From contig NZ_LT629797.1 in the NCBI RefSeq assembly GCF_900106015.1, positions 1,674,001 through 1,738,000 of the forward strand: a stretch of 64,000 nt of DNA, read 5' to 3'. Under the pieces are notes generated by a model. That model was given only the letters and a program-made list of their open reading frames with translations. It was not told the DNA's origin and ran no database searches. The stretch comes from Pseudomonas sihuiensis. Its GTDB lineage: Bacteria > Pseudomonadota > Gammaproteobacteria > Pseudomonadales > Pseudomonadaceae. This document shows, one piece after another, positions 1 through 64,000 of the stretch. The position numbers and the translations under genes are program-made. The first letter of the stretch is position 1. Each line of letters opens with the position of its first letter.

Positions 1-107
1 ACAAGGTCGGCATGAAAGACAAAGGCGCTTGCGCCTGCTTGCCAGATAGCGGCAACGACCTCATCGCCCTGCGCCTTGATCGAGTTGCAGGTCAAATCTG
101 CAATCAA
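1..107 (-). pseudogene. possible short-chain dehydrogenase (SDR) fragment, running off the left edge
   Basis: On the minus strand just past the MFS gene, a frame opening with GTG reads VVDVLIADL, then KAQGDEVVAAIWQAGASAF and HADL. This resembles the beta2-to-beta3 part of SDR enzymes, where an acidic residue, an AAI helix and an 'A-D' strand follow the Rossmann motif. An in-frame TGA lies five codons before the GTG, so the usual N-terminal TGxxxGxG segment cannot be present. The frame overlaps the last codons of the MFS gene. Either this is a truncated SDR remnant or the match is fortuitous. The rest lies outside the window. Confidence 0.3.
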
Positions 108-111
108 AACA

Positions 112-1374
112 TCAACCACAGCAACACTCTTTCAGCCTGCGATTACGGTAAGGCTGCAAGAACGGGGTCACCATCAACATCAGCACCCCTACTGCCACCA
201 GCAGCCACAAGGCCGACTGGAAGTGGCCCGCGCTATCGCGCAGATATCCCATGAGCAACGGACCGGCAGCGCCGACCAGATAACTCTGCAACATCACAAA
301 AGCAGTCCAGGCGCCAGCCTCCTCAGGAGTCGAAGCATTGTCCAGCGGCAAGGTCATGCCCAGGGTGAAGGCACCTCCGGTGCCAAAAGCCGCAATCGCG
401 GCAGTCACCAGCGGCATGGCATCAGGCGCAACGGCCATCGCCAGGCTGCCCAGCAAGGCGATACTGGAGCTCGCGGCAAGCAACAGACGTCGATCATCGC
501 TGCGGCTGAGCAAGCCAAACACTGGGTTGGCCAGCATGAACCCCAGGGTATAACTGGCCAGGATCAAGCCAGCCGAACTGGCGCTCTCGCCACGCTCGAT
601 ATACATCGGTGCCAACCAGGCAATCAGGGCGTAGAACACCAGGTTGTTGCAGGCGAAGAACAGTGCGATCAGCCAGGCCGTGGGATTGCGCAGCGGCATC
701 CTGGGCATCTGGGTCGAAGAGGTGGATACCGGCGCTCTCAGGCTCCGATGCTCGATGCCCACCCAGGCGATGATCGCCAGCAGTGCCGGCAGTACCCAGA
801 AACCGCCCGCCCAACGCCAATCACCAATCAACTGTTCGATCGGCCCGGTCGCCACCGCAGCGACTGTGCTGCCCAGGCCGATGGCCGTTGCATAAATACC
901 CATGAACAACGCAATACGATTCGGCGAGCGCGCCTTCACGTAACTGGAAAACAGGGTTCCGGCGACCGCGATACCCGCCCCGACTGCCGCAGTACTGGCA
1001 AACAACTGCCCAATGGAGCCAGCCAGCGCACGCAAGATGATCGCGGCGCCCAGCACGATCAGCGCCAGCAGGATGATCCGGTCACGCCCAAATCGATGCG
1101 CCAGCCAGGGTGCGGGCAATGCCAGCAATCCCATCAGCAAGGTAGGAATCGCGGTCAGCAGCGAGGCCTGGGTATGAGTCAATCCCAGCTCATCGATGAT
1201 GGAGGTCAGCAATGGCCCCATGGAAACGATGCCCGGGCGCAGCGTGAGCGCGACGAGCAGGATACACACGACCACCGCTGCGACTGACGGAGCACGGACG
1301 CCGCTGCCAGCCAAGGCCGGATACGCCAGACCAGGCGTAACATCGCGTTTGATCGGTACGGATTTGACAGACAT
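112..1374 (-). CDS. MFS transporter, CynX/NimT-like
   Basis: A 420-residue, strongly hydrophobic protein with the pattern of a 12-helix major facilitator permease. It has a cytoplasmic loop between helices 2 and 3 with LAHRFGRDRIIL (the MFS motif A position) and a central hydrophilic stretch near residues 205-225. The sequence after the first helix (LRPGIVSMGPLLTSI) is typical of the cyanate/2-nitroimidazole transporter group (CynX/NimT), but the substrate cannot be deduced. It lies 83 bp downstream of the flavin reductase gene on the same strand and may share its transcript, suggesting export or import of a compound handled by the reductase/aldehyde dehydrogenase cluster. The family call is firm and the substrate unknown. 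Confidence 0.85.
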   Translation of the reverse strand: MSVKSVPIKRDVTPGLAYPALAGSGVRAPSVAAVVVCILLVALTLRPGIVSMGPLLTSIIDELGLTHTQASLLTAIPTLLMGLLALPAPWLAHRFGRDRIILLALIVLGAAIILRALAGSIGQLFASTAAVGAGIAVAGTLFSSYVKARSPNRIALFMGIYATAIGLGSTVAAVATGPIEQLIGDWRWAGGFWVLPALLAIIAWVGIEHRSLRAPVSTSSTQMPRMPLRNPTAWLIALFFACNNLVFYALIAWLAPMYIERGESASSAGLILASYTLGFMLANPVFGLLSRSDDRRLLLAASSSIALLGSLAMAVAPDAMPLVTAAIAAFGTGGAFTLGMTLPLDNASTPEEAGAWTAFVMLQSYLVGAAGPLLMGYLRDSAGHFQSALWLLVAVGVLMLMVTPFLQPYRNRRLKECCCG

Positions 1375-1457
1375 GACGAAGACTTCCTACGCAGTGAGCA
1401 GTTACGCAGGCGTGTCCTCGTCAATTCGCGTCGAGGTCACGCCGCCAGATGTGAACG

Positions 1458-2582
1458 TCAGTCCGAGTAGGTTGGGTAATCCGTCAGGCCCTTCTCCGTG
1501 CCACCGTAGACAGTGGCAGGATCCAGCGGGTTGAGCGGCCAGCCATTGGCGATGCGTTCGGGTAGATCGGGGTTGGCGATGAAGGGACGACCGAATGCGA
1601 TCAGGTCGGCCAGCCCGGCCTCGATCAGCCGCTCACCACGCTCGGCGGTGTAACGACCGGCGTAGAGAATCTTCCCGCTGAAGTTCGCGCGTACGTCGCG
1701 GCGGAAGCTCTCGGGCAGATCCGGCGCGTTGTCCCAGTCCGCCTCGGCGATCGACACATAGGCCACACCTGCTGCCTTCAGCACCTTGATGGCTTCGATA
1801 TAGGTGGTGTGCGGGTCCTCTTCGACCAGACCGATGTACACCCGGTCCTGATCGGTGCCGGTGAACAACGGGGTGAAGCGCACACCAAGGCGATCCGCGC
1901 CTACGGCAGCGGCCACGGCGTCTACGATCTCGCGCAAAAAGCGCAGACGGTTTTCCAGCGAGCCACCGTAAGCATCATCGCGCTGGTTGGAATGTGCGGA
2001 GATGAACTGGTTGACCAGATAACCGTTGGCTGCGTGAATCTCCACGCCATCGAAACCGGCGTCGATGGCATTGCGCGCCGCCTGGGCGTACTGCCCGACC
2101 AGATCGCGGATTTCAGCCAGCTCCAGCGCGCGTGGAAGCGACGGCTGAACCAGCTCGCCGACACCAGGGCCGGTCTGAATGAACGCCTTGACCTTCTGCG
2201 CCTGAATGGCGGATGGCGCCACGGGCGCCTGCCCGTCAGGCTGAAGCGCGTTATGGGAAACGCGACCGACGTGCCAGAGCTGGGCAAAGATCACTCCACC
2301 TTCGGCATGCACCGCTTCGGTCACCTTGCGCCAGCCATCGACCTGAGCCTGGCTGTAGATCCCGGGCGTCCAGGCGTAGCCTTGGCCACGCGGTTCGATC
2401 TGGGTGCCCTCACTGACCATGAAACCGGCACCAGCACGCTGGCGGTAATAAGTGGCCATCAGATCAGTCGCGATATCACCTGGCTGGGCGCTGCGCTGAC
2501 GAGTCAACGGCGGCAGCACGATGCGGTTCTTGAGAGTGATACGCCCCATATCGATGGGGGTAAACAGAGCGGCGTGTTTCAT
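1458..2582 (-). CDS. Old Yellow Enzyme-family NAD(P)H:flavin oxidoreductase (alkene reductase, NemA/XenB-like)
   Basis: A 374-residue FMN-dependent TIM-barrel reductase of the Old Yellow Enzyme family, which reduces activated C=C bonds and nitro compounds (N-ethylmaleimide, enones, xenobiotics). Visible motifs are LKNRIVLPPLTRQR near the N-terminus, QLWHVGR, the substrate-anchoring pair His183/Asn186 in IHAANGYL, and SLENRLRF. The start is placed at ATG 2582, preceded by AGGAT; an in-frame extension 25 codons upstream carries no family similarity. The neighbours (aldehyde dehydrogenase, DJ-1-like protein, TetR/NemR-type repressor) suggest an electrophile-detoxification operon analogous to nemRA. 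The exact substrate is unknown. Confidence 0.9.
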   Translation of the reverse strand: MKHAALFTPIDMGRITLKNRIVLPPLTRQRSAQPGDIATDLMATYYRQRAGAGFMVSEGTQIEPRGQGYAWTPGIYSQAQVDGWRKVTEAVHAEGGVIFAQLWHVGRVSHNALQPDGQAPVAPSAIQAQKVKAFIQTGPGVGELVQPSLPRALELAEIRDLVGQYAQAARNAIDAGFDGVEIHAANGYLVNQFISAHSNQRDDAYGGSLENRLRFLREIVDAVAAAVGADRLGVRFTPLFTGTDQDRVYIGLVEEDPHTTYIEAIKVLKAAGVAYVSIAEADWDNAPDLPESFRRDVRANFSGKILYAGRYTAERGERLIEAGLADLIAFGRPFIANPDLPERIANGWPLNPLDPATVYGGTEKGLTDYPTYSD

Positions 2583-2709
2583 GATTTCTATCCTCTGTGC
2601 AGGCGCCGGCACGAATCGACAGGCGCACGGGCTCGAATGGACGCACCTGGCGCCCAATGGGCTTGATGAGTGGGAGTGCGGCCGCTCTGCTGGAGAGGCC
2701 GCTCAGGCG

Positions 2710-4164
2710 TTACTTCTTGATCAACACGGTTTTCGGGTTGGTGAACAGCAGGCGGCCCTCATGGCCGTGCTCAGTGCCGATACCCGATTGCTTGTGGCCA
2801 CCGAAAGGAATGTCGACGCCTTGCGTGTGGATCTCGTTGACCCAGACCATCCCGGTTTCCAGGCGATTGGCCACAGCCACCGCTGCCTGGGTATCACGCC
2901 CCCAGACCGAGCCACCCAGGCCGAATGGACTGTCGTTCGCGCGGGCTACGACATCGTCGACGTCGTCGTAAGCGATGATCGGCACGATCGGTCCGAACTG
3001 CTCCTGCTGCACGATCATCGAGCTCTCTGGCGGGTTGTCGAGCACAGTTACCGGGATGAAATAGCCAGGACGGCTCTCGTCTACCTCACCGCCCAATACC
3101 ACTTTGTAACCATTGGCCTTGATGTCATCCAAGAAGCTACGAACCTTGTCGTACTGCATCTTGTTCTGCACGGGGCCGACGGTCACGTTCGGGTCGAGAC
3201 CGTCACCCATGACCTGCTGCCGCGCATACTCAACGAACGCTGCCACGAACTCATTGCGATAACTGCTATGCACGTAAAGGCGCTTGATACCCACACACCA
3301 CTGCCCCGAGTTACCGACGGCGCCCCAGTACAGTTGCGGGATGATCGCTTGCCAGTCGGCATCAGGCATGACGATTGCCGCGTCGTTACCGCCCATCTCC
3401 ATGGTCAGCCGCTTGACGGTGCCTGCAGCCGAACGGATGACATGCTTGCCGGTCTCGGTGGAGCCGGTGAAGCTGATCTTGGCGATGTCCGGGTGAGCGG
3501 TCATTTGCGGGCCCAGTTCATTGCCACCTGAAACCACTGAAAGCACACCAGCAGGCAGCACGGACTGAGCAATCTGCCCAAAGCGCAAGGTGGTGAGGGG
3601 TGTGAATGGCGACGGTTTGATGACCATGGTGTTGCCGGTGATCAGCGCAGGCGCCACTTTCCACAGCGCCAGCAGCACCGGGAAATTCCACGGCGTGATC
3701 GCACCGACCACACCCAGCGGTGTGTGATGCAGCTCCACGATGTGGTTGTCGTTCTCCTCGACGATCTCCACCGGAATACGCCGCGCAGCGATCTGGCGAA
3801 TCCACGAGATCGCTTGGTCAACTTCCGGCTCGGCCATGGTTTTCAGCGGCTTGCCTTGTTCCAAAGTCAGCAAGCGAGCCAGTTCATCGCGGTGCTCCAA
3901 AAGCGCATCGGCATAGGCATCCAGATAGCTCTGGCGCTGCTCGTAACTCAAGACCGACCAGGTCTTGAACGCGCCCTTGGCAGCAGCGATCGCCGCCTCC
4001 AGTTGTTCAGGCGAACCCGACGGAGCCTTGGCGAATACCTCGCCAGTCGCCGGATTGAACACATCGAAATGCGCATCGGTGCTGACCAGCTCACCGGCGA
4101 TGGACAGGTAGTACGGGCCATCGAAAATGCTAGTAGAGCGGGAATCTTTCATGACAGTAGACAT
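2710..4164 (-). CDS. NAD(P)-dependent aldehyde dehydrogenase
   Basis: A 484-residue ALDH-superfamily enzyme that oxidises aldehydes to acids with NAD(P)+. It has the ITPWNFP cofactor loop near residue 157, the SFTGST motif near 231, the general base Glu256 in MEMGG and catalytic Cys290 in GQWC. Length and motifs are complete, so it should be active. It lies 127 bp upstream of the Old Yellow Enzyme start and 207 bp downstream of the DJ-1-like gene, all on the minus strand. Within this cluster it could oxidise aldehydes formed after electrophile reduction. The preferred substrate cannot be read from the sequence; a succinate-semialdehyde- or lactaldehyde-type role is possible. Confidence 0.9.
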   Translation of the reverse strand: MSTVMKDSRSTSIFDGPYYLSIAGELVSTDAHFDVFNPATGEVFAKAPSGSPEQLEAAIAAAKGAFKTWSVLSYEQRQSYLDAYADALLEHRDELARLLTLEQGKPLKTMAEPEVDQAISWIRQIAARRIPVEIVEENDNHIVELHHTPLGVVGAITPWNFPVLLALWKVAPALITGNTMVIKPSPFTPLTTLRFGQIAQSVLPAGVLSVVSGGNELGPQMTAHPDIAKISFTGSTETGKHVIRSAAGTVKRLTMEMGGNDAAIVMPDADWQAIIPQLYWGAVGNSGQWCVGIKRLYVHSSYRNEFVAAFVEYARQQVMGDGLDPNVTVGPVQNKMQYDKVRSFLDDIKANGYKVVLGGEVDESRPGYFIPVTVLDNPPESSMIVQQEQFGPIVPIIAYDDVDDVVARANDSPFGLGGSVWGRDTQAAVAVANRLETGMVWVNEIHTQGVDIPFGGHKQSGIGTEHGHEGRLLFTNPKTVLIKK

Positions 4165-4371
4165 TAGCCTATCTCCTTGAATCCAAATGAAAATCTATTG
4201 ATCTCACTGATCAAGACAACTTTCTTCAGGCAGCAGAAATCCCGTCACCCAAAAGGCGACTGCTGCTGCGCTGTTGTTATGCGGTAGCGGCGTGAAGGCG
4301 CTCAGAGCGGGCGCACAGTGCGCCCTCTCATTACTTGCACGGGTTCGTCTGAGCCCTGCAGATTGGCCGAA

Positions 4372-5055
4372 TCAAGCCAGCAGTTTGAGCAAGGCGTTGG
4401 CAGCGGACTCGGAACTGGCGGGGTTCTGACCAGTGACCAAGCGCCCGTCGACGACAGTGAACGGCTGCCAGTCGCCGGCTTTCTCATAGTGTGCGCCCAG
4501 CGCCTGGAACTCGTCCTCGATGAGGAAAGGCACCACGTCAGTCAGATCGACAGCGGCTTCTTCGCTGTTGGTGAAACCCGTCACCCGGCGACCCTTGACC
4601 AGCGGCTCGCCATTCGCAGCCTTGACGTGGCGCAGCACGCCCGGAGCATGGCAGACGAAACCGATTGGCTTACCGGCGCGCTCGAAGCTTTCGATCAGAG
4701 CGATGGATGTGTTCGACTCCGCCAGATCCCACAGAGGGCCATGGCCGCCTGGGTAGAACACCGTGTCGAAATCCTCAGCCTTCACCTCACTGAGTTTCAC
4801 CGTGCTGGCCAGGGCTTGCTGCGCGGCCGGATCGGCAGCGAAACGGTGGGTCGCCTCGGTCTGGAAGTCCGGCAGGTCACTCTTGGGATCCAGAGGTGGC
4901 TGACCACCTGCCGGCGATGCCAGCACGATGTCGGCGCCGGCGTCCTTGAAGACGTAGTAAGGGGCGGCGAACTCTTCCAGCCAGAAGCCGGTTTTCTTGC
5001 CGGTGTTACCCAGCTTGTCATGGGATGTCAGAACCATCAGAACTTTCATGATCAT
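4372..5055 (-). CDS. DJ-1/PfpI-superfamily protein, Hsp31/HchA-like (glyoxalase III type)
   Basis: A 227-residue protein of the DJ-1/PfpI superfamily. The nucleophile-elbow cysteine is Cys135 in GFVCHAPG, followed directly by His136, and the conserved acidic residues are Glu27/Glu28 in GFWLEE. The YPGGHGPLWDL segment is typical of the Hsp31/YDR533C branch, members of which act as glutathione-independent methylglyoxalases or holdases. A second ATG two codons in (MKVLMV) is an equally good start. It sits 53 bp downstream of a TetR regulator in the same orientation, fitting a reactive-carbonyl defence operon. Chemistry on methylglyoxal is inferred from the family. Confidence 0.85.
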   Translation of the reverse strand: MIMKVLMVLTSHDKLGNTGKKTGFWLEEFAAPYYVFKDAGADIVLASPAGGQPPLDPKSDLPDFQTEATHRFAADPAAQQALASTVKLSEVKAEDFDTVFYPGGHGPLWDLAESNTSIALIESFERAGKPIGFVCHAPGVLRHVKAANGEPLVKGRRVTGFTNSEEAAVDLTDVVPFLIEDEFQALGAHYEKAGDWQPFTVVDGRLVTGQNPASSESAANALLKLLA

Positions 5056-5108
5056 TACCTCATAGTGGGCATTGCATTGGTTTCGACCGACCCTTGCCGG
5101 TCATGGGT

Positions 5109-5702
5109 TCACTGGTTACCGAGAAGATGTTGCGTCTGCTGCAGTGCTTCTTCGAACGAATCGGTCGTACGGGTGATCTTGGTCATCACACTGGCCCCCA
5201 ACCACAGGGCATAGAGCCTCAATGCCAACTGAGCGGGCGTAGCAACGATGGTTACCGTGCCCTCCTCCATACCTCTGCTGATCGCAGCCTCCAGCCGCTC
5301 GATAATCTGCGCGGTACCGCGCTGAAGTGCCAATCGCATCGGTTCGGAAAGATCGGCGACTTCAGCGCCCAACTTGACGGCCAGGCATTTACCGCACTCG
5401 ACCTGACTGGTCTGGTTGGAGATCCACAGTTGCCAGTAACGCATCAGCGCGTCGTGGGCGCTGGTTGCCGAGTCCTGAAAAATACGATCCATGTCAGCGA
5501 AATAGGTCTCGAAGTAGTGCTCCAGCAGCGCCGTGCCGAACGCGTCCTTCGAAGCGAAGTAGTGGTAGAAGGACCCCTTCGGCACACCCGCGGCATTCAG
5601 CACCTCGTTCAGCCCAACGGCAGAGAAACCTTTGCGGGCGATGATCGATTGAGCGGCGTCGAAAATACGCTGCCGGGTCTGGTTGCTGTCAGTGGTTGTC
5701 AT
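5109..5702 (-). CDS. TetR-family repressor, NemR-like
   Basis: A 197-residue TetR-family regulator. The N-terminal helix-turn-helix (about residues 19-50, GFSAVGLNEVL, then GVPKGSFYHYF) is canonical, and the C-terminal ligand domain contains a Cys (VECGKCLAVKLG) of the kind that senses electrophiles in NemR-type repressors. It heads the minus-strand series DJ-1, aldehyde dehydrogenase, Old Yellow Enzyme and MFS, the usual arrangement of a repressor with its detoxification genes. A palindrome TAGACCAGTCGTCTA lies 16 bp upstream of the start and is its likely operator. Reactive-electrophile sensing is inferred. Confidence 0.85.
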   Translation of the reverse strand: MTTTDSNQTRQRIFDAAQSIIARKGFSAVGLNEVLNAAGVPKGSFYHYFASKDAFGTALLEHYFETYFADMDRIFQDSATSAHDALMRYWQLWISNQTSQVECGKCLAVKLGAEVADLSEPMRLALQRGTAQIIERLEAAISRGMEEGTVTIVATPAQLALRLYALWLGASVMTKITRTTDSFEEALQQTQHLLGNQ

Positions 5703-5717
5703 GGCTATCCGTCTCAG

Positions 5718-5732
5718 TAGACCAGTCGTCTA
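5718..5732. promoter_or_regulatory. palindromic operator of the NemR-like repressor
   Basis: TAGACCAGTCGTCTA is an inverted repeat (TAGAC, 5-bp centre, GTCTA) between the TetR gene (start 5702) and the divergent AraC-type gene (start 5875). It resembles the TAGACC/GGTCTA arms of NemR-type operators. Its position just upstream of the tetR start suggests autoregulation. Confidence 0.6.
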
Positions 5733-5874
5733 GTTCGTTAGGGCCATGTTAGGAATCGCCACCGACAGCAGCAATGTCATATCCGCAAGGATTTAGGACA
5801 TGTACGGTAAGCCGATTGCGCAAACCACCTGGCCCTCCGACAATCGGTAAATGCCCGCAGAAAGGACGTGATCG

Positions 5875-6825
5875 ATGCATACCGTGGCGTTGGTGGTTTA
5901 CCCGCAATTCCAAGCGCTGAGCCTGTCGGTCGGTTCCGTATTCGAGTGCGCCAACCTTCTGCATGGCGAGCCGGTCTACGGATTCACCCTGGTATCGGAG
6001 ACAGGTGGACCCGTGCTGTCGTCTCAGGGCTTCTCGGTCAATACCGAGGCTCTCGGCCTGGCTGGCTATGACACCATCATCGTCAGCGGCTACCTGGAGT
6101 TGGGTGAACCCAGTCCCGAACTGCTGACTTGCCTGTCCAGCGCCAGCTCGCAATCGCGGCGTATTGCATCACTGTGCACAGGTGTATTCGTACTCGCCGA
6201 AGCCGGCCTATTGGAGGGCAAACGGGTCACGACTCATTGGTTGCACGTACCCGAGTTCAAGAAACGTCACCCCACCGTCAGAATCGATGATGATCGACTG
6301 TTCGTGGTCGACGGGCAGATCTGGACGGGTGCAGGCATGAGTGCCGGAGTGGATCTTGCCCTGGCCATGGTCGAGAACGACCTGGGCCCTGACCTGGCCC
6401 GCCGCGTAGCCCGCAAACTGGTCATCGCCCAGCGCAGAGGCGCCGAGCAATCACAGCTTTCGGCGCTGCTGGAGATAGACCCGAAATCCGACCGCGTGCA
6501 ACTGGCAATGGCCTATGCGCGCGAAAACCTGCGCAGCGATCTGTCGGTCGAAGCTCTGGCAGATGTCGCGCGACTGAGCCCTCGCCAGTTCAGCCGGGTG
6601 TTTCGCGAGGAAACCGGAAAAACTCCAGCAAAAGCAGTCGAAAGACTGCGAGTAGAGGCCGCACGCGTGATGATGGAGACGAGCCGTCACCCCGTAGAGG
6701 TGATTGCTCGCGAGACCGGTTTTGGCGATCGAGAACGCATGCGCCAGGCGTTTCTGCGTGCCTATGGCAAGCCACCGCAGTTGATGCGAGACGAGCTGTA
6801 CAAAACGGCTAACGAGACTGGCTGA
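5875..6825 (+). CDS. GlxA-family transcriptional regulator (DJ-1/PfpI domain plus AraC HTH)
   Basis: A 316-residue regulator with an N-terminal DJ-1/PfpI-like domain (residues 1-190, including the elbow IASLCTGVFVLAEAGLL) and a C-terminal AraC-type double helix-turn-helix (about 215-310, SVEALADVARLSPRQFSRVF and RERMRQAFLRAYG). This architecture defines the GlxA/FtrA regulator family. The start ATG is preceded by AAAGGA. It is divergent from the TetR-headed detoxification genes and may help control them or a distant target. No effector can be assigned. Confidence 0.88.
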   Translation: MHTVALVVYPQFQALSLSVGSVFECANLLHGEPVYGFTLVSETGGPVLSSQGFSVNTEALGLAGYDTIIVSGYLELGEPSPELLTCLSSASSQSRRIASLCTGVFVLAEAGLLEGKRVTTHWLHVPEFKKRHPTVRIDDDRLFVVDGQIWTGAGMSAGVDLALAMVENDLGPDLARRVARKLVIAQRRGAEQSQLSALLEIDPKSDRVQLAMAYARENLRSDLSVEALADVARLSPRQFSRVFREETGKTPAKAVERLRVEAARVMMETSRHPVEVIARETGFGDRERMRQAFLRAYGKPPQLMRDELYKTANETG

Positions 6826-6888
6826 ACACGCCGATTGGATCGTTCACCAACAGATATACCTGAGCTTGCTGCTGCAACCGCAATTCTT

Positions 6889-7476
6889 TCAGTAGCGCTC
6901 ATTGCTCGTGGAAGCGTGAGTAGGAATGAGGCCTGACTCTCGATAGCTGTCGATCAGCTCGTCGAACAGTTTCAGGTCGACGCGGGTTCGTGCAATCAGT
7001 TGAGCACCGGCAACCGCAGCGTAAATGGCGCCTGCGCGGCGCTCGACATCTTCCAGCCCTGCCTCAACTAATACCTGCGTCAGCCACTCCACGTTGATGT
7101 CTGCAAACGCCTTGACCTCTCGCTCGACTTCTTCCGGCAGGTCTTCGTATTCCGCAGCCATGAAGCTGGCGAGGCAAAGTCTATTGCCGTTCTCCAACGA
7201 TCTCCGAAAGAGCGAAGGGTAAGCACGCAAACAGCCGAGCGGGTCGGGATTCGAATCGCGTATGAATCGCAAGGCTTCGGCGGTGTCTCGCCAATAGCGT
7301 TCTGCGACCGCGGCACCAAGGTCGGCCTTGCTCGCAAAGTGGTAGTAGATACTGGCGTTCTTCACACCTACGGTTTCACCGATGCTGCGGAAATTGATAC
7401 CGCTGTATCCATGCAACTGAGCCGCCGTTGTCGCAGCAGCCAGGATGGCTTCTCGAGCATTGCCGGTCACGATCAA
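6889..7476 (-). CDS. TetR-family transcriptional regulator
   Basis: A 195-residue TetR-family protein with an N-terminal HTH (about residues 15-50, INFRSIGETVGVKNASIYYHF). The C-terminal half is the ligand-binding domain, ending with an RTRVDLKLFDELIDSY stretch seen in the AcrR-like group. It is divergently transcribed from the GST-like gene, with two copies of a matching palindrome in the 128-bp spacer, so it very probably represses that gene and itself. The inducer is unknown. Confidence 0.87.
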   Translation of the reverse strand: MIVTGNAREAILAAATTAAQLHGYSGINFRSIGETVGVKNASIYYHFASKADLGAAVAERYWRDTAEALRFIRDSNPDPLGCLRAYPSLFRRSLENGNRLCLASFMAAEYEDLPEEVEREVKAFADINVEWLTQVLVEAGLEDVERRAGAIYAAVAGAQLIARTRVDLKLFDELIDSYRESGLIPTHASTSNERY

Positions 7477-7522
7477 CTCCTCGCACCTTCGATAGACCTT
7501 GGCAGTTTACTGCTGCGCTCTC

Positions 7523-7543
7523 TACCTGCCAACTGGAAGGTAG
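7523..7543. promoter_or_regulatory. TetR operator, copy 1
   Basis: TACCTgCCAACTGgaAGGTA with a trailing G is an inverted repeat (TACCT, 10 bp, AGGTA) 47 bp upstream of the tetR start. It shares its arms, spacing and CCAACTG core with the copy at 7577. Confidence 0.65.
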
Positions 7544-7576
7544 GGGTTGACAGGGTGCTTTTTCTCGCACAACCTT

Positions 7577-7597
7577 TACCTACCAACTGACAGGTAG
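7577..7597. promoter_or_regulatory. TetR operator, copy 2
   Basis: TACCTaCCAACTGacAGGTA with a trailing G ends 8 bp before the GST-like start and would block its promoter or ribosome access. It is offset 54 bp from copy 1, about five helical turns, so both dimers would sit on one DNA face. Confidence 0.65.
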
Positions 7598-7604
7598 GCA
7601 AACC

Positions 7605-8306
7605 ATGACCATTACATCTCGCAACTCCGACATATCCGTTCTCCCTGCAATGAAAATCTACGACTGGTTCGATGGCCCGTATCCCGCTCGCGTGCGAATC
7701 GCCTTGGCGGAAAAAGGACTGCTTGACCGTGTCGAGTTCATCTCCGTCAACCTCTGGACGGGGGAGCATAAGAAACCGGAGTTCCTCGCGATCAATTACT
7801 CAGGAACATTGCCTGTGCTGGAACTCGATGACGGCACACTCATTGCCGAATGCACAGCGATCACCCAATACCTGGACGTACTCGACGACAGCCCCACGCT
7901 TACTGGGCAGACGGCAAAAGAGAAAGGCCTCATTCACATGATGACAAAGCGCGCTGAAATCGAATTTCTCGATGCGGTCAGCGTTTACTTTCATCATGCA
8001 ACGCCAGGGTTGGGGGCAGACGTGGAGCTGTACCAAAACCCTGAGTGGGGAAATCGCATGCGCGATAAAGCCATCAAGGGCATGCACTACTTCAATAGAG
8101 TGCTTGAGCGACAGCCATTCGTTGCCGGTGACACCTTCTCCATGGCAGATATTGCAGTGCTCGGGGGGATGATCTTCGCGTCATTGGTCAAGCTTGCCGT
8201 ACCCGATGAATGTGCAGCCCTACGAGCCTGGCACGCCCGCATGCAAGAAAGATCAAGTGTCAGGGAGTGGAGAACGATGGTGGCGAATAACACACCGAGA
8301 GTATGA
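7605..8306 (+). CDS. glutathione S-transferase-like protein
   Basis: A 233-residue protein (218 if the internal ATG at 7650, MKIYDWF, is used). It has an N-terminal thioredoxin-like GST domain (YPARVRIALAEKGL, then SGTLPVLELDDGTLIAECTAITQYLD, the cis-Pro and glutathione-binding region) and an all-helical C-terminal domain (PFVAGDTFSMADIAVLG, the N-capping box motif). It is expected to conjugate or reduce electrophiles with glutathione in the cytosol. It is divergent from, and probably repressed by, the adjacent TetR regulator through paired operators. Which ATG is used is uncertain, because the operator abuts the first one. Confidence 0.87.
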   Translation: MTITSRNSDISVLPAMKIYDWFDGPYPARVRIALAEKGLLDRVEFISVNLWTGEHKKPEFLAINYSGTLPVLELDDGTLIAECTAITQYLDVLDDSPTLTGQTAKEKGLIHMMTKRAEIEFLDAVSVYFHHATPGLGADVELYQNPEWGNRMRDKAIKGMHYFNRVLERQPFVAGDTFSMADIAVLGGMIFASLVKLAVPDECAALRAWHARMQERSSVREWRTMVANNTPRV

Positions 8307-8402
8307 AAGCTAACGCATCAGCCCTGGTCGCCGAGCAGGCTTGGAGGTCTGTGACCAACACAGACCCTTGCTGCTTGGCTCGATTGCCCTAGCCAACTCA
8401 TT

Positions 8403-8618
8403 GACACAAAGCGCCCCAAGGAAACGCTACGCCTGAATGCCGCGGCAGTGATCTTCGCGCACAACCATCCAAGCGGAAATCCAGAACCAAGCCAGGCTGA
8501 CACGGTGCTCACACAGCGCTTGAAAGAAGCCTTGGTGCTGGTGAATGTCCGCTCGCTGGATCACATCATCGTGGCAGGCGAACGCACCGCATCTTTCGCC
8601 GAGTTTGGGTTGCTATGA
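8403..8618 (+). pseudogene. radC: radC-type (MPN/JAMM) C-terminal fragment
   Basis: The frame reads [18 protein letters not shown], then [15 protein letters not shown] and ends FAEFGLL. This is the metal-binding MPN/JAMM motif (HxHx7Sx2D) and C-terminus of RadC-family proteins, in the form common on integrative elements. The N-terminal half is missing: going upstream the similarity ends near 8400 and an in-frame TGA occurs at 8352. It is therefore a 5'-truncated relic. RadC-like genes commonly mark genomic islands, which fits the neighbouring IS and restriction genes. Confidence 0.75.
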
Positions 8619-8623
8619 ACCAA

Positions 8624-8645
8624 GGGGGGCTGAGCCCCCATTTTT
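8624..8645 (+). terminator. intrinsic terminator after the radC fragment
   Basis: GGGGGC-TGA-GCCCCC followed by ATTTTT, directly after the radC stop codon. Confidence 0.7.
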
Positions 8646-8753
8646 GCTGCGCCCTTTCAGGCGTGTGCAGCGCGTTCAGCCGGTTCATCTGGTCTGTCCC
8701 GGGCTGAGTGGACACTGACTTAAGGTGGATAATGCCCACCGCAAGGAGTGTTC

Positions 8754-9047
8754 ATGACCCAGACTAGACGACGTTTTCCCGAATCCTTCAAACGCGAGGC
8801 GGTAGACCAGGTGCTTGCCGGTACACCGCTTCGTCATGTCGCTGAGACGCTCGGCATCGCTGAAAGCCTGCTGGGCAAATGGAAACGCCAGTACGAATAG
8901 CAAGGTGACGATGCCTTTCCGGGCAATGGCAAGCAGCGCGGTGAGAGTGCGGAGCTGCGTCGGCTACGCCAGCAACTGGCTCAGGTCACCATGGAGCGCG
9001 ATGTTTTAAAAAAGGCGCTCGCCATCTTCTCGCAGCCCACGAAGTGA
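8754..9047 (+). pseudogene. IS3-family transposase orfA, interrupted by an amber codon
   Basis: The frame starts MTQTRRRFPESFKREAVDQV and carries an HTH (LRHVAETLGIAESLLGKWKRQYE). It then hits TAG at 8898-8900 and resumes in the same frame with QGDDAFPGNGKQRGE and a leucine-rich stretch up to the TGA at 9045. The intact family protein would be 97 residues, so a single C-to-T change of a CAG codon explains the stop. A run of six A at 9008-9013 followed by GG is the expected -1 frameshift site into orfB. With the amber codon, the fused OrfAB transposase should not be made without suppression. Confidence 0.82.
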
Positions 9048-9910
9048 AGTTCCGCGCCATCGAGGCGTTGGCCGGTCGCTATCCCGTAGCGCCGATGTGC
9101 CGGCTGCTGAGGGTATCCCGCAGCGGTTTCTATGCCTGGCAGCAGCGGCCACCTTCGGCGAGAGAGATGGCGAATCGGCGTCTGAGCAAGGAGATCCGCA
9201 CCATCCACCATGAGGTGAATGGGATCTATGGCCATCGCCGCATCAAGGTCGAGTTGGCGGCCATGGGGCATGCGTGTGGTCGACACCGGGTTGCTAGACT
9301 GATGCGCGAAGCAGGTCTGCGCGTTCGCTCGCGCAAGCGCTGGCGGCTGGTTTCCAGCAGTCGTCATGCTCTGCCGATTGCCCCGAACCACCTGGATCGC
9401 CAGTTCGCCTCGGATCGCGCCAATCGGCACTGGGTCTCGGACATGACCTACGTGCGGACGGCCCAAGGCTGGCTGTATCTGGCCGTCGTGCTCGATCTCT
9501 ATTCACGCGCCGTTGTCGGTTGGGAGATGCACCACCGCATGCAGCAGGCCTTGGTACACGCCGCGCTGGAGATGGCCGTGGCACGCCGACAGCCGAAAGA
9601 AGAGGTGCTGCTGCACTCGGATCGTGGCAGCCAATACTGCGCGTACGACTACCAGGCCTTGCTTCGGCGCCATCGCATCGTGCCCAGCCATTCACGTCCG
9701 GGGAACTGCTGGGACAACGCCGCGATGGAGAGCTTTTTCCGTTCGCTGAAGGCCGAGCGGGTGTACCTGACGCGCTACGCCAGTTACCAGGAGGCAAAAA
9801 CCGACCTGTTCGACTACATCCGCTTTTACAATAACCGTCGGCGCCACTCGACGTTGGGCTATCTCAGTCCGATGGAATTTGAGCGGCGAAATGCGAGCAG
9901 TAGCTCTTAA
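9044..9910 (+). CDS. IS3-family transposase orfB (DDE integrase core)
   Basis: The frame overlaps the end of orfA in the -1 register. It contains the HTH_21 region (REMANRRLSKEIRTIH, then GIYGHRRI) and a complete rve/DDE core: Asp in WVSDMTYV, Asp in LLHSDRGSQY and Glu in AAMESFFRSLK, ending with FYNNRRRHSTLGYLSPMEFE. It would be produced as an OrfAB fusion by frameshifting. The GTG at 9044 is only a nominal start. The catalytic part is intact, but the orfA amber codon upstream probably silences the element. Confidence 0.88.
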   Translation: MKFRAIEALAGRYPVAPMCRLLRVSRSGFYAWQQRPPSAREMANRRLSKEIRTIHHEVNGIYGHRRIKVELAAMGHACGRHRVARLMREAGLRVRSRKRWRLVSSSRHALPIAPNHLDRQFASDRANRHWVSDMTYVRTAQGWLYLAVVLDLYSRAVVGWEMHHRMQQALVHAALEMAVARRQPKEEVLLHSDRGSQYCAYDYQALLRRHRIVPSHSRPGNCWDNAAMESFFRSLKAERVYLTRYASYQEAKTDLFDYIRFYNNRRRHSTLGYLSPMEFERRNASSSS

Positions 9911-9979
9911 CTACCTGTCCACGAGTTCCGGGACAGACCAAACATCTTACCCAAGTATGTTTTCCCACCGCGTCACTCG

Positions 9980-12754
9980 TTAGACAACAAGCTGCTCCAG
10001 CGTCTTAACGTCCTTAAAAACGACATCCGACATCAACTTGAAGTGCTCGCGGCCACATTCGATCTTCAAGTTCTCCTTGCTTCTTCGCTCGCCCGTAACA
10101 GTACTCGACTTGGTTTCAGCGACGAAATAAACACGGGCGTCGTTTTCAAATACCACCGCCCAGTCCGGATTATAGCTTCCCAGCGGGGTTGCGATCCTAA
10201 ACTCACCGGGTAGCTTGAAGAAAAACTTCACTCGATCGTCGATACTGCAATCGTGTGCGAACTGGCTTTCCGGATCGCTTTCACTCAGCACGCAAGTAAA
10301 GGCGTCGCCCAAGGGGTTCTTGTCTTCATCAACCGGCTGGGCCTCAAGCAGTGTCTTGCGGATCGGCGTCGTCAGCTCGTCAGTTGCAGGCGGGTACACA
10401 CTGCTCAGATAGGTTTCCAGCTCATCGTCGAACAGCGACATTTCATAGCGCCGCCCATTGATCTGGTGGTATTCGATTCCTTTCACCAGTAGTGCTTGCA
10501 GGCAATTCTTGATCGCCGCAATAGCGGTATCGAGAAACGCCTGTGGATTGATCAACAACTCGCCAAGCCTGCCCGACCCATCCAAAATCGCAAAGATGGA
10601 TGAGCGGGATAAATGCACGCGGTTCTGGATGTAGGCATACACATCCGGCACAACAATATGCTCCGTTTGCGCATCGGAACTACCCACACCCGTCTCGACG
10701 CCATGCACACCATCCTCGCGCATGACGATCTTCGCTTTCAACGCACGGATTTTTGCCGGCTGAACCTTGGGGTACTGATTCAAATCCGCCAGCGCCTCTA
10801 TGCACTGCTTGATCAACTCTGGGGTATCGAGATTGACCGTGTAGCGCGTCTGATAGCTGATTTTTTGCCAGATCGCCTTGAATAGCGCCTCTTCTTCCGT
10901 GCTGAGTTTTTTGCGTTTCACCCGTGCCTTGGCGCGTGCGTTCTTCACACGTTTGTCAAAGCTCACACCGGTTTCTTCCTCGATTTCGGTCTGCAGTGCT
11001 TTGGCAAAGGCTTCGTAGCTTTCGTTCGGAATCACGGTCAGGACATTAACGCGCTTGTCCTGTACCCTTTCGCCTTTCTGGTTCACACACAAGCGCAGCC
11101 CCCGGCCGATTTCCTGACGTTTTCTCAGGACACTGTGGCTTTCGTTCAGCGTGCAAATCTGGAACACATTCGGGTTGTCCCAACCTTCGCGCAGAGCTGA
11201 ATGACTGAAGATGAACTGCAACGGCTCATCCACACTCAGCAAACGTTCTTTTTCTTTCATGATCAGGGCGTAGGTGTCGTCGTCCTTCGCCACATTGCCC
11301 TTGGTATCCACCCAAATAGTCTTGGCGGTCGCGCCTTTTCCCTTTCTATCGCCAGAGAAGTAACCGTTGTGTACGTCGCCGGGGGCATGGGGAATCAAGC
11401 CCTTGTACTGAGACTTGCTGGCGTACTTGATGAAAGCGTCTTCAAACCACACCGCGAACTTGCCTGGCACGGGATTACCGTCTGCATCAAAAGCCCGATA
11501 GTTGGCCACCTTGTCGATAAAGAACAGGCTAAGCACCTTGACGCCGATGTCTTGCAGATTCTTCAGCTTGGCAAAGTGCGCGGCGACCGTGCGCTCGATC
11601 TGAAAGCGCATCACGTCGTCTTCCAGCCCTCCTTGCTGCGCGTGTAGGCTCAGCACTCGCCCGCCCGAAAACTCGATCTCTTCATCCTCTGCACGGATTT
11701 CGTTGAGGATGTAGCCATCGCGATATACATCGCGGCCTTTGGATTTCTTGAACAGGTCGTCGCCCAGCTTCAGGGTGAGTTTCTTACGCTTCACCCCAGT
11801 CTTCTCGTTAACGTCGACACTCACCTTGACGCTGATGCCGTTGGCTTTCGCATCGATACTCACCAGCTCAATGAAGGCCTGATTGTGGCTTTCGTCGGCC
11901 AGCACGCCGTCCACCTCGATCTGCTTGACCAAGCCCAGATCGTATGCCTGCACCGGGTTCAATGAATACAGCAAGTTGTAATGTTTCTTGTGGGTAGCGG
12001 AGTAACGCAACGTACATAGCGGGTTCAGTTCCACCAGGGCACGGCGGCGAATGTCAGTTTCAAAGTTCTGCGGCTCATCCACGATCACAATGGGATTCAC
12101 CGCCTTGATGTATTCAATTGGCGCAAACGCCCGCTCGCCCTTCTGGTTGATCTTGTTGCTGTCTTTGGTGAAGCTGTCAATATTGATCACCAGCACGCTG
12201 AGAGCATCGCTCTGCGCGAAGTGGCGCAGGTCGCTGAGCTGGTTGCTGTCGAACAGCATCGGCACGCAGGGCACATTGGCGTAATCCAGCGCAAAGTGCT
12301 CGCGAGTGATCTGCAGGTTTTTCATCGTGCCTTCGCGAATCGCCACGCTTGGCACCACCACCACAAACTTCCTGAACCCATACACCTTGTTCAGCTCGTA
12401 CATGGTCTTGATAAACGTGTAGGTCTTGCCGGTGCCGGTTTCCATCTCCAGCGTAAAGTTCAGTGGGCAAAATTCTTCTTTGCCGTTGTCGGAGAGGGAC
12501 CTTACCAGCTCGCTCGACACCTCCACGCCATTGGCTTGCTGCACCTTCTGCACATTAGCCAGCAAGGCTTCCTCCGAAAGCTTGAGCGCGTTGCCAATGC
12601 TACCGTCGTTAGCATATTCCACGCTGGCGGCTTGCCCGGCCAGCGAGAAATCTGACTTGGCCAAAGGCTGACCGTCGAACACTTGCACCACCGCCTCAAC
12701 CGCACGGGTCTGGTAGGCCTGATGCGAGAACTGCAACTTCATTATTTGTGTCAT
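9980..12754 (-). CDS. res: type III restriction enzyme, Res (helicase/nuclease) subunit
   Basis: A 924-residue Res subunit of a type III restriction-modification system, which translocates or switches on DNA by ATP hydrolysis and cleaves when complexed with Mod. It has a Walker A METGTGKT (about 104-111), a DEAD-box-like VIVDEPQNF, motif III RYSATH, motif VI QEIGRGLRL and a C-terminal PD-(D/E)xK nuclease (NPDWAVVF, then VAETKSS). Length and motifs are complete. The ATG at 12754 lies 11 bp downstream of the mod stop and has a GAGGGG leader. Because the partner mod is frameshifted, Res may be an orphan at present. Confidence 0.9.
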   Translation of the reverse strand: MTQIMKLQFSHQAYQTRAVEAVVQVFDGQPLAKSDFSLAGQAASVEYANDGSIGNALKLSEEALLANVQKVQQANGVEVSSELVRSLSDNGKEEFCPLNFTLEMETGTGKTYTFIKTMYELNKVYGFRKFVVVVPSVAIREGTMKNLQITREHFALDYANVPCVPMLFDSNQLSDLRHFAQSDALSVLVINIDSFTKDSNKINQKGERAFAPIEYIKAVNPIVIVDEPQNFETDIRRRALVELNPLCTLRYSATHKKHYNLLYSLNPVQAYDLGLVKQIEVDGVLADESHNQAFIELVSIDAKANGISVKVSVDVNEKTGVKRKKLTLKLGDDLFKKSKGRDVYRDGYILNEIRAEDEEIEFSGGRVLSLHAQQGGLEDDVMRFQIERTVAAHFAKLKNLQDIGVKVLSLFFIDKVANYRAFDADGNPVPGKFAVWFEDAFIKYASKSQYKGLIPHAPGDVHNGYFSGDRKGKGATAKTIWVDTKGNVAKDDDTYALIMKEKERLLSVDEPLQFIFSHSALREGWDNPNVFQICTLNESHSVLRKRQEIGRGLRLCVNQKGERVQDKRVNVLTVIPNESYEAFAKALQTEIEEETGVSFDKRVKNARAKARVKRKKLSTEEEALFKAIWQKISYQTRYTVNLDTPELIKQCIEALADLNQYPKVQPAKIRALKAKIVMREDGVHGVETGVGSSDAQTEHIVVPDVYAYIQNRVHLSRSSIFAILDGSGRLGELLINPQAFLDTAIAAIKNCLQALLVKGIEYHQINGRRYEMSLFDDELETYLSSVYPPATDELTTPIRKTLLEAQPVDEDKNPLGDAFTCVLSESDPESQFAHDCSIDDRVKFFFKLPGEFRIATPLGSYNPDWAVVFENDARVYFVAETKSSTVTGERRSKENLKIECGREHFKLMSDVVFKDVKTLEQLVV

Positions 12755-12765
12755 AGCGCGGCCCC

Positions 12766-14812
12766 TCAGATCACAGTCAGGCCAATATCCAGCCCTACCA
12801 ATTCCAGCTGCAGGTTTGAGAGCAACTCGTCGGCCTTGTCTCCTACAAAGCAGGAATTCAGCAACACCACCTGAGCCGGCCGTGCCTTGGATATTTCATC
12901 CTTCAAGGCCGAGGAATAAGGCTCAAAGCACAGCCAGAGCTGTTTATCGTCGTGCAGAAGTACACGATGCACCGTTACCCCGGCAAGCTGCGCCGGCTTG
13001 CTGATCGCATGCACGCCGAGCGCACCCAAACCATGCTTCAGCAAAAGTTCGGCGAGCATCGCCGTCTGGACATCTGCCGTTTTGGGTGAATGTCCACTCT
13101 TCTCCGCGCTCTGGAACAGACTGAGCCGCTGCCGCGTCAGCTACATCACCGCGCCAGACCTTAAAATTTGAAGGCGCCAAAGTGAAATGGGCGCAGGCCA
13201 GATCAGTGGTTTTGGCAGGGTGCTGGGCCTTGAGTTCAGAAATTACATTATCAATACGAGCACGCGTAATTTCAGTAATAGTTCTATAACCAGCTTTATG
13301 AAGCTCAGAACCGCTATCTATTACTTCTGGCATCTGAACGCAAATGAATTGCCGAGTGCCATCGTCATTCAAATTGAGCTCCATGACAGCTTGCGCTGTT
13401 GTCGCACTGCCTGCAAAGAAATCTAGAATGATCCCGTCTGGAGTAGTACTAGCCCATTTAATCAACTGCTTTACAAGACGAACGGGTTTTTTTCCATTAG
13501 GAAATGCGACACCTCCCTCCTTCGCAACATTTCCCATATCTTGATGAAAGCCTTTCCAAAGATCACCGCGAATAACGGTTCGGCCGAACCTTGGCCGATA
13601 ATCATCCGAAGTACGATAGTTTAAAGCTAGAGGGATCAACGCTCTGAGCGTGCCATTTTCAAGCGTTGTTAAAAAATATGTTCTGTGGTCTGTCTCAAAT
13701 GCTTCCCAGCATCCAGGCCGGATAATTTTCCCAGAGGCGGATACTGGCGGCCTGTCAATACTCGCGATTTTCTGTAGATTTGCTGCAATAAAGTTTCTGG
13801 CCACTTCTGATACAGAGAGCAACTTGTCTATACTTTTTAGACTAAATCTTCCTCGCTCAGAAAGCCCATAACGACGGATATCATTACCGACAGCCTCATC
13901 AATTAGTAGCTGATCAGCGAGACTTCCAAGAGTACCATCGTCATTTAGCCAAACAGAATAGTGTGTATCATAAGAGCTGATACCATCCAGAAGAGGCGTA
14001 TGCGGAGCACTATCGAACCTAGAGGACTTACAGTAGATATGAACGAATTCGACGTTTTTTACGATAGTGCCTTGCTGTGCATTAACCGTCTTCGGTCCAG
14101 ATGTGGTTGACAATTCGACAGCTATTGTGTCGATGAAATTTTCCCCACCGAAAACCTCATCGCAAATCAGCTTCAAATTCGAAGATTCGTGATCGTCAAT
14201 ACTAATAAAAATCACACCGTCGTCGCGCAACAAATTCCGCGCCAAATACAAGCGCGGATACATCATCGACAACCAAGCACTGTGATATTGACCACTTTCC
14301 TTGCTATTTTTTTTCCACAGGCTTTGCTTATTCAGATAACCCGCTTCGTTCTTTTCCCCCGTGCGCTTCTGATATTCGTCAAGCGTCTCGGAATAATCGT
14401 CGGGATACACAAAGCTGTCGTTGCCGGTGTTGTACGGCGGGTCGATGTAGATCATCTTGACCTTACCGTGATAGGACTTTTGCAATGCGCGCAGCACTTC
14501 GAGGTTTTCGCCTTCGATCAGCATGTGCGGCGCTTGAGGCGGGTTGCTGGCAGCGGGCAGCAAAGTGTGGCTGGTGGTCTTCTGGATTTCGCGCCGCGCG
14601 GCAGCCTTACCTGCCCATGAAAGCTCGTAGTGTTCAGCCGGGGCAATTCGGTCCTGCCCGATCAGCTCTTTGAGCTTTTCAATATCTATTTGATTGTCAC
14701 TGATGACTTCCGGCGCGCTCTGGCGCAGCAGGGCCAGCAACTCAGCCTGGCGCTCGGCCAGTGCATCAGGGCTGTAACCCAGCTCGGTATTGCTGTATTG
14801 CATATGCAACAT
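12766..14812 (-). pseudogene. mod: type III DNA methyltransferase, Mod subunit, frameshifted near the C-terminus
   Basis: An adenine-N6 methyltransferase of the beta class: motif IV DPPYNTG comes first, then LRDDGVIFISIDDHE, and the SAM motif LDFFAGSATTAQAV lies late in the protein. The start is ATG 14812 (MLHMQYSN) or ATG 14803, which has AGG nine bases upstream. The main frame runs into junk after KVWRGDVADAAAAQS. The family-like sequence SLFQSAEKSGHSPKTADVQT, then MLAELLLKHG, continues in the +1 frame to the stop at 12766. The break lies at about 13117-13126 and is consistent with loss of one AG from CAGAG, a 2-nt deletion. The last ~115 residues are thus out of frame. The central target-recognition part is clearly AT-richer than its surroundings. 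Confidence 0.85.
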
Positions 14813-14837
14813 CCTGTGATCTTCAGGTTTATTTCGG

Positions 14838-15284
14838 TTACACCAACTGCCAGCGCAGAGTGAAAAGTGTTCGGGTTTCGGTTTTTTCCTGCATCCGATG
14901 TTGCAGGATCTCAACCAGCTCGTCCCGCTTGGCAATGATTTCGTCTTCCACATCAAAAATTTCTTGGCGCTGTTTACGGTGCTTGCGTTCCAGTTCAGAC
15001 AGTTCGCGCTGGATACTGTCTTGCTCCTGCAAGGTGACGGCCTTGTGGGCATCGCACCTCAACTGGGCGATGCGCGCTTTTGTGTTTTTCAGGACTTCCT
15101 CGTCAGCCAGCAGTACGCCTTCCTGCAACGGGTTCCGAAGGGCGAACAGCGCTGCGTCGATCTGGTGCGGGTTCAGATCGACGCTGGCATCAAATAGGGA
15201 TTGAGATAGGCGGCCAACACCGTTAGAAGCATGATGCCGTACGAGTTCTTGGGCGTAGTACTTTGCATGATAAGCAGTAAACAC
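14838..15284 (-). pseudogene. SNF2-type helicase of an extended type III RM operon, internally deleted in frame
   Basis: A 148-residue frame whose first ~62 residues (MFTAYHAKYYAQELVRHHAS, then VDLNPHQIDAALFALRNPL and VLLADE) match the N-terminus of large DEAD/SNF2 helicases found upstream of Mod/Res pairs. Its last ~85 residues (EVLKNTKARIAQLR, then RKQRQEIFDVEDEIIAKRDELVEIL and LFTLRW) match their coiled-coil C-terminus. In full-length relatives LADE is immediately followed by the Walker A segment VGLGKT. Here everything between, on the order of 800 codons, is missing with the frame preserved at about 15096-15101. It ends 25 bp before mod. No helicase activity is possible; whether the small coiled-coil protein is made is unknown. 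Confidence 0.72.
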
Positions 15285-15379
15285 GGCACAAGCTCCTTCT
15301 ACGGCCCGTCGAGTAAGCGAATCTCAATTGGCAACCAGAATACATCACTGAGGGCACAAGACAGAAAATCATCAGGCAT

Positions 15380-15416
15380 AAAAAAATCCAGTCACCGCTA
15401 AGTGACTGGATTTTTT
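15380..15416. terminator. bidirectional terminator between tRNA-Pro and the RM islet
   Basis: AAAAAATCCAGTCAC and its complement flank a CGCTA loop, with A/T runs on both sides. It lies just downstream of the tRNA on the minus strand. Confidence 0.85.
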
Positions 15417-15424
15417 AGGGTTTT

Positions 15425-15501
15425 TGGTCGGGACGGAGTGATTCGAACACTCGACCCCTTGCACCCCATGCAAGTGCGCTACCGGGCTGCGCTACGCCCC
15501 G
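15425..15501 (-). tRNA. tRNA-Pro (GGG)
   Basis: A 77-nt cloverleaf on the minus strand. The acceptor arm is CGGGGCG paired with CGTCCCG, the D arm is GCGC/GCGC, the anticodon stem CTTGC/GCAAG encloses ATGGGGT (anticodon GGG), and the T arm is GAGTG-TTCGAAT-CACTC. The CCA is encoded. It decodes CCC. It borders the decayed defence islet, so it could mark one end of a former integration. Confidence 0.95.
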
Positions 15502-15576
15502 ACGATGCTTCCGGGTGACCGAAAGCGGGAGGAACTATACATTAAGCTTTTGAAATAAGGCAACTTTTTCTTGTCC

Positions 15577-15933
15577 TTACTTCTTCAGTACATGCAAAAC
15601 ATCCTCGAGCTCGGCGATCATCTGTTTGATCAGCTGACGATACTGAGTGGTGTCGTCCTTGGCTTCGTCACCAGAAAGGCGCTGACGTGCGCCACCGATG
15701 GTGAAGCCCTGATCGTACAGGAGCGCACGAATCTGCCGAATCATCAGCACATCCTGACGCTGGTAATAGCGACGGTTACCCCGCCGCTTTACCGGATTCA
15801 GCTGTGGGAATTCCTGTTCCCAGTAACGTAGAACGTGGGGCTTGACCGCGCAGAGTTCACTGACCTCACCGATGGTGAAGTAGCGTTTGCCGGGAATTGC
15901 CGGTAGTTCGTCGTTATGACTTGGTTCCAGCAT
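15577..15933 (-). CDS. MerR-family regulator downstream of ihfA
   Basis: A 118-residue MerR-family protein. The winged helix ([24 protein letters not shown], about residues 19-42) is followed by [23 protein letters not shown] and a short C-terminal coiled coil ([18 protein letters not shown]). It has no metal-binding cysteines of the classical metal sensors. It overlaps the end of ihfA by 20 bp on the same strand, so it is translationally coupled to it, the conserved arrangement in pseudomonads and enterics. Its target is not known to me. Confidence 0.9.
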
Positions 15934-16216
15934 AGGCCTCGACCCTGGCTTTCAATTTTTGCCCTGGACGAAAAGTGACCACACGGCGAGCCGTGATTGG
16001 AATCTCTTCCCCTGTTTTCGGGTTACGGCCGGGTCGCTGGCGCTTGTCGCGCAAGTCGAAGTTGCCGAACCCGGACAGCTTGACCTGTTCGTTCAGCTCA
16101 AGAGCCTGGCGGATCTCTTCAAAAAACAGCTCCACCAGTTCCTTGGCTTCCCGTTTGTTCAGGCCGAGCTCTTCATACAGACGTTCCGCCATTTCAGCTT
16201 TCGTCAGAGCCCCCAT
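15914..16216 (-). CDS. ihfA: integration host factor subunit alpha
   Basis: A 100-residue DNABII protein, the alpha subunit of IHF, which binds and sharply bends DNA at specific sites and supports sigma-54 promoters, recombination and replication. It has the dimerisation helices ([20 protein letters not shown]) and the beta-arm with the intercalating-proline region ([22 protein letters not shown]). It sits 3 bp after pheT in the usual pheST-ihfA operon and overlaps the merR-like gene. Confidence 0.97.
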
Positions 16217-16219
16217 ACG

Positions 16220-18598
16220 CTACTTCCTTAACGTGGCGTTGAACCTTTGTTCGAGGCAGGTGAGGATATTTTGCGTAGTAGTACTCACCTCATCGTCATT
16301 AAGAGTGCGCGATGGATGTTGCCAGGTCAAGCCGACGGCAAGGCTTTTTCTAAGCGGATCAATGCCTTTACCGTGATAGACGTCAAATAGCTTGAGGTCC
16401 GTCAGCCATTCTCCCGCCGTTTCACGGATTGCGCCCAGCACAGCCTCGGCCGGCTGCTCGCGGTCGACCAGCAGCGCGAGGTCACGACGCACTTCAGGGA
16501 AGCGCGACAATTCGCTGAATACAGGCATGCGACCAGCAGCCACTTCGGCCAGCACCAGCTCGAAGAGGAATACCGGCTGATCCAAGCCCAGGGTCTTGGT
16601 GAGTTCAGGATGCAGAGCACCGATGAAGCCAACCAGGCGCCCTTCCCGTTCGATGCGAGCGGTCTGGCCTGGATGCAGAGCAGGATGCTCGCCAGGCACG
16701 AAGCTAAAGGCATCGGCCGCACCGGCATAACCCAGCAGCGCCTCGACATCGGCTTTCAGATCATAGAAGTCGACGTTATCACGGCTGTTGGCCCAGCCCT
16801 CAGGCAGGCGGCTGCCGGTGATCACGCCGGCGAGCATGGCTTCCTGCTGCAGACCTTCCAGCTGACCGACAAAACGCAGGCCGCTCTCGAACAGACGCAC
16901 GCGCGACTGCTGACGATTGAGGTTGTGCTGCAGCGCCTTGACCAGCCCTGGCCACAGCGAGGAACGCATAGCGGCCATATCGGCAGAAATAGGGTTGGCC
17001 AGTTGCAGCGGCTCTACACCCGGAGTGAACAGCTCGAACAGCTTGGGATCGATAAAGCTATAGGTGATAGCTTCCTGGTAGCCACGGGCGACCAACAGGC
17101 GACGCAGAGCAGGCAGCTCAGCACGCGCCTCGGACTTGGCCTGTGGCGCCAGACGGGCCTGCGGGTAGCGCACCGGCAGACGGTTGTAGCCGTACAGGCG
17201 CCCCAGCTCTTCGATCAGATCCACTTCCAGGCTGATATCGAAACGGTGACTTGGCACACTGACCAGCCACTGGCCGGAGCCCTGAGCGCTGACACCCAGC
17301 CCCAGCGCGGTGAGCAGACGCTCGACTTCGGCGCTGTCCATCTCCATACCCAACATCTGGTTGATGCGCTCGGCGCGCAGGGTGATCGGCGCCACGCTCG
17401 GCAGATCGGCCTCGCTGCTGACTTCGATGACCGGGCCGGCTTCGCCGCCAACGATCTCCAGCAGCAGCGCAGTCGCGCGCTCCATTGCCTGGCGCGCCAG
17501 TTGCGAATCCACACCACGCTCGAAGCGGTGCGACGCGTCGGTGTGCAGGCCATAGGAGCGGGCCTTGCCGGCAACGGCGATGTTGTCGAAGAAGGCGCTT
17601 TCCAGGAACAGATCGCGGGTATTGTCGCTCACACCGCTGTGCTCACCGCCCATCACGCCGGCGATGGCCAGCGCGCGGCCATGATCAGCGATGACCAGAG
17701 TATCGGCACGCAGGCTGACTTCCTGGCCGTCGAGCAACACCAGCTTCTCGCCCTCTTCAGCCATCCGCACGCGAATGCCGCCATTGATTTCGGCGAGGTC
17801 GAAGGCGTGCATCGGCTGGCCGAGCTCGAGCATCACGTAGTTGGTGATGTCCACCGCTGCATCGATGCTGCGAATATCGGAACGACGCAGGCGCTCGACC
17901 ATCCACAGCGGGGTCGGGCGAGACAGGTCAACGTTACGTATAACGCGACCGAGGTAACGCGGGCACGCCTTGGGCGCAAGCACCTCGACTGGGCGTACTT
18001 CGTCATGTGCAGGAGCAACGACGTCGATAGCGACCGGTGAAACAGCGGCGCTGTACATCGCACCGACTTCCCGAGCCAGGCCGGCGAGCGACAGGCAGTC
18101 ACCACGGTTGGGGGTCAGGCCGATCTCGATGCTGGCGTCATCCAGCTGCAGGTAAGCGCGAATGTCGCTACCCACCGGCGCATCGGCCGCCAGCTCCATC
18201 AGGCCGCTGTTGTCTTCGCTGATCTGCAGCTCGGACGCCGAGCACAGCATACCCTGTGACTCCACGCCACGCAGCTTGGCCTTCTTGATCTTGAAGTCGC
18301 CCGGCAGCTCGGCGCCGATCATGGCGAACGGAATCTTGATGCCAGCGCGGGCATTGGGCGCACCGCAAACGACCTGGAAGGTCTCGGCACCATTGCTCAC
18401 CTGGCATACGCGCAGCTTGTCAGCGTCCGGGTGCTGTTCGGCACTGAGGATCTCACCGACCACGATGCCACTGAAGGCGCCGGCCACCGGCTGTACCGCG
18501 TCGACTTCGAGGCCGACCATGGACAGGCGTGCGACCAAATCCTCGCGGGATACATCGGGATTCACCCAACTGCGCAGCCATTGTTCACTGAATTTCAT
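16220..18598 (-). CDS. pheT: phenylalanyl-tRNA synthetase beta subunit
   Basis: A 792-residue beta chain of the (alpha-beta)2 PheRS that charges tRNA-Phe. Domain order is standard: an EMAP/OB-fold tRNA-binding domain (residues ~40-150, VVGEILSAEQHPDADKLRVC), the B3/B4 editing region (AFDLAEINGGIRVRMAEEGE), the B5 domain, the inactive synthetase-like core and a C-terminal ferredoxin-fold anticodon-binding domain (SRFPEVRRDLALLVD). It lies 44 bp downstream of pheS and 3 bp before ihfA. Confidence 0.97.
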   Translation of the reverse strand: MKFSEQWLRSWVNPDVSREDLVARLSMVGLEVDAVQPVAGAFSGIVVGEILSAEQHPDADKLRVCQVSNGAETFQVVCGAPNARAGIKIPFAMIGAELPGDFKIKKAKLRGVESQGMLCSASELQISEDNSGLMELAADAPVGSDIRAYLQLDDASIEIGLTPNRGDCLSLAGLAREVGAMYSAAVSPVAIDVVAPAHDEVRPVEVLAPKACPRYLGRVIRNVDLSRPTPLWMVERLRRSDIRSIDAAVDITNYVMLELGQPMHAFDLAEINGGIRVRMAEEGEKLVLLDGQEVSLRADTLVIADHGRALAIAGVMGGEHSGVSDNTRDLFLESAFFDNIAVAGKARSYGLHTDASHRFERGVDSQLARQAMERATALLLEIVGGEAGPVIEVSSEADLPSVAPITLRAERINQMLGMEMDSAEVERLLTALGLGVSAQGSGQWLVSVPSHRFDISLEVDLIEELGRLYGYNRLPVRYPQARLAPQAKSEARAELPALRRLLVARGYQEAITYSFIDPKLFELFTPGVEPLQLANPISADMAAMRSSLWPGLVKALQHNLNRQQSRVRLFESGLRFVGQLEGLQQEAMLAGVITGSRLPEGWANSRDNVDFYDLKADVEALLGYAGAADAFSFVPGEHPALHPGQTARIEREGRLVGFIGALHPELTKTLGLDQPVFLFELVLAEVAAGRMPVFSELSRFPEVRRDLALLVDREQPAEAVLGAIRETAGEWLTDLKLFDVYHGKGIDPLRKSLAVGLTWQHPSRTLNDDEVSTTTQNILTCLEQRFNATLRK

Positions 18599-18642
18599 GT
18601 TGTCTGTTCTCCTTAAACGAATTCGATCACGAGGGGCGGCGG

Positions 18643-19659
<1,017 letters not shown>

Positions 19660-19679
19660 TTACAGACTCCAGATACGAA

Positions 19680-19712
19680 ATAGGGGAAGAGCTGTTAAGG
19701 CTCTTCCCCTAT
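19680..19712 (-). terminator. 13-bp hairpin in the pheS leader (terminator or attenuator)
   Basis: ATAGGGGAAGAGC is perfectly complementary across a 7-nt loop and lies 21 bp before the pheS start and downstream of rplT. In the minus direction the stem is followed only by TTCGT, a weak T tract. A second stem CACCGGGC/GCCCGGTG occurs at 19725-19742. The pair may end the infC-rplT transcript or tune pheST read-through. Confidence 0.6.
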
Positions 19713-19755
19713 CTTTGACGTTGCCACCGGGCGAGCCCGGTGATTGTCGGGGGAC

Positions 19756-20112
19756 TTAAGCCAGAACGGCCTTGGCCTTCTCGACAATCGCAGCAAACGC
19801 CGCTTTTTCGTTCACTGCCAGATCAGCCAGAACCTTACGGTCGATTTCGATCGACGCTTTCTTCAGGCCAGCGATCAGACGGCTGTAGGACAGACCGTTG
19901 ACGCGAGCACCAGCGTTGATACGAGCGATCCACAGTGCGCGGAACTGACGTTTTTTCTGACGACGGTCACGGTAGGCATATTGACCAGCCTTGATGACAG
20001 CCTGCTTGGCAACACGGAACACACGCGAACGAGCGCCGTAGTAGCCTTTAGCCAGTTTCAGAATCTTTTTGTGACGAGCACGAGCGATAACGCCACGCTT
20101 AACACGAGCCAT
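19756..20112 (-). CDS. rplT: 50S ribosomal protein L20
   Basis: A 118-residue L20, an early 23S rRNA-binding assembly protein that also represses its own operon in enterics. The basic N-terminal extension ([20 protein letters not shown], then [19 protein letters not shown]) and the globular C-terminal domain ([20 protein letters not shown]) are intact. It is last in infC-rpmI-rplT. Confidence 0.98.
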
Positions 20113-20141
20113 GAGTAATTACCTCTAAGTATCTTGACCGA

Positions 20142-20336
20142 TTAACGAACGCGCAGCATGCGCTCGACTTTAGCTTTGTCCGACGGACCGATCAGCGAGC
20201 TGCCACGCAGCTGGCGCTTACGTTTCGTGGACATCTTGGTCAGGATGTGGCTCTTGAAAGCGTGCTTGTGCTTGAAGCCTGTAGCAGTCTTCAGGAAGCG
20301 CTTCGCAGCACCGCTCTTGGTTTTCATTTTTGGCAT
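20142..20336 (-). CDS. rpmI: 50S ribosomal protein L35
   Basis: A 64-residue, very basic L35 ([20 protein letters not shown], ending [12 protein letters not shown]). It lies between infC and rplT, 60 bp after infC and 29 bp before rplT, as in most bacteria. Confidence 0.98.
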
Positions 20337-20396
20337 GTTTTGTACTCCGCATTCATTAACAACTGATAACCATCAGGCCTGCCAGTGCCCGGTAGA

Positions 20397-20942
20397 TTAT
20401 TTACGCTTCTTGGGTGCGATGACCATCATCAGCTGGCGTCCTTCCAGCTTAGGATGCTGTTCTACAGTGCCGATTTCAGCGAGGTCAGCTTCGACCCGCT
20501 TCAACAGCTCCATACCCAGTTCCTGGTGAGCCATCTCACGGCCGCGGAATCTCAGAGATACCTTGGCCTTGTCCCCATCTTCAAGGAAACGTACCAGGTT
20601 GCGTAGTTTTACCTGGTAATCCCCATCTTCCGTCCCTGGACGAAACTTGATTTCTTTAATCTGCTGCTGGTGCTGGTTCTTCTTGGCGATAGCAGCCTGC
20701 TTCTTCTTCTCGAACAGGTGCTTGCCGTAGTCCATGATGCGGCAAACTGGCGGCAGTGCGTCAGCAGAGATCTCTACCAGATCCAGCTTGGCTTCTTCAG
20801 CCACGCGCAATGCCTCATCGATCGAAACAATACCAACCTGCTCGCCGTCCGCACCAATCAGGCGCACTTCACGAGCGGTGATGTTTTCGTTGATCGGCGC
20901 CTTAGGGGCGGCCCGCTTGTCCTGTCTCATTTCACGCTTAAT
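20397..20942 (-). CDS. infC: translation initiation factor IF-3, AUU start
   Basis: A 181-residue IF-3, which binds the 30S subunit, prevents 50S joining and proofreads the start codon. It has the N-terminal domain ([19 protein letters not shown]), the linker and the C-terminal domain ([24 protein letters not shown]). The start is placed at ATT 20942-20940 (reading IKREMRQD), because GGAG stands eight bases upstream; the first ATG (20930) has no such leader. A non-AUG start discriminated against by IF-3 itself is the known autoregulatory device of infC. The GGAG overlaps the end of thrS, so the two genes are coupled. An ATA two codons earlier is too close to the GGAG. Confidence 0.93.
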
Positions 20943-20947
20943 AGTTA

Positions 20948-22870
20948 TTACTCCAAATCTTGGCGACCACGCCGGGAAACCGCTTGCTGCAACTGCGAGG
21001 CGAACTGCTCGATGGGCAGAGAGCCCAGATCGACGCCTTCACGGGTACGGACAGCAACGGATCGAGTCTCGACTTCCCGATCTCCAATAACCAAGAGATA
21101 GGGAACCTTGAGCAAGGTATGCTCGCGGATTTTAAAGCCGATCTTTTCGTTTCTCAAGTCAACCTTGGCACGAAAACCGCTTTGATTGAGAGTTTTCTCG
21201 ACTTCACGGGCAAAATCGGCCTGCTTGTCGGTGATATTCATGATCACCGCCTGGGTCGGAGCGAGCCAAGCCGGGAAGGAACCGGCGTAATGCTCGATCA
21301 ACATACCGATGAAACGCTCGAACGAACCGAGGATCGCACGGTGCAACATGACCGGGCGTTTGCGGCTGTTGTCTTCGGCGATGTAGCTGGCATCCAGGCG
21401 CTCAGGCAGGTTCGGATCGTACTGCAGCGTACCGCACTGCCAGTTACGCCCCAGGCAGTCACGCAGGGTGAATTCGATCTTCGGACCGTAGAAGGCGCCC
21501 TCACCCGGCTGATATTCCCAGGCCAGGCCGGATTCGTTCAGCGCTTCGGCCAGCGCGCCTTCGGCGCGATCCCACAGCTCGTCGGAGCCCACGCGCTTGG
21601 CAGGACGGGTCGAAAGCTTCATGGCGATATCGCTGAAGCCGAAGTCCGCATAGACCTGCAGGGTCAGCTTGATGAAATCGGCCGCTTCCTTCTTGACCTG
21701 ATCCTCGGTGCAGAAGATATGCGCATCGTCCTGCACGAAGCCACGCACACGCATGATGCCGTGCAGCGCGCCGGACGGTTCGTTGCGATGACAAGCACCA
21801 AATTCGGCGAGACGCAGCGGCAGGTCGCGGTAAGACTTCAGGCCCTGATTGAAGATCTGCACGTGGCACGGGCAGTTCATCGGCTTGACCGCATAGTCGC
21901 GGTTTTCCGAAGCCGTGGTGAACATGTTCTCGGCGTAGTTGGACCAGTGCCCGGAACGCTCCCAGAGGATGCGATCGACCACCTGCGGCGTGCGCACTTC
22001 CACGTAGCCGTTCTCACGCTGTACCTGGCGCATGTACTGCTCCAGCACCTGGTAGACAGTCCAGCCATTGGGGTGCCAGAACACCATGCCCGGCGCTTCT
22101 TCCTGCAGGTGGAACAGATCGAGCTGCTTACCGATGCGACGGTGATCGCGCTTTTCAGCTTCTTCGATGCGCTGGATATAGGCAGCCAGCTGCTTCTTGT
22201 CAGCCCAGGCAGTGCCGTAAACACGCTGCAGCTGCTCGTTCTTCGAGTCGCCTCGCCAGTAGGCGCCGGAAATACGAGTGAGCTTGAACGCCTTGAGGAA
22301 GCGCGTATTCGGCACGTGCGGGCCGCGGCACATGTCGACGTATTCTTCATGGAAATACAGCCCCATGGCCGTTTCGTCCGGCATGTCGTCGATCAGACGC
22401 AGCTTGTATTCCTCGCCACGGGACTTGAACAGCTCGATGACCTCGGCACGCGGCGTCATCTTCTTGATGACGTCGTAGTCCTTCTCGATCAACTCGGCCA
22501 TGCGCTTTTCGATGGCCGCCATGTCTTCCGGCGTGAAGGGGCGGTCGATGGCGATGTCGTAATAGAAGCCTTCATCGATAACTGGGCCGATCACCATCTT
22601 GGCGTTCGGATACAGCTGCTTGACTGCATGCCCAACCAGGTGAGCGCAGGAGTGGCGGATGATTTCCAGCCCTTCTTCGTCCTTCGGCGTGATGATCTGC
22701 AAGGTGGCATCGGTATCGATCACGTCACAGGCATCGACCTGCTTGCCGTTTACCTTGCCAGCCAGGGTGGCCTTGGCCAGGCCCGCACCAATGGATTGAG
22801 CGACCTCCAGCACGGATACCGGATGATCGAACGAACGTTGACTGCCGTCGGGAAGAGTAATGATGGGCAT
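20948..22870 (-). CDS. thrS: threonyl-tRNA synthetase
   Basis: A 640-residue class II synthetase charging tRNA-Thr. It has an N-terminal TGS domain ([20 protein letters not shown]), an editing domain with the HxxxH motif ([17 protein letters not shown]), the catalytic core ([10 protein letters not shown] zinc site, [26 protein letters not shown] motif 2, [18 protein letters not shown] motif 3) and a C-terminal anticodon-binding domain. It is the first gene of the thrS-infC-rpmI-rplT block and has a ~270-bp upstream region free of genes. Confidence 0.98.
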
Positions 22871-23098
22871 GGCGCCTCCTCTCCTAGTGGTGACCCCTAC
22901 GAAAGGTCACGTGGGTTGGGATGAGCCAGGAAGCGATTCAGCGGTGTACCCACCTAACGATGGCAGGAGCCCGAAGGCCAACCAGACCGAACCAGAGTCA
23001 CTGGAAGTAAAAGAGTGCGGATGCTTTCAGAAAGCCTGAGCCCTGACAAGCTGCCGTTTGAAACAAACACGTAAAACCTGCTCGAAAAATCCGAGCAA

Positions 23099-23130
23099 TA
23101 AAAAAAGGGGTCGCTTAGCGACCCCTTTTT
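23099..23130 (-). terminator. intrinsic terminator of tRNA-Val
   Basis: GGGGTCGC-TAA-GCGACCCC followed by a T run on the minus strand, eight bases after the tRNA 3' end. Confidence 0.85.
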
Positions 23131-23137
23131 ATCGATT

Positions 23138-23214
23138 TGGTAGGCACAATTGGACTCGAACCAACGACCCCCACCATGTCAAGGTGGTGCTCTAACCAAC
23201 TGAGCTATGTGCCT
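23138..23214 (-). tRNA. tRNA-Val (GAC)
   Basis: A 77-nt cloverleaf with acceptor AGGCACA/TGTGCCT, anticodon stem CCACC/GGTGG enclosing TTGACAT (anticodon GAC), T arm GTTGG-TTCGAGT-CCAAT and encoded CCA. It decodes GUC/GUU. Confidence 0.95.
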
Positions 23215-23397
23215 TCGATGGGTGCGCATTCTACGCAGATCTTTTTGGCCGTCAACAGGTTTTTTCGCTAACTCACTGAAATAGGCCAATTTTTTATCGA
23301 AACCGGATCGTTGAATATTTTGCACGGACACTAGCCGGCCATTTTCAACTCAGGTAGCATCGGATCATTCGTAAAAAATAAAGAACAGAGGTTCAAG

Positions 23398-24681
23398 ATG
23401 GCGCACACGGCATATCCACAATCCTATTACGCCGCTTCAGCCAACCCCGTCCCGCAACGCCCTACCCTCCAAGGCGAAGTGGAAACCGATGTGTGCATCA
23501 TCGGTGCGGGTTACACCGGCCTGTCCACTGCACTGTTTCTGCTGGAAAACGGTTTCAAGGTGAGCATTGTTGAAGCGGCCAAGGTCGGCTTCGGCGCATC
23601 GGGTCGTAACGGCGGACAGATTGTCAACAGCTACAGCCGCGATATCGACGTGATCGAACGCACGGTCGGCCCCAAGCAAGCACAACTGCTCGGACAGATG
23701 GCCTTCGAGGGCGGCCGCATCATTCGTGAGCGCATCGCCAAGTACGACATCCAGTGCGACCTGAAGGATGGCGGCGTGTTCGCCGCGCTGACCAGCAAGC
23801 AGATGGGCCATCTGGAATCGCAGAAGAAACTGTGGGAGCGCTACGGCCATACCCAGCTGGAGTTGATGGACGCCAAGCGTATCCGCGAAGTGGTCGCCAC
23901 CGACAACTATATCGGCGGCATGCTGGACATGAGCGGCGGCCATATCCATCCGTTGAACCTGGCGCTCGGCGAAGCTGCCGCTGTCGAGTCGCTCGGTGGA
24001 GTGATCTACGAACAGTCTCCAGCGACTCGCATCGAGCGTGGCGCCAACCCGGTGGTACACACCCCGCAAGGCCGTATCAAAGCCAAGTTCGTGGTCGTCG
24101 CAGGTAACGCTTACCTGGGCAACCTGGTGCCGGAGCTGGCGTCCAAATCGATGCCGTGCGGCACCCAGGTGATCACCACCGAACCGCTGTCCGATGAAGT
24201 CGCCGCCAGCCTGCTGCCGCAGGACTACTGCGTGGAAGACTGCAACTACCTGCTCGACTACTACCGCCTAACCGGTGACAAGCGCCTGATCTACGGCGGT
24301 GGTGTGGTGTATGGCGCACGCGATCCGGCGAACATCGAAGCGATTATCCGGCCGAAAATGCTCAAGACCTTCCCGCAGTTGAAGGACGTGAAGATCGATT
24401 TCGCCTGGACCGGCAACTTCCTGCTGACGCTGTCGCGCCTGCCGCAGGTCGGTCGTATCGGCGACAACATCTACTACTCGCAAGGCTGCAGCGGCCATGG
24501 CGTCACCTACACGCACCTGGCGGGCAAGGTGCTGGCGGAAGCGTTACGTGGTCAGGCCGAGCGTTTCGATGCGTTCGCCGGGTTGCCGCACTACCCCTTC
24601 CCGGGCGGTCGCCTGTTCCAGGTACCGTTCAGCGCCATTGGCGCCTGGTATTACACGCTGCGCGACAAACTTGGCGTGTAA
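23398..24681 (+). CDS. FAD-dependent oxidoreductase, PuuB/PauB-like (gamma-glutamylputrescine oxidase family)
   Basis: A 427-residue DAO-family flavoenzyme. The Rossmann dinucleotide motif is VCIIGAGYTGLSTALFLLENG (about 31-51), followed by FGASGRNGGQIVNSYSRD, a substrate region and the C-terminal FAD contact QGCSGHGVTYTHLAGKV. The pattern matches gamma-glutamyl-polyamine oxidases (PuuB, PauB), which oxidise gamma-glutamylated putrescine to the aldehyde. It appears monocistronic, with its own promoter region downstream of tRNA-Val and a terminator behind it. The exact polyamine substrate is unknown. Confidence 0.87.
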   Translation: MAHTAYPQSYYAASANPVPQRPTLQGEVETDVCIIGAGYTGLSTALFLLENGFKVSIVEAAKVGFGASGRNGGQIVNSYSRDIDVIERTVGPKQAQLLGQMAFEGGRIIRERIAKYDIQCDLKDGGVFAALTSKQMGHLESQKKLWERYGHTQLELMDAKRIREVVATDNYIGGMLDMSGGHIHPLNLALGEAAAVESLGGVIYEQSPATRIERGANPVVHTPQGRIKAKFVVVAGNAYLGNLVPELASKSMPCGTQVITTEPLSDEVAASLLPQDYCVEDCNYLLDYYRLTGDKRLIYGGGVVYGARDPANIEAIIRPKMLKTFPQLKDVKIDFAWTGNFLLTLSRLPQVGRIGDNIYYSQGCSGHGVTYTHLAGKVLAEALRGQAERFDAFAGLPHYPFPGGRLFQVPFSAIGAWYYTLRDKLGV

Positions 24682-24694
24682 TCCCGCCATAAAC

Positions 24695-24722
24695 GAAAAC
24701 GGCGCCCTCGGGCGCCGTTTTC
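24695..24722 (+). terminator. intrinsic terminator of the PuuB-like gene
   Basis: GAAAACGGCGCC-CTCG-GGCGCCGTTTTC followed by TTTTG. It may also serve the convergent C39-peptidase gene. Confidence 0.88.
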
Positions 24723-24729
24723 TTTTGCA

Positions 24730-25683
24730 TCACGGACAGGCCGGTAAGGCCTGACACTGCCCACCAGAACCACTGGCTTTCGGCGGTGCGGCGAAGCGCC
24801 CATCCTCCGGCGCCAGACGCTGTGCGCAGGCCTGGGCCTGCTGCGCCTCAGCAGCACAGCCCTGCTCACCCAGTACTTGCGACAGGTTGAACCAACCCGC
24901 AGCAAAACCCGGCTCGCGCTTGAGGCTCTCACGCAACGCCTGCTCGGCGCCCTTGCGGTCGCCATCGGCGTAGCGGCTGTTACTCAGGGCGAACCACGGC
25001 AATGACTGCTCCGGCCAGGCCTCGGCGGCGCGGCGATAGGCGCGCCGAGCCGGCTGAGCATTGCCGGTTTGCTCAAGGTCGTTGGCAGCCTTCATCCAGA
25101 CATGCATGTCGGCCTGTGCCGGCAAGCGCTCCGGAGGCAGGGTCACTACCGCCCAGCGCCCACCGCGCGCCCAGGTTCTGTCGAAGCTGTTGAAGCTGTC
25201 TTCGAGCCTGCGCGTGGTGGCCGAGCGCAAAATCAGCGTGCGCTCGCGGCGGTCGTAACCCACCACCACCGCGAAGTGCCATTGCGGATACCAGTCGAAT
25301 GCCAGGTTCTGCAGCACCAGCACCGGGTTGCCGGCGGCCACCTCGGCGAGCACCGCCTCCAGGCGTGGCTGCAGCGGATACACCAGCATTTCGTGATTGC
25401 GTGCGGCGGCGACCATCTCCACCTGCAGGCTGCCTTCACGGCTGGGGATGTAGACCTTGTCCTTGAGCGCACCAGGCGTGGTCAGCACGCCACGCTGGTT
25501 GAGCATGGTGGCCAAGGCGGCCGGGCCGCACTGATAGGCGTCCTGGGGGAAGAAGGGAACGTCGGTGAGCTCCACCCGCTCAGGCAAACGCTCGCCCACC
25601 GGTGATAACACCGGGGAGCGAGCGCAGGCTGTGAGTAGAACGATCGATGCGATACAGCAGAGGCGAATCAGCGATTTATGCAT
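24730..25683 (-). CDS. C39-like cysteine peptidase lipoprotein with TPR tail (PA2778-type)
   Basis: A 317-residue exported protein. The start at ATG 25683 gives MHKSLIRLCCIASIVLLTAC, a lipoprotein signal with a lipobox LTAC. The peptidase C39-like domain has Cys in QCGPAALATML and His in HFAVVVGYDRR. The C-terminal ~120 residues form tetratricopeptide-like helices (RRAYRRAAEAWPEQSLPWF, GAEQALRESLKREPGFAAGWF). C39 domains usually cleave double-glycine leaders or act as bacteriocin-processing modules, but a periplasmic lipoprotein version suggests another peptide substrate. It overlaps the upstream PA2779-family gene by 16 bp, implying a functional pair. The substrate is unknown. Confidence 0.85.
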   Translation of the reverse strand: MHKSLIRLCCIASIVLLTACARSPVLSPVGERLPERVELTDVPFFPQDAYQCGPAALATMLNQRGVLTTPGALKDKVYIPSREGSLQVEMVAAARNHEMLVYPLQPRLEAVLAEVAAGNPVLVLQNLAFDWYPQWHFAVVVGYDRRERTLILRSATTRRLEDSFNSFDRTWARGGRWAVVTLPPERLPAQADMHVWMKAANDLEQTGNAQPARRAYRRAAEAWPEQSLPWFALSNSRYADGDRKGAEQALRESLKREPGFAAGWFNLSQVLGEQGCAAEAQQAQACAQRLAPEDGRFAAPPKASGSGGQCQALPACP

Positions 25684-26075
25684 TTGACGAAATTGAAGAT
25701 GTTGGTGGCGCACAGCATATCAGTGATGATGAAGATCACCAGAAACAACACGATGATGCCGACCACACCCGCACCGGCTGGTGCCTGATCCAACTGCTGG
25801 TTGAACTGCGCCAGTTCGGCCGGGGTCAGGCTCGCGATACGTGATTCGACCTGATCACGGTCGACGCCCATCGATACCAGTTTCTCCTTCACCTGCTCGT
25901 CATCGAGCATGGCCATCAACTGTTCCTGATCCACCTTGTGCTGCTGCTCGGCGATCACCTCGTGAGTGCCGACCATCGCCGCATTCGCGGCAGGAATCTG
26001 GACCACCAGCAGCAGGTGAAACAGCGCGGTAATAGCCGCCAGACGGCGCATAACGGGGTTCATGGAAATTGTCAT
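25668..26075 (-). CDS. PA2779-family small exported membrane protein
   Basis: A 135-residue protein beginning MTISMNPVMRRLAAITALFH at ATG 26075, nine bases after GGAG. It has a signal sequence to about residue 33, a helical region (EQLMAMLDDEQVKEKLVSMGVDRDQVESRIASLTPAELAQFNQQL) and a C-terminal hydrophobic segment (GVVGIIVLFLVIFIITDML). This matches what I know as the PA2779 family, whose function is not known. Its stop overlaps the start of the C39 peptidase gene, so the peptidase may act on it or with it. Confidence 0.82.
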   Translation of the reverse strand: MTISMNPVMRRLAAITALFHLLLVVQIPAANAAMVGTHEVIAEQQHKVDQEQLMAMLDDEQVKEKLVSMGVDRDQVESRIASLTPAELAQFNQQLDQAPAGAGVVGIIVLFLVIFIITDMLCATNIFNFVKCINR

Positions 26076-26155
26076 TGTGGTTATCTCCTGAGGGACGAGG
26101 TAGCCAATAGACAGCATCCAAATCGCTCAGGTTCACTCCACCAGTCTGCGCGCGT

Positions 26156-27880
26156 TCACGTTTCCATCAAAAGCTGACTGAGCACCGCACGCAGCTTGCC
26201 CGGCTTGACCGGTTTGTTCAGCAAAGGCGCACCCAGCGCCTGCAATTCGCGACGACAGTCATCGCTGCGATCGGCGCTGATGATCAGCGCCGGAATCGGA
26301 CTGGAAAACTCATCACGTAGCTGCTGAATCACCTGACAACCGAGCACCCCGTGATCGAGGTGAAAATCCGCCAGAATCACCTCTGGCGCCCTGCCCTGCA
26401 GACGCTGCAGGGCCTCGCTCAAATCGACCGCCGTGACCACCTCGCAGCCCCACTGCCCGAGCAGCGCCTGCATGCTGTGCAGGATGTCGACTTCGTTATC
26501 GATCACCAACAGGCGCCTCCCCGGCAGGGGATTGCCGAGAACCGGTTGCGTCGCGGATTGTGCCTGGCGCCGCGGAGCCTCCTGCGCCAGCGGCACGCGT
26601 ATACTGAAGACCGAACCACGCCCTGGCTGCGAGTACACCTGCACCGGGTAGCCCAGCATGCGCGCGATGCGCTCGACAATGGCCAGCCCCAGGCCGACAC
26701 CCTTGCGCTCGGCCGCACGCCCGACCTCAAGCTGGCTGAACTCGAGAAAGATCTTGTCCAGTTGATCGGCCGCGATGCCGCGGCCGCTATCCCACACCTG
26801 TAATTCGACGAAAGCGCCACGCCGACGTGCACCAAGCAGCACGCCGCCACGCTCGGTGTAGCGGCAGGCATTGCTGAGGAAGTTGCGCAGGATGCGCGTC
26901 AGCAAGCGGAAATCGGTATGCACCGCGCAATTGGCAATTCGCGCGCGTAGGCGCAAACCGCTGGCCGAGGCCACACCTTCGAACTCGGACGCCAGCGGAG
27001 CGAGCAACTCTTCAAGGCGATAGACATCGAGATCCGGCTTGATCGCCGCCTGATCCAGCTTGGAAATATCCAGCAGATCCGCCAGCAGATCTTCGGCGCC
27101 TTCCAGGGCCAGGTGGCTACGCTCCACCAGGTTCTGCTCGGCACTCGGTAATTCACGCTCACGTAGCGTGGAGATCAACAAGCGCGCCGCGTTAAGTGGC
27201 TGCAGCAAGTCATGACTGGCCGCGGCCAGGTACTTGTCCTTGCTGCGGTTGGCCGCTTCGGCCGCGTCGCGCGCTTCGCGCAGGGCCAGCTCGATGCGCT
27301 CGCGCTCCTCGATCTGCCGCTGCAGATTGCGGTTGGATTCGAGCAACTCGAAGGTGCGCGCAGCGACGCGGCGCTCCAGTTCGTCATTGAGTTGTTGCAG
27401 GCGCTGCTGCGCCTGCTTGCGCTCGGTGATATCGGCGACGAAGCCTTCGAAGATGCCCTCGCCTTCAGGCTTGAGCAGCAGGTTCATCAGCACGTCGATG
27501 GTGCTGCCATCGCGCCTGCGCAGGCGCGTCTCGTAGCCGAGCAGAGCCTGGCCCTGGCTAAGCCCCTGGCGAATCACCTCCAGCTCGTCGAAGCCGCCGA
27601 CGAACAGGTGCCGAGCCAGATCGCCCGGCGACCATAGCACCTGCTGCGGGTCGTCATAACCGAGCATGCGCGCCATCGCCGGATTGGCCGCCAGTACACC
27701 GTCCTGCAGGCTGGCCTGGATGATCCCGTGCACGGCGTGTTCGAACAGCCATTTATAGCGATTGCGCTCGACTTCCAGCTCTTCCAGGCGCGCCAGCAGC
27801 TCGGGGTAATGACTCTTGCGCGCCGACTGGCTGCCGAGCCCCAGCAGCCCGGCAAGCGCTTCGTCAGAGCGCCTCGCCAT
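26156..27880 (-). CDS. ercS: hybrid sensor histidine kinase ErcS-like (PAS-HK-REC)
   Basis: A 574-residue soluble hybrid kinase. It has an N-terminal coiled coil and PAS domain (WLFEHAVHGIIQA to FVADITERKQAQQ), a second coiled coil, HisKA with His in AAASHDLLQPLNAARLL, HATPase_c (ILRNFLSNACRYT, DSGRGIAADQLDKIFLEF, GVGLGLAIVERIARMLG) and a C-terminal receiver with the phospho-acceptor Asp in VILADFHLDHG. No transmembrane segment is seen. The ATG at 27880 overlaps the end of ercA by 17 bp, matching the ercA-ercS order of the P. aeruginosa ethanol-oxidation regulon, in which ErcS helps control exa genes. Its signal is unknown. Confidence 0.88.
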   Translation of the reverse strand: MARRSDEALAGLLGLGSQSARKSHYPELLARLEELEVERNRYKWLFEHAVHGIIQASLQDGVLAANPAMARMLGYDDPQQVLWSPGDLARHLFVGGFDELEVIRQGLSQGQALLGYETRLRRRDGSTIDVLMNLLLKPEGEGIFEGFVADITERKQAQQRLQQLNDELERRVAARTFELLESNRNLQRQIEERERIELALREARDAAEAANRSKDKYLAAASHDLLQPLNAARLLISTLRERELPSAEQNLVERSHLALEGAEDLLADLLDISKLDQAAIKPDLDVYRLEELLAPLASEFEGVASASGLRLRARIANCAVHTDFRLLTRILRNFLSNACRYTERGGVLLGARRRGAFVELQVWDSGRGIAADQLDKIFLEFSQLEVGRAAERKGVGLGLAIVERIARMLGYPVQVYSQPGRGSVFSIRVPLAQEAPRRQAQSATQPVLGNPLPGRRLLVIDNEVDILHSMQALLGQWGCEVVTAVDLSEALQRLQGRAPEVILADFHLDHGVLGCQVIQQLRDEFSSPIPALIISADRSDDCRRELQALGAPLLNKPVKPGKLRAVLSQLLMET

Positions 27881-29027
27881 ACACCACCTCGACGTCACGC
27901 TGGGTCGATTCACGCGGGTTGGTGAGGATGCACGGGTCGTCCATCGCATGGCTGGACAAGAACGGAATGTCAGAGGTACTGACGCCGTGCAGGCTGAGCG
28001 TCTCGCGAAAGCCCATGGCGTGCTTGAAGGCAATCAGGTGCTCGACCAGACGCTGGCGAATCTGCGCATGGTTGAGCCCACGGCAGTCGATGCCGAGGGT
28101 TTCGGCGATGACCTTGAAACGCTCCGGCGCCGCACTGTAGTTGAACGCCACCACGTGCTCGACCAGCACTGCATTGCACAGACCGTGCGGCAAGTCGAGG
28201 TAGCCACCGAGGCTGTGACTCATGGCGTGCACCGCGCCAAGGATCGCGTTGGAGAACGCCAGACCAGCCTGCATGCTGCCAAGCATGATCTTCTCGCGCA
28301 GGGCGATGTCGCCCGGGTTGGCGATCATCTGCACCAGGTTGCCGTTGATCAGGCGCATGGCTTCCAGCGCATGCGGATCGGTCAGCGGGCCGTGGCCAGT
28401 GGAAACGAACGCTTCGATGGCGTGCACCATGGCGTCGATGCCGGTGCAGGCCGACAAGAACGGATCCATGCTCAGGGTGGTTTCCGGATCGATCAGCGAC
28501 ACGTCCGGCACCACTGCCTTGCTGACGATGGAGAACTTCATCCGCTCCTGCTGGTTGGAAATGATCACGAACTGCGACACGTCGGCCGACGTGCCGGCGG
28601 TGGTCGGGATCAGGATCAGCGGAGGGCTGGGCACGCGAATGGTGTCCACGCCTTCGAATTCGAGAATGCTGCGACCGTGGGCGACGACGATGCCGATGCC
28701 CTTGGCGCAGTCCATCGGGCTGCCGCCACCGACCGCGACGATGACGTTGCAACCCTCGCTGCGATACAGCTCGGCGCCCTCCATCACCTCTTCCACGCGC
28801 GGGTTGGGCGACACCTTGGTGTACAGGCAGTAGGCGATGCCCTGGACCTGCAGGCTCGCCTCGACATCGCCAGCCCAGCCCGCGGCGACTACACCGGGAT
28901 CGGAGACGACCAGCACCTTGCGTGCACCGAAGGTCTTGGCGTAATTGCCGACGTTATGCCGGGAGCCGGCGCCAAAGATGATCTCGGGGGAAACGAACTT
29001 TCGCAGCTGATTCAATTCGTGGCTCAT
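27864..29027 (-). CDS. ercA: iron-containing alcohol dehydrogenase ErcA
   Basis: A 387-residue group III (iron-dependent) alcohol dehydrogenase. The cofactor site is VGGGSPMDCAKGIG and the metal ligands lie in DALEAMRL, AMSHSLGGYLDLPHGLCNAV and the following His. In P. aeruginosa and P. putida, ErcA-type proteins are needed for normal induction of the exa/ped system rather than for bulk alcohol oxidation. It is 77 bp downstream of pqqH and overlaps ercS, so it belongs to the long pqq transcript. Confidence 0.9.
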   Translation of the reverse strand: MSHELNQLRKFVSPEIIFGAGSRHNVGNYAKTFGARKVLVVSDPGVVAAGWAGDVEASLQVQGIAYCLYTKVSPNPRVEEVMEGAELYRSEGCNVIVAVGGGSPMDCAKGIGIVVAHGRSILEFEGVDTIRVPSPPLILIPTTAGTSADVSQFVIISNQQERMKFSIVSKAVVPDVSLIDPETTLSMDPFLSACTGIDAMVHAIEAFVSTGHGPLTDPHALEAMRLINGNLVQMIANPGDIALREKIMLGSMQAGLAFSNAILGAVHAMSHSLGGYLDLPHGLCNAVLVEHVVAFNYSAAPERFKVIAETLGIDCRGLNHAQIRQRLVEHLIAFKHAMGFRETLSLHGVSTSDIPFLSSHAMDDPCILTNPRESTQRDVEVVYGEAL

Positions 29028-29104
29028 ACAACGGCCTGAAATTTATTGTTATGGAATGGCGATCAGCCTACTGCATTGCCGGGTTAATGCAATGCGACCT
29101 GCGA

Positions 29105-31012
29105 TCAGCTCAGCCGCTGATAAAAGGCATGCTCAGCGCGCAGAGCCTCGGCCAGGTTGGTGGCTTGACGGAAACCGTGGCGTTCCTCGGCGAACAGGTG
29201 GTATTCCACCGGGAAACCGCGCTGACGCAGTGCCTCGATCATGCTTTCGGTCTGGCTCGGCACCACCACCGCATCCAGTGCGCCCTGGAAGAAAATCACT
29301 GGTGCCTTGATCCGTTCGGCCTGCAACAAGGGTGTGCGATCCCGGTAGCGCTCGGCATCCTGCTCGGGGTCGCCGATCAGCCAGTCGAGATAATCCGCCT
29401 CGAACTTGTGGGTCAGCCGGCGCAGCGCCAGCGGGTCGCTGACACCATAGAGGCTGGCGCCGCCACGTAACTGCGGCAGCTCGGCCAGAGCACGCAGCGC
29501 GCTGAAGCCGCCAGCACTACCACCGCGCACGAACACACGTTGCGCATCGATACGGCCATCACCGGCCAGTGCGTCGATGGCGGCGCGGATGTCCTCGACT
29601 TCCAGCTCGCCCCACTGGTCAGCCAGACGCAACCGATAAGCACGACCGTAACCACTGCTGCCCCGGTAATTGAGGTCGAGCACGGCGAAGCCGCGCAGCG
29701 TCCAAAAGGCGATACGCGGATCGAACACCGGGTAGCTGGCTGAAGTCGGCCCGCCGTGCAGGAAGATCAAAAGCGGCGGGCGCTCCCCGGTTGATGCAGG
29801 CGAGTAGAAAAAACCATGGCTGCGTTCGCCCTCACCGACCCCACAGCTGAATGGCTGGGGTCGTGATAGCTGTGCTTCCGCCAGCGGCTGCTCGCCGCCA
29901 GCCAGCATCTGCAATGCGCCATCGCTGCGGCGAATGGCAAGCACCGCTGGCAGACGATCAGGAGCGGCAGCGATGCAGTAGAAATGTTCGTTGTCGGCAG
30001 CCAGGCTACGGAAACGCGTAAACCCTTCGGCCAACAACCGCTCCGCCTTTGGATAGGGTGTCGCGGGGCCGCCCAGGCTGTGCGCAACAATTGTGTTGTC
30101 GCCGAGATCGCTGGTGCGCGCAGCGCACCCTACCAGAACGCCTTTGCCTTGCTCGAAACGCGTCAGTAAAAGCTCGCCGTTTTCCAGCGGCAGATAGGTT
30201 CGACCGCCCAGTTGCCAGGGCGCTGGCGCGTGATCATAGGGCTCGGCGTGCAACGTTGTGTCGCCATCGACGCAACAGGGTTGCCACCACCCTGCCTTGT
30301 CGCTCAACACCCACAACCGGCCCCGGGCATCGAACCGCGGCTGCTGCAGGGCCTGATCGCTGCCCTGCCCGGCCAGCACCCGAGTGCGCTCGCCGGACTC
30401 ACGCTGGCACAGGCGCGTGGCGATCCAGGGCTGATGTGGTCGATCCCATTCGATCCAGGCAAGACGCTGGCCAGTGGGGTCAGCCACCGGCGCCGCATAG
30501 AAATCGGCACCCTCGACCAGTACCTCACGCTTGCCGTTCAGACCGATGCGCACCAGGCGATGCACCGCCGCGCCGCCTTCATGACTTTCCTCCACAGCCA
30601 GCAACGCCTGCCAGGCGGGCACGAAGGACAGGTCGCCATAACGGCAGTGGGAGTGACTGGTGATCAGGTAGGGTGCGCCGTACGCACCGCCGTCCAAGCC
30701 GATATCGATACGATAGACCTGCTGATCACGCTCATTGACGAACGCCACGCCATGCTCCGTGGCACAGCAAGCGCCACCGCCGTACTCGTAGACGCGGCTG
30801 CGCACGGAGAACCCTGGCGGGGTCAACTCACACACCACACCGTTGCGGCAGAAGAACAGCCCGCAACGCGCCAACTGTGGGTCGAATGCCACCCACAACA
30901 CGCCACCGTGGGCAGCGTGCAGTTCGGCGAAGTCGGCACTGGCGGCTGCAGCCTGCTCGGCGCTCCAGATCGCGTCAGGATCGGTGCGCACGGCGCACCC
31001 TACGCTTTGCAT
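29105..31012 (-). CDS. pqqH: S9-family serine peptidase PqqH-like, with REP-derived coding segments
   Basis: A 635-residue prolyl-oligopeptidase-type protein: an N-terminal beta-propeller, then an alpha/beta hydrolase domain ([20 protein letters not shown]). The triad is Ser in [11 protein letters not shown], Asp in [14 protein letters not shown] and His in EERHGFRQ. It is the last pqq-linked gene before ercA, the position of pqqH in P. aeruginosa, and could degrade the processed PqqA peptide (inference). Oddly, REP palindromes lie inside it: at 30983-31003 one supplies the N-terminal residues VGCAVRT and also the stop of pqqE, and others at 30668-30688 and 30111-30136 encode AYGAPYL and LVGCAART. 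The start is uncertain for that reason. Confidence 0.85.
30111..30136. repeat. GTAG-type REP inside pqqH
   Basis: CTGGTGCGCGCAGCGCACCC and TACCAG form one palindromic unit of the GTAGGGTGCGC family, in frame within pqqH. Confidence 0.75.
30668..30688. repeat. GTAG-type REP inside pqqH
   Basis: GTAGGGTGCGCCGTACGCAC plus C; one base differs from the family unit. It lies in frame within pqqH. Confidence 0.75.
30983..31003. repeat. GTAG-type REP across the pqqE/pqqH junction
   Basis: An exact family unit (complement GTAGGGTGCGCCGTGCGCAC plus C). Its TAG is the pqqE stop codon and its body encodes the pqqH N-terminus. Confidence 0.8.
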
Positions 31013-32154
31013 ATGATTCGTGAGGCCTTCTCGTTGCGATACTGCAGTTCACCCAGCCCAAGCGGTGCTTCATCGGCCTGCTGACGTGCAGCGAGAATAA
31101 CGCCATGGTGCGCCGACTTGCTGCATACCGGGTCGGCGTTACTGGCATCGCCGGTGAGCATGAAGGCCTGGCAGCGACAGCCGCCGAAATCCTTGTCCTT
31201 CTCGTCGCACGAACGACACGGCTCGGGCATCCAGTCGTCACCGCGGAAGCGGTTGAAACCGAAGGAATGCCGCCAGATATGTTCGAGACTGTGCTCGCGC
31301 ACGTTGGGAAACTGCACCGGCAACTGCCGCGCGCTGTGGCAAGGCAGCGCCGTGCCGTCAGGGGTGATGTCGAGGAACAGGTTGCCCCAACCGTTCATAC
31401 AGGCCTTGGGGCGCTCCTCGTAGTAGTCCGGGGTGACGAAGATCAGCTTGCACGGGTGGTTCTCGGCCGCCAGCTTGTCGCGCCACTGATTGGTGATGCG
31501 TTCGGCGCGCTCCAGTTGCGCGCGGGTCGGAAGCAGCCCGGCTCGGTTCAGCTCGGCCCAACCGTAGAACTGGCAGGTGGCGAGCTCGACGAAATCCGCC
31601 TCCAGCTCCAGGCACAGTTCGATGATGCGCTCGATATTGTCGATGTTGTGCCGGTGGGTGACGAAGTTGAGCACCATAGGGTAGCCATGGGCCTTGACCG
31701 CGCGGGCCATCGCCAGTTTCTGCGCGAAGGCCTTCTTCGAGCCCGCCAGCAGGTTGTTCACTTCCTCATCGGCAGCCTGGAAGCTGATCTGGATATGATC
31801 GAGGCCGGCATCGGCGAACTCGGCGATACGTGCTTCGGTCAGGCCGATGCCGGAGGTGATCAGGTTGGTGTAGTAGCCCAGGCCGCGCGCCGCTGCGATC
31901 AGCTCGGCCAGATCCTGACGCACCAGCGGCTCGCCACCGGAGAAGCCCAGCTGCGCCGCCCCCAGTCCACGGGCCTGGCGGAATACCTCGACCCATTCGG
32001 CGGTCGACAACTCTGGGCCCTGCTGGGAGAAGTCCAGCGGGTTGGAGCAGTACGGGCACTGCAGCGGGCAGCGGTAGGTCAGCTCGGCCAGCAGCCACAG
32101 CGGTGGCCCTGGTTCATGACCTGCCTTAGCGAAGCTCGATCCAGAACTGGGCAT
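31000..32154 (-). CDS. pqqE: PQQ biosynthesis radical SAM enzyme PqqE
   Basis: A 384-residue radical SAM enzyme that cross-links Glu and Tyr of PqqA bound to PqqD. The SAM cluster motif is CxxxCxxC (RCPLQCPYC), followed by [13 protein letters not shown]. The C-terminal SPASM auxiliary-cluster cysteines are visible in [36 protein letters not shown] and DPVCSKS. The start is ATG 32154 ([20 protein letters not shown]), inside the last codons of pqqD. The stop codon TAG is part of a REP palindrome, so the original C-terminus may have differed slightly. Confidence 0.95.
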
Positions 32155-32407
32155 GGGCCACCTCCATGAAGGCAAGAATGTCCTCGTCGATACCGGGCAC
32201 ATCGGGGAAGCGCTGGTGCAGGTTGCCGATGATCTCGGCCACCGAGCGCTTACCGTCGACCTGCTGGAGAATCTCGCCCGCACTGTCGTTGAGCTTAATC
32301 ATGCCTTCCGGATAGAGCAGCACGTGGCAACCCTGGGCCGGCTCGAATTGCAGGCGGAAGCCGCGGCGGATAGCGGGTACGCTGGGGGGCAGGATGACAG
32401 CTGTCAT
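32126..32407 (-). CDS. pqqD: PqqA peptide chaperone PqqD
   Basis: A 93-residue RiPP recognition element that binds PqqA and presents it to PqqE ([21 protein letters not shown], then [21 protein letters not shown]). It is full-length and overlaps pqqE by 29 bp. The region between it and pqqC carries a head-to-head pair of REP palindromes. Confidence 0.95.
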
Positions 32408-32424
32408 TGTTCAGACTCCTCACT

Positions 32425-32479
32425 GGTGCGCGCGGCGCACCCTACAAAGGACTCGGCCGTAGGGTGCGCCGTGCGCACC
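32425..32479. repeat. inverted pair of GTAG-type REPs between pqqC and pqqD
   Basis: Two units of the GTAGGGTGCGCCGTGCGCAC family in opposite orientation (32425-32445 and 32459-32479), a BIME-like arrangement in an 85-bp spacer. Confidence 0.8.
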
Positions 32480-32492
32480 AACACATCGAGGT

Positions 32493-33245
32493 TCATAGCT
32501 CGATTCCCCGGTGCCAGACGCGCTCGTTGGTCACGGTGTGATACGGCGGACGCTGCAGCTCGTAGGCCATGCTCATGGCGTCGAGCATGCTCCACAGCAC
32601 GTCGAGCTTGAATTGCAGGATCTGCAGCATGCGCTCCTGCGCTTCGCGCGTGCGGTAGTGTTCGAGGGTGATGCGCAGGCCGTGTTCGACATCGCGGCGC
32701 GCCTCTTTCAGACGCTTGCGGAAGTAGTCGTAGCCGGTGGCGTCGATCCATGGGTAGTGCTGCGGCCAGGCATCCAGGCGCGACTGGTGGATCTGTGGGG
32801 CGAACAGCTCGGTCAGCGAACTGCTGGCCGCTTCCTGCCAGTTGGCGCGACGAGCGAAGTTGACGTAGGCATCGACGGCGAAGCGCACGCCGGGCAGCAC
32901 CAGCTCCTGCGACAGCACCTGATCACGGTAGAGACCGACGGACTCGGCCAGGCGCAGCCAGGCCTCGATACCGCCCTCTTCTCCGGGCGCACCGTCATGA
33001 TCGAGGATGCGCTGAATCCACTCGCGCCGGGTTTCGCGATCCGGGCAGTTGGCGAGGATCGCCGCATCCTTCAGCGGGATATTGACCTGGTAGTAGAAGC
33101 GATTGGCCACCCAGCCCTGGATCTGCTCGCGGGTGGCGCGCCCTTCGTACATGGCGCGATGGAACGGGTGATGGATGTGATACAGCGCGCCCTTGGCGCG
33201 CAGCGCCTGCTCGAACTCGGCAGGGGTCATGGCAGGTTGGCTCAT
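32493..33245 (-). CDS. pqqC: pyrroloquinoline-quinone synthase PqqC
   Basis: A 250-residue cofactorless oxidase carrying out the final ring closure and eight-electron oxidation to PQQ. Typical motifs are [37 protein letters not shown] and [12 protein letters not shown], then HYPWID. The start at ATG 33245 ([11 protein letters not shown]) has GGAG six bases upstream; the in-frame upstream extension runs through a REP palindrome and is rejected. Confidence 0.96.
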
Positions 33246-33267
33246 CAGTATCTCCGATACGCGTTGC

Positions 33268-33288
33268 GTAGGGTGCGCCGTGCGCACC
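33268..33288. repeat. GTAG-type REP between pqqB and pqqC
   Basis: A unit of the GTAGGGTGCGCCGTGCGCAC family, 23 bp upstream of the pqqC start. Confidence 0.78.
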
Positions 33289-33331
33289 AGCATTCTTTAA
33301 GGTCCGCGCGACCTGAACGGCCCCGAACACC

Positions 33332-34246
33332 CTACAAAACGATGCTCATGCCATCGAACGCGACCTCGATGCCGTGGGCGTCCAGTTCGGTGCGCTCGGG
33401 CGAATCCAGGTCGAGAATCGGGTTGGTGTTGTTGATATGGATAAGGATCTTGCGCGCGGACGGCAGGCCGTCGAGCACCTCGATCATGCCGCCAGGGCCG
33501 CTTTGGCACAGGTGGCCCATCTCACTGCCGAGCTTGTCGCCCACCTCACACACGCGCATCTCGTCGTCACGCCACAGCGTGCCATCGACCAGCAGGCAGT
33601 CCGCGCGGCGCATCCAGCCCAGCAGGTGCTCGTCTACCTGGCCCAGGCCTGGTGCGTAGAACAGGCTGCGGCCGCTGCGACGGTCCTCGATGAACAGGCC
33701 GATGTTGTCCCCCGGGTACGGATTGCCGCGATGCGGCGAATACGGCGGCGCGCTGCTGCGCAGGGCAATGGCGGTGATGCTCAGCGCCGGACAGGCGGGA
33801 ATGCTGAAGGGTTTTGCATCCAGCTCGATCAACTGGTGCTGCAGGCCGCCATTCCAGTGGCTGAGCATGTTGAATAGCGGAAAACCGGTGGTCAGGTCCT
33901 GATGCACCATCTCGGTACACCAGACCTGATGCGGGCAGCCTTCGCGCAGGGTAAGCAGACCGGTGCAATGGTCGATCTGGCTATCGAGCAGGACGATGCC
34001 GGCGATGGCGGTGTCACGCAGCTTGCGCGCTGGTTGCAGCGCCGGAAAGGCCTCGATCTGCGCACGGATGTCCGGCGAGGCATTGCACAGGATCCACTGC
34101 TCACCGTCATCGGAAATGGCGATGGACGATTGCGTGCGCGGCTGCGCCCGCAGGGTACCGGCACGCACGCCGCGGCAGTTGCGGCAGTTGCAGTTCCACT
34201 GGGGAAAGCCGCCGCCAGCGGCGGAACCGAGAATCTGGATATGCAT
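33332..34246 (-). CDS. pqqB: PQQ biosynthesis protein PqqB (metallo-beta-lactamase fold)
   Basis: A 304-residue metallo-beta-lactamase-fold protein implicated in hydroxylating the cross-linked tyrosine during PQQ synthesis. It starts [20 protein letters not shown] at ATG 34246, with the CxC-type zinc site in [21 protein letters not shown] (the modified HxHxDH) and [12 protein letters not shown]. It is immediately preceded by pqqA. Confidence 0.96.
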
Positions 34247-34293
34247 GGAAGTCACCAGCGGGGATGCCCCGGACGAGCCGGGGCCAGGAGCGA

Positions 34294-34365
34294 TCAACGG
34301 TTGGCGAAATACATGGTCACTTCGAAGCCAATGCGCAGATCGGTGTAGGCGGGTTTAGTCCACAT
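34294..34365 (-). CDS. pqqA: PQQ precursor peptide PqqA
   Basis: A 23-residue precursor peptide reading [16 protein letters not shown] and ending TMYFANR. Glu15 and Tyr19, in the EVTMY core (E-x3-Y), are the residues converted to PQQ. The start ATG is preceded by AGAGGA. It is the first gene of the pqqABCDE-pqqH-ercA-ercS series, and an exa-type box lies 69 bp upstream of the start. Confidence 0.97.
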
Positions 34366-34433
34366 GATGCGGTCCTCTTGTTATGAAGCCGGGGCATTCC
34401 GGCAACCCCATTAAGCCCCCGCCAGGCAAGAGG

Positions 34434-34453
34434 CCAAATGGTACTTTGGGATG
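34434..34453. promoter_or_regulatory. exa-type box upstream of pqqA
   Basis: CCAAATGGTACTTTGGGATG; the core GGTACTTTGG matches the second box at 51886 (CCAACTGGTACTTTGGGCAG). It lies 69 bp upstream of the pqqA start. Confidence 0.55.
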
Positions 34454-34546
34454 AATCGGCACTGGCATTGGTAGGTGACGCTATCAGTAGGCATGCCTCA
34501 CGCCTGGAAGGTTCCAGTCATCGCCTGGCCTGAAACATGCGCCAAT

Positions 34547-34568
34547 AAAAAACGCGGCCGAAGCCGCG
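34547..34568 (-). terminator. intrinsic terminator of exaC
   Basis: On the minus strand, CGCGGC-TTCG-GCCGCG is followed by TTTTTTATT. Confidence 0.8.
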
Positions 34569-34705
34569 TCGCGATAAGGATCTGCTGCCGTTCAGGCCCA
34601 TGGCTGCCTGCAGATCCACCCGGGTAGGGTTGTTCGCCTGGCAAGAGGCGGCGCACCGGAGCGAGCGCGCCACCTTTGGTACATAGCCGGCTCACGATCT
34701 TGCGA

Positions 34706-34812
34706 GCTAGAGACCTACAAGGCAGAAGCAGGTGAGGAAGCGGAGTGTACTTTTGTACATGAGCATTCCGAGCCTGCTTCTAACGCAGTAGGGCCGACGC
34801 GCAGCAGATCGT
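34706..34812. repeat. dispersed repeat, copy 1 (TACATGAGCATT family)
   Basis: It contains GAAGCGGAGTGTAC and, after TTTTG, TACATGAGCATTCCGAGC, then CGACGCGCAGCAGATC. The same order of blocks recurs at 41940-42045 with substitutions. It has an internal TGTAC/GTACA palindrome. Confidence 0.6.
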
Positions 34813-34822
34813 GTGCTGGCTA

Positions 34823-36343
<1,521 letters not shown>

Positions 36344-36453
36344 GATGCTGACCTCTCTTGTTGTCGGAGCCCGCTGCCAATCGGGGAAGCGAGTCATGGT
36401 TCGATCTTAGGAAGCCCCCGAAAACCTCGGTATGCGCCCATGGCATAGATCAC

Positions 36454-36473
36454 CTAGTCATTTGGTAGTAGAG
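36454..36473. promoter_or_regulatory. exa-type box upstream of exaC
   Basis: CTAGTCATTTGGTAGTAGAG, nearly identical to the box at 42581-42600 (16 of 20 positions). It ends 111 bp upstream of the exaC start. Confidence 0.6.
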
Positions 36474-36619
36474 CTGTCTGGCACGGGCTTTTGGCAGCGA
36501 GGCACGAGGCTGTGGAAGCTAAAGGCTAGACCCGTTGGCCTGGTCTTGCGTTCCCGACCAGAAAATTTCGCCCGTGGTATGTCGCAGCAGCTCAGCGCTG
36601 GCAGGCAGGCGCCAGAAAC

Positions 36620-36650
36620 GACGATGGCCGGACAGAGTCCGGCCATCGTC
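36620..36650. terminator. strong hairpin after the quinoprotein dehydrogenase
   Basis: A perfect 14-bp stem GACGATGGCCGGAC/GTCCGGCCATCGTC with loop AGA, 16 bp after the stop codon. The T tract is weak. Confidence 0.7.
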
Positions 36651-36665
36651 TGACACCTCAAGCGA

Positions 36666-38441
36666 TCAGCGCTTGGCCACCAGCTCCTTCGGCAGCTTGA
36701 AGGTCCAGAGCATGCCGCCCTGGTTCAGGTGCTTGACGCGCTTGGCCACCTCGCCACCCCACAGCGGTACCGCACCACCCCAGCCGGACAGCACCGAAAC
36801 GTACTGCTCGCCGTCCATTTCCCAGGTCACGGGCGAGCCGATCACGCCCGAGCCGGTCTGGAATTCCCAGACTTTCTCACCGGTCTTGGCATTGAACGCC
36901 TGCAGGTAGCCTTCCGGGTTGCCGGTGAACACCAGGTTGCCCTTGGTGGTCAGCACGCCGCCCCACAGCGGCGCGTAGTTCTTGTGGCGCCAGACTTCCT
37001 TGCCGGTTTTCGGGTCGATGGCGCGCAGCACGCCGATGTATTCCTCGTTGAGCGGCTTGATGGTGAAGCCGGCACCCAGGTAGGCGGCGCCCTTCTTGTA
37101 GGCGATATCCTCGTTCCAGATGTCCATGCCCCACTCGTTGGACGGCACGTAGAACAGGCCGGTGTCCTGGCTGTAGGCCATGGGCATCCAGTTCTTCGCG
37201 CCGAGGAAGGCCGGAGCGGAGAACACGCTCGTGCCCTTCTCCTTCGCGCTAGGCGAGCCCGGACGGTTGCTGTCGTCGTAGATCGGCCGGCCGTTCTTGT
37301 CCAGGCCTTTGGCCCAGGTGATCTTGTCGACGAAGGGGAAGCCACGGATGAACTTGCCGTTGGTGCGATCGAGCACATAGAAGAAGCCGTTACGGTCGGC
37401 AGTGGCCGCAGCCTTCACGGTCTTGCCGCCTTCCTGATAGTCGAAGGAGATCAGCTCGTTGACGCCGTCGAAGTCCCAGCCGTCGTGCGGCGTGGTCTGG
37501 AAGTGCCATTTGATGCTGCCGTCGTCCGGGTTCAGTGCCAGGCGCGACGAGGAATAGAGGTTGTCGCCAGGACGCAGGTGCGAGTTCCACGGTGCCGGGT
37601 TGCCGGTACCGAAGAACAGCAGGTTGGTGTCGGCATCGTAGTAGCCGCCCAGCCAGGGCGCGGCGCCGCCGGTCTTCCACAGGTCGCCCGGCCAGGTCTT
37701 GCCGGCCTCGCCACCGCTGATACCGTTCTCGACGGCCTTGCCGTCCTTGTAGACGTAGCCCATGTGACCTTCGACGGTCGGGCGACTCCAGAGCAGCTCA
37801 CCGTTCTTCGGATCGTAGGCTTCGATCTTGCCGACCACGCCGAACTCACCACCGGAGACGCCAGTGATCAGCTTGCCGTTGACCACCAGCGGCGCCGCGG
37901 TGATGGAGTAACCCGCCTTGTGATCGGCGACGTTCTTGCGCCATACCACTTTGCCGGTGTCCTTGTTCAGCGCCACCAGCTTGGCATCCAGGGTGCCGAA
38001 GATCACCAGGTCGTCGTACAGGGCGACACCCCGGTTGATCACGTCGCAGCAGGGGCGGATATCGTCTGGCAGGCGCGCTTCGTACTGCCACAGCTCACGC
38101 CCGGTGCGCGCATCGACGGCGAACACCCGCGAGTAGGAAGCGGTGACGTACATCACCCCGTCCTTAATCAGCGGCTGCGCCTGCTGACCACGCTGCTTCT
38201 CGCCACCGAAGGACATGGTCCAGACCGGGCGCAGTTCCTTGACGTTCTGATCGTTGAGGATGTTCAGCGGGCTGTAGCGCTGGCCCTGCAGACCGAGGCC
38301 ATTGGTGACGATCTCGTCGGTGGTGGTGGCGTCCTTGAGAATCTCGGCGTCGGTGACCGCCAGCGCGGCGGCGGACGGCAACAGCATGGCGGCACAGAGT
38401 GCGGTGAGGAGGAAAGGCTGGCGAAGACCGGCGTGTTTCAT
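36666..38441 (-). CDS. pedH: PQQ-dependent alcohol dehydrogenase, lanthanide type (PedH-like)
   Basis: A 591-residue periplasmic quinoprotein alcohol dehydrogenase with an eight-bladed propeller. The signal peptide is [20 protein letters not shown] through ALA (start ATG 38441). The vicinal disulfide is in [10 protein letters not shown]. The catalytic Asp is residue 323 in WDFDGVNE, with a second Asp two residues on at 325. That D-x-D pair is the lanthanide-binding signature of XoxF/PedH enzymes, whereas calcium enzymes have Ser or Ala there. Accessory genes and cytochrome c550 lie upstream on the same strand, and exaC lies beyond it. Lanthanide dependence is inferred from the one residue and the PedE/PedH precedent. 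Confidence 0.9.
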
Positions 38442-38550
38442 TGCGGCTACCTCTGCGGGTTCATTGTTATTGCCGGGAAATTTTCCCGGTCTGCCGCAAA
38501 TTCTTGGCTCACCCGGGTCACCCAACAATTGCACCCCCAGCCGATTTTCC

Positions 38551-38570
38551 TCGTTCCTTGGTAGCAATAC
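38551..38570. promoter_or_regulatory. exa-type box upstream of the lanthanide-type dehydrogenase
   Basis: TCGTTCCTTGGTAGCAATAC, a weaker match that keeps the core CCTTGGTAG of the box at 42581. It lies 110 bp upstream of the start. Confidence 0.45.
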
Positions 38571-38658
38571 CTGCTCCACAGGCCATGATCATGACGATTG
38601 CGGCGGCCCCGGCTTTGCCCGACACTTGGCCGCCCGCACATTCTGATCGGAGACGCCC

Positions 38659-39045
38659 GTGCCCCACCCTCGCCAGGAAATTCTCAACCATCTCGATGCA
38701 CTGGACTGCACGGTCTATCGCCCCGACGAGCAGGACCCGGATGCCGAAGAGCAGGACCTGGGCGACGCCAAGGTGCTGATCACCGGCGCCTTCGAGCCGC
38801 CACAGGAGTGGGACGCGCACCAGCGCGAGGACTACTACGGCGAGGAAGATCCCACGCACTTCGTCAGCGCCCATATCGAATGCCTGGCCAAGCCAGCCAC
38901 CCGGGAATTCTTCATGCCCGACAGCGGTGACTACGTGGCCGTGCAGTCCAGCCAGGGCGACGTGGTGATGTATTACGTCTACGACCACGAAGAGACCGAG
39001 CACGGCCGTCATTACGTGCTGATTCGTGATGACGAAGAGCTCTGA
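38659..39045 (+). CDS. conserved hypothetical acidic protein
   Basis: A 128-residue, very acidic protein starting at GTG 38659 (MPHPRQEILNHLDALDC) and ending HYVLIRDDEEL. It contains no signal peptide or membrane segment and I recognise no domain. It is divergent from the lanthanide-type dehydrogenase, and its spacer includes the latter's box. Codon usage is like its neighbours. REP repeats directly follow its stop. I cannot assign a function. Confidence 0.7.
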   Translation: MPHPRQEILNHLDALDCTVYRPDEQDPDAEEQDLGDAKVLITGAFEPPQEWDAHQREDYYGEEDPTHFVSAHIECLAKPATREFFMPDSGDYVAVQSSQGDVVMYYVYDHEETEHGRHYVLIRDDEEL

Positions 39046-39055
39046 TCGCTGAGAG

Positions 39056-39197
39056 TGGGAGGCGCTTCAGCGGCGACTCTTTTATACGCAAGTCGCGGCT
39101 AAAGCCCTTCCCACAGGGTATTTCCAGCACATGCTGGTGCGCGCAGCGCACCCTACCAAGCCGTGGCGACGTTCGCGTAGGGTGCGCCGCGCGCACC
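39056..39197. repeat. REP cluster (two families)
   Basis: The first pair begins GTGGGAGGCGCTTCAGCGGC and closes TTCCCAC (39056-39114). It is followed by two opposed GTAGGGTGCGC-family units at 39136-39156 and 39177-39197. Confidence 0.75.
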
Positions 39198-39214
39198 GAT
39201 GACACCCCAGGTTT

Positions 39215-40144
39215 CTAATCCTGACGATCAACCCGCCCCATGGCATTGAGCTCGTAGCGCGGGTAGAGGTGGCTGACGCTGCGGATCAGCTCGTAGCGCG
39301 ACAGGTTGACCTGGGCGAAGCGCTCAGGGATGGGCGCGCGGATCAATTCGTTCATCTCCGCGCCCTGCTCCGCCCCCTGACGCAGCATGCCATCGAGCCA
39401 GCCCAGGTAATCACGCATCTGCACGAACGGCGCCGCATCGGTGGTCACCGGGCCATGGCCGGGCACGATCTGCTTCCAGGGCATTGCTTCGAGCCGATCC
39501 AGATCAGCCAGCCACACGTCCAGCCCCGGGCTGTTCGGTGTGGTCAGCGCGCGCTGGTAGAACAGGATATCGCCGGCAAACAAGACGCCCGTGCGCTCGT
39601 CGAGAATCGCCAGATCGGCACCGGTGTGGCCACGCAGCGCCAGCAGTTGCAGGCGTCTGCCGCCTATCTCCAGCGTGCCTTCCTGCACGTCCTCGGTGGG
39701 CAACACCACTTCGGTACCTCGCATCCAGTCGCCGACCAGGCGGTACATGTTCTCCGCCATGGCATCGCCCTGCTCGGCCAACAACCCTGTGGTCTCGGGT
39801 AGCGCCGCGATAGGCACCCCGGCGAAAGCCTGGTTGCCGAGCACATGATCGGGGTGATGGTGAGTCAGCAACACGCGCACCACCGGTTTGCCGGTGGTTT
39901 TCTCGATACTCTGGCGCAGCGCCTCGCCGTAGCGGCGCGACGGGCCGGTATCGATCACCACCACGCCGTCAGCGGTTTCGATGAAGCCCACGTTGACGAT
40001 ATTGCCGCCGTTGTCCGCGGCGAAATTATCGGTGCTGCCTTCCAGCAACCAGACGCCGTCAGCAATCTGCCGGGGTTGCAGGTGGTAGTCGAGCGCCTGG
40101 GCAAACCCGGTACCGAGAGCCAGCAGAAACAGTATCCAGCGCAT
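39215..40144 (-). CDS. quinoprotein relay-system zinc metallohydrolase
   Basis: A 309-residue metallo-beta-lactamase-fold protein with a signal peptide (MRWILFLLALGTGFAQA). It has the zinc motif HHHPDH at 95-100 (LLTHHHPDHVLGN), LALRGHTGADLAIL, FAGDILF and IVPGHGPV. It belongs to the group of SoxH-related periplasmic metallohydrolases found next to PQQ dehydrogenases and SoxYZ-like carriers. The reaction is unknown; the company suggests maintenance of the carrier or dehydrogenase. It is part of the minus-strand series exaB, MxaJ-like, SoxYZ-like, this gene. Confidence 0.87.
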   Translation of the reverse strand: MRWILFLLALGTGFAQALDYHLQPRQIADGVWLLEGSTDNFAADNGGNIVNVGFIETADGVVVIDTGPSRRYGEALRQSIEKTTGKPVVRVLLTHHHPDHVLGNQAFAGVPIAALPETTGLLAEQGDAMAENMYRLVGDWMRGTEVVLPTEDVQEGTLEIGGRRLQLLALRGHTGADLAILDERTGVLFAGDILFYQRALTTPNSPGLDVWLADLDRLEAMPWKQIVPGHGPVTTDAAPFVQMRDYLGWLDGMLRQGAEQGAEMNELIRAPIPERFAQVNLSRYELIRSVSHLYPRYELNAMGRVDRQD

Positions 40145-40263
40145 GCTTTTCTCCTCGAAATCGGCCTGAGCCGCGAGCTTCGCCCCGAGGCGGGGCTCCT
40201 ACAGACTGGGCGAGCATTGTTGGTTCTTGTGGGAGCCGCGCCCCGCGGCGAATAGAACCGTCG

Positions 40264-41013
40264 TCAGAACGCGGCCTGGAATTCGTTGCCGTTGTTGTCG
40301 CGCAGCCACAGCTCGGCGTGCCGATTGCCGCGCAGGTCGAAGCTCAGCGTCGGGTTCTCGCTGACCGCCGGAAACAGCTCGATGCGCCCCAGCACCTGGC
40401 CATCGGCATCGCGCAGCTCGGCTTCTTCGATGTAGAACTCGGGGATGCCGCCGACCAGGCCGTTGTCCATCGGGTGCGACACCTGCAGGCGCAGCCGGCT
40501 GTCCTCACCGCGTACGAAGCGCTTGCCCAACACTTGGCCCAGGCGCTCCTCCCAGCCTGCCTCGGCACGCACTACGCTAGGCGCGGTACAGCCGCCACCC
40601 GCCGCTTCGACGCGGGCCGAGCCGATATGCCAGACGCCATCGTCGGTCAGCACCGCCGCGCGAATCGGCGTGGCCTGCTCGACACGGATACGAATAGCCA
40701 GACTCGGTTCCAGGTGGTCGCCGGGGGCGAAGTCGAGAATACGCGGGATCGGGTTGAGCTCGGCCCAAGCCAGAATGCGCTTGACCTTGCCACGGTAGGC
40801 GCTGGCGTCGATCTGGATCGGCACCTGGCGCGCATCCTCGGCGAATGGCGGCACCTCGAGGCGAATCTTGTCGTCGAATACGAAGGCCTCACCGTTGAGC
40901 AGACGCTGGTGGTAGTAGTCCCACATCACCGAGGTGACCGGATCGGGCGCGGCGGCCCGCGCTTCCCAGGCCCAGGCAAACAGGGCCAGCAACATCAGGC
41001 TACGCCAATCCAT
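40264..41013 (-). CDS. quinoprotein dehydrogenase-associated SoxYZ-like carrier protein
   Basis: A 249-residue exported protein (signal MDWRSLMLLALFAWAWEARA). It combines a SoxY-like half, ending in the GGGC motif with Cys142 (AAGGGCTAP), and a SoxZ-like half (HPMDNGLVGGIPEFYIEEAEL). In thiosulfate oxidation the SoxY cysteine carries sulfur intermediates. The PQQ-linked version has no known cargo, and a swinging-arm role with the adjacent metallohydrolase is inferred. The reading frame is complete. Confidence 0.87.
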   Translation of the reverse strand: MDWRSLMLLALFAWAWEARAAAPDPVTSVMWDYYHQRLLNGEAFVFDDKIRLEVPPFAEDARQVPIQIDASAYRGKVKRILAWAELNPIPRILDFAPGDHLEPSLAIRIRVEQATPIRAAVLTDDGVWHIGSARVEAAGGGCTAPSVVRAEAGWEERLGQVLGKRFVRGEDSRLRLQVSHPMDNGLVGGIPEFYIEEAELRDADGQVLGRIELFPAVSENPTLSFDLRGNRHAELWLRDNNGNEFQAAF

Positions 41014-41034
41014 CGCCCACCTCCGGCTCGACTC

Positions 41035-41907
41035 TTATTGGTATTGTTCTGGCTTCTCGTAGCGCAGCCCGTAGCGCGCATACAGGCGCTCGAGCGAGCC
41101 GTCGAGAATCAGGGTTTCCAGCTGTTCTTCCAGGGCATAGGCCAATTGCCGATTGGTTTCGTGCACCGCCATGCCGATTTCCCAGATCTGCCGGCCCATG
41201 TCCGGGTAGGCGTTCTCGGCCAGCGCCAGTTGCGGGTCATCGGCCTCGTGCAGCAGCCAGTCCACCTCGCCACGCAGCGCCATCACCGCATCCACTTCAC
41301 CACCCTGCATGGCCGCAAAGGCCAGCTTCGGCGTTGGGTAATGGCGGGTTTCCTGGCTGAGCATGCCGCCCTGCACCGAACTCAGGTAGAACGAGGGCAC
41401 ACTCTCGACTTCCACGCCCACCGGATGCTGGCGCAACGCAACGATGCTCGCCACCTCGGCCAGCCGCCGACGGTCGAACGCCAGCTGCCAGCGCTCGCGC
41501 TGATAGGGGCCGAACATCACCACGCGTTCGTTGACCAGCTCGCCCAGCTCATTGCGCATCTGCGCGTAGTCACGGTCGTATGGCACACGCAACATCACAT
41601 CGGCCAGCTGGCCCTGCGCGGTCACCCGACCACGCCAGATGTAGTCACGCAGGTCGTCGTCAAGCTTTTCGCCTGGCGGCGCCCACATCACTTCCAGCTT
41701 CAGCCCAAGCCCTTCGGCCAGCGCCTTGGCCAGCTCGTAGTCGACGCCACGCGGCTGACCGTCCTGCTCGTAGCTGTAGGGCGGGAAGTTCTGGTACAGC
41801 GCCACGCGCAGGATGCCCGACTCGGTGATGCGGTCGAAGTCGCGCACCTGCGCCTGGGCAATGCCCAGGCCTAGCAGCAGGCCACACAGGAGGATCAGCC
41901 GGCGCAT
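41035..41907 (-). CDS. MxaJ/PedG-like periplasmic binding protein
   Basis: A 290-residue periplasmic solute-binding-fold protein (SBP family 3). It has a signal peptide (MRRLILLCGLLLGLGIAQA, start ATG 41907), a first lobe LRVALYQNFPPYSYEQDGQPRG, then DYELAKALAEGLG, and a closing helix LDGSLERLYARYGLR. In methanol and ethanol systems such proteins (MxaJ/XoxJ, PedG) partner the PQQ dehydrogenase rather than an ABC importer, probably in its activation or maturation. It stands between cytochrome c550 and the SoxYZ-like carrier. Confidence 0.86.
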   Translation of the reverse strand: MRRLILLCGLLLGLGIAQAQVRDFDRITESGILRVALYQNFPPYSYEQDGQPRGVDYELAKALAEGLGLKLEVMWAPPGEKLDDDLRDYIWRGRVTAQGQLADVMLRVPYDRDYAQMRNELGELVNERVVMFGPYQRERWQLAFDRRRLAEVASIVALRQHPVGVEVESVPSFYLSSVQGGMLSQETRHYPTPKLAFAAMQGGEVDAVMALRGEVDWLLHEADDPQLALAENAYPDMGRQIWEIGMAVHETNRQLAYALEEQLETLILDGSLERLYARYGLRYEKPEQYQ

Positions 41908-41939
41908 GACGCGAGCGCTTATGAAGAAATCGTCGTGAG

Positions 41940-42045
41940 CGATGTCAGGTCGCGCTGGGCCTGCGCGCAGCAAGCGGAATGTATTGAAATACATGAGCAT
42001 TGCGAGCACCGCCGAAACGCGAGATGCCGAGCGCAGCAGATTTAT
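41940..42045. repeat. dispersed repeat, copy 2 (TACATGAGCATT family)
   Basis: It contains CAAGCGGAATGTATTG and TACATGAGCATTGCGAGC, then CCGAGCGCAGCAGATT, in the same block order as 34706-34812. It fills the exaB/MxaJ-like spacer. Confidence 0.6.
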
Positions 42046-42055
42046 CATCAAGCGC

Positions 42056-42475
42056 TTACTCCTCGACGTGCACGCTCTCCAGATAGGTACGCACCGCCCA
42101 CAGCGCTTCCTGGCTGAGGAAGTCGGCCATCTTCGGCATGTACACACGGCCATCGCGCACCGCACCGTTGATCACCCGTTCCTTGTACCACTCGTCACCC
42201 ATGGCACCCAGCTCGAGCAGGCGCAGGTCCGGGGCGATACCGCCGGACTTGGCTTCCAGGCCGTGGCAGGCGGCGCAGTTCTGGTTGTAGGCAGAAGAGC
42301 CGATCTCGATGGCGCGCGGGTTGTCGCGATAGGGGTTCTCGTCCAGCCATTGCTCACCGAGCGGTTCCAGGCCATCGGTGTTCACCGCCTGCGGTACCAC
42401 ATCACCGTGCGCCCAGAGGTTGGTCGATGCGGCGAGCAACAGCAGCGCCAGGGCGGATTGGATCTTCTTGTTCAT
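42056..42475 (-). CDS. exaB: cytochrome c550, electron acceptor of the quinoprotein dehydrogenase
   Basis: A 139-residue periplasmic c-type cytochrome with a signal peptide (MNKKIQSALALLLLAASTNL, start ATG 42475), a single heme site C67AACH71 and a probable Met ligand in VYMPKMADF. It takes electrons from the PQQ alcohol dehydrogenase (ExaB/PedF). It is divergent from exaA with a 329-bp shared promoter region and heads the minus-strand accessory series. Confidence 0.93.
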   Translation of the reverse strand: MNKKIQSALALLLLAASTNLWAHGDVVPQAVNTDGLEPLGEQWLDENPYRDNPRAIEIGSSAYNQNCAACHGLEAKSGGIAPDLRLLELGAMGDEWYKERVINGAVRDGRVYMPKMADFLSQEALWAVRTYLESVHVEE

Positions 42476-42804
42476 GGCTAGGACCTCATCTAATGCACGC
42501 AATACAGCCCATAAAGAGCTCGTGGCGACCATCTTAGAAAGGCCGTGCAACGCGCCGAATGCTGCTTTGGTGGTCGCGTTCTAGTCCCTTGGTAGTAGGG
42601 CTTGTGAGGGGGTGTTGGCGATGCCTTGGCAGCAAGGCCAAGTCATGGGCCGACCGGGAAATCCTCCCGGCAAAGGCGGGAGTTTTTCCGTAGGCGCGAA
42701 GGTGGCCGGGCACCACCATCGGCTTGCCTCTGCTGGACATCCCCGGAACCCAGTTTTCGCGGTGTCACTGCAGCGACCTACCACCTCCAATGGGAAGCAC
42801 AACG
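42476..42804. promoter_or_regulatory. divergent exaB/exaA promoter region
   Basis: A 329-bp intergenic region between the divergent starts of exaB and exaA. It contains one clear exa-type box at 42581-42600. An imperfect hairpin (CCGGGAAATCCTCCCGG, 42655-42671) lies in the exaA leader. No coding sequence. Confidence 0.7.
42581..42600. promoter_or_regulatory. exa-type box in the exaA/exaB spacer
   Basis: CTAGTCCCTTGGTAGTAGGG, an inverted repeat with CTA(G)T/(G)TAG-like arms around CCTTGG. It lies 106 bp from the exaB start and 205 bp from the exaA start. Confidence 0.65.
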
Positions 42805-44667
42805 ATGACAACAAGAAACCTACCCAGCACCCCGCGCCCTCTGGCGCTTGCCCTGATGTTGGCCGGCGGCCTGGCGCTGAGCCAGGGCGCATTCGCCAAG
42901 CCGGTCACCTGGGAAGACATCGCCAACGACCACACCACCACCACCAATGTGCTGCAGTACGGCATGGGCACCAACGCCCAGCGCTGGAGCCCGCTGGCTC
43001 AGGTGAACGCCGAAAACGTGTTCAAGCTGACCCCGGCCTGGAGCTACTCCTTCGGTGACGAGAAGCAGCGCGGCCAGGAGTCCCAGGCCATCATCCACGA
43101 CGGCGTGGTCTACGTGACCGGCTCCTACTCGCGCGTCTTCGCTCTCGATGCGAAAACCGGCAAGCGCCTGTGGACCTACAGTCACCGCCTTCCCGACGAC
43201 ATCCGCCCGTGCTGCGACGTGGTCAACCGCGGCGCCGCCATCTATGGCGACAAGATCTACTTCGGCACCCTCGACGCCCGCGTCGTAGCGCTGAACAAGG
43301 ACACCGGCAAGGTGGTCTGGAACAAGAAGTTCGGCGATCACTCCGCCGGCTACACCATGACCGGCGCGCCGACCATCGTCAAAGACGGCAAGACAGGCAA
43401 GGTGTTGGTGATCCACGGCAGTTCCGGTGACGAGTTCGGCGTGGTCGGCAAGCTGTTCGCCCGCGATCCGGATACCGGTGAAGAAGTGTGGATGCGCCCC
43501 TTCGTCGAGGGCCATATGGGCCGCCTGAACGGTAAGGACAGCACCCCGACGGGCGACGTCAAAGCGCCGAGCTGGCCGGATGATCCCAACCACCCGACCG
43601 GCAAGAAGGAAGCCTGGAGCCAGGGCGGCGGTGCGCCGTGGCAGAGCGCCAGTTTCGATGCCGAGACCAACACCATCATCATCGGCGCCGGCAACCCGGC
43701 CCCGTGGAACGGCTGGGCACGCACCAGCGACGGCGGCAATCCCAAGGATTACGACAGCCTGTACACCTCCGGTCAGGTCGGCGTCGATCCCACCACCGGC
43801 GAAGTGAAGTGGTTCTACCAGCACACCCCGAACGATGCCTGGGACTTCTCCGGCAACAACGAGCTGGTGCTGTTCGACTACAAGGACAAGGACGGCAAGG
43901 TCACCAAGGCCACCGCCCACGCCGACCGCAACGGCTTCTTCTACGTGGTCGACCGCGCCAACGGCAAGCTGAAGAACGCCTTCCCCTTCGTCGACAAGAT
44001 CACCTGGGCCAGCCATATCGATCTGGAAACCGGTCGCCCGGTCGAGAACGAAGGCCAGCGCCCGCCGAAGCCCAAGCCCGGTGAAAGCAAGGGTGAAGTG
44101 GTCGAAGTCTCCCCGCCGTTCCTCGGCGGCAAGAACTGGAACCCGATGGCCTACAGCCAGGACACCGGCCTGTTCTACGTCCCGGCCAACCACTGGAAAG
44201 AGGACTACTGGGCCGAAGAGGCGCATTACAAGAAGGGCTCCGCCTACCTGGGCATGGGCTTTCGCATCAAGCGTCTGTTCGACGACCACGTCGGCATTCT
44301 GCGCGCGATGAACCCGACCACCGGCAAGGTCGCCTGGGAACACAAGGAGCGCCTGCCGCTGTGGGCCGGCGTGCTCGCCACCAAGGGCAACCTGGTGTTC
44401 ACCGGCACCGGCGACGGCTACTTCAAGGCCTTCGACGCCAAGAACGGCAAGGAGCTGTGGAAGTTCCAGGTCGGCACCGGGATCATCTCCCCGCCCGTCA
44501 CCTGGGAGCAGGACGGTGAGCAGTACATCGGCGTGACCGCCGGTTACGGGGGCGCCGTGCCGCTGTGGGGCGGCGACATGGCCGACCTGACCAAACCGGT
44601 CGCTCAAGGCGGCTCCTTCTGGGTGTTCAAGCTGCCGAGCTGGGACAAGGCCAGCGCCCAACGCTAA
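42805..44667 (+). CDS. exaA: PQQ-dependent ethanol dehydrogenase, calcium type (ExaA/PedE)
   Basis: A 620-residue periplasmic quinoprotein ethanol dehydrogenase, very close throughout to ExaA of P. aeruginosa (VTWEDIANDHTTT, HGSSGDEFGVVG, then [18 protein letters not shown]). It has a signal peptide (MTTRNLPSTPRPLALALMLA and on to GAFA). The vicinal disulfide is in RPCCDVVNRG. The catalytic Asp is residue 347 in NDAWDFSGNNE, followed at +2 by Ser349, which is the calcium-type residue. The start ATG 42805 has GGGAAG upstream. It is followed by a hairpin and the pentapeptide protein gene. Confidence 0.96.
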   Translation: MTTRNLPSTPRPLALALMLAGGLALSQGAFAKPVTWEDIANDHTTTTNVLQYGMGTNAQRWSPLAQVNAENVFKLTPAWSYSFGDEKQRGQESQAIIHDGVVYVTGSYSRVFALDAKTGKRLWTYSHRLPDDIRPCCDVVNRGAAIYGDKIYFGTLDARVVALNKDTGKVVWNKKFGDHSAGYTMTGAPTIVKDGKTGKVLVIHGSSGDEFGVVGKLFARDPDTGEEVWMRPFVEGHMGRLNGKDSTPTGDVKAPSWPDDPNHPTGKKEAWSQGGGAPWQSASFDAETNTIIIGAGNPAPWNGWARTSDGGNPKDYDSLYTSGQVGVDPTTGEVKWFYQHTPNDAWDFSGNNELVLFDYKDKDGKVTKATAHADRNGFFYVVDRANGKLKNAFPFVDKITWASHIDLETGRPVENEGQRPPKPKPGESKGEVVEVSPPFLGGKNWNPMAYSQDTGLFYVPANHWKEDYWAEEAHYKKGSAYLGMGFRIKRLFDDHVGILRAMNPTTGKVAWEHKERLPLWAGVLATKGNLVFTGTGDGYFKAFDAKNGKELWKFQVGTGIISPPVTWEQDGEQYIGVTAGYGGAVPLWGGDMADLTKPVAQGGSFWVFKLPSWDKASAQR

Positions 44668-44676
44668 AGGCCCAAC

Positions 44677-44702
44677 GCATGGCGCACCTGAGTGCGCCAT
44701 GC
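44677..44702 (+). terminator. hairpin after exaA
   Basis: A perfect 11-bp stem GCATGGCGCAC/GTGCGCCATGC with loop CTGA, 9 bp after the stop. There is no T tract, so it could end transcription partially or protect the mRNA 3' end. Confidence 0.55.
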
Positions 44703-44767
44703 ACGCTACCTGTGGGAGGGGCTTTAGCCGCGACTGCCTCACCCATCATCCCATTCGAGGACTCGCC

Positions 44768-45427
44768 ATGAACTACCTGCCCCTGCTTATCCCGGTCCTG
44801 CTACTGGTAATCGGCAGCCACGCCATCGGCGCCGAAACCCAGAACGACGGCGTGCCGCAGATCAACGGCTGCCGCATCGAACCCGACAGCAAATGCCCCA
44901 ACGCCAACCTGCGCGGCGCCGACCTGCGCAACCTCGACATGCGCCGCATGGACCTGTCCGGTGCCGATCTTTCCGGCGCCGACCTGCGCCACGTCAACCT
45001 CGACCTGGCCAACCTGGAGAAAGCCAAGCTGCGCGGCGCCAACCTGACCCGTGCCAGCCTGCAACAGAGCAACCTGCGCCTGGCCGACCTGTCTGGCGCC
45101 AGCCTGGTGGCCATCAGTGGCTGGGCCCTTTTCGCCCAGGCTGCGCAATTCGAAGGCGCCGACATGCGCGCCGCCAACCTGGAATTCGCCCGCCTCTCCG
45201 GCGCCAAGCTGCACAACGTCCAGCTGCAGGCGGCCAACCTGGAAATGACCTGGTTGAGCAAGGCCGACCTAAAGGGTGCGCATCTGGAAGATGCCAACCT
45301 GCAGGAAGTGAAACTCAGCGGCTCCAACCTGGAAAACGCCAACCTCACCGGCGCGCGCACCCGCTTCGGCAACTTCCAGGACGCCAACATGCCCGGCTGC
45401 GTGCAATGCCCCAAAGGGTGGGATTGA
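44768..45427 (+). CDS. secreted pentapeptide-repeat protein
   Basis: A 219-residue exported protein with a signal peptide (MNYLPLLIPVLLLVIGSHAI through GA). About 30 consecutive A(D/N)LxX pentapeptides (NANLRGADLRNLDMRRMDLS and onward) should fold as a right-handed quadrilateral beta-helix. Cysteines cluster at both ends (INGCRIEPDSKCPN and GCVQCPKGWD), suggesting disulfide-capped ends. A pentapeptide protein occupies the same place in the P. putida ped cluster as I recall it. No enzymatic role is known; a scaffold or PQQ-dehydrogenase accessory function is inferred only from position. Confidence 0.85.
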   Translation: MNYLPLLIPVLLLVIGSHAIGAETQNDGVPQINGCRIEPDSKCPNANLRGADLRNLDMRRMDLSGADLSGADLRHVNLDLANLEKAKLRGANLTRASLQQSNLRLADLSGASLVAISGWALFAQAAQFEGADMRAANLEFARLSGAKLHNVQLQAANLEMTWLSKADLKGAHLEDANLQEVKLSGSNLENANLTGARTRFGNFQDANMPGCVQCPKGWD

Positions 45428-45607
45428 GCCCGCTCGCAAACACCCACACCCCGTAAGAGCGGCTGGGCGGCACTGCGCTTCAGCCGCGATGCACGCCTTA
45501 ACATCGCGGCTAGAGCCGCTCCTACAGGCCGGCTGCAACATTAGGCTACAGGCTGCTCTTGTGGGAGGGGCTTTAGCCGCGACTGGCGCCTCCCAAGGTT
45601 AGCTTCG

Positions 45608-45664
45608 TAGCCCGATGAATCCGGGAGCAATATGTCTGCGGTCCCCGGATTTCATCCGGACTAC
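45608..45664. repeat. GTAGCCCG-type REP pair
   Basis: GTAGCCCGATGAATCCGGG faces CCCGGATTTCATCCGGACTAC. A sister pair is at 59164-59222. Confidence 0.75.
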
Positions 45665-45704
45665 ACGCCAGTGCCGATCAACTAAGCCTCCAGACCGCTT
45701 CCCG

Positions 45705-45777
45705 TAGGAGCCCCGCCCCGGGGCGAAGCGCTTCGAGTGCCCGTCGTACGGGTTCGCGGCGGGGCGCCGCTCCTACA
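45705..45777. repeat. GTAGGAGC-type REP pair
   Basis: GTAGGAGCCCCGCCCCGGGG faces CGGCGGGGCGCCGCTCCTAC. Confidence 0.75.
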
Positions 45778-45944
45778 TCATCCGAGCGCCAGGCTATACA
45801 GCTCTCATCGAGGGCCTCGCCCATCTGACTCGGTGCAAAAACAACCTGAACCATGCCCACACAGGGCAATCCCTTCTTAGGAACAGCCAGATCGAGGCGG
45901 CAGCATCCAGGCCGTCATCAGTCATTGCCCAAGAGGGATCTGCC

Positions 45945-46373
45945 GTGACCACCAGCACCGCAACTCCACACGCCTACCCCAACATCCTCAGCCCCTTGCA
46001 CGCCACCCTGCTGTGCGGCCAGGTGCCGCTGTTTCTCGGCGCCCTGATCGCCGACATCGCCTACTACCGCAGCTACCAGATCCAGTGGAGCAACTTCGCC
46101 TCCTGGCTGATCGCCGGCGCTCTGGTATTCGCCGGCCTGGCGATGCTGTTCGCTCTGGTCGGGCTATTCCGTCGACGCAATCCGCGCCCGCTCACCTACT
46201 TCCTGCTGCTCCTGGTTACCTGGGTGCTGGGCTTCATCAATGCGCTGGAGCACGCCAAGGACGCCTGGGCCGTGATGCCCATGGGCCTGGCCCTGTCGGT
46301 GATCGTCACCTTGCTGGCCATTGCCGCCACCTGGATCGGCATGGCCCAGCCACGCATAGGAGATGCCCGATGA
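45945..46373 (+). CDS. DUF2231-like four-helix membrane protein
   Basis: A 142-residue protein with four predicted transmembrane segments (about 24-42, 55-75, 84-100, 111-131) and the SPLHATLLCGQVPLFLGALIA opening typical of DUF2231-type proteins. The start is GTG 45945. Its stop overlaps the ATG of the next gene (ATGA), so the two are translationally coupled. DUF2231 proteins are sometimes cytochrome-linked membrane partners. Here it probably anchors or serves the downstream sorbosone-dehydrogenase-like lipoprotein. Function inferred. Confidence 0.75.
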   Translation: MTTSTATPHAYPNILSPLHATLLCGQVPLFLGALIADIAYYRSYQIQWSNFASWLIAGALVFAGLAMLFALVGLFRRRNPRPLTYFLLLLVTWVLGFINALEHAKDAWAVMPMGLALSVIVTLLAIAATWIGMAQPRIGDAR

Positions 46374-47671
46374 AAACTGCCATCGCACTGACCGCCCTGC
46401 CCCTCGCCCTGCTGTTGACCGCCTGCGGCGAAGAGCCCGGCAGCAACCAACAGTTCTACGGAGCCCAGCCGGACCTGCCCTCCCCCGAACGCGGCATCCT
46501 GCCGAGCATGACCATTGCCGAACCGACGCCCTGGGGTGATCAACGACCGACCGTGCCCGAAGGCTTCAGCGTCACTGCCATTGCCACCGACCTGAAGATC
46601 CCCCGGCAAACCCTGGTGCTGCCCAACGGCGATATCCTCGTCGCCGAAGGCCGTGGCGGCAACGCGGCCAAGCTCAAGCCCAAGGACGTGATCGCCGGCG
46701 TGATCAAGGCACGCGGCAACACTACGGTGGAAAGCGGCAACCGCCTGACCCTGCTGCGCGACGCCGATGGCGACGGCAGCTACGAGCTGCAGACGGTCTT
46801 CGCCGAAGACCTCAACGCGCCCTACGGCCTGGCCCTGCACGAAGGCAACCTGTACGTGGCCAACCAGGACGAACTGGTGCGCTTCGACTACGAAGAAGGC
46901 CAGACCGAAGCCAGCGGCCCGCCGAGCAAGGTCGCCGACCTGCCATCGGCAATCAACCATCACTGGACCAAGGCACTGACCATCAGCGAAGACGGCCGCT
47001 ACCTGTACGTTGGCATCGGCTCCAACAGCAACATCACCGAGCGAGGTATGGAGGCTGAAGTCGACCGCGCTCTGGTCTGGCAGGTCGACGCCGAAACCGG
47101 CGCCTACAAACCCTACGCCACCGGCCTGCGCAACCCCACCGCGCTGGCCATCCAGCCGGGCACCGGCACCTTGTGGGCGGTGGTCAACGAACGTGACGAA
47201 CTGGGCGAGGATCTAGTGCCCGACTACCTCACCTCGGTGCAGGAAGGCGGCTTCTACGGTTGGCCCTACAGCTACTTCGGCCAACACGTCGACCCACGGG
47301 TGAAACCGCAGGATCCGGACAGGGTCGCCAGCGCCATCGCCCCGGACTACGCCCTCGGCGCCCACGTCGCCGCGCTGGGCCTGGACTTCTCCAGCGAGGT
47401 GATGGGCGAACAATATGCCGACGGCGTATTCGTCGGCGAGCACGGCAGCTGGAACCGCAAGAACCCGGTGGGCTACAAGGTAATCTTCGTGCCCTTCGAA
47501 AATGGCCGCCCTTCAGGCGATCCCATCGACTTCGTCACCGGCTTTCGCACTGAAGACGGCAAAACCCGCGGCCGCCCGGTGGGCGTAACGGTCGATCCGC
47601 GCGGCGCGCTGATCGTGGCGGATGATCTGGCCAATACGGTTTGGCGGGTAGTGCGGGAAGATAGCGAGTGA
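46370..47671 (+). CDS. L-sorbosone dehydrogenase-like PQQ glucose/sorbosone propeller lipoprotein
   Basis: A 433-residue exported lipoprotein (MKTAIALTALPLALLLTAC lipobox) with a six-bladed glucose/sorbosone dehydrogenase propeller. Motifs are VPEGFSVTAIATDLKIPR, LPNGDILVAEGRGG, INHHWTKALTISEDGRYLYV, ATGLRNPTALAIQPGTGTLW and GEHGSWNRK near the C-terminus. Such proteins oxidise aldoses or aldehydes with PQQ. Coupling by ATGA to a DUF2231 membrane protein suggests a membrane-anchored second PQQ enzyme in this locus. The substrate is unknown. Confidence 0.85.
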   Translation: MKTAIALTALPLALLLTACGEEPGSNQQFYGAQPDLPSPERGILPSMTIAEPTPWGDQRPTVPEGFSVTAIATDLKIPRQTLVLPNGDILVAEGRGGNAAKLKPKDVIAGVIKARGNTTVESGNRLTLLRDADGDGSYELQTVFAEDLNAPYGLALHEGNLYVANQDELVRFDYEEGQTEASGPPSKVADLPSAINHHWTKALTISEDGRYLYVGIGSNSNITERGMEAEVDRALVWQVDAETGAYKPYATGLRNPTALAIQPGTGTLWAVVNERDELGEDLVPDYLTSVQEGGFYGWPYSYFGQHVDPRVKPQDPDRVASAIAPDYALGAHVAALGLDFSSEVMGEQYADGVFVGEHGSWNRKNPVGYKVIFVPFENGRPSGDPIDFVTGFRTEDGKTRGRPVGVTVDPRGALIVADDLANTVWRVVREDSE

Positions 47672-47692
47672 GACTGAGGAAAGCGGCATATG

Positions 47693-47966
47693 GCTCCCAC
47701 GCTCCGCGTGGGAGATAGCCCGTGACGCTCTGCGTCGCCAGCGGCTGCATACGCGCCACGATCTACAAGCGGACGCGGAGCGTCGAGGGCTGTATTCCCA
47801 AGCAGAGCGTGGGAATGATCAAGGCGCCGAATGAAGCGTTGAGGATGGAAGCGGCCAAGCGTTTCCATCCTCAATATCTGGGCCGCAAAGATGGTGGACA
47901 AGCTTCGCGTTGTCCACCCTACCCATCCCTTTGCGTAGGGTGGATGACGCTTTTTTCATCCACCAT
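47693..47966. repeat. mixed palindromic repeats after the sorbosone-dehydrogenase-like gene
   Basis: TCCCACGCTCCGCGTGGGA (47696-47714), GTGACGCTCTGCGTC with GACGCGGAGCGTCGAGG, TTCCCAAGCAGAGCGTGGGAA, then ACAAGCTTCGCGTTGTCCACCC (47899-47920) and GTAGGGTGGATGACGC with its TCATCCACC complement (47936-47964). The last unit supplies the end of the next gene. Confidence 0.7.
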
Positions 47967-48900
47967 TGGCGGGGTCAATGTCCGGGCTACTTACTAGATT
48001 TGCATCCGACATAGTTGATGAAAGTGCTCGTACACCAGACTCGTCGATGAGATATCCAGACGCACTGCCATCTACGTTTCTTGCTAGAACGAATTGCATG
48101 GGACTATTGACGCTTGAAGCGCCAGAGATGAAAGGTACTGATCGAAACTTTCCTGATGCGAAGCGCACAGGAGTAGCTGAGTTCAGCACCTTCAAACCCA
48201 CCCGCAACTCGGAAAACTGGCCAGACTCTTCGTTTTCTTCAAAACGCCAGAGCCCGTTCGGATGTGAATAGCTAAGCCAGAAATCATCTTGCTTACCAAG
48301 TGAGGTGTTCTTTCGCAGAACGTCTCGCACTTCTTGTATATCCAAGATCGAATGGACAAACTGGCCGATTGTGGCTGACCCATTTACGCTAGGAAAAGTG
48401 GCCAACCTTGAAATCGGCACCAACACACGATCTCCGTTGCCCAATTGCAAGACACCGGAGACAGTAAAGTCGATAGTCATCACTTCAAAAACTCCGGATG
48501 CCTCCAGAGTAGCGATAAGCGGCCAGTCCGCTTCAGTGGCCTCTTCTAGGGTAAGGACCTCTATGCCATAGAATTCGGCCTTTCGTCGTGCAGGCTCATA
48601 AAAGCCATTTTCTGATACGAGGATTAGCTTGTCAGTCGGGAGGTTCTCATGCTTCGCACGCATCTTTTCGACCCATGGAGTATCGGCCGGGCGCGCCCAA
48701 GAGATAACCTCAACGCCAAGCTGCACATTGAACCCCCCGGCAATAGCTACAACCAAGATGTCCACTTCGCGAGGCTCACCGCTAACGCGATCCATGAGCA
48801 TTGCAGACTCTGTCACTTCCGCACGCTCAGCAAGCGTGGCTGTAAGAAGTGTAACTAAGCGCTGAAATGCATTGGTACGTCTCGGCATAGCTTTAAGCAC
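47956..48900 (-). CDS. hypothetical protein, possible nuclease-fold N-terminus
   Basis: A 314-residue protein, noticeably AT-richer than the exa genes around it. The N-terminal third (LMDRVSGEPREVDILVVAIA, then FNVQLGVEVISWARPADTPW and EKMRAKHENLPTDKLILVS) shows a strand-strand-helix pattern with an Asp and a GVEV-x-W that resembles restriction-endonuclease-like (PD-(D/E)xK) folds, but the Lys is not clear. The C-terminal part is unrecognised. The final codons (PANGG, stop) lie in a REP-like repeat. It may be a transferred islet with the following small gene. Function unknown. Confidence 0.65.
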   Translation of the reverse strand: MLKAMPRRTNAFQRLVTLLTATLAERAEVTESAMLMDRVSGEPREVDILVVAIAGGFNVQLGVEVISWARPADTPWVEKMRAKHENLPTDKLILVSENGFYEPARRKAEFYGIEVLTLEEATEADWPLIATLEASGVFEVMTIDFTVSGVLQLGNGDRVLVPISRLATFPSVNGSATIGQFVHSILDIQEVRDVLRKNTSLGKQDDFWLSYSHPNGLWRFEENEESGQFSELRVGLKVLNSATPVRFASGKFRSVPFISGASSVNSPMQFVLARNVDGSASGYLIDESGVRALSSTMSDANLVSSPDIDPANGG

Positions 48901-48963
48901 CTAATTTTTAGTTAAGGAGCGCCCAGTAACAAACACAGCAACTAGTCGACCAATTGTTAGGCG

Positions 48964-49173
48964 CTACTTCAAGCGTTCGACTCCTACCGCACGAGGAGTG
49001 CCAGCCACTTGCATCTTGTAGCCACCCTGATTAGTGATGGTTACTTTTGGCATATAAGCGTAGTGGTAATGATACCAATACTCTGTCTGCTGCCAAACTT
49101 GACCATTGACAAGCTTGATCAAGGTATCACCCTCCCAGCCGCTAAACTCACCATCAATTTGAGATTGCATCAT
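48964..49173 (-). CDS. small conserved hypothetical protein
   Basis: A 69-residue protein starting MMQSQIDGEFSGWEGDTLIK at ATG 49173 (GTGGGGAAT upstream). It is rich in aromatics (VWQQTEYWYHYHYAYMPKVT) and ends AGTPRAVGVERLK. The pattern looks like a widespread small family of unknown function, and a single beta-barrel-like domain is plausible. An upstream in-frame extension to 49287 is possible but lacks this conserved character. The region is AT-rich like the neighbouring 314-residue gene, suggesting shared acquisition. Confidence 0.65.
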   Translation of the reverse strand: MMQSQIDGEFSGWEGDTLIKLVNGQVWQQTEYWYHYHYAYMPKVTITNQGGYKMQVAGTPRAVGVERLK

Positions 49174-49438
49174 ATTCCCCACGATGTCTGGCGCTCTATT
49201 TATTGCAATTTTATTACTTGCAAGCCTAACAGTAATTAAACAGAACTCATTCAATCCATTCCACGACAATTCGGCCCAAAACCGCACAGCCCGCCATGGC
49301 TCAGTGCCAGCAATCTACACCTAATCAACAGCTTGCGGCGACCCTACAGGCGATGCCCAATTTAGACCGTTCCGCAGAAGTTACGGCTTTAGTAGGAAGC
49401 ACCTCAGCAAGCAGACTATTGCAGCCCGCCTTAGCCTC

Positions 49439-50089
49439 TCAAGCACTCTCCAACCCCACCCTTACCACCCCACTATCAATCGCCAAATGCACCAGCTCCG
49501 CCTGCGAGCTGATCTGCAGTTTGTTCTTCACCAGGGTCTGGTAGTTGGACAGGGTCTTGCTACTGATACACAGCTTCTCGGCGATCTGCCGGGGTGGCAG
49601 GCCGCGGGCGAGCATGACGAAGATTTCGAACTCGCGCTGGGTCAGTTCGCGCAGGCGGGGGTCGAGGCCGCCTGCGCTGGCGGGGTTGCAGGCCAGTTGG
49701 GTGGCCAGTGGCTGCTCGATATAGGCGTGGCCGGCGGCGGTGCGTTTGACCGCTTCCACCAGCACTTCAGGTGAGGAGTTCTTGGTCAGGTAGCCGATGG
49801 CGCCGGCGTCCAGTGCCTGGCGTACCAGGGGCAGCTCGTCGTGCATGCTGAAGAACAGTACGCGCAGTTGCGGCAGGCGCTGGCGCAGGCGCCGGGTGGT
49901 TTCCAGGCCGCTGATGCCGGGCAGGCCGATATCCATGATCACCAGATTGGGAATCTCTTCCTGCACCCGCTGCAGGGCCTGTTCGCCATCACAGGCCTCA
50001 CGCAATTGCACCTCGGGCAAAAGGGCGCGCAGCAGGCTGGCGTAGCCCTGACGCACCACGGCGTGATCGTCCACCAGTAAAACCTTCAT
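49439..50089 (-). CDS. exaE: LuxR-type response regulator (ExaE/EraR, PedR2-like)
   Basis: A 216-residue NarL/FixJ-type regulator. The receiver domain has phospho-acceptor Asp53 (LVIMDIGLPG), Lys in YLTKNSSPEV and an acidic pair at VDDH. The C-terminal LuxR HTH reads LTQREFEIFVMLARGLPPRQ, then KTLSNYQTLVKNKL. The ATG at 50089 overlaps the upstream kinase gene by 4 bp. By homology to ExaE it activates exaA. It is a candidate binder of the recurring TACTACCTTGGTACT box. Its own gene is on the opposite strand to exaA. Confidence 0.88.
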   Translation of the reverse strand: MKVLLVDDHAVVRQGYASLLRALLPEVQLREACDGEQALQRVQEEIPNLVIMDIGLPGISGLETTRRLRQRLPQLRVLFFSMHDELPLVRQALDAGAIGYLTKNSSPEVLVEAVKRTAAGHAYIEQPLATQLACNPASAGGLDPRLRELTQREFEIFVMLARGLPPRQIAEKLCISSKTLSNYQTLVKNKLQISSQAELVHLAIDSGVVRVGLESA

Positions 50090-51351
50090 CGCGTCGCCTC
50101 CAAGGGAATGTTCAGGCACAGCGCCCAGCCCGCTTGCGGACGGCTGTGCAGGCGCAGTTCGCCGCCGAGACTGCGGCTGCGTTCGCGCATCGAGCGCAGG
50201 CCGATGCCAGGACGCAGCGGCAGTGCAGTGCCCTGGCCGTTGTCGCGCACCAACAGGCGCAAGCCCTGGCCACGGCGTTGCAGGCGAATGCGCACTTCAC
50301 TGGCATCGGCATGGCGGGCGACATTGGTCAGCGCCTCCTGCACCAGGCGATAGAGATGGGCCTTGCTCGCCAGCGGCAGCTCTGGCAATTGCTCGCCCAG
50401 TTGCAGGCGGCAGCGAATGCCTTGCGCCTGCTGCCAGTCGGCGGCCAGTTGCTGCAGCGCCGGGCCGAGTTCCAGGCGCTCCAGCACTACCGGATACAGA
50501 TCGCGGATCAGGCTGCGGAAGCCCTGTTGCAGGCGCTCGCAGTTGTCGTCGAGCAGGCGCGCGGTGTCCTGCACCTGCTGCGGCCGATCGGCTATTACCT
50601 TGAGCAGGCAGGCCTGGGCACGAATGCCGCTGAGGTATTGGCCGAGGTCGTCATGCAGGGTCTGACCGAGGCGCGTGCGCTCGCGCTCCTGCAGCTCCAG
50701 CAGCGCCTGGGTCAGCTCGGCGTTGTCCGCCTGCACCTGTTGCAGGGTGATGGCCATCTCGTTGAAGTGCGCCGCCAGGTGCTTGGCCTCGGCCAGGCCG
50801 TGGTCATGCAGGCGCGTATCGAAGTGACCGGCACCGACTTCGCGCAGGCCGGCGAGCAGCTCGTCCAGCACACGGCGGGCGCGGCGCACGGCAAAGCGGA
50901 TGGTCAGCAGGCTGAGGATCAGGGCGAAGGCGCTGAGCAGCAGCAGTTGCAGCAGCGAGTCCTGGATTTCCTCGATCTCGTCGTAGGGATCGAGGGCGAT
51001 GCGCAACTCGCGGCCATCATCCAACGGCCAGGCATCGGCCACCAGCAATGCCGAGCCCAGCAGGCGCTCAGCGATCCAGTGCTCGATGGCACTTTCGGTT
51101 TGCTGCTTGGGCTCTTCGCCCGGGCGCAGCCAGCTCACGCGGATATGCCGCAGGTTCTCGGTCAGCTCCGGACGCAGGCTGCCGGGGTTGCTGCGCGCCA
51201 CTTCGCCCAGGTACTCGACCACCGCCTCGGCCGCCAGCAACTCGCGGCGCACGTCGTGGCCGGCCTGGCGCAACAGCAGCGCCAGCCCGGCCAGGGTCAC
51301 CAGCACGAACAGCAGGCTGACGCCGAGGTTGATGCGGCCGAGGGCGGTCAT
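50086..51351 (-). CDS. exaD: membrane sensor histidine kinase (ExaD/EraS, PedS2-like)
   Basis: A 421-residue NarX-type kinase: TM1 (about 9-27), a short periplasmic domain (to ~130), TM2 (about 132-152), a HAMP-like region (RRARRVLDELLAGLREVG), coiled coil, HisKA_3 with the phosphorylated His in GQTLHDDLGQYLSGIRAQ and HATPase_c (VQEALTNVARHADASEV, DNGQG, GIGLRSMRERSRSLGGEL). It pairs with the overlapping exaE gene. In P. putida the homologous PedS2 responds to lanthanides and switches between the Ca and Ln dehydrogenases. A similar role here is inferred, given both enzymes are present. Confidence 0.88.
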   Translation of the reverse strand: MTALGRINLGVSLLFVLVTLAGLALLLRQAGHDVRRELLAAEAVVEYLGEVARSNPGSLRPELTENLRHIRVSWLRPGEEPKQQTESAIEHWIAERLLGSALLVADAWPLDDGRELRIALDPYDEIEEIQDSLLQLLLLSAFALILSLLTIRFAVRRARRVLDELLAGLREVGAGHFDTRLHDHGLAEAKHLAAHFNEMAITLQQVQADNAELTQALLELQERERTRLGQTLHDDLGQYLSGIRAQACLLKVIADRPQQVQDTARLLDDNCERLQQGFRSLIRDLYPVVLERLELGPALQQLAADWQQAQGIRCRLQLGEQLPELPLASKAHLYRLVQEALTNVARHADASEVRIRLQRRGQGLRLLVRDNGQGTALPLRPGIGLRSMRERSRSLGGELRLHSRPQAGWALCLNIPLEATR

Positions 51352-51364
51352 CTACTTGACCACG

Positions 51365-51802
51365 CTACTTGACAACAAAATGGCCGAGCATGCCCTTGCC
51401 TTCCAGGCCCTTGGCGTAGAAGCGGTATTTGCCCGGCTTGACCGGCAGGAAGAAGATCTCCGCCTCACCGGCCTCCTCGAACTCCAGTTCGGTCAGGGTG
51501 ACCGCCTTGATCTCCACGCCGCCGGCCTCGACCTTGCGCAGGTAGATGGAGGTCGCGAACTCCGGCGCCTGGAAGGCGTATTCCTTCTGCCCGCTGGCGA
51601 TGATCTTGAGCTGGTAGGCCTGGCCGGTCTGCAGCTGGTACTCGGTCTGCGACATGAAGTAGTCGCTGTCGTCGTTACCCAGCACCAGGTCGGGCAATGC
51701 CACCGGGCGGCGGGTCATGTCACCAGCGGCATGCAGTTGATCGACACCGAGCAGGCTGATGATCAGCAACAGCGGCAGTAGCAGGGCCTTGAAAATACGC
51801 AT
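51365..51802 (-). CDS. cupredoxin-like periplasmic protein lacking obvious copper ligands
   Basis: A 145-residue exported protein (signal MRIFKALLLPLLLIISLLGV through HAA; start ATG 51802 after AGG). The C-terminal half ends EAEIFFLPVKPGKYRFYAKG and GMLGHFVVK, the layout of the last strands of cupredoxins, where Cys, His and Met ligands would stand. The Met (GM) is kept, but the expected Cys is replaced (RFYAKG) and no upstream His pair is evident. It lies 13 bp upstream of exaD on the same strand and probably shares its transcript. A structural or sensor-partner role is possible. Function unknown. Confidence 0.78.
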   Translation of the reverse strand: MRIFKALLLPLLLIISLLGVDQLHAAGDMTRRPVALPDLVLGNDDSDYFMSQTEYQLQTGQAYQLKIIASGQKEYAFQAPEFATSIYLRKVEAGGVEIKAVTLTELEFEEAGEAEIFFLPVKPGKYRFYAKGLEGKGMLGHFVVK

Positions 51803-51868
51803 GGCGTTCACCTGTTCTTGTTATTGGACGTCGCCTGCCATGCTAGGAAGTAAAGGCCCGCACCGGGT

Positions 51869-51887
51869 TACTACCTTGGTACTGCCC
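51869..51887. promoter_or_regulatory. exa-type box 1 in the cupredoxin/TPR spacer
   Basis: TACTACCTTGGTACTGCCC, the best representative of the recurring box. It lies between divergent genes, 67 bp from the cupredoxin-like start. Confidence 0.65.
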
Positions 51888-51905
51888 AACTGGTACTTTG
51901 GGCAG
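51886..51905. promoter_or_regulatory. exa-type box 2 in the cupredoxin/TPR spacer
   Basis: CCAACTGGTACTTTGGGCAG, adjacent to box 1 and close to the pqqA box at 34434. It is 147 bp upstream of the Sel1-like gene. Confidence 0.6.
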
Positions 51906-52051
51906 ATTTCCCGCCAGATCCGGGCCCAATGCCCATCGCCCCTGCCCTACCCGCCACCATCGGCGCATCCATCCGCCACCATCGAACTAAATACCGCACG
52001 TACCCGGCTTGTTAGCCTGACTCACCGCTTTCACCCTCTTGGAGTACAGCC

Positions 52052-53008
52052 ATGCGTCATCTCGCCTGCCTGCTGCTGGGCACACTGCTGAGCACGCCGC
52101 TGAGTGCCGGCGACGACGAACAGACGCGTATCGCCCGCGAGATGATCCAGGTGCTGGACGCCTATGCGGTATACAAGATGGGCGACTTCGATGAGGCCTT
52201 CGAGCGCTATCGCCAGCTTGCCGAAGCCGGTAACCGCCAGGGCATGCTCAACCTCGGTAACATGTACGCCGCCGGCCTGGGCACCGCAGCCGACCTCGAG
52301 CAGGCGTTGGCCTGGTACCAGCGCGCCGCCGATGCGGGTGACGCCATCGGCATGTACGAGGTGGCCCGCGCCCATGACCTGGGGTTGGGCACCGAGGCCG
52401 ACCCGGACCAGGCGGCGCAGTGGTATCGACGTGCTGCCGAGCAGGACAACGCCGAAGCGCAGTGGACGCTGGGTGAACGCCTGTACAAGCAAGGCCAGCA
52501 CAGTGCCGGGCTGAGCTGGATACGGGCCGCGGCCAGGCAGGGAGAACATCCGCAGGCCCAGCAGTTTCTCGCCAGCCGCGAAGGCAGCCGCACCACCATC
52601 ACCCTGACCGAGCACGAACGCCGCGCCGCACTGGCGGCCCTCGCGACGGTCGACCAGGCAGCCCAACGCCAGGATGCCGAGGCACTGGTGATGCTGATCG
52701 ACGATGACGCACAGATCCTGGTGCGACTGCCGCACGAGCGTAACTGGCAGCATCTGAGCAAGGCGCAGCTGCGCACGCTCTGGCAGCAGACCTTTGCCCA
52801 GGCCGACGAGTACAGCTACCAGCGCAATGAGCCCGAACTGATAAACGCAGGCGGCACTATCCTGGCCTTCTCGCTGATCCGGGAGAAGCTGAAACGCGGT
52901 GACCGGATACAGCAACTGGAAATTCGCGAAGACGCCCAGTTACGCGTCCGCGACGGCAAGGCCAGCATCCATGGCCTGCGCCTGGATATCCGCCAACAAG
53001 GCGAGTGA
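52052..53008 (+). CDS. exported Sel1/TPR-repeat protein
   Basis: A 318-residue protein with a signal peptide (MRHLACLLLGTLLSTPLSAG). It has Sel1-like tetratricopeptide repeats (residues ~45-165: GMLNLGNMYAAGLGTAADLE, AIGMYEVARAHDLGLGTEAD, AEAQWTLGERLYKQGQHSAG) and a C-terminal domain (~185-315) resembling small SnoaL/NTF2-like folds. Sel1 repeats mediate protein-protein contacts. The divergent exa-type boxes upstream place it in the alcohol-oxidation regulon. Its partner is unknown. Confidence 0.8.
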   Translation: MRHLACLLLGTLLSTPLSAGDDEQTRIAREMIQVLDAYAVYKMGDFDEAFERYRQLAEAGNRQGMLNLGNMYAAGLGTAADLEQALAWYQRAADAGDAIGMYEVARAHDLGLGTEADPDQAAQWYRRAAEQDNAEAQWTLGERLYKQGQHSAGLSWIRAAARQGEHPQAQQFLASREGSRTTITLTEHERRAALAALATVDQAAQRQDAEALVMLIDDDAQILVRLPHERNWQHLSKAQLRTLWQQTFAQADEYSYQRNEPELINAGGTILAFSLIREKLKRGDRIQQLEIREDAQLRVRDGKASIHGLRLDIRQQGE

Positions 53009-53035
53009 AGGCCTTGAAGAACGGCCCTGAAGAGC

Positions 53036-53055
53036 TACGACCTTTGTACTAAGCC
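53036..53055. promoter_or_regulatory. exa-type box upstream of the ABC-system genes
   Basis: TACGACCTTTGTACTAAGCC, 74 bp upstream of the binding-protein start, with two mismatches to TACTACCTTGGTACT. Confidence 0.5.
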
Positions 53056-53129
53056 GGCGCGACCTTGGGCATATTTCCCGACCTGGCGACGCTTCCTATG
53101 CTGGCGACAACCTCTGCAGGAGTCGCCCC

Positions 53130-54311
53130 ATGCACCAGATCAGTTGCCGCCTGTTGTTCTGCCTCGTTGCCACACTCGGCCTGGCGACCAATGCCGCAGC
53201 GAACGACTTGCAGATACGCATCGGCTACCTGGGCCACCTGCCGCCGCACGGCCCGCTGCTGTCCAACGTCATCCCCGAACCAACCGATGCCGGCCGTCGT
53301 GGCGCCGAGCTGGCGATCGCCGACAGCAACAGCACCGGGCGCTTTCTCAAGCAGAGCTACAGCCTCGAGGCAGTCGAAAGCGAGGATGCGGCGACTCTAC
53401 TGGCCACGGCCGATAACCTGCATGCGCAAGGCATTCGCCTGTTCGTGGTCAACGCCCCAGCCGATACCCTGCGCCAGCTCAGCCAGCGCCTGCCGGACAG
53501 CCTGCTGTTCAATGCCGGCAGCAGCGATGACGGCCTGCGCCGCGAGCAGTGCCTGGGCAACGTGCTGCACACCCTGCCCAGCCGCGCCATGCTGGCCGAT
53601 GCCCTGGCGCAGTTTCTCGCCGCGCGCAAATGGACGCGCTGGCTGCTGGTGAGCGGCAATACCGAGGACGACCTCGCCTATGCCGATGCGCTCAAGCGCG
53701 CCGCCAAGCGCTTCGGTCACAAAATCGTCGCCGAGAAGCCCTGGAGCTTCGACAACGACCAGCGCCGCAGCGCCCAGGCGGAAATGCCGCTGTTCACCCA
53801 GGCCAGCGAGTACGACGTGGTGCTGGTGGCCGACGAGCGCGGCGACTTCGGCGAATACCTGCCCTACAACACCTGGTACCCGCGCCCGGTGGCCGGAACC
53901 CAGGGCCTGACCCCGACTGCCTGGCACAAGACAGTGGAAACCTTTGGCGCCGCGCAGTTGCAGAAGCGCTTCGAGGAACTGGCCGGCCGCTGGATGAACG
54001 ACCGCGACTTCGCCGCCTGGATGGCCGTGCGCAGCTTGGCCACGGCCATCACCAAGCAGCGCGCCGCCGAGCCGCAGGGCATTCGCTACCTGCTGCTGAA
54101 CGAACAACTACCGCTGGACGGCTTCAAGGGCCGCAAGCTGAGTTTCCGCCCGTGGAACGGCGAGCTGCGCCAACCGATTCCGCTGGTGCACCCGCGCGCG
54201 CTGGTCAGCACCTCGCCGCAGGACGGTTTTCTCCATCCGAGCAACGAAATGGACAGCCTCGGCTACGACAGGCCTGAGGTGAGCTGTGATCTGGCGGGAA
54301 CACCTCTGTAG
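53130..54311 (+). CDS. PQQ-catabolism-linked ABC-system periplasmic binding protein
   Basis: A 393-residue periplasmic binding-fold protein (type I, Leu/Ile/Val-like) with a signal peptide (MHQISCRLLFCLVATLGLAT through AAA). It starts with DLQIRIGYLGHLPPHGPL and contains RRGAELAIADSNSTGRFL and two alternating domains. It matches the group of binding proteins that occur only beside PQQ-dependent dehydrogenases with the propeller, ATPase and permease that follow here. The substrate is unknown. The last residues and the stop (PL, then TAG) come from a GTAGGAGCC REP. Confidence 0.84.
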   Translation: MHQISCRLLFCLVATLGLATNAAANDLQIRIGYLGHLPPHGPLLSNVIPEPTDAGRRGAELAIADSNSTGRFLKQSYSLEAVESEDAATLLATADNLHAQGIRLFVVNAPADTLRQLSQRLPDSLLFNAGSSDDGLRREQCLGNVLHTLPSRAMLADALAQFLAARKWTRWLLVSGNTEDDLAYADALKRAAKRFGHKIVAEKPWSFDNDQRRSAQAEMPLFTQASEYDVVLVADERGDFGEYLPYNTWYPRPVAGTQGLTPTAWHKTVETFGAAQLQKRFEELAGRWMNDRDFAAWMAVRSLATAITKQRAAEPQGIRYLLLNEQLPLDGFKGRKLSFRPWNGELRQPIPLVHPRALVSTSPQDGFLHPSNEMDSLGYDRPEVSCDLAGTPL

Positions 54312-54479
54312 GAGCCGGCTTGCCGGCGATCATCGCAAGGTATCGCCCGCAAGCGGGCTCCTACAGAAAAGCAGAACACCTGTGGGAGGCGCTTCAGCGG
54401 CGACTGTCGCGGCTGCGACTGCAGGGATGCAGGAGGTAGAACGAAGCAGGATGCCCGAGTCGAAAGCCCCTCCCACAAA
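54309..54479. repeat. REP pairs between the binding protein and propeller genes
   Basis: GTAGGAGCCGGCTTGCCGGC faces GCCCGCAAGCGGGCTCCTAC (54309-54363). A second pair opens TGTGGGAGGCGCTTCAGCGG (54381) and closes AAGCCCCTCCCACA (54464-54477). Confidence 0.75.
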
Positions 54480-54519
54480 AGCAACGGCTACCAACCACTA
54501 CAACAAGAGGATCAACCCC

Positions 54520-55485
54520 ATGCGCCTGACCCGTCTCGCCTGCGCCGTCGCCTTCGGCCTGGCCTGTCACTCGGCCCTTGCCGCCACCGCCTACGTGTCC
54601 AACGAGAAGGACGACAGCATCAGCGTCATCGACCTCGACAGCCTCGAAGTCACCGCCACCCTCGACGTCGGCATGCGCCCACGCGGGTTGCTGCTGTCCT
54701 CCGACAACAAGCTTTTGTACATCTGCGCCAGCGACTCGGACCGGGTGCAGGTGATGGATCTGGCCACGCGCAAGATCATCAAGGAACTACCCTCCGGCGC
54801 CGACCCCGAGCAGTTCGCCCTGCACCCCAACGACCGCTGGCTGTACATCTCCAATGAGGACGACGCCCTGGTCACCGTGGTCGACGCGCAGAGCGACGAA
54901 GTGCTGGCGCAGATCGAAGTCGGCGTGGAGCCCGAAGGCATGGCCGTCAGCCCGGACGGCAAATGGGCGGTCAACACCAGCGAGACCACCAACATGCTGC
55001 ACTGGATCGACACCACCACCAATCAACTGGTGGACAACACCCTGGTCGACCAGCGCCCGCGTCACGTCGAGTTCGACCAGGACGGCAAGCGCCTGTGGGC
55101 CTCGGCCGAAATCGGCGGCACGGTGACGGTGCTGGACGTCGACTCGCGCCAGGTGCTCAAGGTGCTCAACTTCGCCATCAAGGGCGTGCACCCGGACAAG
55201 GTGCAGCCGGTGGGGGTCAAGCTCACGGACGATGGCAAGTACGCCTTCGTCGCCCTCGGCCCGGCCAACCATGTGGCGGTGGTCGATGCGCAGAGCTACG
55301 AGGTGCTCGACTACCTGCTGGTGGGCCGGCGCGTCTGGCATATGGCCTTTACCCCGGATCAGCGACGCCTGCTGACCACCAACGGCGTCAGCGGCGATGT
55401 GTCGGTGATCGACGTCGACTCGCTCAAGGTGAGCAAGTCGATCCAGGTCGGCCGCTATCCCTGGGGCGTGGTGGTGACGCCATGA
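54520..55485 (+). CDS. YVTN-type beta-propeller, PQQ-catabolism-associated
   Basis: A 321-residue exported seven-bladed propeller (signal MRLTRLACAVAFGLACHSAL, start ATG 54520 after AAGAGG). The repeats have the YVTN pattern: AYVSNEKDDSISVIDLDSLE, LLYICASDSDRVQVMDLATR, WLYISNEDDALVTVVDAQSD, YAFVALGPANHVAVVDAQSY, RLLTTNGVSGDVSVIDVDSL. It has no quinoprotein cofactor residues that I can see. Its stop overlaps the ATPase start (ATGA), linking it to the ABC genes. Role unknown. Confidence 0.85.
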   Translation: MRLTRLACAVAFGLACHSALAATAYVSNEKDDSISVIDLDSLEVTATLDVGMRPRGLLLSSDNKLLYICASDSDRVQVMDLATRKIIKELPSGADPEQFALHPNDRWLYISNEDDALVTVVDAQSDEVLAQIEVGVEPEGMAVSPDGKWAVNTSETTNMLHWIDTTTNQLVDNTLVDQRPRHVEFDQDGKRLWASAEIGGTVTVLDVDSRQVLKVLNFAIKGVHPDKVQPVGVKLTDDGKYAFVALGPANHVAVVDAQSYEVLDYLLVGRRVWHMAFTPDQRRLLTTNGVSGDVSVIDVDSLKVSKSIQVGRYPWGVVVTP

Positions 55486-56294
55486 ACGCCCTGCAGGTGA
55501 GCGGCGTCGGCTTCACCTATGGCGCCCGCCAGGCCCTCAACGACCTGGCCTTCGAGCTGGCGCCGGGGCGCTTCGGTGCCCTGCTCGGCCCCAACGGCGC
55601 CGGCAAGTCCACGCTGATCGCCCTGCTTACCCGCCTCTTTGAGCTGCAGCAGGGCGATATCCAGATCTTCGGCCACAGCCTGCGCGATGAGCCGCGCCAG
55701 GCGCTGCGCCAGTTGGGTGTGGTGTTCCAGCAGAGCACGCTGGATCTCGACCTCTCGGTGCAGCAGAACCTCGCCTACCACGCCGCGCTGCACGGCATGC
55801 CGCGCCGCGAGGCGCAGGCGCGTATCGACGAGGAGCTGTTACGCCAGGATCTCGCCGAACGTCGTCACGACAAGGTGCGCACGCTCAACGGCGGCCACCG
55901 TCGCCGCGTGGAAATTTCCCGCGCCCTGCTGCATCAGCCGCGCCTGCTGCTGCTCGACGAAGCCAGCGCCGGACTCGATCCAGCCAGCCGCCTGGCGTTG
56001 GGCCGGCATGTGCGCAACCTATGCCGCGAACAGGGCCTGTGCGTGCTGTGGACGACCCACCTGCTGGACGAGATCGAGTCCAGCGACGACCTGTTGATTC
56101 TGCATCGCGGCGAGCGCGTGGCCAGCGGCAAGGCCGCCGAGTTCGGCGACCTGGCCACCAGTTTCGCCCGCCTGACCGGCGACGAGGCGCTGGGCCGTGG
56201 CCATGTGCGCGAAGCGATCCGGCCGAACCTGGATACCCAGGCCCGTAGGAGCGGCTTCAGCCGCGAACACCCCGCCGAGGAGCCGCAACCATGA
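55482..56294 (+). CDS. ABC transporter ATP-binding protein, PQQ-catabolism-associated
   Basis: A 270-residue ABC ATPase. Walker A is GPNGAGKST (about 36-44), the Q-loop is FQQ, the signature is the variant LNGGHRRRVEIS (not LSGGQ), Walker B is LLLLDEAS and the H-loop lies in WTTHLLDE. It resembles the ATPases of ABC-2 exporters. It overlaps the propeller and permease genes. The C-terminal tail (ARRSGFSREH) is encoded by a GTAGGAGCGGCTTCAGCCGC REP unit at 56245-56271 and is probably a late addition. The cargo is unknown. Confidence 0.9.
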   Translation: MNALQVSGVGFTYGARQALNDLAFELAPGRFGALLGPNGAGKSTLIALLTRLFELQQGDIQIFGHSLRDEPRQALRQLGVVFQQSTLDLDLSVQQNLAYHAALHGMPRREAQARIDEELLRQDLAERRHDKVRTLNGGHRRRVEISRALLHQPRLLLLDEASAGLDPASRLALGRHVRNLCREQGLCVLWTTHLLDEIESSDDLLILHRGERVASGKAAEFGDLATSFARLTGDEALGRGHVREAIRPNLDTQARRSGFSREHPAEEPQP

Positions 56295-57082
56295 CCGCCT
56301 ACTGGGAATGCCTGCGCGGCATCGTCCTGCGCGAATGGCTGCGCTTCGTCCTGCAGCGTTCGCGCTTTCTCAGCGCCCTGGTGCGCCCGCTGCTGTGGCT
56401 GCTGGTGTTCGCCGCCGGTTTCCGCGCCGCGCTGGGCATCGCCATCATCGAGCCGTACGACACCTACATCACCTACGACACCTACATCGTGCCGGGCCTG
56501 GCCTGCATGATCCTGCTGTTCAATGGCATGCAGGGTTCGCTGTCGATGGTCTACGATCGCGAGATGGGCAGCATGCGCGTGCTGCTCACCAGCCCGCTGC
56601 CGCGCGCCTTCCTGCTCGCCGCCAAGCTGCTGGCCACGGCACTGATCTCGCTGCTGCAGGTCTATGCCTTCCTCGCCATCGCCTGGGTGTATGGCGTGCA
56701 ACCGCCGGCCTGGGGCCTGCTCGCCGCCCTGCCGGCGCTGCTGCTGGTGGCGCTGCTGCTCAGCGCCCTGGGCCTGCTGCTGTCCAACGGCATCCGCCAG
56801 CTGGAGAACTTCGCCGGGGTGATGAACTTCGTCATCTTCCCGCTGTTCTTCCTCTCCTCGGCGCTCTACCCGCTGTGGAAGATGCGCGAGTCCAGCGAGT
56901 GGCTGTACTGGCTGTGCGCGGCCAATCCCTTTACCCATGCCGTGGAGCTGGTGCGCAACGCGCTGTACCTGCACCTGCATGTCGAGGCGCTGTTGATCTG
57001 CGCCGGCCTCACCGTGCTGCTGACGCTGCTCGCCGTAGCCAGCTTCAATCCGCAACATGCGGCGCTGCGCAAAGCGGGCTGA
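56291..57082 (+). CDS. ABC-2-type transporter permease, PQQ-catabolism-associated
   Basis: A 263-residue inner-membrane permease with six transmembrane segments and the ABC-2 signature region (FVIFPLFFLSSALYPLWKM, then ANPFTHAVELVRNALY). It overlaps the ATPase gene by 4 bp (ATGA). Together they form an exporter-type pair, unusual beside a periplasmic binding protein. The cargo could be a modified peptide, cofactor or heme-related compound; no evidence decides. Confidence 0.9.
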   Translation: MTAYWECLRGIVLREWLRFVLQRSRFLSALVRPLLWLLVFAAGFRAALGIAIIEPYDTYITYDTYIVPGLACMILLFNGMQGSLSMVYDREMGSMRVLLTSPLPRAFLLAAKLLATALISLLQVYAFLAIAWVYGVQPPAWGLLAALPALLLVALLLSALGLLLSNGIRQLENFAGVMNFVIFPLFFLSSALYPLWKMRESSEWLYWLCAANPFTHAVELVRNALYLHLHVEALLICAGLTVLLTLLAVASFNPQHAALRKAG

Positions 57083-57161
57083 AACCAGCAATGCACTTGA
57101 TCGTTGCTCTCGCTCCACGTGGGAATGGCTCTGCGTCCGCTGCCGAATGCAGCCCAAATCC

Positions 57162-57214
57162 GTAGGGCGGGTGCAACCCGCCAATAGCGCGACGGCGGGT
57201 TGCACCCGCCCTAC
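57162..57214. repeat. GTAGGGCGGGT-type REP pair
   Basis: GTAGGGCGGGTGCAACCCGC faces GCGGGTTGCACCCGCCCTAC. A sister pair is at 63354-63406. Confidence 0.78.
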
Positions 57215-57234
57215 GAACGTCTCAGCAGCCCCTC

Positions 57235-57251
57235 TACTACTTTGGTACTGG
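57235..57251. promoter_or_regulatory. exa-type box upstream of the rhodanese-like gene
   Basis: TACTACTTTGGTACTGG, 79 bp upstream of the start at 57331, with one mismatch to the box at 51869. Confidence 0.62.
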
Positions 57252-57330
57252 TTTTCCTCTCCAACGTAGAATTCCCAAGCCTGCGACCATGGCCTGTAAT
57301 ACCGCTACAAAAATAAGTAGAGACCTTGCC

Positions 57331-57906
57331 ATGAAGTACCGTCTGCCCGCGCAAGCAGGCCTGATGCTCGCCTCGGTGTTACTGGCCTGCCTTGCGCAAG
57401 CCGAAGATCTGTTCGACGCCGATGGTTATCGCAGCAGCCAGTACCGCAGCCCGACCCCATCCAGCCTGGAAGGCGTACAGATCGTCGATACTCCCGCCCT
57501 GCAAAAGCTCCTGGCAGAGCGCCCGGACACCCGCCTGATCGACGTTTATCGACGCCCCTTCGTGCAGGACCGCTTCGTCGAGGACGCGCCCCACTCGAAC
57601 CTGCCCGACAGCCTGTGGCTGGCCAACGTCGGCGACGGCAACCTGGCCCCGCAATGGCAGCGCTACTTCACCCACTACCTACACCAGCAGAGCCGTGGCG
57701 ACGTGCGCCAACCCTTCGTGTTCTACTGCCGCTCCGACTGCTGGCTGAGCTGGAATGCCGCGCGCCGCGCCCATGCCATGGGCTATCGCCAGCTCTACTG
57801 GTACCGTGACGGCATCGACGCCTGGGAGCAGGCCGGCCTGCCCCTGGTGCCCGCGCAACCAGCCGAACTGCCTGCCGCTTTCTTCACGCCCACTGCCACC
57901 CCATAA
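57331..57906 (+). CDS. rhodanese-like exported protein with CxxxCW motif, PQQ-catabolism-associated
   Basis: A 191-residue periplasmic rhodanese-fold protein with a signal peptide (MKYRLPAQAGLMLASVLLAC through AQA). The active-site region is FYCRSDCWLSWNAA (Cys133, Cys137, Trp138), with two cysteines instead of the single rhodanese nucleophile, and IDVYRRPF precedes it. It belongs to a family found only with PQQ dehydrogenase/ABC loci. A sulfur- or thiol-transfer role feeding the SoxYZ-like carrier is an attractive inference. It is followed by erbR. Confidence 0.86.
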   Translation: MKYRLPAQAGLMLASVLLACLAQAEDLFDADGYRSSQYRSPTPSSLEGVQIVDTPALQKLLAERPDTRLIDVYRRPFVQDRFVEDAPHSNLPDSLWLANVGDGNLAPQWQRYFTHYLHQQSRGDVRQPFVFYCRSDCWLSWNAARRAHAMGYRQLYWYRDGIDAWEQAGLPLVPAQPAELPAAFFTPTATP

Positions 57907-57929
57907 TCACAACAACGAGGTGAAAGGCC

Positions 57930-58595
57930 ATGTACAAGATTCTGATTGCCGACGACCATCCGCTGTTTCGTGAAGCCATCCATAACGTCATCGCCGACGG
58001 TTTTCCCGGCAGCGAGATCATGGAAACCGCCGACCTGGACAGCGCCCTGGAGCTGACCCAAAGCCACGACGACCTGGATCTGATCCTGCTCGACCTGAAC
58101 ATGCCCGGCATGCACGGCCTGGGCGGGCTGATGAACCTGCGTAACGAGGCGCCGACCATCCCGGTGGTGATCGTCTCCGCCGAGCAGGACAAGCAGATCG
58201 TGCTGCAGGCCATCACCTACGGCGCAGTGGGTTTCATCACCAAGTCCTCGCCACGCGCGCAGATGACCGAGGCCATCGCGCAGATCCTCGACGGCAACGT
58301 CTACCTGCCGCCGGACATCATCCGCTCGCAGAAGAGCGGCGGCCATCGCCACCACCCCGACCACCACAGCATCTCGCCGGAGCTGCTGCAGGCGCTGACG
58401 CGCAAGCAGTTGCTGGTGCTCGAACGCATGACCAAGGGCGAGTCGAACAAGCAGATCGCCTACAGCCTGGATATCGCCGAAACCACGGTCAAAGCGCACG
58501 TCTCGGCCATCCTGCGCAAGCTCAACGTGCACAACCGTGTGCAGGCCATTCTCTCGGCTGGCGATATCGATTTCGCGTCCTATCTGCGGCGCTAG
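57930..58595 (+). CDS. erbR: LuxR-type response regulator ErbR (AgmR)
   Basis: A 221-residue NarL-type regulator: receiver Asp55 ([13 protein letters not shown]), Lys in [10 protein letters not shown], a His-rich linker ([11 protein letters not shown]) and a LuxR HTH ([20 protein letters not shown], then [20 protein letters not shown]). It matches AgmR/ErbR, the master activator of PQQ-dependent alcohol oxidation in pseudomonads. No cognate kinase gene adjoins it; ErcS or NahK-type soluble kinases encoded in this window are candidates. It is the other candidate binder of the recurring promoter box. Confidence 0.9.
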
Positions 58596-58727
58596 CTCGG
58601 CAAGAGTGAGCGTCGATCCCGCGCATAGCACCTGGGCTCCCGCCTTCGCGGGAGTGACACACGAGGCTGTCCTGACTCCCGTCATCAACCCGTGCTAAAA
58701 CGGCGGCCTCACCGATTGGAGTCCACC

Positions 58728-59147
58728 ATGCACATCCGCCCCTTCCAGCTCTCCGACGAAGCCGCCGTCGTCGACCTCTGGCAACGCTGCGACCTGACCC
58801 GCCCCTGGAACGATCCGCACAAGGACATCCAGCGCAAGCTGCAGGTGCAGCCCGAGCTGTTTCTGGTAGGCGAGATCGACGGCAAGCTGGTGGCCTCGGC
58901 CATGGCCGGCTACGAGGGCCATCGCGGCTGGGTCAACTATCTGGCGGTGTGTCCGGAGCAACGCCAGCAAGGCCTGGCCCGTCAGTTGATGGCGTATATC
59001 GAAGAACAGTTGCTGGCCCTGGGCTGCCCCAAGCTCAGCCTGCAGGTGCGCGATACCAACGCGGCGGCATTGGCCTTCTATGAGCGGCTTGGCTACAAGG
59101 TCGATGCATCCGTCAGCCTGGGCAAGCGCCTGATCGCGGATGATTGA
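58728..59147 (+). CDS. GNAT-family acetyltransferase (YpeA-like)
   Basis: A 139-residue GNAT acetyltransferase starting MHIRPFQLSDEAAVVDLWQR at ATG 58728. It contains the acetyl-CoA-binding motif A (VNYLAVCPEQRQQGLARQLM) and motif B (NAAALAFYERLGYKVD), as in YpeA. Its substrate is unknown. It is separated from erbR by a 132-bp spacer and is probably unrelated to alcohol metabolism. Confidence 0.88.
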   Translation: MHIRPFQLSDEAAVVDLWQRCDLTRPWNDPHKDIQRKLQVQPELFLVGEIDGKLVASAMAGYEGHRGWVNYLAVCPEQRQQGLARQLMAYIEEQLLALGCPKLSLQVRDTNAAALAFYERLGYKVDASVSLGKRLIADD

Positions 59148-59163
59148 CGAGGTGCCCGTATCG

Positions 59164-59362
59164 TAGCCCGGATGCAATCCGGGGCAGAACGGCGTGATCT
59201 TTCCCGGATTGCATCCGGGCTACGGGCTCGCTGAGCAGACGCCAGCAACAGCTACTCACGACTCACAAATATAGCCCCCTTGCGGGTGCTGCTTTTTGTA
59301 GGAGCCCGCTTGCGGGCGATCCATGTATCCGTGGCCTGATCGCCGGCAAGCCGGCTCCTACA
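59164..59362. repeat. REP pairs between the acetyltransferase and nahK
   Basis: GTAGCCCGGATGCAATCCGG faces CCGGATTGCATCCGGGCTAC (59164-59222). GTAGGAGCCCGCTTGCGGGC faces GCCGGCAAGCCGGCTCCTAC (59298-59361). They fill most of the 291-bp spacer. Confidence 0.78.
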
Positions 59363-59438
59363 AATACCGTCCGATTGCGACTCACGACCTGTAAACCTGC
59401 CCGCTGAACAGGCAGCGCCCTACGGATATGACCCGCGA

Positions 59439-62081
59439 TCAAGTCCCCGCCCCACGCTCCATCAGGTGACTCATCGCCGCCTTCAGCTTCATCGGCCGCA
59501 CCGGTTTGTGCAGCAGGCTGTGGCCCAGCTCGCGCATCTGCTGCTTGAGCTCGTTGCTGTAGTTGGCGGTGATCATCAGCGCAGGTAGCGGCGTGCTGCG
59601 CCGGGCGTTGATCTGCGCCACGGCGTCGACGCCATTGCGCTCGTCGTCGAGGTGGTAGTCGGCGATCAGCAGGTCGGCTTCGGCGTGGTAGTTGTCCACC
59701 TGGCGCGCCAGGTCTTCTTCACTCAGCGCAGTAACCACGCGGCAGCCCCAGCCTTCGAGCAGGGTGCGCATGCCGGCGCAGATCGCCGCGTCGTTATCCA
59801 GCACCCATACCCGCGCACCGCTGAGGCGTTCGAGCAATTGATTCGGGCTGTCCTGCACCGTACGCACACGCGGCGCGCGGCGGGTCAGTGGCACTTCCAC
59901 GGCGAACATCGAGCCCCTGCCCTGCTGCGATGCCACGCGGATGCGGTGGCCGAGCATGCCCGCAATCTTCTCGACGATCGCCAGGCCCAGGCCCAGGCCG
60001 CGATCCTGCTTGCGCTGCACGTTATCGCCGCGTTTGAACTCCTGGAATATCTCCACCAACTTGTCCTGGGCGATGCCGATGCCGGTGTCCCAGACTTCGA
60101 TGGACAGGCTGTTTCCGCGCCGTCGGCAGCCCAGCAGGATGCGCCCGCTGGCGGTGTAGCGAATGGCGTTGCTGAGGAAGTTGCGCAGGATCCGCGCCAG
60201 CAGTTGTACGTCGCTGCGTACCAGGGCCGAGCTGGGCAGGTAATCCAGGCGCAGGCCTTCGCTGCGGGCGATCTGGTGATACTCGGCGGCCAGGTTCTCC
60301 AGCAGCTCGCTGACGGCGAATGGTGCGATATCAGGCTTGATCACCCCGGCATCGAGCTTGGAAATGTCCACCAGCGTGCCGAGCAGACTCTCCACGTCTT
60401 CCAGCGAGTTGCTGACGTTGCGCACCAGCGGCGCACAGCCTGACAGGTCGCGTTTCTCCAACAAGGCACTGGTGAACAGCCGCGCAGCATTGAGCGGCTG
60501 AAGCAGGTCATGGCTGACCGCGGCGAGGAACTTGGTCTTGGACAGGTTGGCCTGCTCGGCCTCGCCCTTGGCATCACGCAGGCGCGCTTCCATCTGCGTG
60601 CGCTCGTCGATCTCGCGGCGCAGCTGGTCGTTCACCGTGGTCAGCTCGGCGGTGCGCTCGCGCACGCGCTGTTCCAGGTGTTGATAAGCCTGGTGTAGTG
60701 CTTCGGCGGTGCGGCGACGCTCGGTGATGTCGCGGATCAGCACGAAGATGCCGACCACCTCGCCACTGGCCTGACGGTTGGGCACGTAGGAACGCAGCAT
60801 GTAGCGCTCCTGGCCGTTGTGGTTGGTTTCGGCGAATTCGAAGGTCACGCTCTCGCCGGACAGCGCCAGTTCGACGTAGGGCTCCAGGCGCTGGCAATGC
60901 TCCTCGCTGTGCACTTCGCGCAGGCTCTGGCCGAGCATGGCGCCGCGTGGCCAGCAGTACCACTCCTCGTAGACCTTGTTGGTGAATTCGTAGACCAGGT
61001 CGGCCGACAGGTAGGCGATCAGCGCCGGCACGTGGTCGGTGATCAGGCGAATCCAGCGCTCGCTGTCGCTCAGCGCCTGGGCCTGGCGATGGCGCTCGGT
61101 GATGTCGGTGAAGGTGTTGACAAAGCCACCAGTGGGCAGCGGATGGGTGCGCACTTCCAGCATGCGCCCGTCGAACAGACGCACCTCCACCTGGCGCAGC
61201 GGATTGCCGGCGGCATCGCGGCTGTCCGGGGTCAGCGGCTCAAGTTCGCTTTCCGCCATCACTTCGGCGAACGGCCGATGGGCGTTGATCGGCGCCAGCC
61301 CGCAGAGCTCGAGGAAGCGGTGGTTCCACAATTCCAGCGCGCCCTCGGCATTGACCATGGCCATGCCCTGCGACAGGTTGTCGACCGCGCGCTGCAGCAG
61401 GCGCGACTTCTGCGCCAGGGCCTGCTCGCGGCGCAGCGCCTCGCTCTGCTTCACCTCGGTGATGTCGGTGTAGAGGATCACCAGCCCACCTTCGCGGGTC
61501 GGCCGCTCACTGACCTGCACCCAGCGCCCGTCCTGCAGGCGGAACAGGCTCGGCTCGCCTTCCTTGCCCAGCTGCGCTTCTACCACCAAACCGGTGCTGC
61601 GGCTCAGCCGGCGAATTTCCTCCAGCCGCGTGCCGGTGCCGATGCGCGCGCGGCTACGCGCCCACAGCGCCTTGAAACGGCTGTTGAACAGCACGATGCG
61701 CTGACGATCATCGAACAGCACGAAGGCATCGGAGATGCTCTCGATGGCGTCGATCAAATGCTGGTGCGCAGTCTCGGCACGCAAGCGCGCATCGCTGAGC
61801 AACTGGTTGCTGGATTTCAGCTCAGCCATCGCCTGGTTCAGCGCATCGGTGCGCTCGCGCACTTGCTCGGAGAGCACCACCGAATGCTGGAAGGCCGCGT
61901 AGGCGTCATCGCCACGGGAATGGATCGACTCAACCCGTTCGATCAGCGCGGCGTTGATGCGCTTGAGCTTGGCGTTCTCCTGCTCCAGCGCCGCACAACG
62001 TGCCTGCAGCTCAGCGCTCGCCACGCCCAACAGGTCGGCCAATGGCGACACCGGTGAAGGTCTGGTTGATGTGCATGCCAT
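59439..62081 (-). CDS. nahK: multi-PAS hybrid histidine kinase NahK (ErcS')
   Basis: An 880-residue soluble hybrid kinase: an N-terminal coiled coil, three PAS domains (about 105-215, 220-335, 340-460), a coiled coil, HisKA with His in LAAVSHDLLQPLNAARLF, HATPase_c (ILRNFLSNAIRYT, DTGIGIAQDKLVEIFQEF, GLGLGLAIVEKIAGMLG) and a C-terminal receiver with Asp in LLIADYHLDDERNG. In P. aeruginosa the orthologous NahK is inhibited by NO-bound NosP and influences biofilm and exa regulation (ErcS'). Its start (ATG 62081, GGAG nine bases upstream) lies 71 bp inside nosP. Confidence 0.9.
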   Translation of the reverse strand: MACTSTRPSPVSPLADLLGVASAELQARCAALEQENAKLKRINAALIERVESIHSRGDDAYAAFQHSVVLSEQVRERTDALNQAMAELKSSNQLLSDARLRAETAHQHLIDAIESISDAFVLFDDRQRIVLFNSRFKALWARSRARIGTGTRLEEIRRLSRSTGLVVEAQLGKEGEPSLFRLQDGRWVQVSERPTREGGLVILYTDITEVKQSEALRREQALAQKSRLLQRAVDNLSQGMAMVNAEGALELWNHRFLELCGLAPINAHRPFAEVMAESELEPLTPDSRDAAGNPLRQVEVRLFDGRMLEVRTHPLPTGGFVNTFTDITERHRQAQALSDSERWIRLITDHVPALIAYLSADLVYEFTNKVYEEWYCWPRGAMLGQSLREVHSEEHCQRLEPYVELALSGESVTFEFAETNHNGQERYMLRSYVPNRQASGEVVGIFVLIRDITERRRTAEALHQAYQHLEQRVRERTAELTTVNDQLRREIDERTQMEARLRDAKGEAEQANLSKTKFLAAVSHDLLQPLNAARLFTSALLEKRDLSGCAPLVRNVSNSLEDVESLLGTLVDISKLDAGVIKPDIAPFAVSELLENLAAEYHQIARSEGLRLDYLPSSALVRSDVQLLARILRNFLSNAIRYTASGRILLGCRRRGNSLSIEVWDTGIGIAQDKLVEIFQEFKRGDNVQRKQDRGLGLGLAIVEKIAGMLGHRIRVASQQGRGSMFAVEVPLTRRAPRVRTVQDSPNQLLERLSGARVWVLDNDAAICAGMRTLLEGWGCRVVTALSEEDLARQVDNYHAEADLLIADYHLDDERNGVDAVAQINARRSTPLPALMITANYSNELKQQMRELGHSLLHKPVRPMKLKAAMSHLMERGAGT

Positions 62082-63174
62082 TGAACTGCTCTCCGTAGGT
62101 GTTGAAGCCGATCACCCGCTGCTGGCGCAGCAGTGTGGCGACCGACTCGACGCCGCCATCGTTCTCGATCTCCAGGCGGCGCAGGAAGCAGTCGCAGCCG
62201 ATGGTCAGCAGCAGCGGACCGAGTCGCTGCACCAACCCGGCGAACAACTGCTGCAGGTTCGGCAGCAAGGGGCCGGGGTGCATGGCGGTGAGGACGATGC
62301 CGTTCTCCACCGCGCAGTAGAAGGTCAGGCTGAGGTCGTCGTGCACCTGCTGGATCGAGCGCACGTAGTAGTGATCGCTGATCCGCACCGCCAGCGGATA
62401 GGCGGCGAACGCGCGCAGATCCAGAGCCTCGATCGGCAGGCCGATCAGGTCGGCATATTCCTGCGCGGCCGGCGCGGCATTGAGCTCGTACACCCGGCGC
62501 GTGGCGCTGTCGGCACGGGTCACCACCAGCTTTTCCGCACTGGGCTGGATGTGATGGGTGCTGAACACCTCGAACTCCAGCCAGGTATTGAACAGCACCA
62601 CCACCGCCGCGCCGCTGTGGAAGCGCCCGCCGTGATAGACGTGGGTATGGGTCAGGTGGTTGTCGTCGCCAGCCGAACCGCCGAAGTGCGGGATGCTGCC
62701 CAGCGCCGCGCTGAGTGCGCCGAGCACCAATTCCTCGCGGCTGGAAAGGCCATCGAGCAGGGTCAGGGCGAAGCTATGGCCCTTGATCGAGGCCAGCTCG
62801 TTGCTGCGACAGTTCTTGACCAGGCCATCGACCAGTTGCTGCGCATCGAGCAGATTGAAGCGTTCCATCTCGTCGATCAGCACGCTGGCGATGGAGAAGC
62901 AGCGCAGGTCGAAGCCCAGCGCTACCACGCAGCCACGGCCATAGCCCTGCGGGGTGATCTCGCCGGCGCTGGTACAGCCGACCAGGCTGACGCCGCCGAA
63001 GTGGGCCTCCAGCGCCTGGCCGAGGCCGTCGAGGTCGTATTCAGCCGAGCAGAAGAACAGCACGAAACCGAGATAGGGATGGATCAGCTGACGTGCCAGT
63101 TCCTGGGCGGCCAATTCCACATCCTTCGTGCTGGAGACGGCGCTGAGCACGCCCTCCGACTGTTCCAAGGCCAT
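62011..63174 (-). CDS. nosP: FIST-domain heme/NO sensor NosP
   Basis: A 387-residue FIST_N/FIST_C protein (start ATG 63174, MALEQSEGVLSAVSS). FIST_N includes YLGFVLFFCSAEYDLDGLGQ and VSLVGCTSAGEITPQGYGRG, with GGSAGDDNHLTHTHVYHGGR in the middle; FIST_C ends EQFNGMHINQTFTGVAIGR. In pseudomonads this protein binds heme and NO and inhibits the neighbouring kinase. The 71-bp overlap with nahK and an exa-type box 64 bp upstream tie NO sensing to alcohol oxidation. Heme binding is from homology. Confidence 0.88.
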   Translation of the reverse strand: MALEQSEGVLSAVSSTKDVELAAQELARQLIHPYLGFVLFFCSAEYDLDGLGQALEAHFGGVSLVGCTSAGEITPQGYGRGCVVALGFDLRCFSIASVLIDEMERFNLLDAQQLVDGLVKNCRSNELASIKGHSFALTLLDGLSSREELVLGALSAALGSIPHFGGSAGDDNHLTHTHVYHGGRFHSGAAVVVLFNTWLEFEVFSTHHIQPSAEKLVVTRADSATRRVYELNAAPAAQEYADLIGLPIEALDLRAFAAYPLAVRISDHYYVRSIQQVHDDLSLTFYCAVENGIVLTAMHPGPLLPNLQQLFAGLVQRLGPLLLTIGCDCFLRRLEIENDGGVESVATLLRQQRVIGFNTYGEQFNGMHINQTFTGVAIGRPVGRGER

Positions 63175-63237
63175 ATCACGCCCCAATGCACCTGCTGATC
63201 ATGGGGAAATTCTACGAGGCCGGCGCTGCCCGCCCCA

Positions 63238-63255
63238 TGCTACTTGAGTACTGGG
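63238..63255. promoter_or_regulatory. exa-type box upstream of nosP (divergent form)
   Basis: TGCTACTTGAGTACTGGG retains the CTACTT and GTACTGG arms of the box at 57235. It is 64 bp upstream of the nosP start. Confidence 0.45.
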
Positions 63256-63265
63256 TAGTCGATCC

Positions 63266-63429
63266 GTAGGGCGTACTCGCGAAGCAGTACGCGAGGCCCG
63301 CCGCAACCCTGGTCACGCCATGCATGGGTCGACAACCCGCTGCAATTCAATAGGTAGGGCGGGTGTAACCCGCCAGTGGGGCAACGGCGGGTTGCACCCG
63401 CCCTACAAACTGGTGCGCCGTGCGCACCA
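63266..63429. repeat. REP cluster between the membrane protein and nosP
   Basis: GTAGGGCGTACTCGCGAAGC with its CAGTACGCGAGGC partner (63266-63296), a GTAGGGCGGGTGTAACCCGC pair (63354-63406) and TGGTGCGCCGTGCGCACCA (63411-63429). Confidence 0.75.
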
Positions 63430-63435
63430 GCGTTC

Positions 63436-63828
63436 TTACGGAGCCGGCCAGAACATCAGGGTCAGCACGAACATCCCGGCGTAGAAGCCGATCTCCAGCG
63501 TTTCCGTCCACGGCTGGATGCGCTTGATCGCGCCATGCACATGCACCAGCACCATCAGCAGGGCCACCGCGGCCAGCACCTCGAAGGTCGTGTGCAGCGC
63601 TTCACCGGTCAGCGCGGCGCGCAGCATCAGCGCCTCGACGATCAGGATGAAGGCACCCAGACAGCGCCCGAAGTACACCGCCAGGTCCACATCCTGCGGA
63701 ATGCGCCAACGCATCAGGCGCGCCCAGGTCAGCGGTACGAGGAAGATCGGTAGCGCGAAGAGCAGCGTGGTACTGATCGCCAGCACCAGCAGATAGGTTT
63801 GAGCCGATTCGCTCCAGAGTCCGATCAT
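63436..63828 (-). CDS. small four-helix membrane protein, hypothetical
   Basis: A 130-residue protein starting MIGLWSESAQTYLLVLAIST with four hydrophobic segments (about 10-33, 52-70, 80-98, 110-127) and short charged loops (RLMRWRIPQDVD, AIKRIQPWTETLE). I recognise no domain. It is preceded by a terminator on the same strand and so is probably transcribed alone. Function unknown. Confidence 0.72.
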   Translation of the reverse strand: MIGLWSESAQTYLLVLAISTTLLFALPIFLVPLTWARLMRWRIPQDVDLAVYFGRCLGAFILIVEALMLRAALTGEALHTTFEVLAAVALLMVLVHVHGAIKRIQPWTETLEIGFYAGMFVLTLMFWPAP

Positions 63829-63857
63829 CAGTTTTTTCTCTTTCGATCCCTAAAAGA

Positions 63858-63881
63858 ACGGGAGGCCCTTGGGCCTCCCGT
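63858..63881 (-). terminator. intrinsic terminator of the outer-membrane protein gene
   Basis: ACGGGAGGCCC-AA-GGGCCTCCCGT followed by TCTTTTA on the minus strand. Confidence 0.82.
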
Positions 63882-63900
63882 CGTCCGCAAGCCGTGTGGC

Positions 63901-64000
63901 TTACCAGCTGAGTACCGCACCGACGGCGAAGGTGTCGGTGTCCTCGTTCAGACCGCTGCCTTCGGCAGCATCGATCTGGTACTGGTTGTACTCGGCGACC
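63901..64000 (-). CDS. C-terminal end of an outer-membrane beta-barrel protein (partial)
   Basis: The last 32 codons read AEYNQYQIDAAEGSG, then LNEDTDTFAVGAVLSW and a stop. The final alternating polar/hydrophobic strand with a C-terminal aromatic Trp is the assembly signal of outer-membrane beta-barrels such as porins. A terminator follows. The rest lies outside the window, so the family cannot be settled. Confidence 0.65.
   Translation of the reverse strand, partial: VAEYNQYQIDAAEGSGLNEDTDTFAVGAVLSW

Follow-up and report, generated by a model that had tools for sequence, protein, structure and literature searches.

A predicted ErbR operator, set at two distances from the -10 element, in the alcohol-oxidation locus of Pseudomonas sihuiensis

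Promoters of the alcohol-oxidation locus of Pseudomonas sihuiensis share a DNA box, and the box is real. It comprises a nearly palindromic inverted repeat of two heptamers separated by 2 bp (7-2-7), a NarL-type arrangement of which TACTACC-N2-GGTAGTA is the best version. Our data point to the box as, most likely, the predicted landing site of the response regulator ErbR (AgmR/PedR1), and suggest that its spacing from the -10 element takes one of two set values, a feature that is new here. The explanation as a whole – the box as ErbR operator, a dimer on the 7-2-7 repeat, two promoter layouts and a feed-forward cascade – is one that we regard as very probable.

Form and specificity of the box

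Within the window (the whole 64-kb stretch of DNA analysed) the following sites were recognized; control counts are positions of the same genome that reach the score.

57235..57250, + strand: predicted distal-class ErbR box in the promoter that serves the rhodanese-like gene and erbR; 32.0 bits, 0 of 399,620 controls
42582..42597, unstranded: predicted ErbR box between the divergent pedF (exaB) and exaA (pedE), distal class towards pedF; 26.2 bits, 0 controls
51869..51884, unstranded: predicted ErbR box between the TPR gene and the cupredoxin-like-pedS2-pedR2 operon, proximal class towards the latter; 23.8 bits, 0 controls
36455..36470, - strand: predicted ErbR box, distal class, exaC (pedI) promoter; 21.7 bits, 0 controls
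63238..63253, - strand: predicted ErbR box, proximal class, nosP-nahK promoter; 19.5 bits, 0 controls
38551..38566, - strand: predicted distal-class ErbR box in the pedH-like dehydrogenase promoter; 18.0 bits, 0 controls
53036..53051, + strand: predicted distal-class ErbR box in the pedA1 promoter (PQQ-linked ABC system); 14.3 bits, 2 controls
34439..34454, - strand: weak ErbR-like site, proximal class, pqqA promoter; 8.5-8.9 bits, 10-11 controls

The scores derive from a weight matrix trained on 24 other genomes, with the P. sihuiensis genome and its near relative G012 excluded; sequences scoring 8 or less dropped out of training (1 of 17 nosP and 3 of 14 exaC promoters). The seeds of this first matrix included window sites; a second, built from seeds without any window sequence, gave the same seven sites and the same control counts. 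The best seven matrix positions in the window (57233, 42580, 51867, 36453, 63236, 38549 and 53034) are seven of the nine sites listed in the first-pass annotation. Scanned against control DNA, six of them beat all 399,620 control positions, and the score of the seventh (53034) is reached by two. The remaining two claims fared less well: the pqqA site is weak, and the site reported at 51886 is no separate box. Its best register, 51889, scores 2.7-3.1 bits, a level reached by 96-102 control positions and not significant alone. It lies exactly 22 bp from 51867, the distance of a tandem second site, and together with that box forms a tandem of which it is the weaker member.

Specificity resides in the full box. 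The 10-bp core previously put forward, C(C/T)TTGGTA(C/G)T, has 12 matches in the window against 5.2 expected and was rejected as too loose to serve as the motif. The nosP and exaC boxes do not match it letter for letter, yet both are good matches to the matrix. The pattern TACTACCTTGGTACT, with up to 3 mismatches, has 5 matches in the 64-kb window (4 places, one on both strands) where shuffled sequence predicts 0.16. Both the 51869 box (TACTACC-TT-GGTACTG) and the pedF box (TACTACC-AA-GGGACTA) consist of two inverted heptamers about a 2-bp centre. Across the whole genome (5.48 Mb) TASTACCTTGGTASTR finds 4 matches at no more than 1 mismatch, 3 of them inside the window. At 3 mismatches there is no genome-wide enrichment of TASTACCTTGGTASTR (61 matches against 103 for the reversed pattern), nor is the bare palindrome TACTACCNNGGTAGTA enriched genome-wide (51 against 203 per strand). 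Two further candidates in this genome were set aside: a match at 3779796, where inspection by eye of the surrounding ORFs (L017) found no alcohol gene, and a box 5' of ercA, where the best score is only -0.8 bits.

Conservation of the box and identity of the regulator

Conservation was measured in named loci, the best 80 of 563, which may overlap with the 59 genomes considered below; a promoter was removed, before the counts by gene and before those for the first matrix, if its gene fell short of 55-58% identity or if it sat too close to the end of its locus. In this set of the best 80, a box of at least 14 bits stands no more than 1.2 kb upstream of erbR in 80 of 80 loci, and boxes near erbR number 0.17 per kb, compared with 0.005 per kb for control DNA. 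Counted by gene in the same best 80 of 563, the box is present at the rhodanese gene (57/58), pedA1 (55/57), nosP (47/55, leaving 8/55 without), pedF (40/43), exaA (26/29), the cupredoxin-like gene (19/19), pedH (18/18), the TPR gene (4/4), exaC (3/4) and ercA (2/3), and at none of three copies of the ORF at 46.4 kb. Later genes of the operons in these best 80 loci have no box (pedD 0/39, SoxH 0/26, nahK 0/58, pedC 0/57); directly at pedS2, erbR and pedR2, where another gene is often first in the operon, the counts are 17/31, 10/80 and 16/47.

The 59 genomes of the genus contain 33 box matches at no more than 1 mismatch, against 6 for the reversed pattern, and for 28 of the 33 the same contig carries erbR no more than 15 kb away. 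Outside the genus only 5 of 17 erbR loci have a box scoring 14 bits or more nearby. Regions were compared in P. sihuiensis and 25 other ErbR genomes of the 27 (G035 and the far side of G040 were left out), those of G006 and G048 stopping at contig borders.

These data bear upon the possibility that the likeness of the boxes is chance, or nothing but recent duplication of promoter segments. The 10-bp core does occur at about twice expectation, the pattern at 3 mismatches shows no enrichment in the genome, and the TPR and pedA1 promoters are alike beyond the box, which suggests local duplication. But the box is conserved site for site over species and promoters, contrasts strongly with control DNA and with downstream operon genes, and the flanks of the other boxed promoters are, in alignments, mutually unlike. 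The possibility is already contradicted, and we give it next to no credence.

A critical issue is the protein that would recognize the box. Three regulatory genes are relevant:

57930..58595, + strand: erbR (agmR/pedR1), NarL/FixJ-type response regulator, proposed binder; best solved relative NarL
49439..50119, - strand: pedR2 (exaE/eraR), response regulator, proposed ErbR target; named by type and gene order
50086..51351, - strand: pedS2 (exaD/eraS), sensor kinase; named by type and gene order

The box follows ErbR: of the 27 genomes that encode ErbR, 23 contain it, and of the 32 that do not, 1 contains it. With each genome counted as an independent case the Fisher p is 2.6e-11; the presence calls are from a first look in which about half of the candidates were scored. 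The four ErbR genomes without a box at 1 mismatch are G003, G006, G009 and G028, three of which have diverged boxes of at least 17 bits, the exception being G006 (11.8 bits). In the alignment the ErbR stretch TTVKAHV stands opposite STVKVHV of NarL, which we take to be the recognition helix, with KTLSNYQ of PedR2 at the same place.

The first-pass annotation had named ErbR/AgmR or ExaE as the regulator, and the sequence comparisons argue for the former. That the box belongs to PedR2 (ExaE/EraR), or is common to PedR2 and ErbR, is improbable. The pedR2 gene does lie in the cluster, passages of a P. putida study credit its product with activating pedE and with involvement in pedH repression (PMC6115532), pedE and pedH are both boxed, and as a whole protein PedR2 – for which none of the models listed reached its curated cut-off – is closer to NarL than is ErbR (108.5 against 89 bits). 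Yet among ErbR genomes the box occurs in 15 of 18 with PedR2 and is kept in 8 of 9 where none was found at E 1e-60, and PedR2 was rejected as binder on this count. One such genome, G040, retains a pedS2 remnant and looks like a case of recent exaA/pedR2 loss, and its boxes may therefore be leftovers; the case is cleaner for G048 and G051, neither of which has an ExaA/PedH relative at E 1e-150. The helix stretch of PedR2 is also unlike that of NarL, a different inverted repeat at exaA and pedH (see below) would fit PedR2 better, and the pedS2R2 promoter is, according to passages of work on P. putida KT2440, unaffected by PedR2 loss (PMC13390443).

Still less likely is ErdR, the ErbR paralogue that acts also on ethanol and acetate genes. 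ErdR is the closest NCBIfam relative of ErbR (the best model for the protein, at a score below its cut-off), and it is described in passages of PMC9927353 as a controller of ethanol-oxidation genes. Against this, ErdR exceeds its cut-off in 59 of 59 genomes while the box is present in 24 of the 59, and in only 1 of 32 that have no ErbR; the box does not follow ErdR, which was rejected as binder. Its target mapping yielded 15 promoters, acsA included, with ercS and agmR not among them in those passages (PMC9927353).

ErbR as the binder accords with published genetics. Passages of PMC13390443 report that in P. putida KT2440 the ped promoters depend on PedR1 (= ErbR): the pedS2R2 promoter depends on PedR1 alone, and loss of PedR1 abolishes its activity and causes pedE, pedF and pedI transcripts to fall strongly. 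The same passages have all six ped promoters tested as inducible, including those of pedS1 and pedR1. A point on the other side is that in E. coli the pedS2R2 reporter responds also without added PedR1, though less so (PMC13390443).

Promoter geometry and the extent of the regulon

Start sites were placed from -10-like hexamers by means of a hand-typed -10 matrix. Of 65 offsets evaluated on both strands of 259 boxes, the best two are 63 and 41, which are 22 bp apart; on the start sites so placed, box centres would fall at -43.5 (proximal class) or -65.5 (distal class).

42531..42536, - strand: predicted -10 of pedF, TAAGAT; best -10-like hexamer, offset 63
36404..36409, - strand: predicted -10 of exaC, TAAGAT; best -10-like hexamer, offset 63
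38500..38505, - strand: predicted -10 of pedH, AAGAAT; second best hexamer, offset 63
53097..53102, + strand: predicted -10 of pedA1, TATGCT; best -10-like hexamer, offset 63
57295..57300, + strand: predicted -10 of rhodanese-erbR, TGTAAT; third best in the P. sihuiensis genome, offset 62
51840..51845, - strand: predicted -10 of cupredoxin-like-pedS2R2, TAGCAT; best -10-like hexamer, offset 41
63209..63214, - strand: predicted -10 of nosP, TAGAAT; best -10-like hexamer, offset 41
34410..34415, - strand: predicted -10 of pqqA, CTTAAT; best -10-like hexamer, offset 41

At pedH the best hexamer lies at offset 83, inside an inverted repeat; at rhodanese-erbR, TGTAAT competes with TAGAAT at 57267 and is present in 21 of the 21 promoters shown in the alignment. 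The exaA and TPR strands have no -10 at the standard offsets, and the geometry therefore does not support direct action of ErbR on exaA. At pqqA an element with the conserved letters stands 79-82 bp out in 9 of 9 promoters compared, in a search confined to 70-90 bp at a low threshold.

Scores for a second box peak at +22, the best of 48 offsets, in the distal class only. The mean there is -14.8 bits; pedH has a poor second site (-16.6) and rhodanese-erbR none (-28.8).

42560..42575, - strand: second ErbR-like site of pedF, on the promoter side of the main box at a spacing of 22 bp; 8.9 bits, top-scoring among 48 offsets
51891..51906, + strand: weak second site (the one reported at 51886), TPR side, 22 bp from the 51869 box; best of 48 offsets
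53058..53073, + strand: weak second site at a spacing of 22 bp from the pedA1 box; top-scoring among 48 offsets, though at just -9.2 bits

Most columns of the pedF second site are at least 90% conserved across 23 pedF promoters.

Computation shows the sites and how far they are conserved, as well as the palindrome, the offsets and the co-occurrence with ErbR; we infer ErbR contact, dimer binding, start sites and the geometry of activation. A dimer of ErbR on the 7-2-7 repeat would activate the promoters of pedF, exaC, pedH, pedA1, rhodanese-erbR, cupredoxin-pedS2R2 and nosP-nahK, and that of pqqA through a weak site. In the proximal layout (pedS2R2, nosP, pqqA) a single box centred near -43.5 would adjoin the -35 region; in the distal layout (pedF, exaC, pedH, pedA1, rhodanese-erbR) a strong box near -65.5 would be joined by a second site 22 bp nearer the promoter, clear at pedF and weak or absent elsewhere.

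There exist parallels with the operators of NarL, whose heptamer consensus is TACYNMT. TACTACT of the 57235 box fits this consensus, and TACTACC deviates in the last base; the half-site letters of the ErbR box, TACTAC[C/T], differ. Passages on NarL in Escherichia coli describe the same two inverted 7-bp elements with 2 bp between, activation from -44.5, -67.5 and -77.5, and tandem sites at ogt (PMC7419079); the predicted ErbR centres of -43.5 and -65.5, which depend on start sites from -10-like hexamers, come close to the first two of these positions. The ogt centres are 33 bp apart (PMC7419079) as against 22 bp for ErbR box pairs, and the signal is nitrate for NarL but alcohol for the ErbR system.

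The first-pass annotation held that the regulon extends to uncharacterised genes and to NO sensing. The first rests in part on a misreading. Judged from the distances between genes (24 bp and about 13 bp), the rhodanese promoter is that of a rhodanese-erbR operon, and autoregulation of erbR is therefore predicted; the cupredoxin promoter is that of pedS2R2. The second holds as a site prediction, in which nosP is a sound target of ErbR (47 of 55 named loci among the best 80 of 563), but is not new as co-expression: passages of PMC9023270 already describe an ErbR-2 iModulon, named after ErbR, with the co-expressed set PA1975 (nosP) to PA1990. Our regulon shares its regulator gene and largely its promoters with the known ErbR/AgmR/PedR1 regulon (passages of PMC13390443 and PMC9023270), to which we would add the box, the two offsets, the pedH and pedA1 boxes and the predicted autoregulation through the rhodanese-erbR promoter. 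The literature searched, as far as its text goes, contained no printed operator sequence or promoter geometry for the ErbR regulon; text passages of PMC12997753, PMC13390443, PMC6115532, PMC9023270, PMC9927353, PMC7188995 and PMC8041468 give no operator, and PMC13086498 contains none of the names looked up in it. A string search with box and repeat fragments gave, among the matches listed, none on the alcohol-oxidation system. A DAP-seq survey of P. aeruginosa response regulators by Trouillon and others in 2021 reportedly may contain an ErbR motif.

A candidate second operator and the lanthanide switch

A different inverted repeat occurs at the two dehydrogenase promoters.

38473..38489, unstranded: perfect inverted repeat CCGGGAAATTTTCCCGG, just past the predicted pedH start; candidate PedR2/ExaE repressor site
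42654..42670, unstranded: repeat of the same kind 5' of exaA, one arm imperfect; candidate PedR2/ExaE activator site
42677..42690, unstranded: second, weaker exaA copy, about 21.5 bp on

Both arms are intact in 12 of 14 pedH promoters and in 11 of 18 exaA promoters, P. sihuiensis not being among the latter. Neither the palindrome of the box, nor its two fixed distances, nor this repeat featured in the first-pass annotation. At pedH, CCGGGAA-N3-TTCCCGG is retained in G046 and G053, which have no PedR2, and altered in G002. Allowing 1 mismatch all 59 genomes contain it, the matches per strand totalling 325 as compared with 204 for the reversed control, and it was rejected as a specific genome-wide motif; weight is therefore given only to the positions at exaA and pedH where it is conserved. 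There it is a candidate PedR2 operator, and the inverse control of pedE and pedH by the PedS2/PedR2 lanthanide switch described in passages on P. putida (PMC6115532) would fit. The terms 'binding site', 'motif' and 'inverted repeat' are absent from the text of PMC6115532.

Driving its own gene and pedS2R2, ErbR is proposed to stand at the head of a feed-forward cascade, with PedR2 then adding the lanthanide decision at exaA and pedH. Tentatively, and with somewhat more doubt than confidence, we suggest that two operators encode the whole decision on lanthanides and alcohol: the ErbR box, at -43.5 or -65.5, to turn on all arms (the gene of ErbR itself, pedS2R2, cytochrome, the aldehyde and lanthanide-type dehydrogenases, uptake of metal, synthesis of PQQ and the NosP/NahK sensor), and the PedR2 repeat to distinguish the two dehydrogenases. 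The single repeat would work from opposite positions, tandem upstream sites at exaA leading to activation and a site at about +5 to +21 of pedH acting as a roadblock. Were this true, ErbR would be the pedH activator that the P. putida literature calls yet unknown, and the second repeat offers a concrete, testable candidate site for the rare-earth switch.

While the genetics of the circuit is well studied, its DNA code was not found in the literature searched; a box at fixed distances makes this known control circuit readable from sequence. A defined operator with fixed geometry would allow direct and indirect effects of ErbR to be separated, singles out nosP-nahK, pedH and the system for PQQ-linked uptake as probable direct targets, and would account for the cascade from ErbR to PedS2/PedR2. 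The ErbR box could also guide the design of alcohol-responsive promoters.

The box and its departure from chance

The window (1674001-1738000) belongs to a 5.48-Mb genome in a single contig, and its ErbR is 100% identical to a Pseudomonas indoloxydans record and 96-97% identical to ErbR of P. mendocina, P. chengduensis, P. yangonensis and P. guguanensis. Above NCBIfam cut-offs stand ErcA, ExaC, PedF, NahK, NosP, two PQQ alcohol dehydrogenases, the PQQ-associated SoxH-like and SoxYZ-like proteins, a PQQ-linked ABC binding protein and a CXXCW rhodanese-like protein. The names erbR, pedS2, pedR2 and pedH were assigned from type and gene order, pedH denoting a putative lanthanide-type dehydrogenase. 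At 9044-15052 a transposase-like ORF precedes two large ones that by eye resemble a type III restriction-modification pair; this stretch bears no relation to the alcohol locus. A long inverted repeat, REP-like by eye, lies between pedC and the rhodanese-like gene (57163-57213).

The first-pass annotation named nine copies of a box at alcohol-oxidation promoters, each of which we inspected in sequence. A first matrix, built on promoters of 24 other genomes (the own genome and its near relative G012 being left out), was compared with a control of 399,620 positions in 20 stretches of the own genome. The top seven window positions are seven of the nine sites: six outscore every control position and the seventh is reached by two. 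A second matrix, from seeds without window sequence, returned an identical seven. The pqqA site proved weak (8.5-8.9 bits, equalled or exceeded by 10-11 control positions) and that at 51886 not significant (equalled or exceeded by 96-102). Across the whole genome at three mismatches there was no enrichment of the palindrome (51 versus 203 in the control) or of the asymmetric pattern (61 versus 103): the signal is invisible to loose patterns, and by matrix the box exceeds chance. The genome's one box outside the window at up to one mismatch (contig 1, 3779796-3779811; locus L017, near 1501) is flanked, by eye, by a chromate-transporter-like ORF and a cold-shock/ATPase-like ORF, a context in which no link to alcohol genes was seen.

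Beyond this genome, all 80 named loci around erbR have a box scoring 14 bits or more within 1.2 kb upstream of that gene; together these loci hold 263 boxes in 1,533 kb versus two positions in the 400-kb control. Boxed promoters include pedF (40/43), exaA (26/29), pedA1 (55/57), rhodanese (57/58), nosP (47/55), pedH (18/18), cupredoxin-like (19/19), TPR (4/4), exaC (3/4), pedS2 (17/31), pedR2 (16/47) and ercA (2/3), with 10/80 directly at erbR; none was boxed at pedD (0/39), SoxH (0/26), nahK (0/58), pedC (0/57) or the 46.4-kb ORF (0/3). ErbR occurs in 18 of 145 genomes of the order, two of these being G028 and the own genome. A further 17 erbR loci were taken from other genera: five show a nearby box scoring 14 bits or more, and six lack any that reaches 9 bits by the first matrix.

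The regulator

The pattern TACTACCTTGGTASTR, at one mismatch, occurs in 24 of 59 genomes of the genus (33 matches versus 6 for the reversed control); ErbR is present in 27, PedR2 in 18 and the ErbR paralogue ErdR in all 59. Fifteen of 18 genomes with both ErbR and PedR2 carry the box (the others are G003, G009 and G028), as do eight of nine with ErbR in which PedR2 was not found (the exception is G006) and one of 32 lacking ErbR (G015). For ErbR and box Fisher's test gives p = 2.6e-11, kinship making the 59 genomes non-independent. PedR2 of G035 may be unassembled, since that genome is in about 530 contigs and has exaA. Most box places (28/33) share a contig with erbR and are no more than 15 kb away from it, the remaining five being in G015, G040 and G035 (both on another contig), G049 and G000 (the own genome, at 3779796). 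G048 and G051 have a strong box upstream of erbR despite having no ExaA/PedH relative at E 1e-150. In G040, exaA and pedR2 were not found, and a pedS2-like remnant lies between pedF and pedA1 (locus L107, 1-1100); the calcium-dependent dehydrogenase and its regulator were likely lost recently.

Among proteins of solved structure, NarL is the best relative for ErbR and PedR2 alike, scoring higher against whole PedR2 (108.5 bits) than against whole ErbR (89 bits). In what we take to be the recognition helix, TTVKAHV of ErbR resembles STVKVHV of NarL, whereas KTLSNYQ of PedR2 does not. When its copies are aligned in register, the box reads as an inverted repeat of 7-2-7 layout, TACTAC[C/T]-N2-GGTA[C/G]T[G/A], a form shared with the sites reported for NarL dimers (PMC7419079).

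The box set agrees with published PedR1 (ErbR) genetics, including predicted erbR autoregulation. As reported for P. putida KT2440, loss of PedR1 lowers pedE, pedF and pedI transcripts strongly, PedR1 is the sole regulator on which PpedS2R2 depends, and induction is seen at all six ped promoters tested, including those of pedS1 and pedR1; a PpedS2R2 reporter in E. coli gives its strongest response with PedR1 supplied, and responds without it too (PMC13390443). The proposed extension of the regulon to nosP is supported as regards membership; it is not new, because the P. aeruginosa ErbR-2 iModulon, as described, already runs from PA1975 (nosP) to PA1990 (PMC9023270).

Promoter geometry

The geometry is our main new point; the earlier account made no mention of it. 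With boxes as anchor, -10 hexamers were scored at 65 offsets on both strands. Offsets 63 and 41 were best in both mean score and share of good hexamers (26% and 21% of 518 strands; median over offsets 0.8%). They differ by 22, so that one and the same predicted -10 is served by boxes at two positions, separated by two turns of the helix. If this -10 covers -12 to -7, the box would be centred at -43.5 at nosP, pqqA and pedS2R2 (via the cupredoxin-like gene), at -65.5 at pedF, exaC, pedH and pedA1, and one base less than the latter at rhodanese-erbR. The predicted hexamer ranks first at six of these eight window promoters, second at pedH and third at rhodanese-erbR; the exaA and TPR strands of the window have no -10 hexamer at either offset. 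In the distal (-65.5) class a second box-like sequence peaks exactly at +22, the best of 48 offsets, with a low mean (-14.8 bits); it is strong at pedF only, and the proximal (-43.5) class has no such peak. Positions reported for NarL activation are -44.5, -67.5 and -77.5, with tandem sites at ogt (PMC7419079).

In the own species the stretch 51860-53160 has a TPR gene between the cupredoxin-pedS2R2 and pedA1 promoters; at this place no TPR gene was found in many of the relatives compared. Besides the box, the two promoters have a TTGGGCA-ATTTCCCG stretch in similar form, which would fit a duplication of the promoter.

A second repeat at exaA and pedH

Direct action of PedR1 on pedE (exaA), argued for in PMC13390443, does not show in the geometry found here. 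The exaA promoters carry CGGGAA-N3-TTCCCGG (both arms intact in 11/18), frequently accompanied by a weaker copy some 22 bp further along, and pedH promoters carry CCGGGAA-N3-TTCCCGG (both arms intact in 12/14) directly after the inferred start. In the window sequence these are:

42654-42690, tandem pair of the exaA repeat with imperfect arms, upstream of exaA
38473-38489, pedH repeat CCGGGAA-N3-TTCCCGG, past the inferred pedH start

PedR2-phosphate is reported to activate pedE and to participate in pedH repression, the pedH activator being described as yet unknown (PMC6115532). For the lanthanide switch the repeat is a candidate operator of PedR2: a single PedR2 element used at two positions would explain both effects, and the missing pedH activator would be ErbR. 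Against assigning the repeat to PedR2, two genomes that lack this regulator (G046, G053) keep it at pedH while in one (G002) it is altered, and the pattern by itself is common.

The box itself is a predicted response-regulator operator, an ordinary kind of element. Within the literature searched we found no operator in print for the much-studied ErbR circuit; the one newly defined here comes with a precise geometry.
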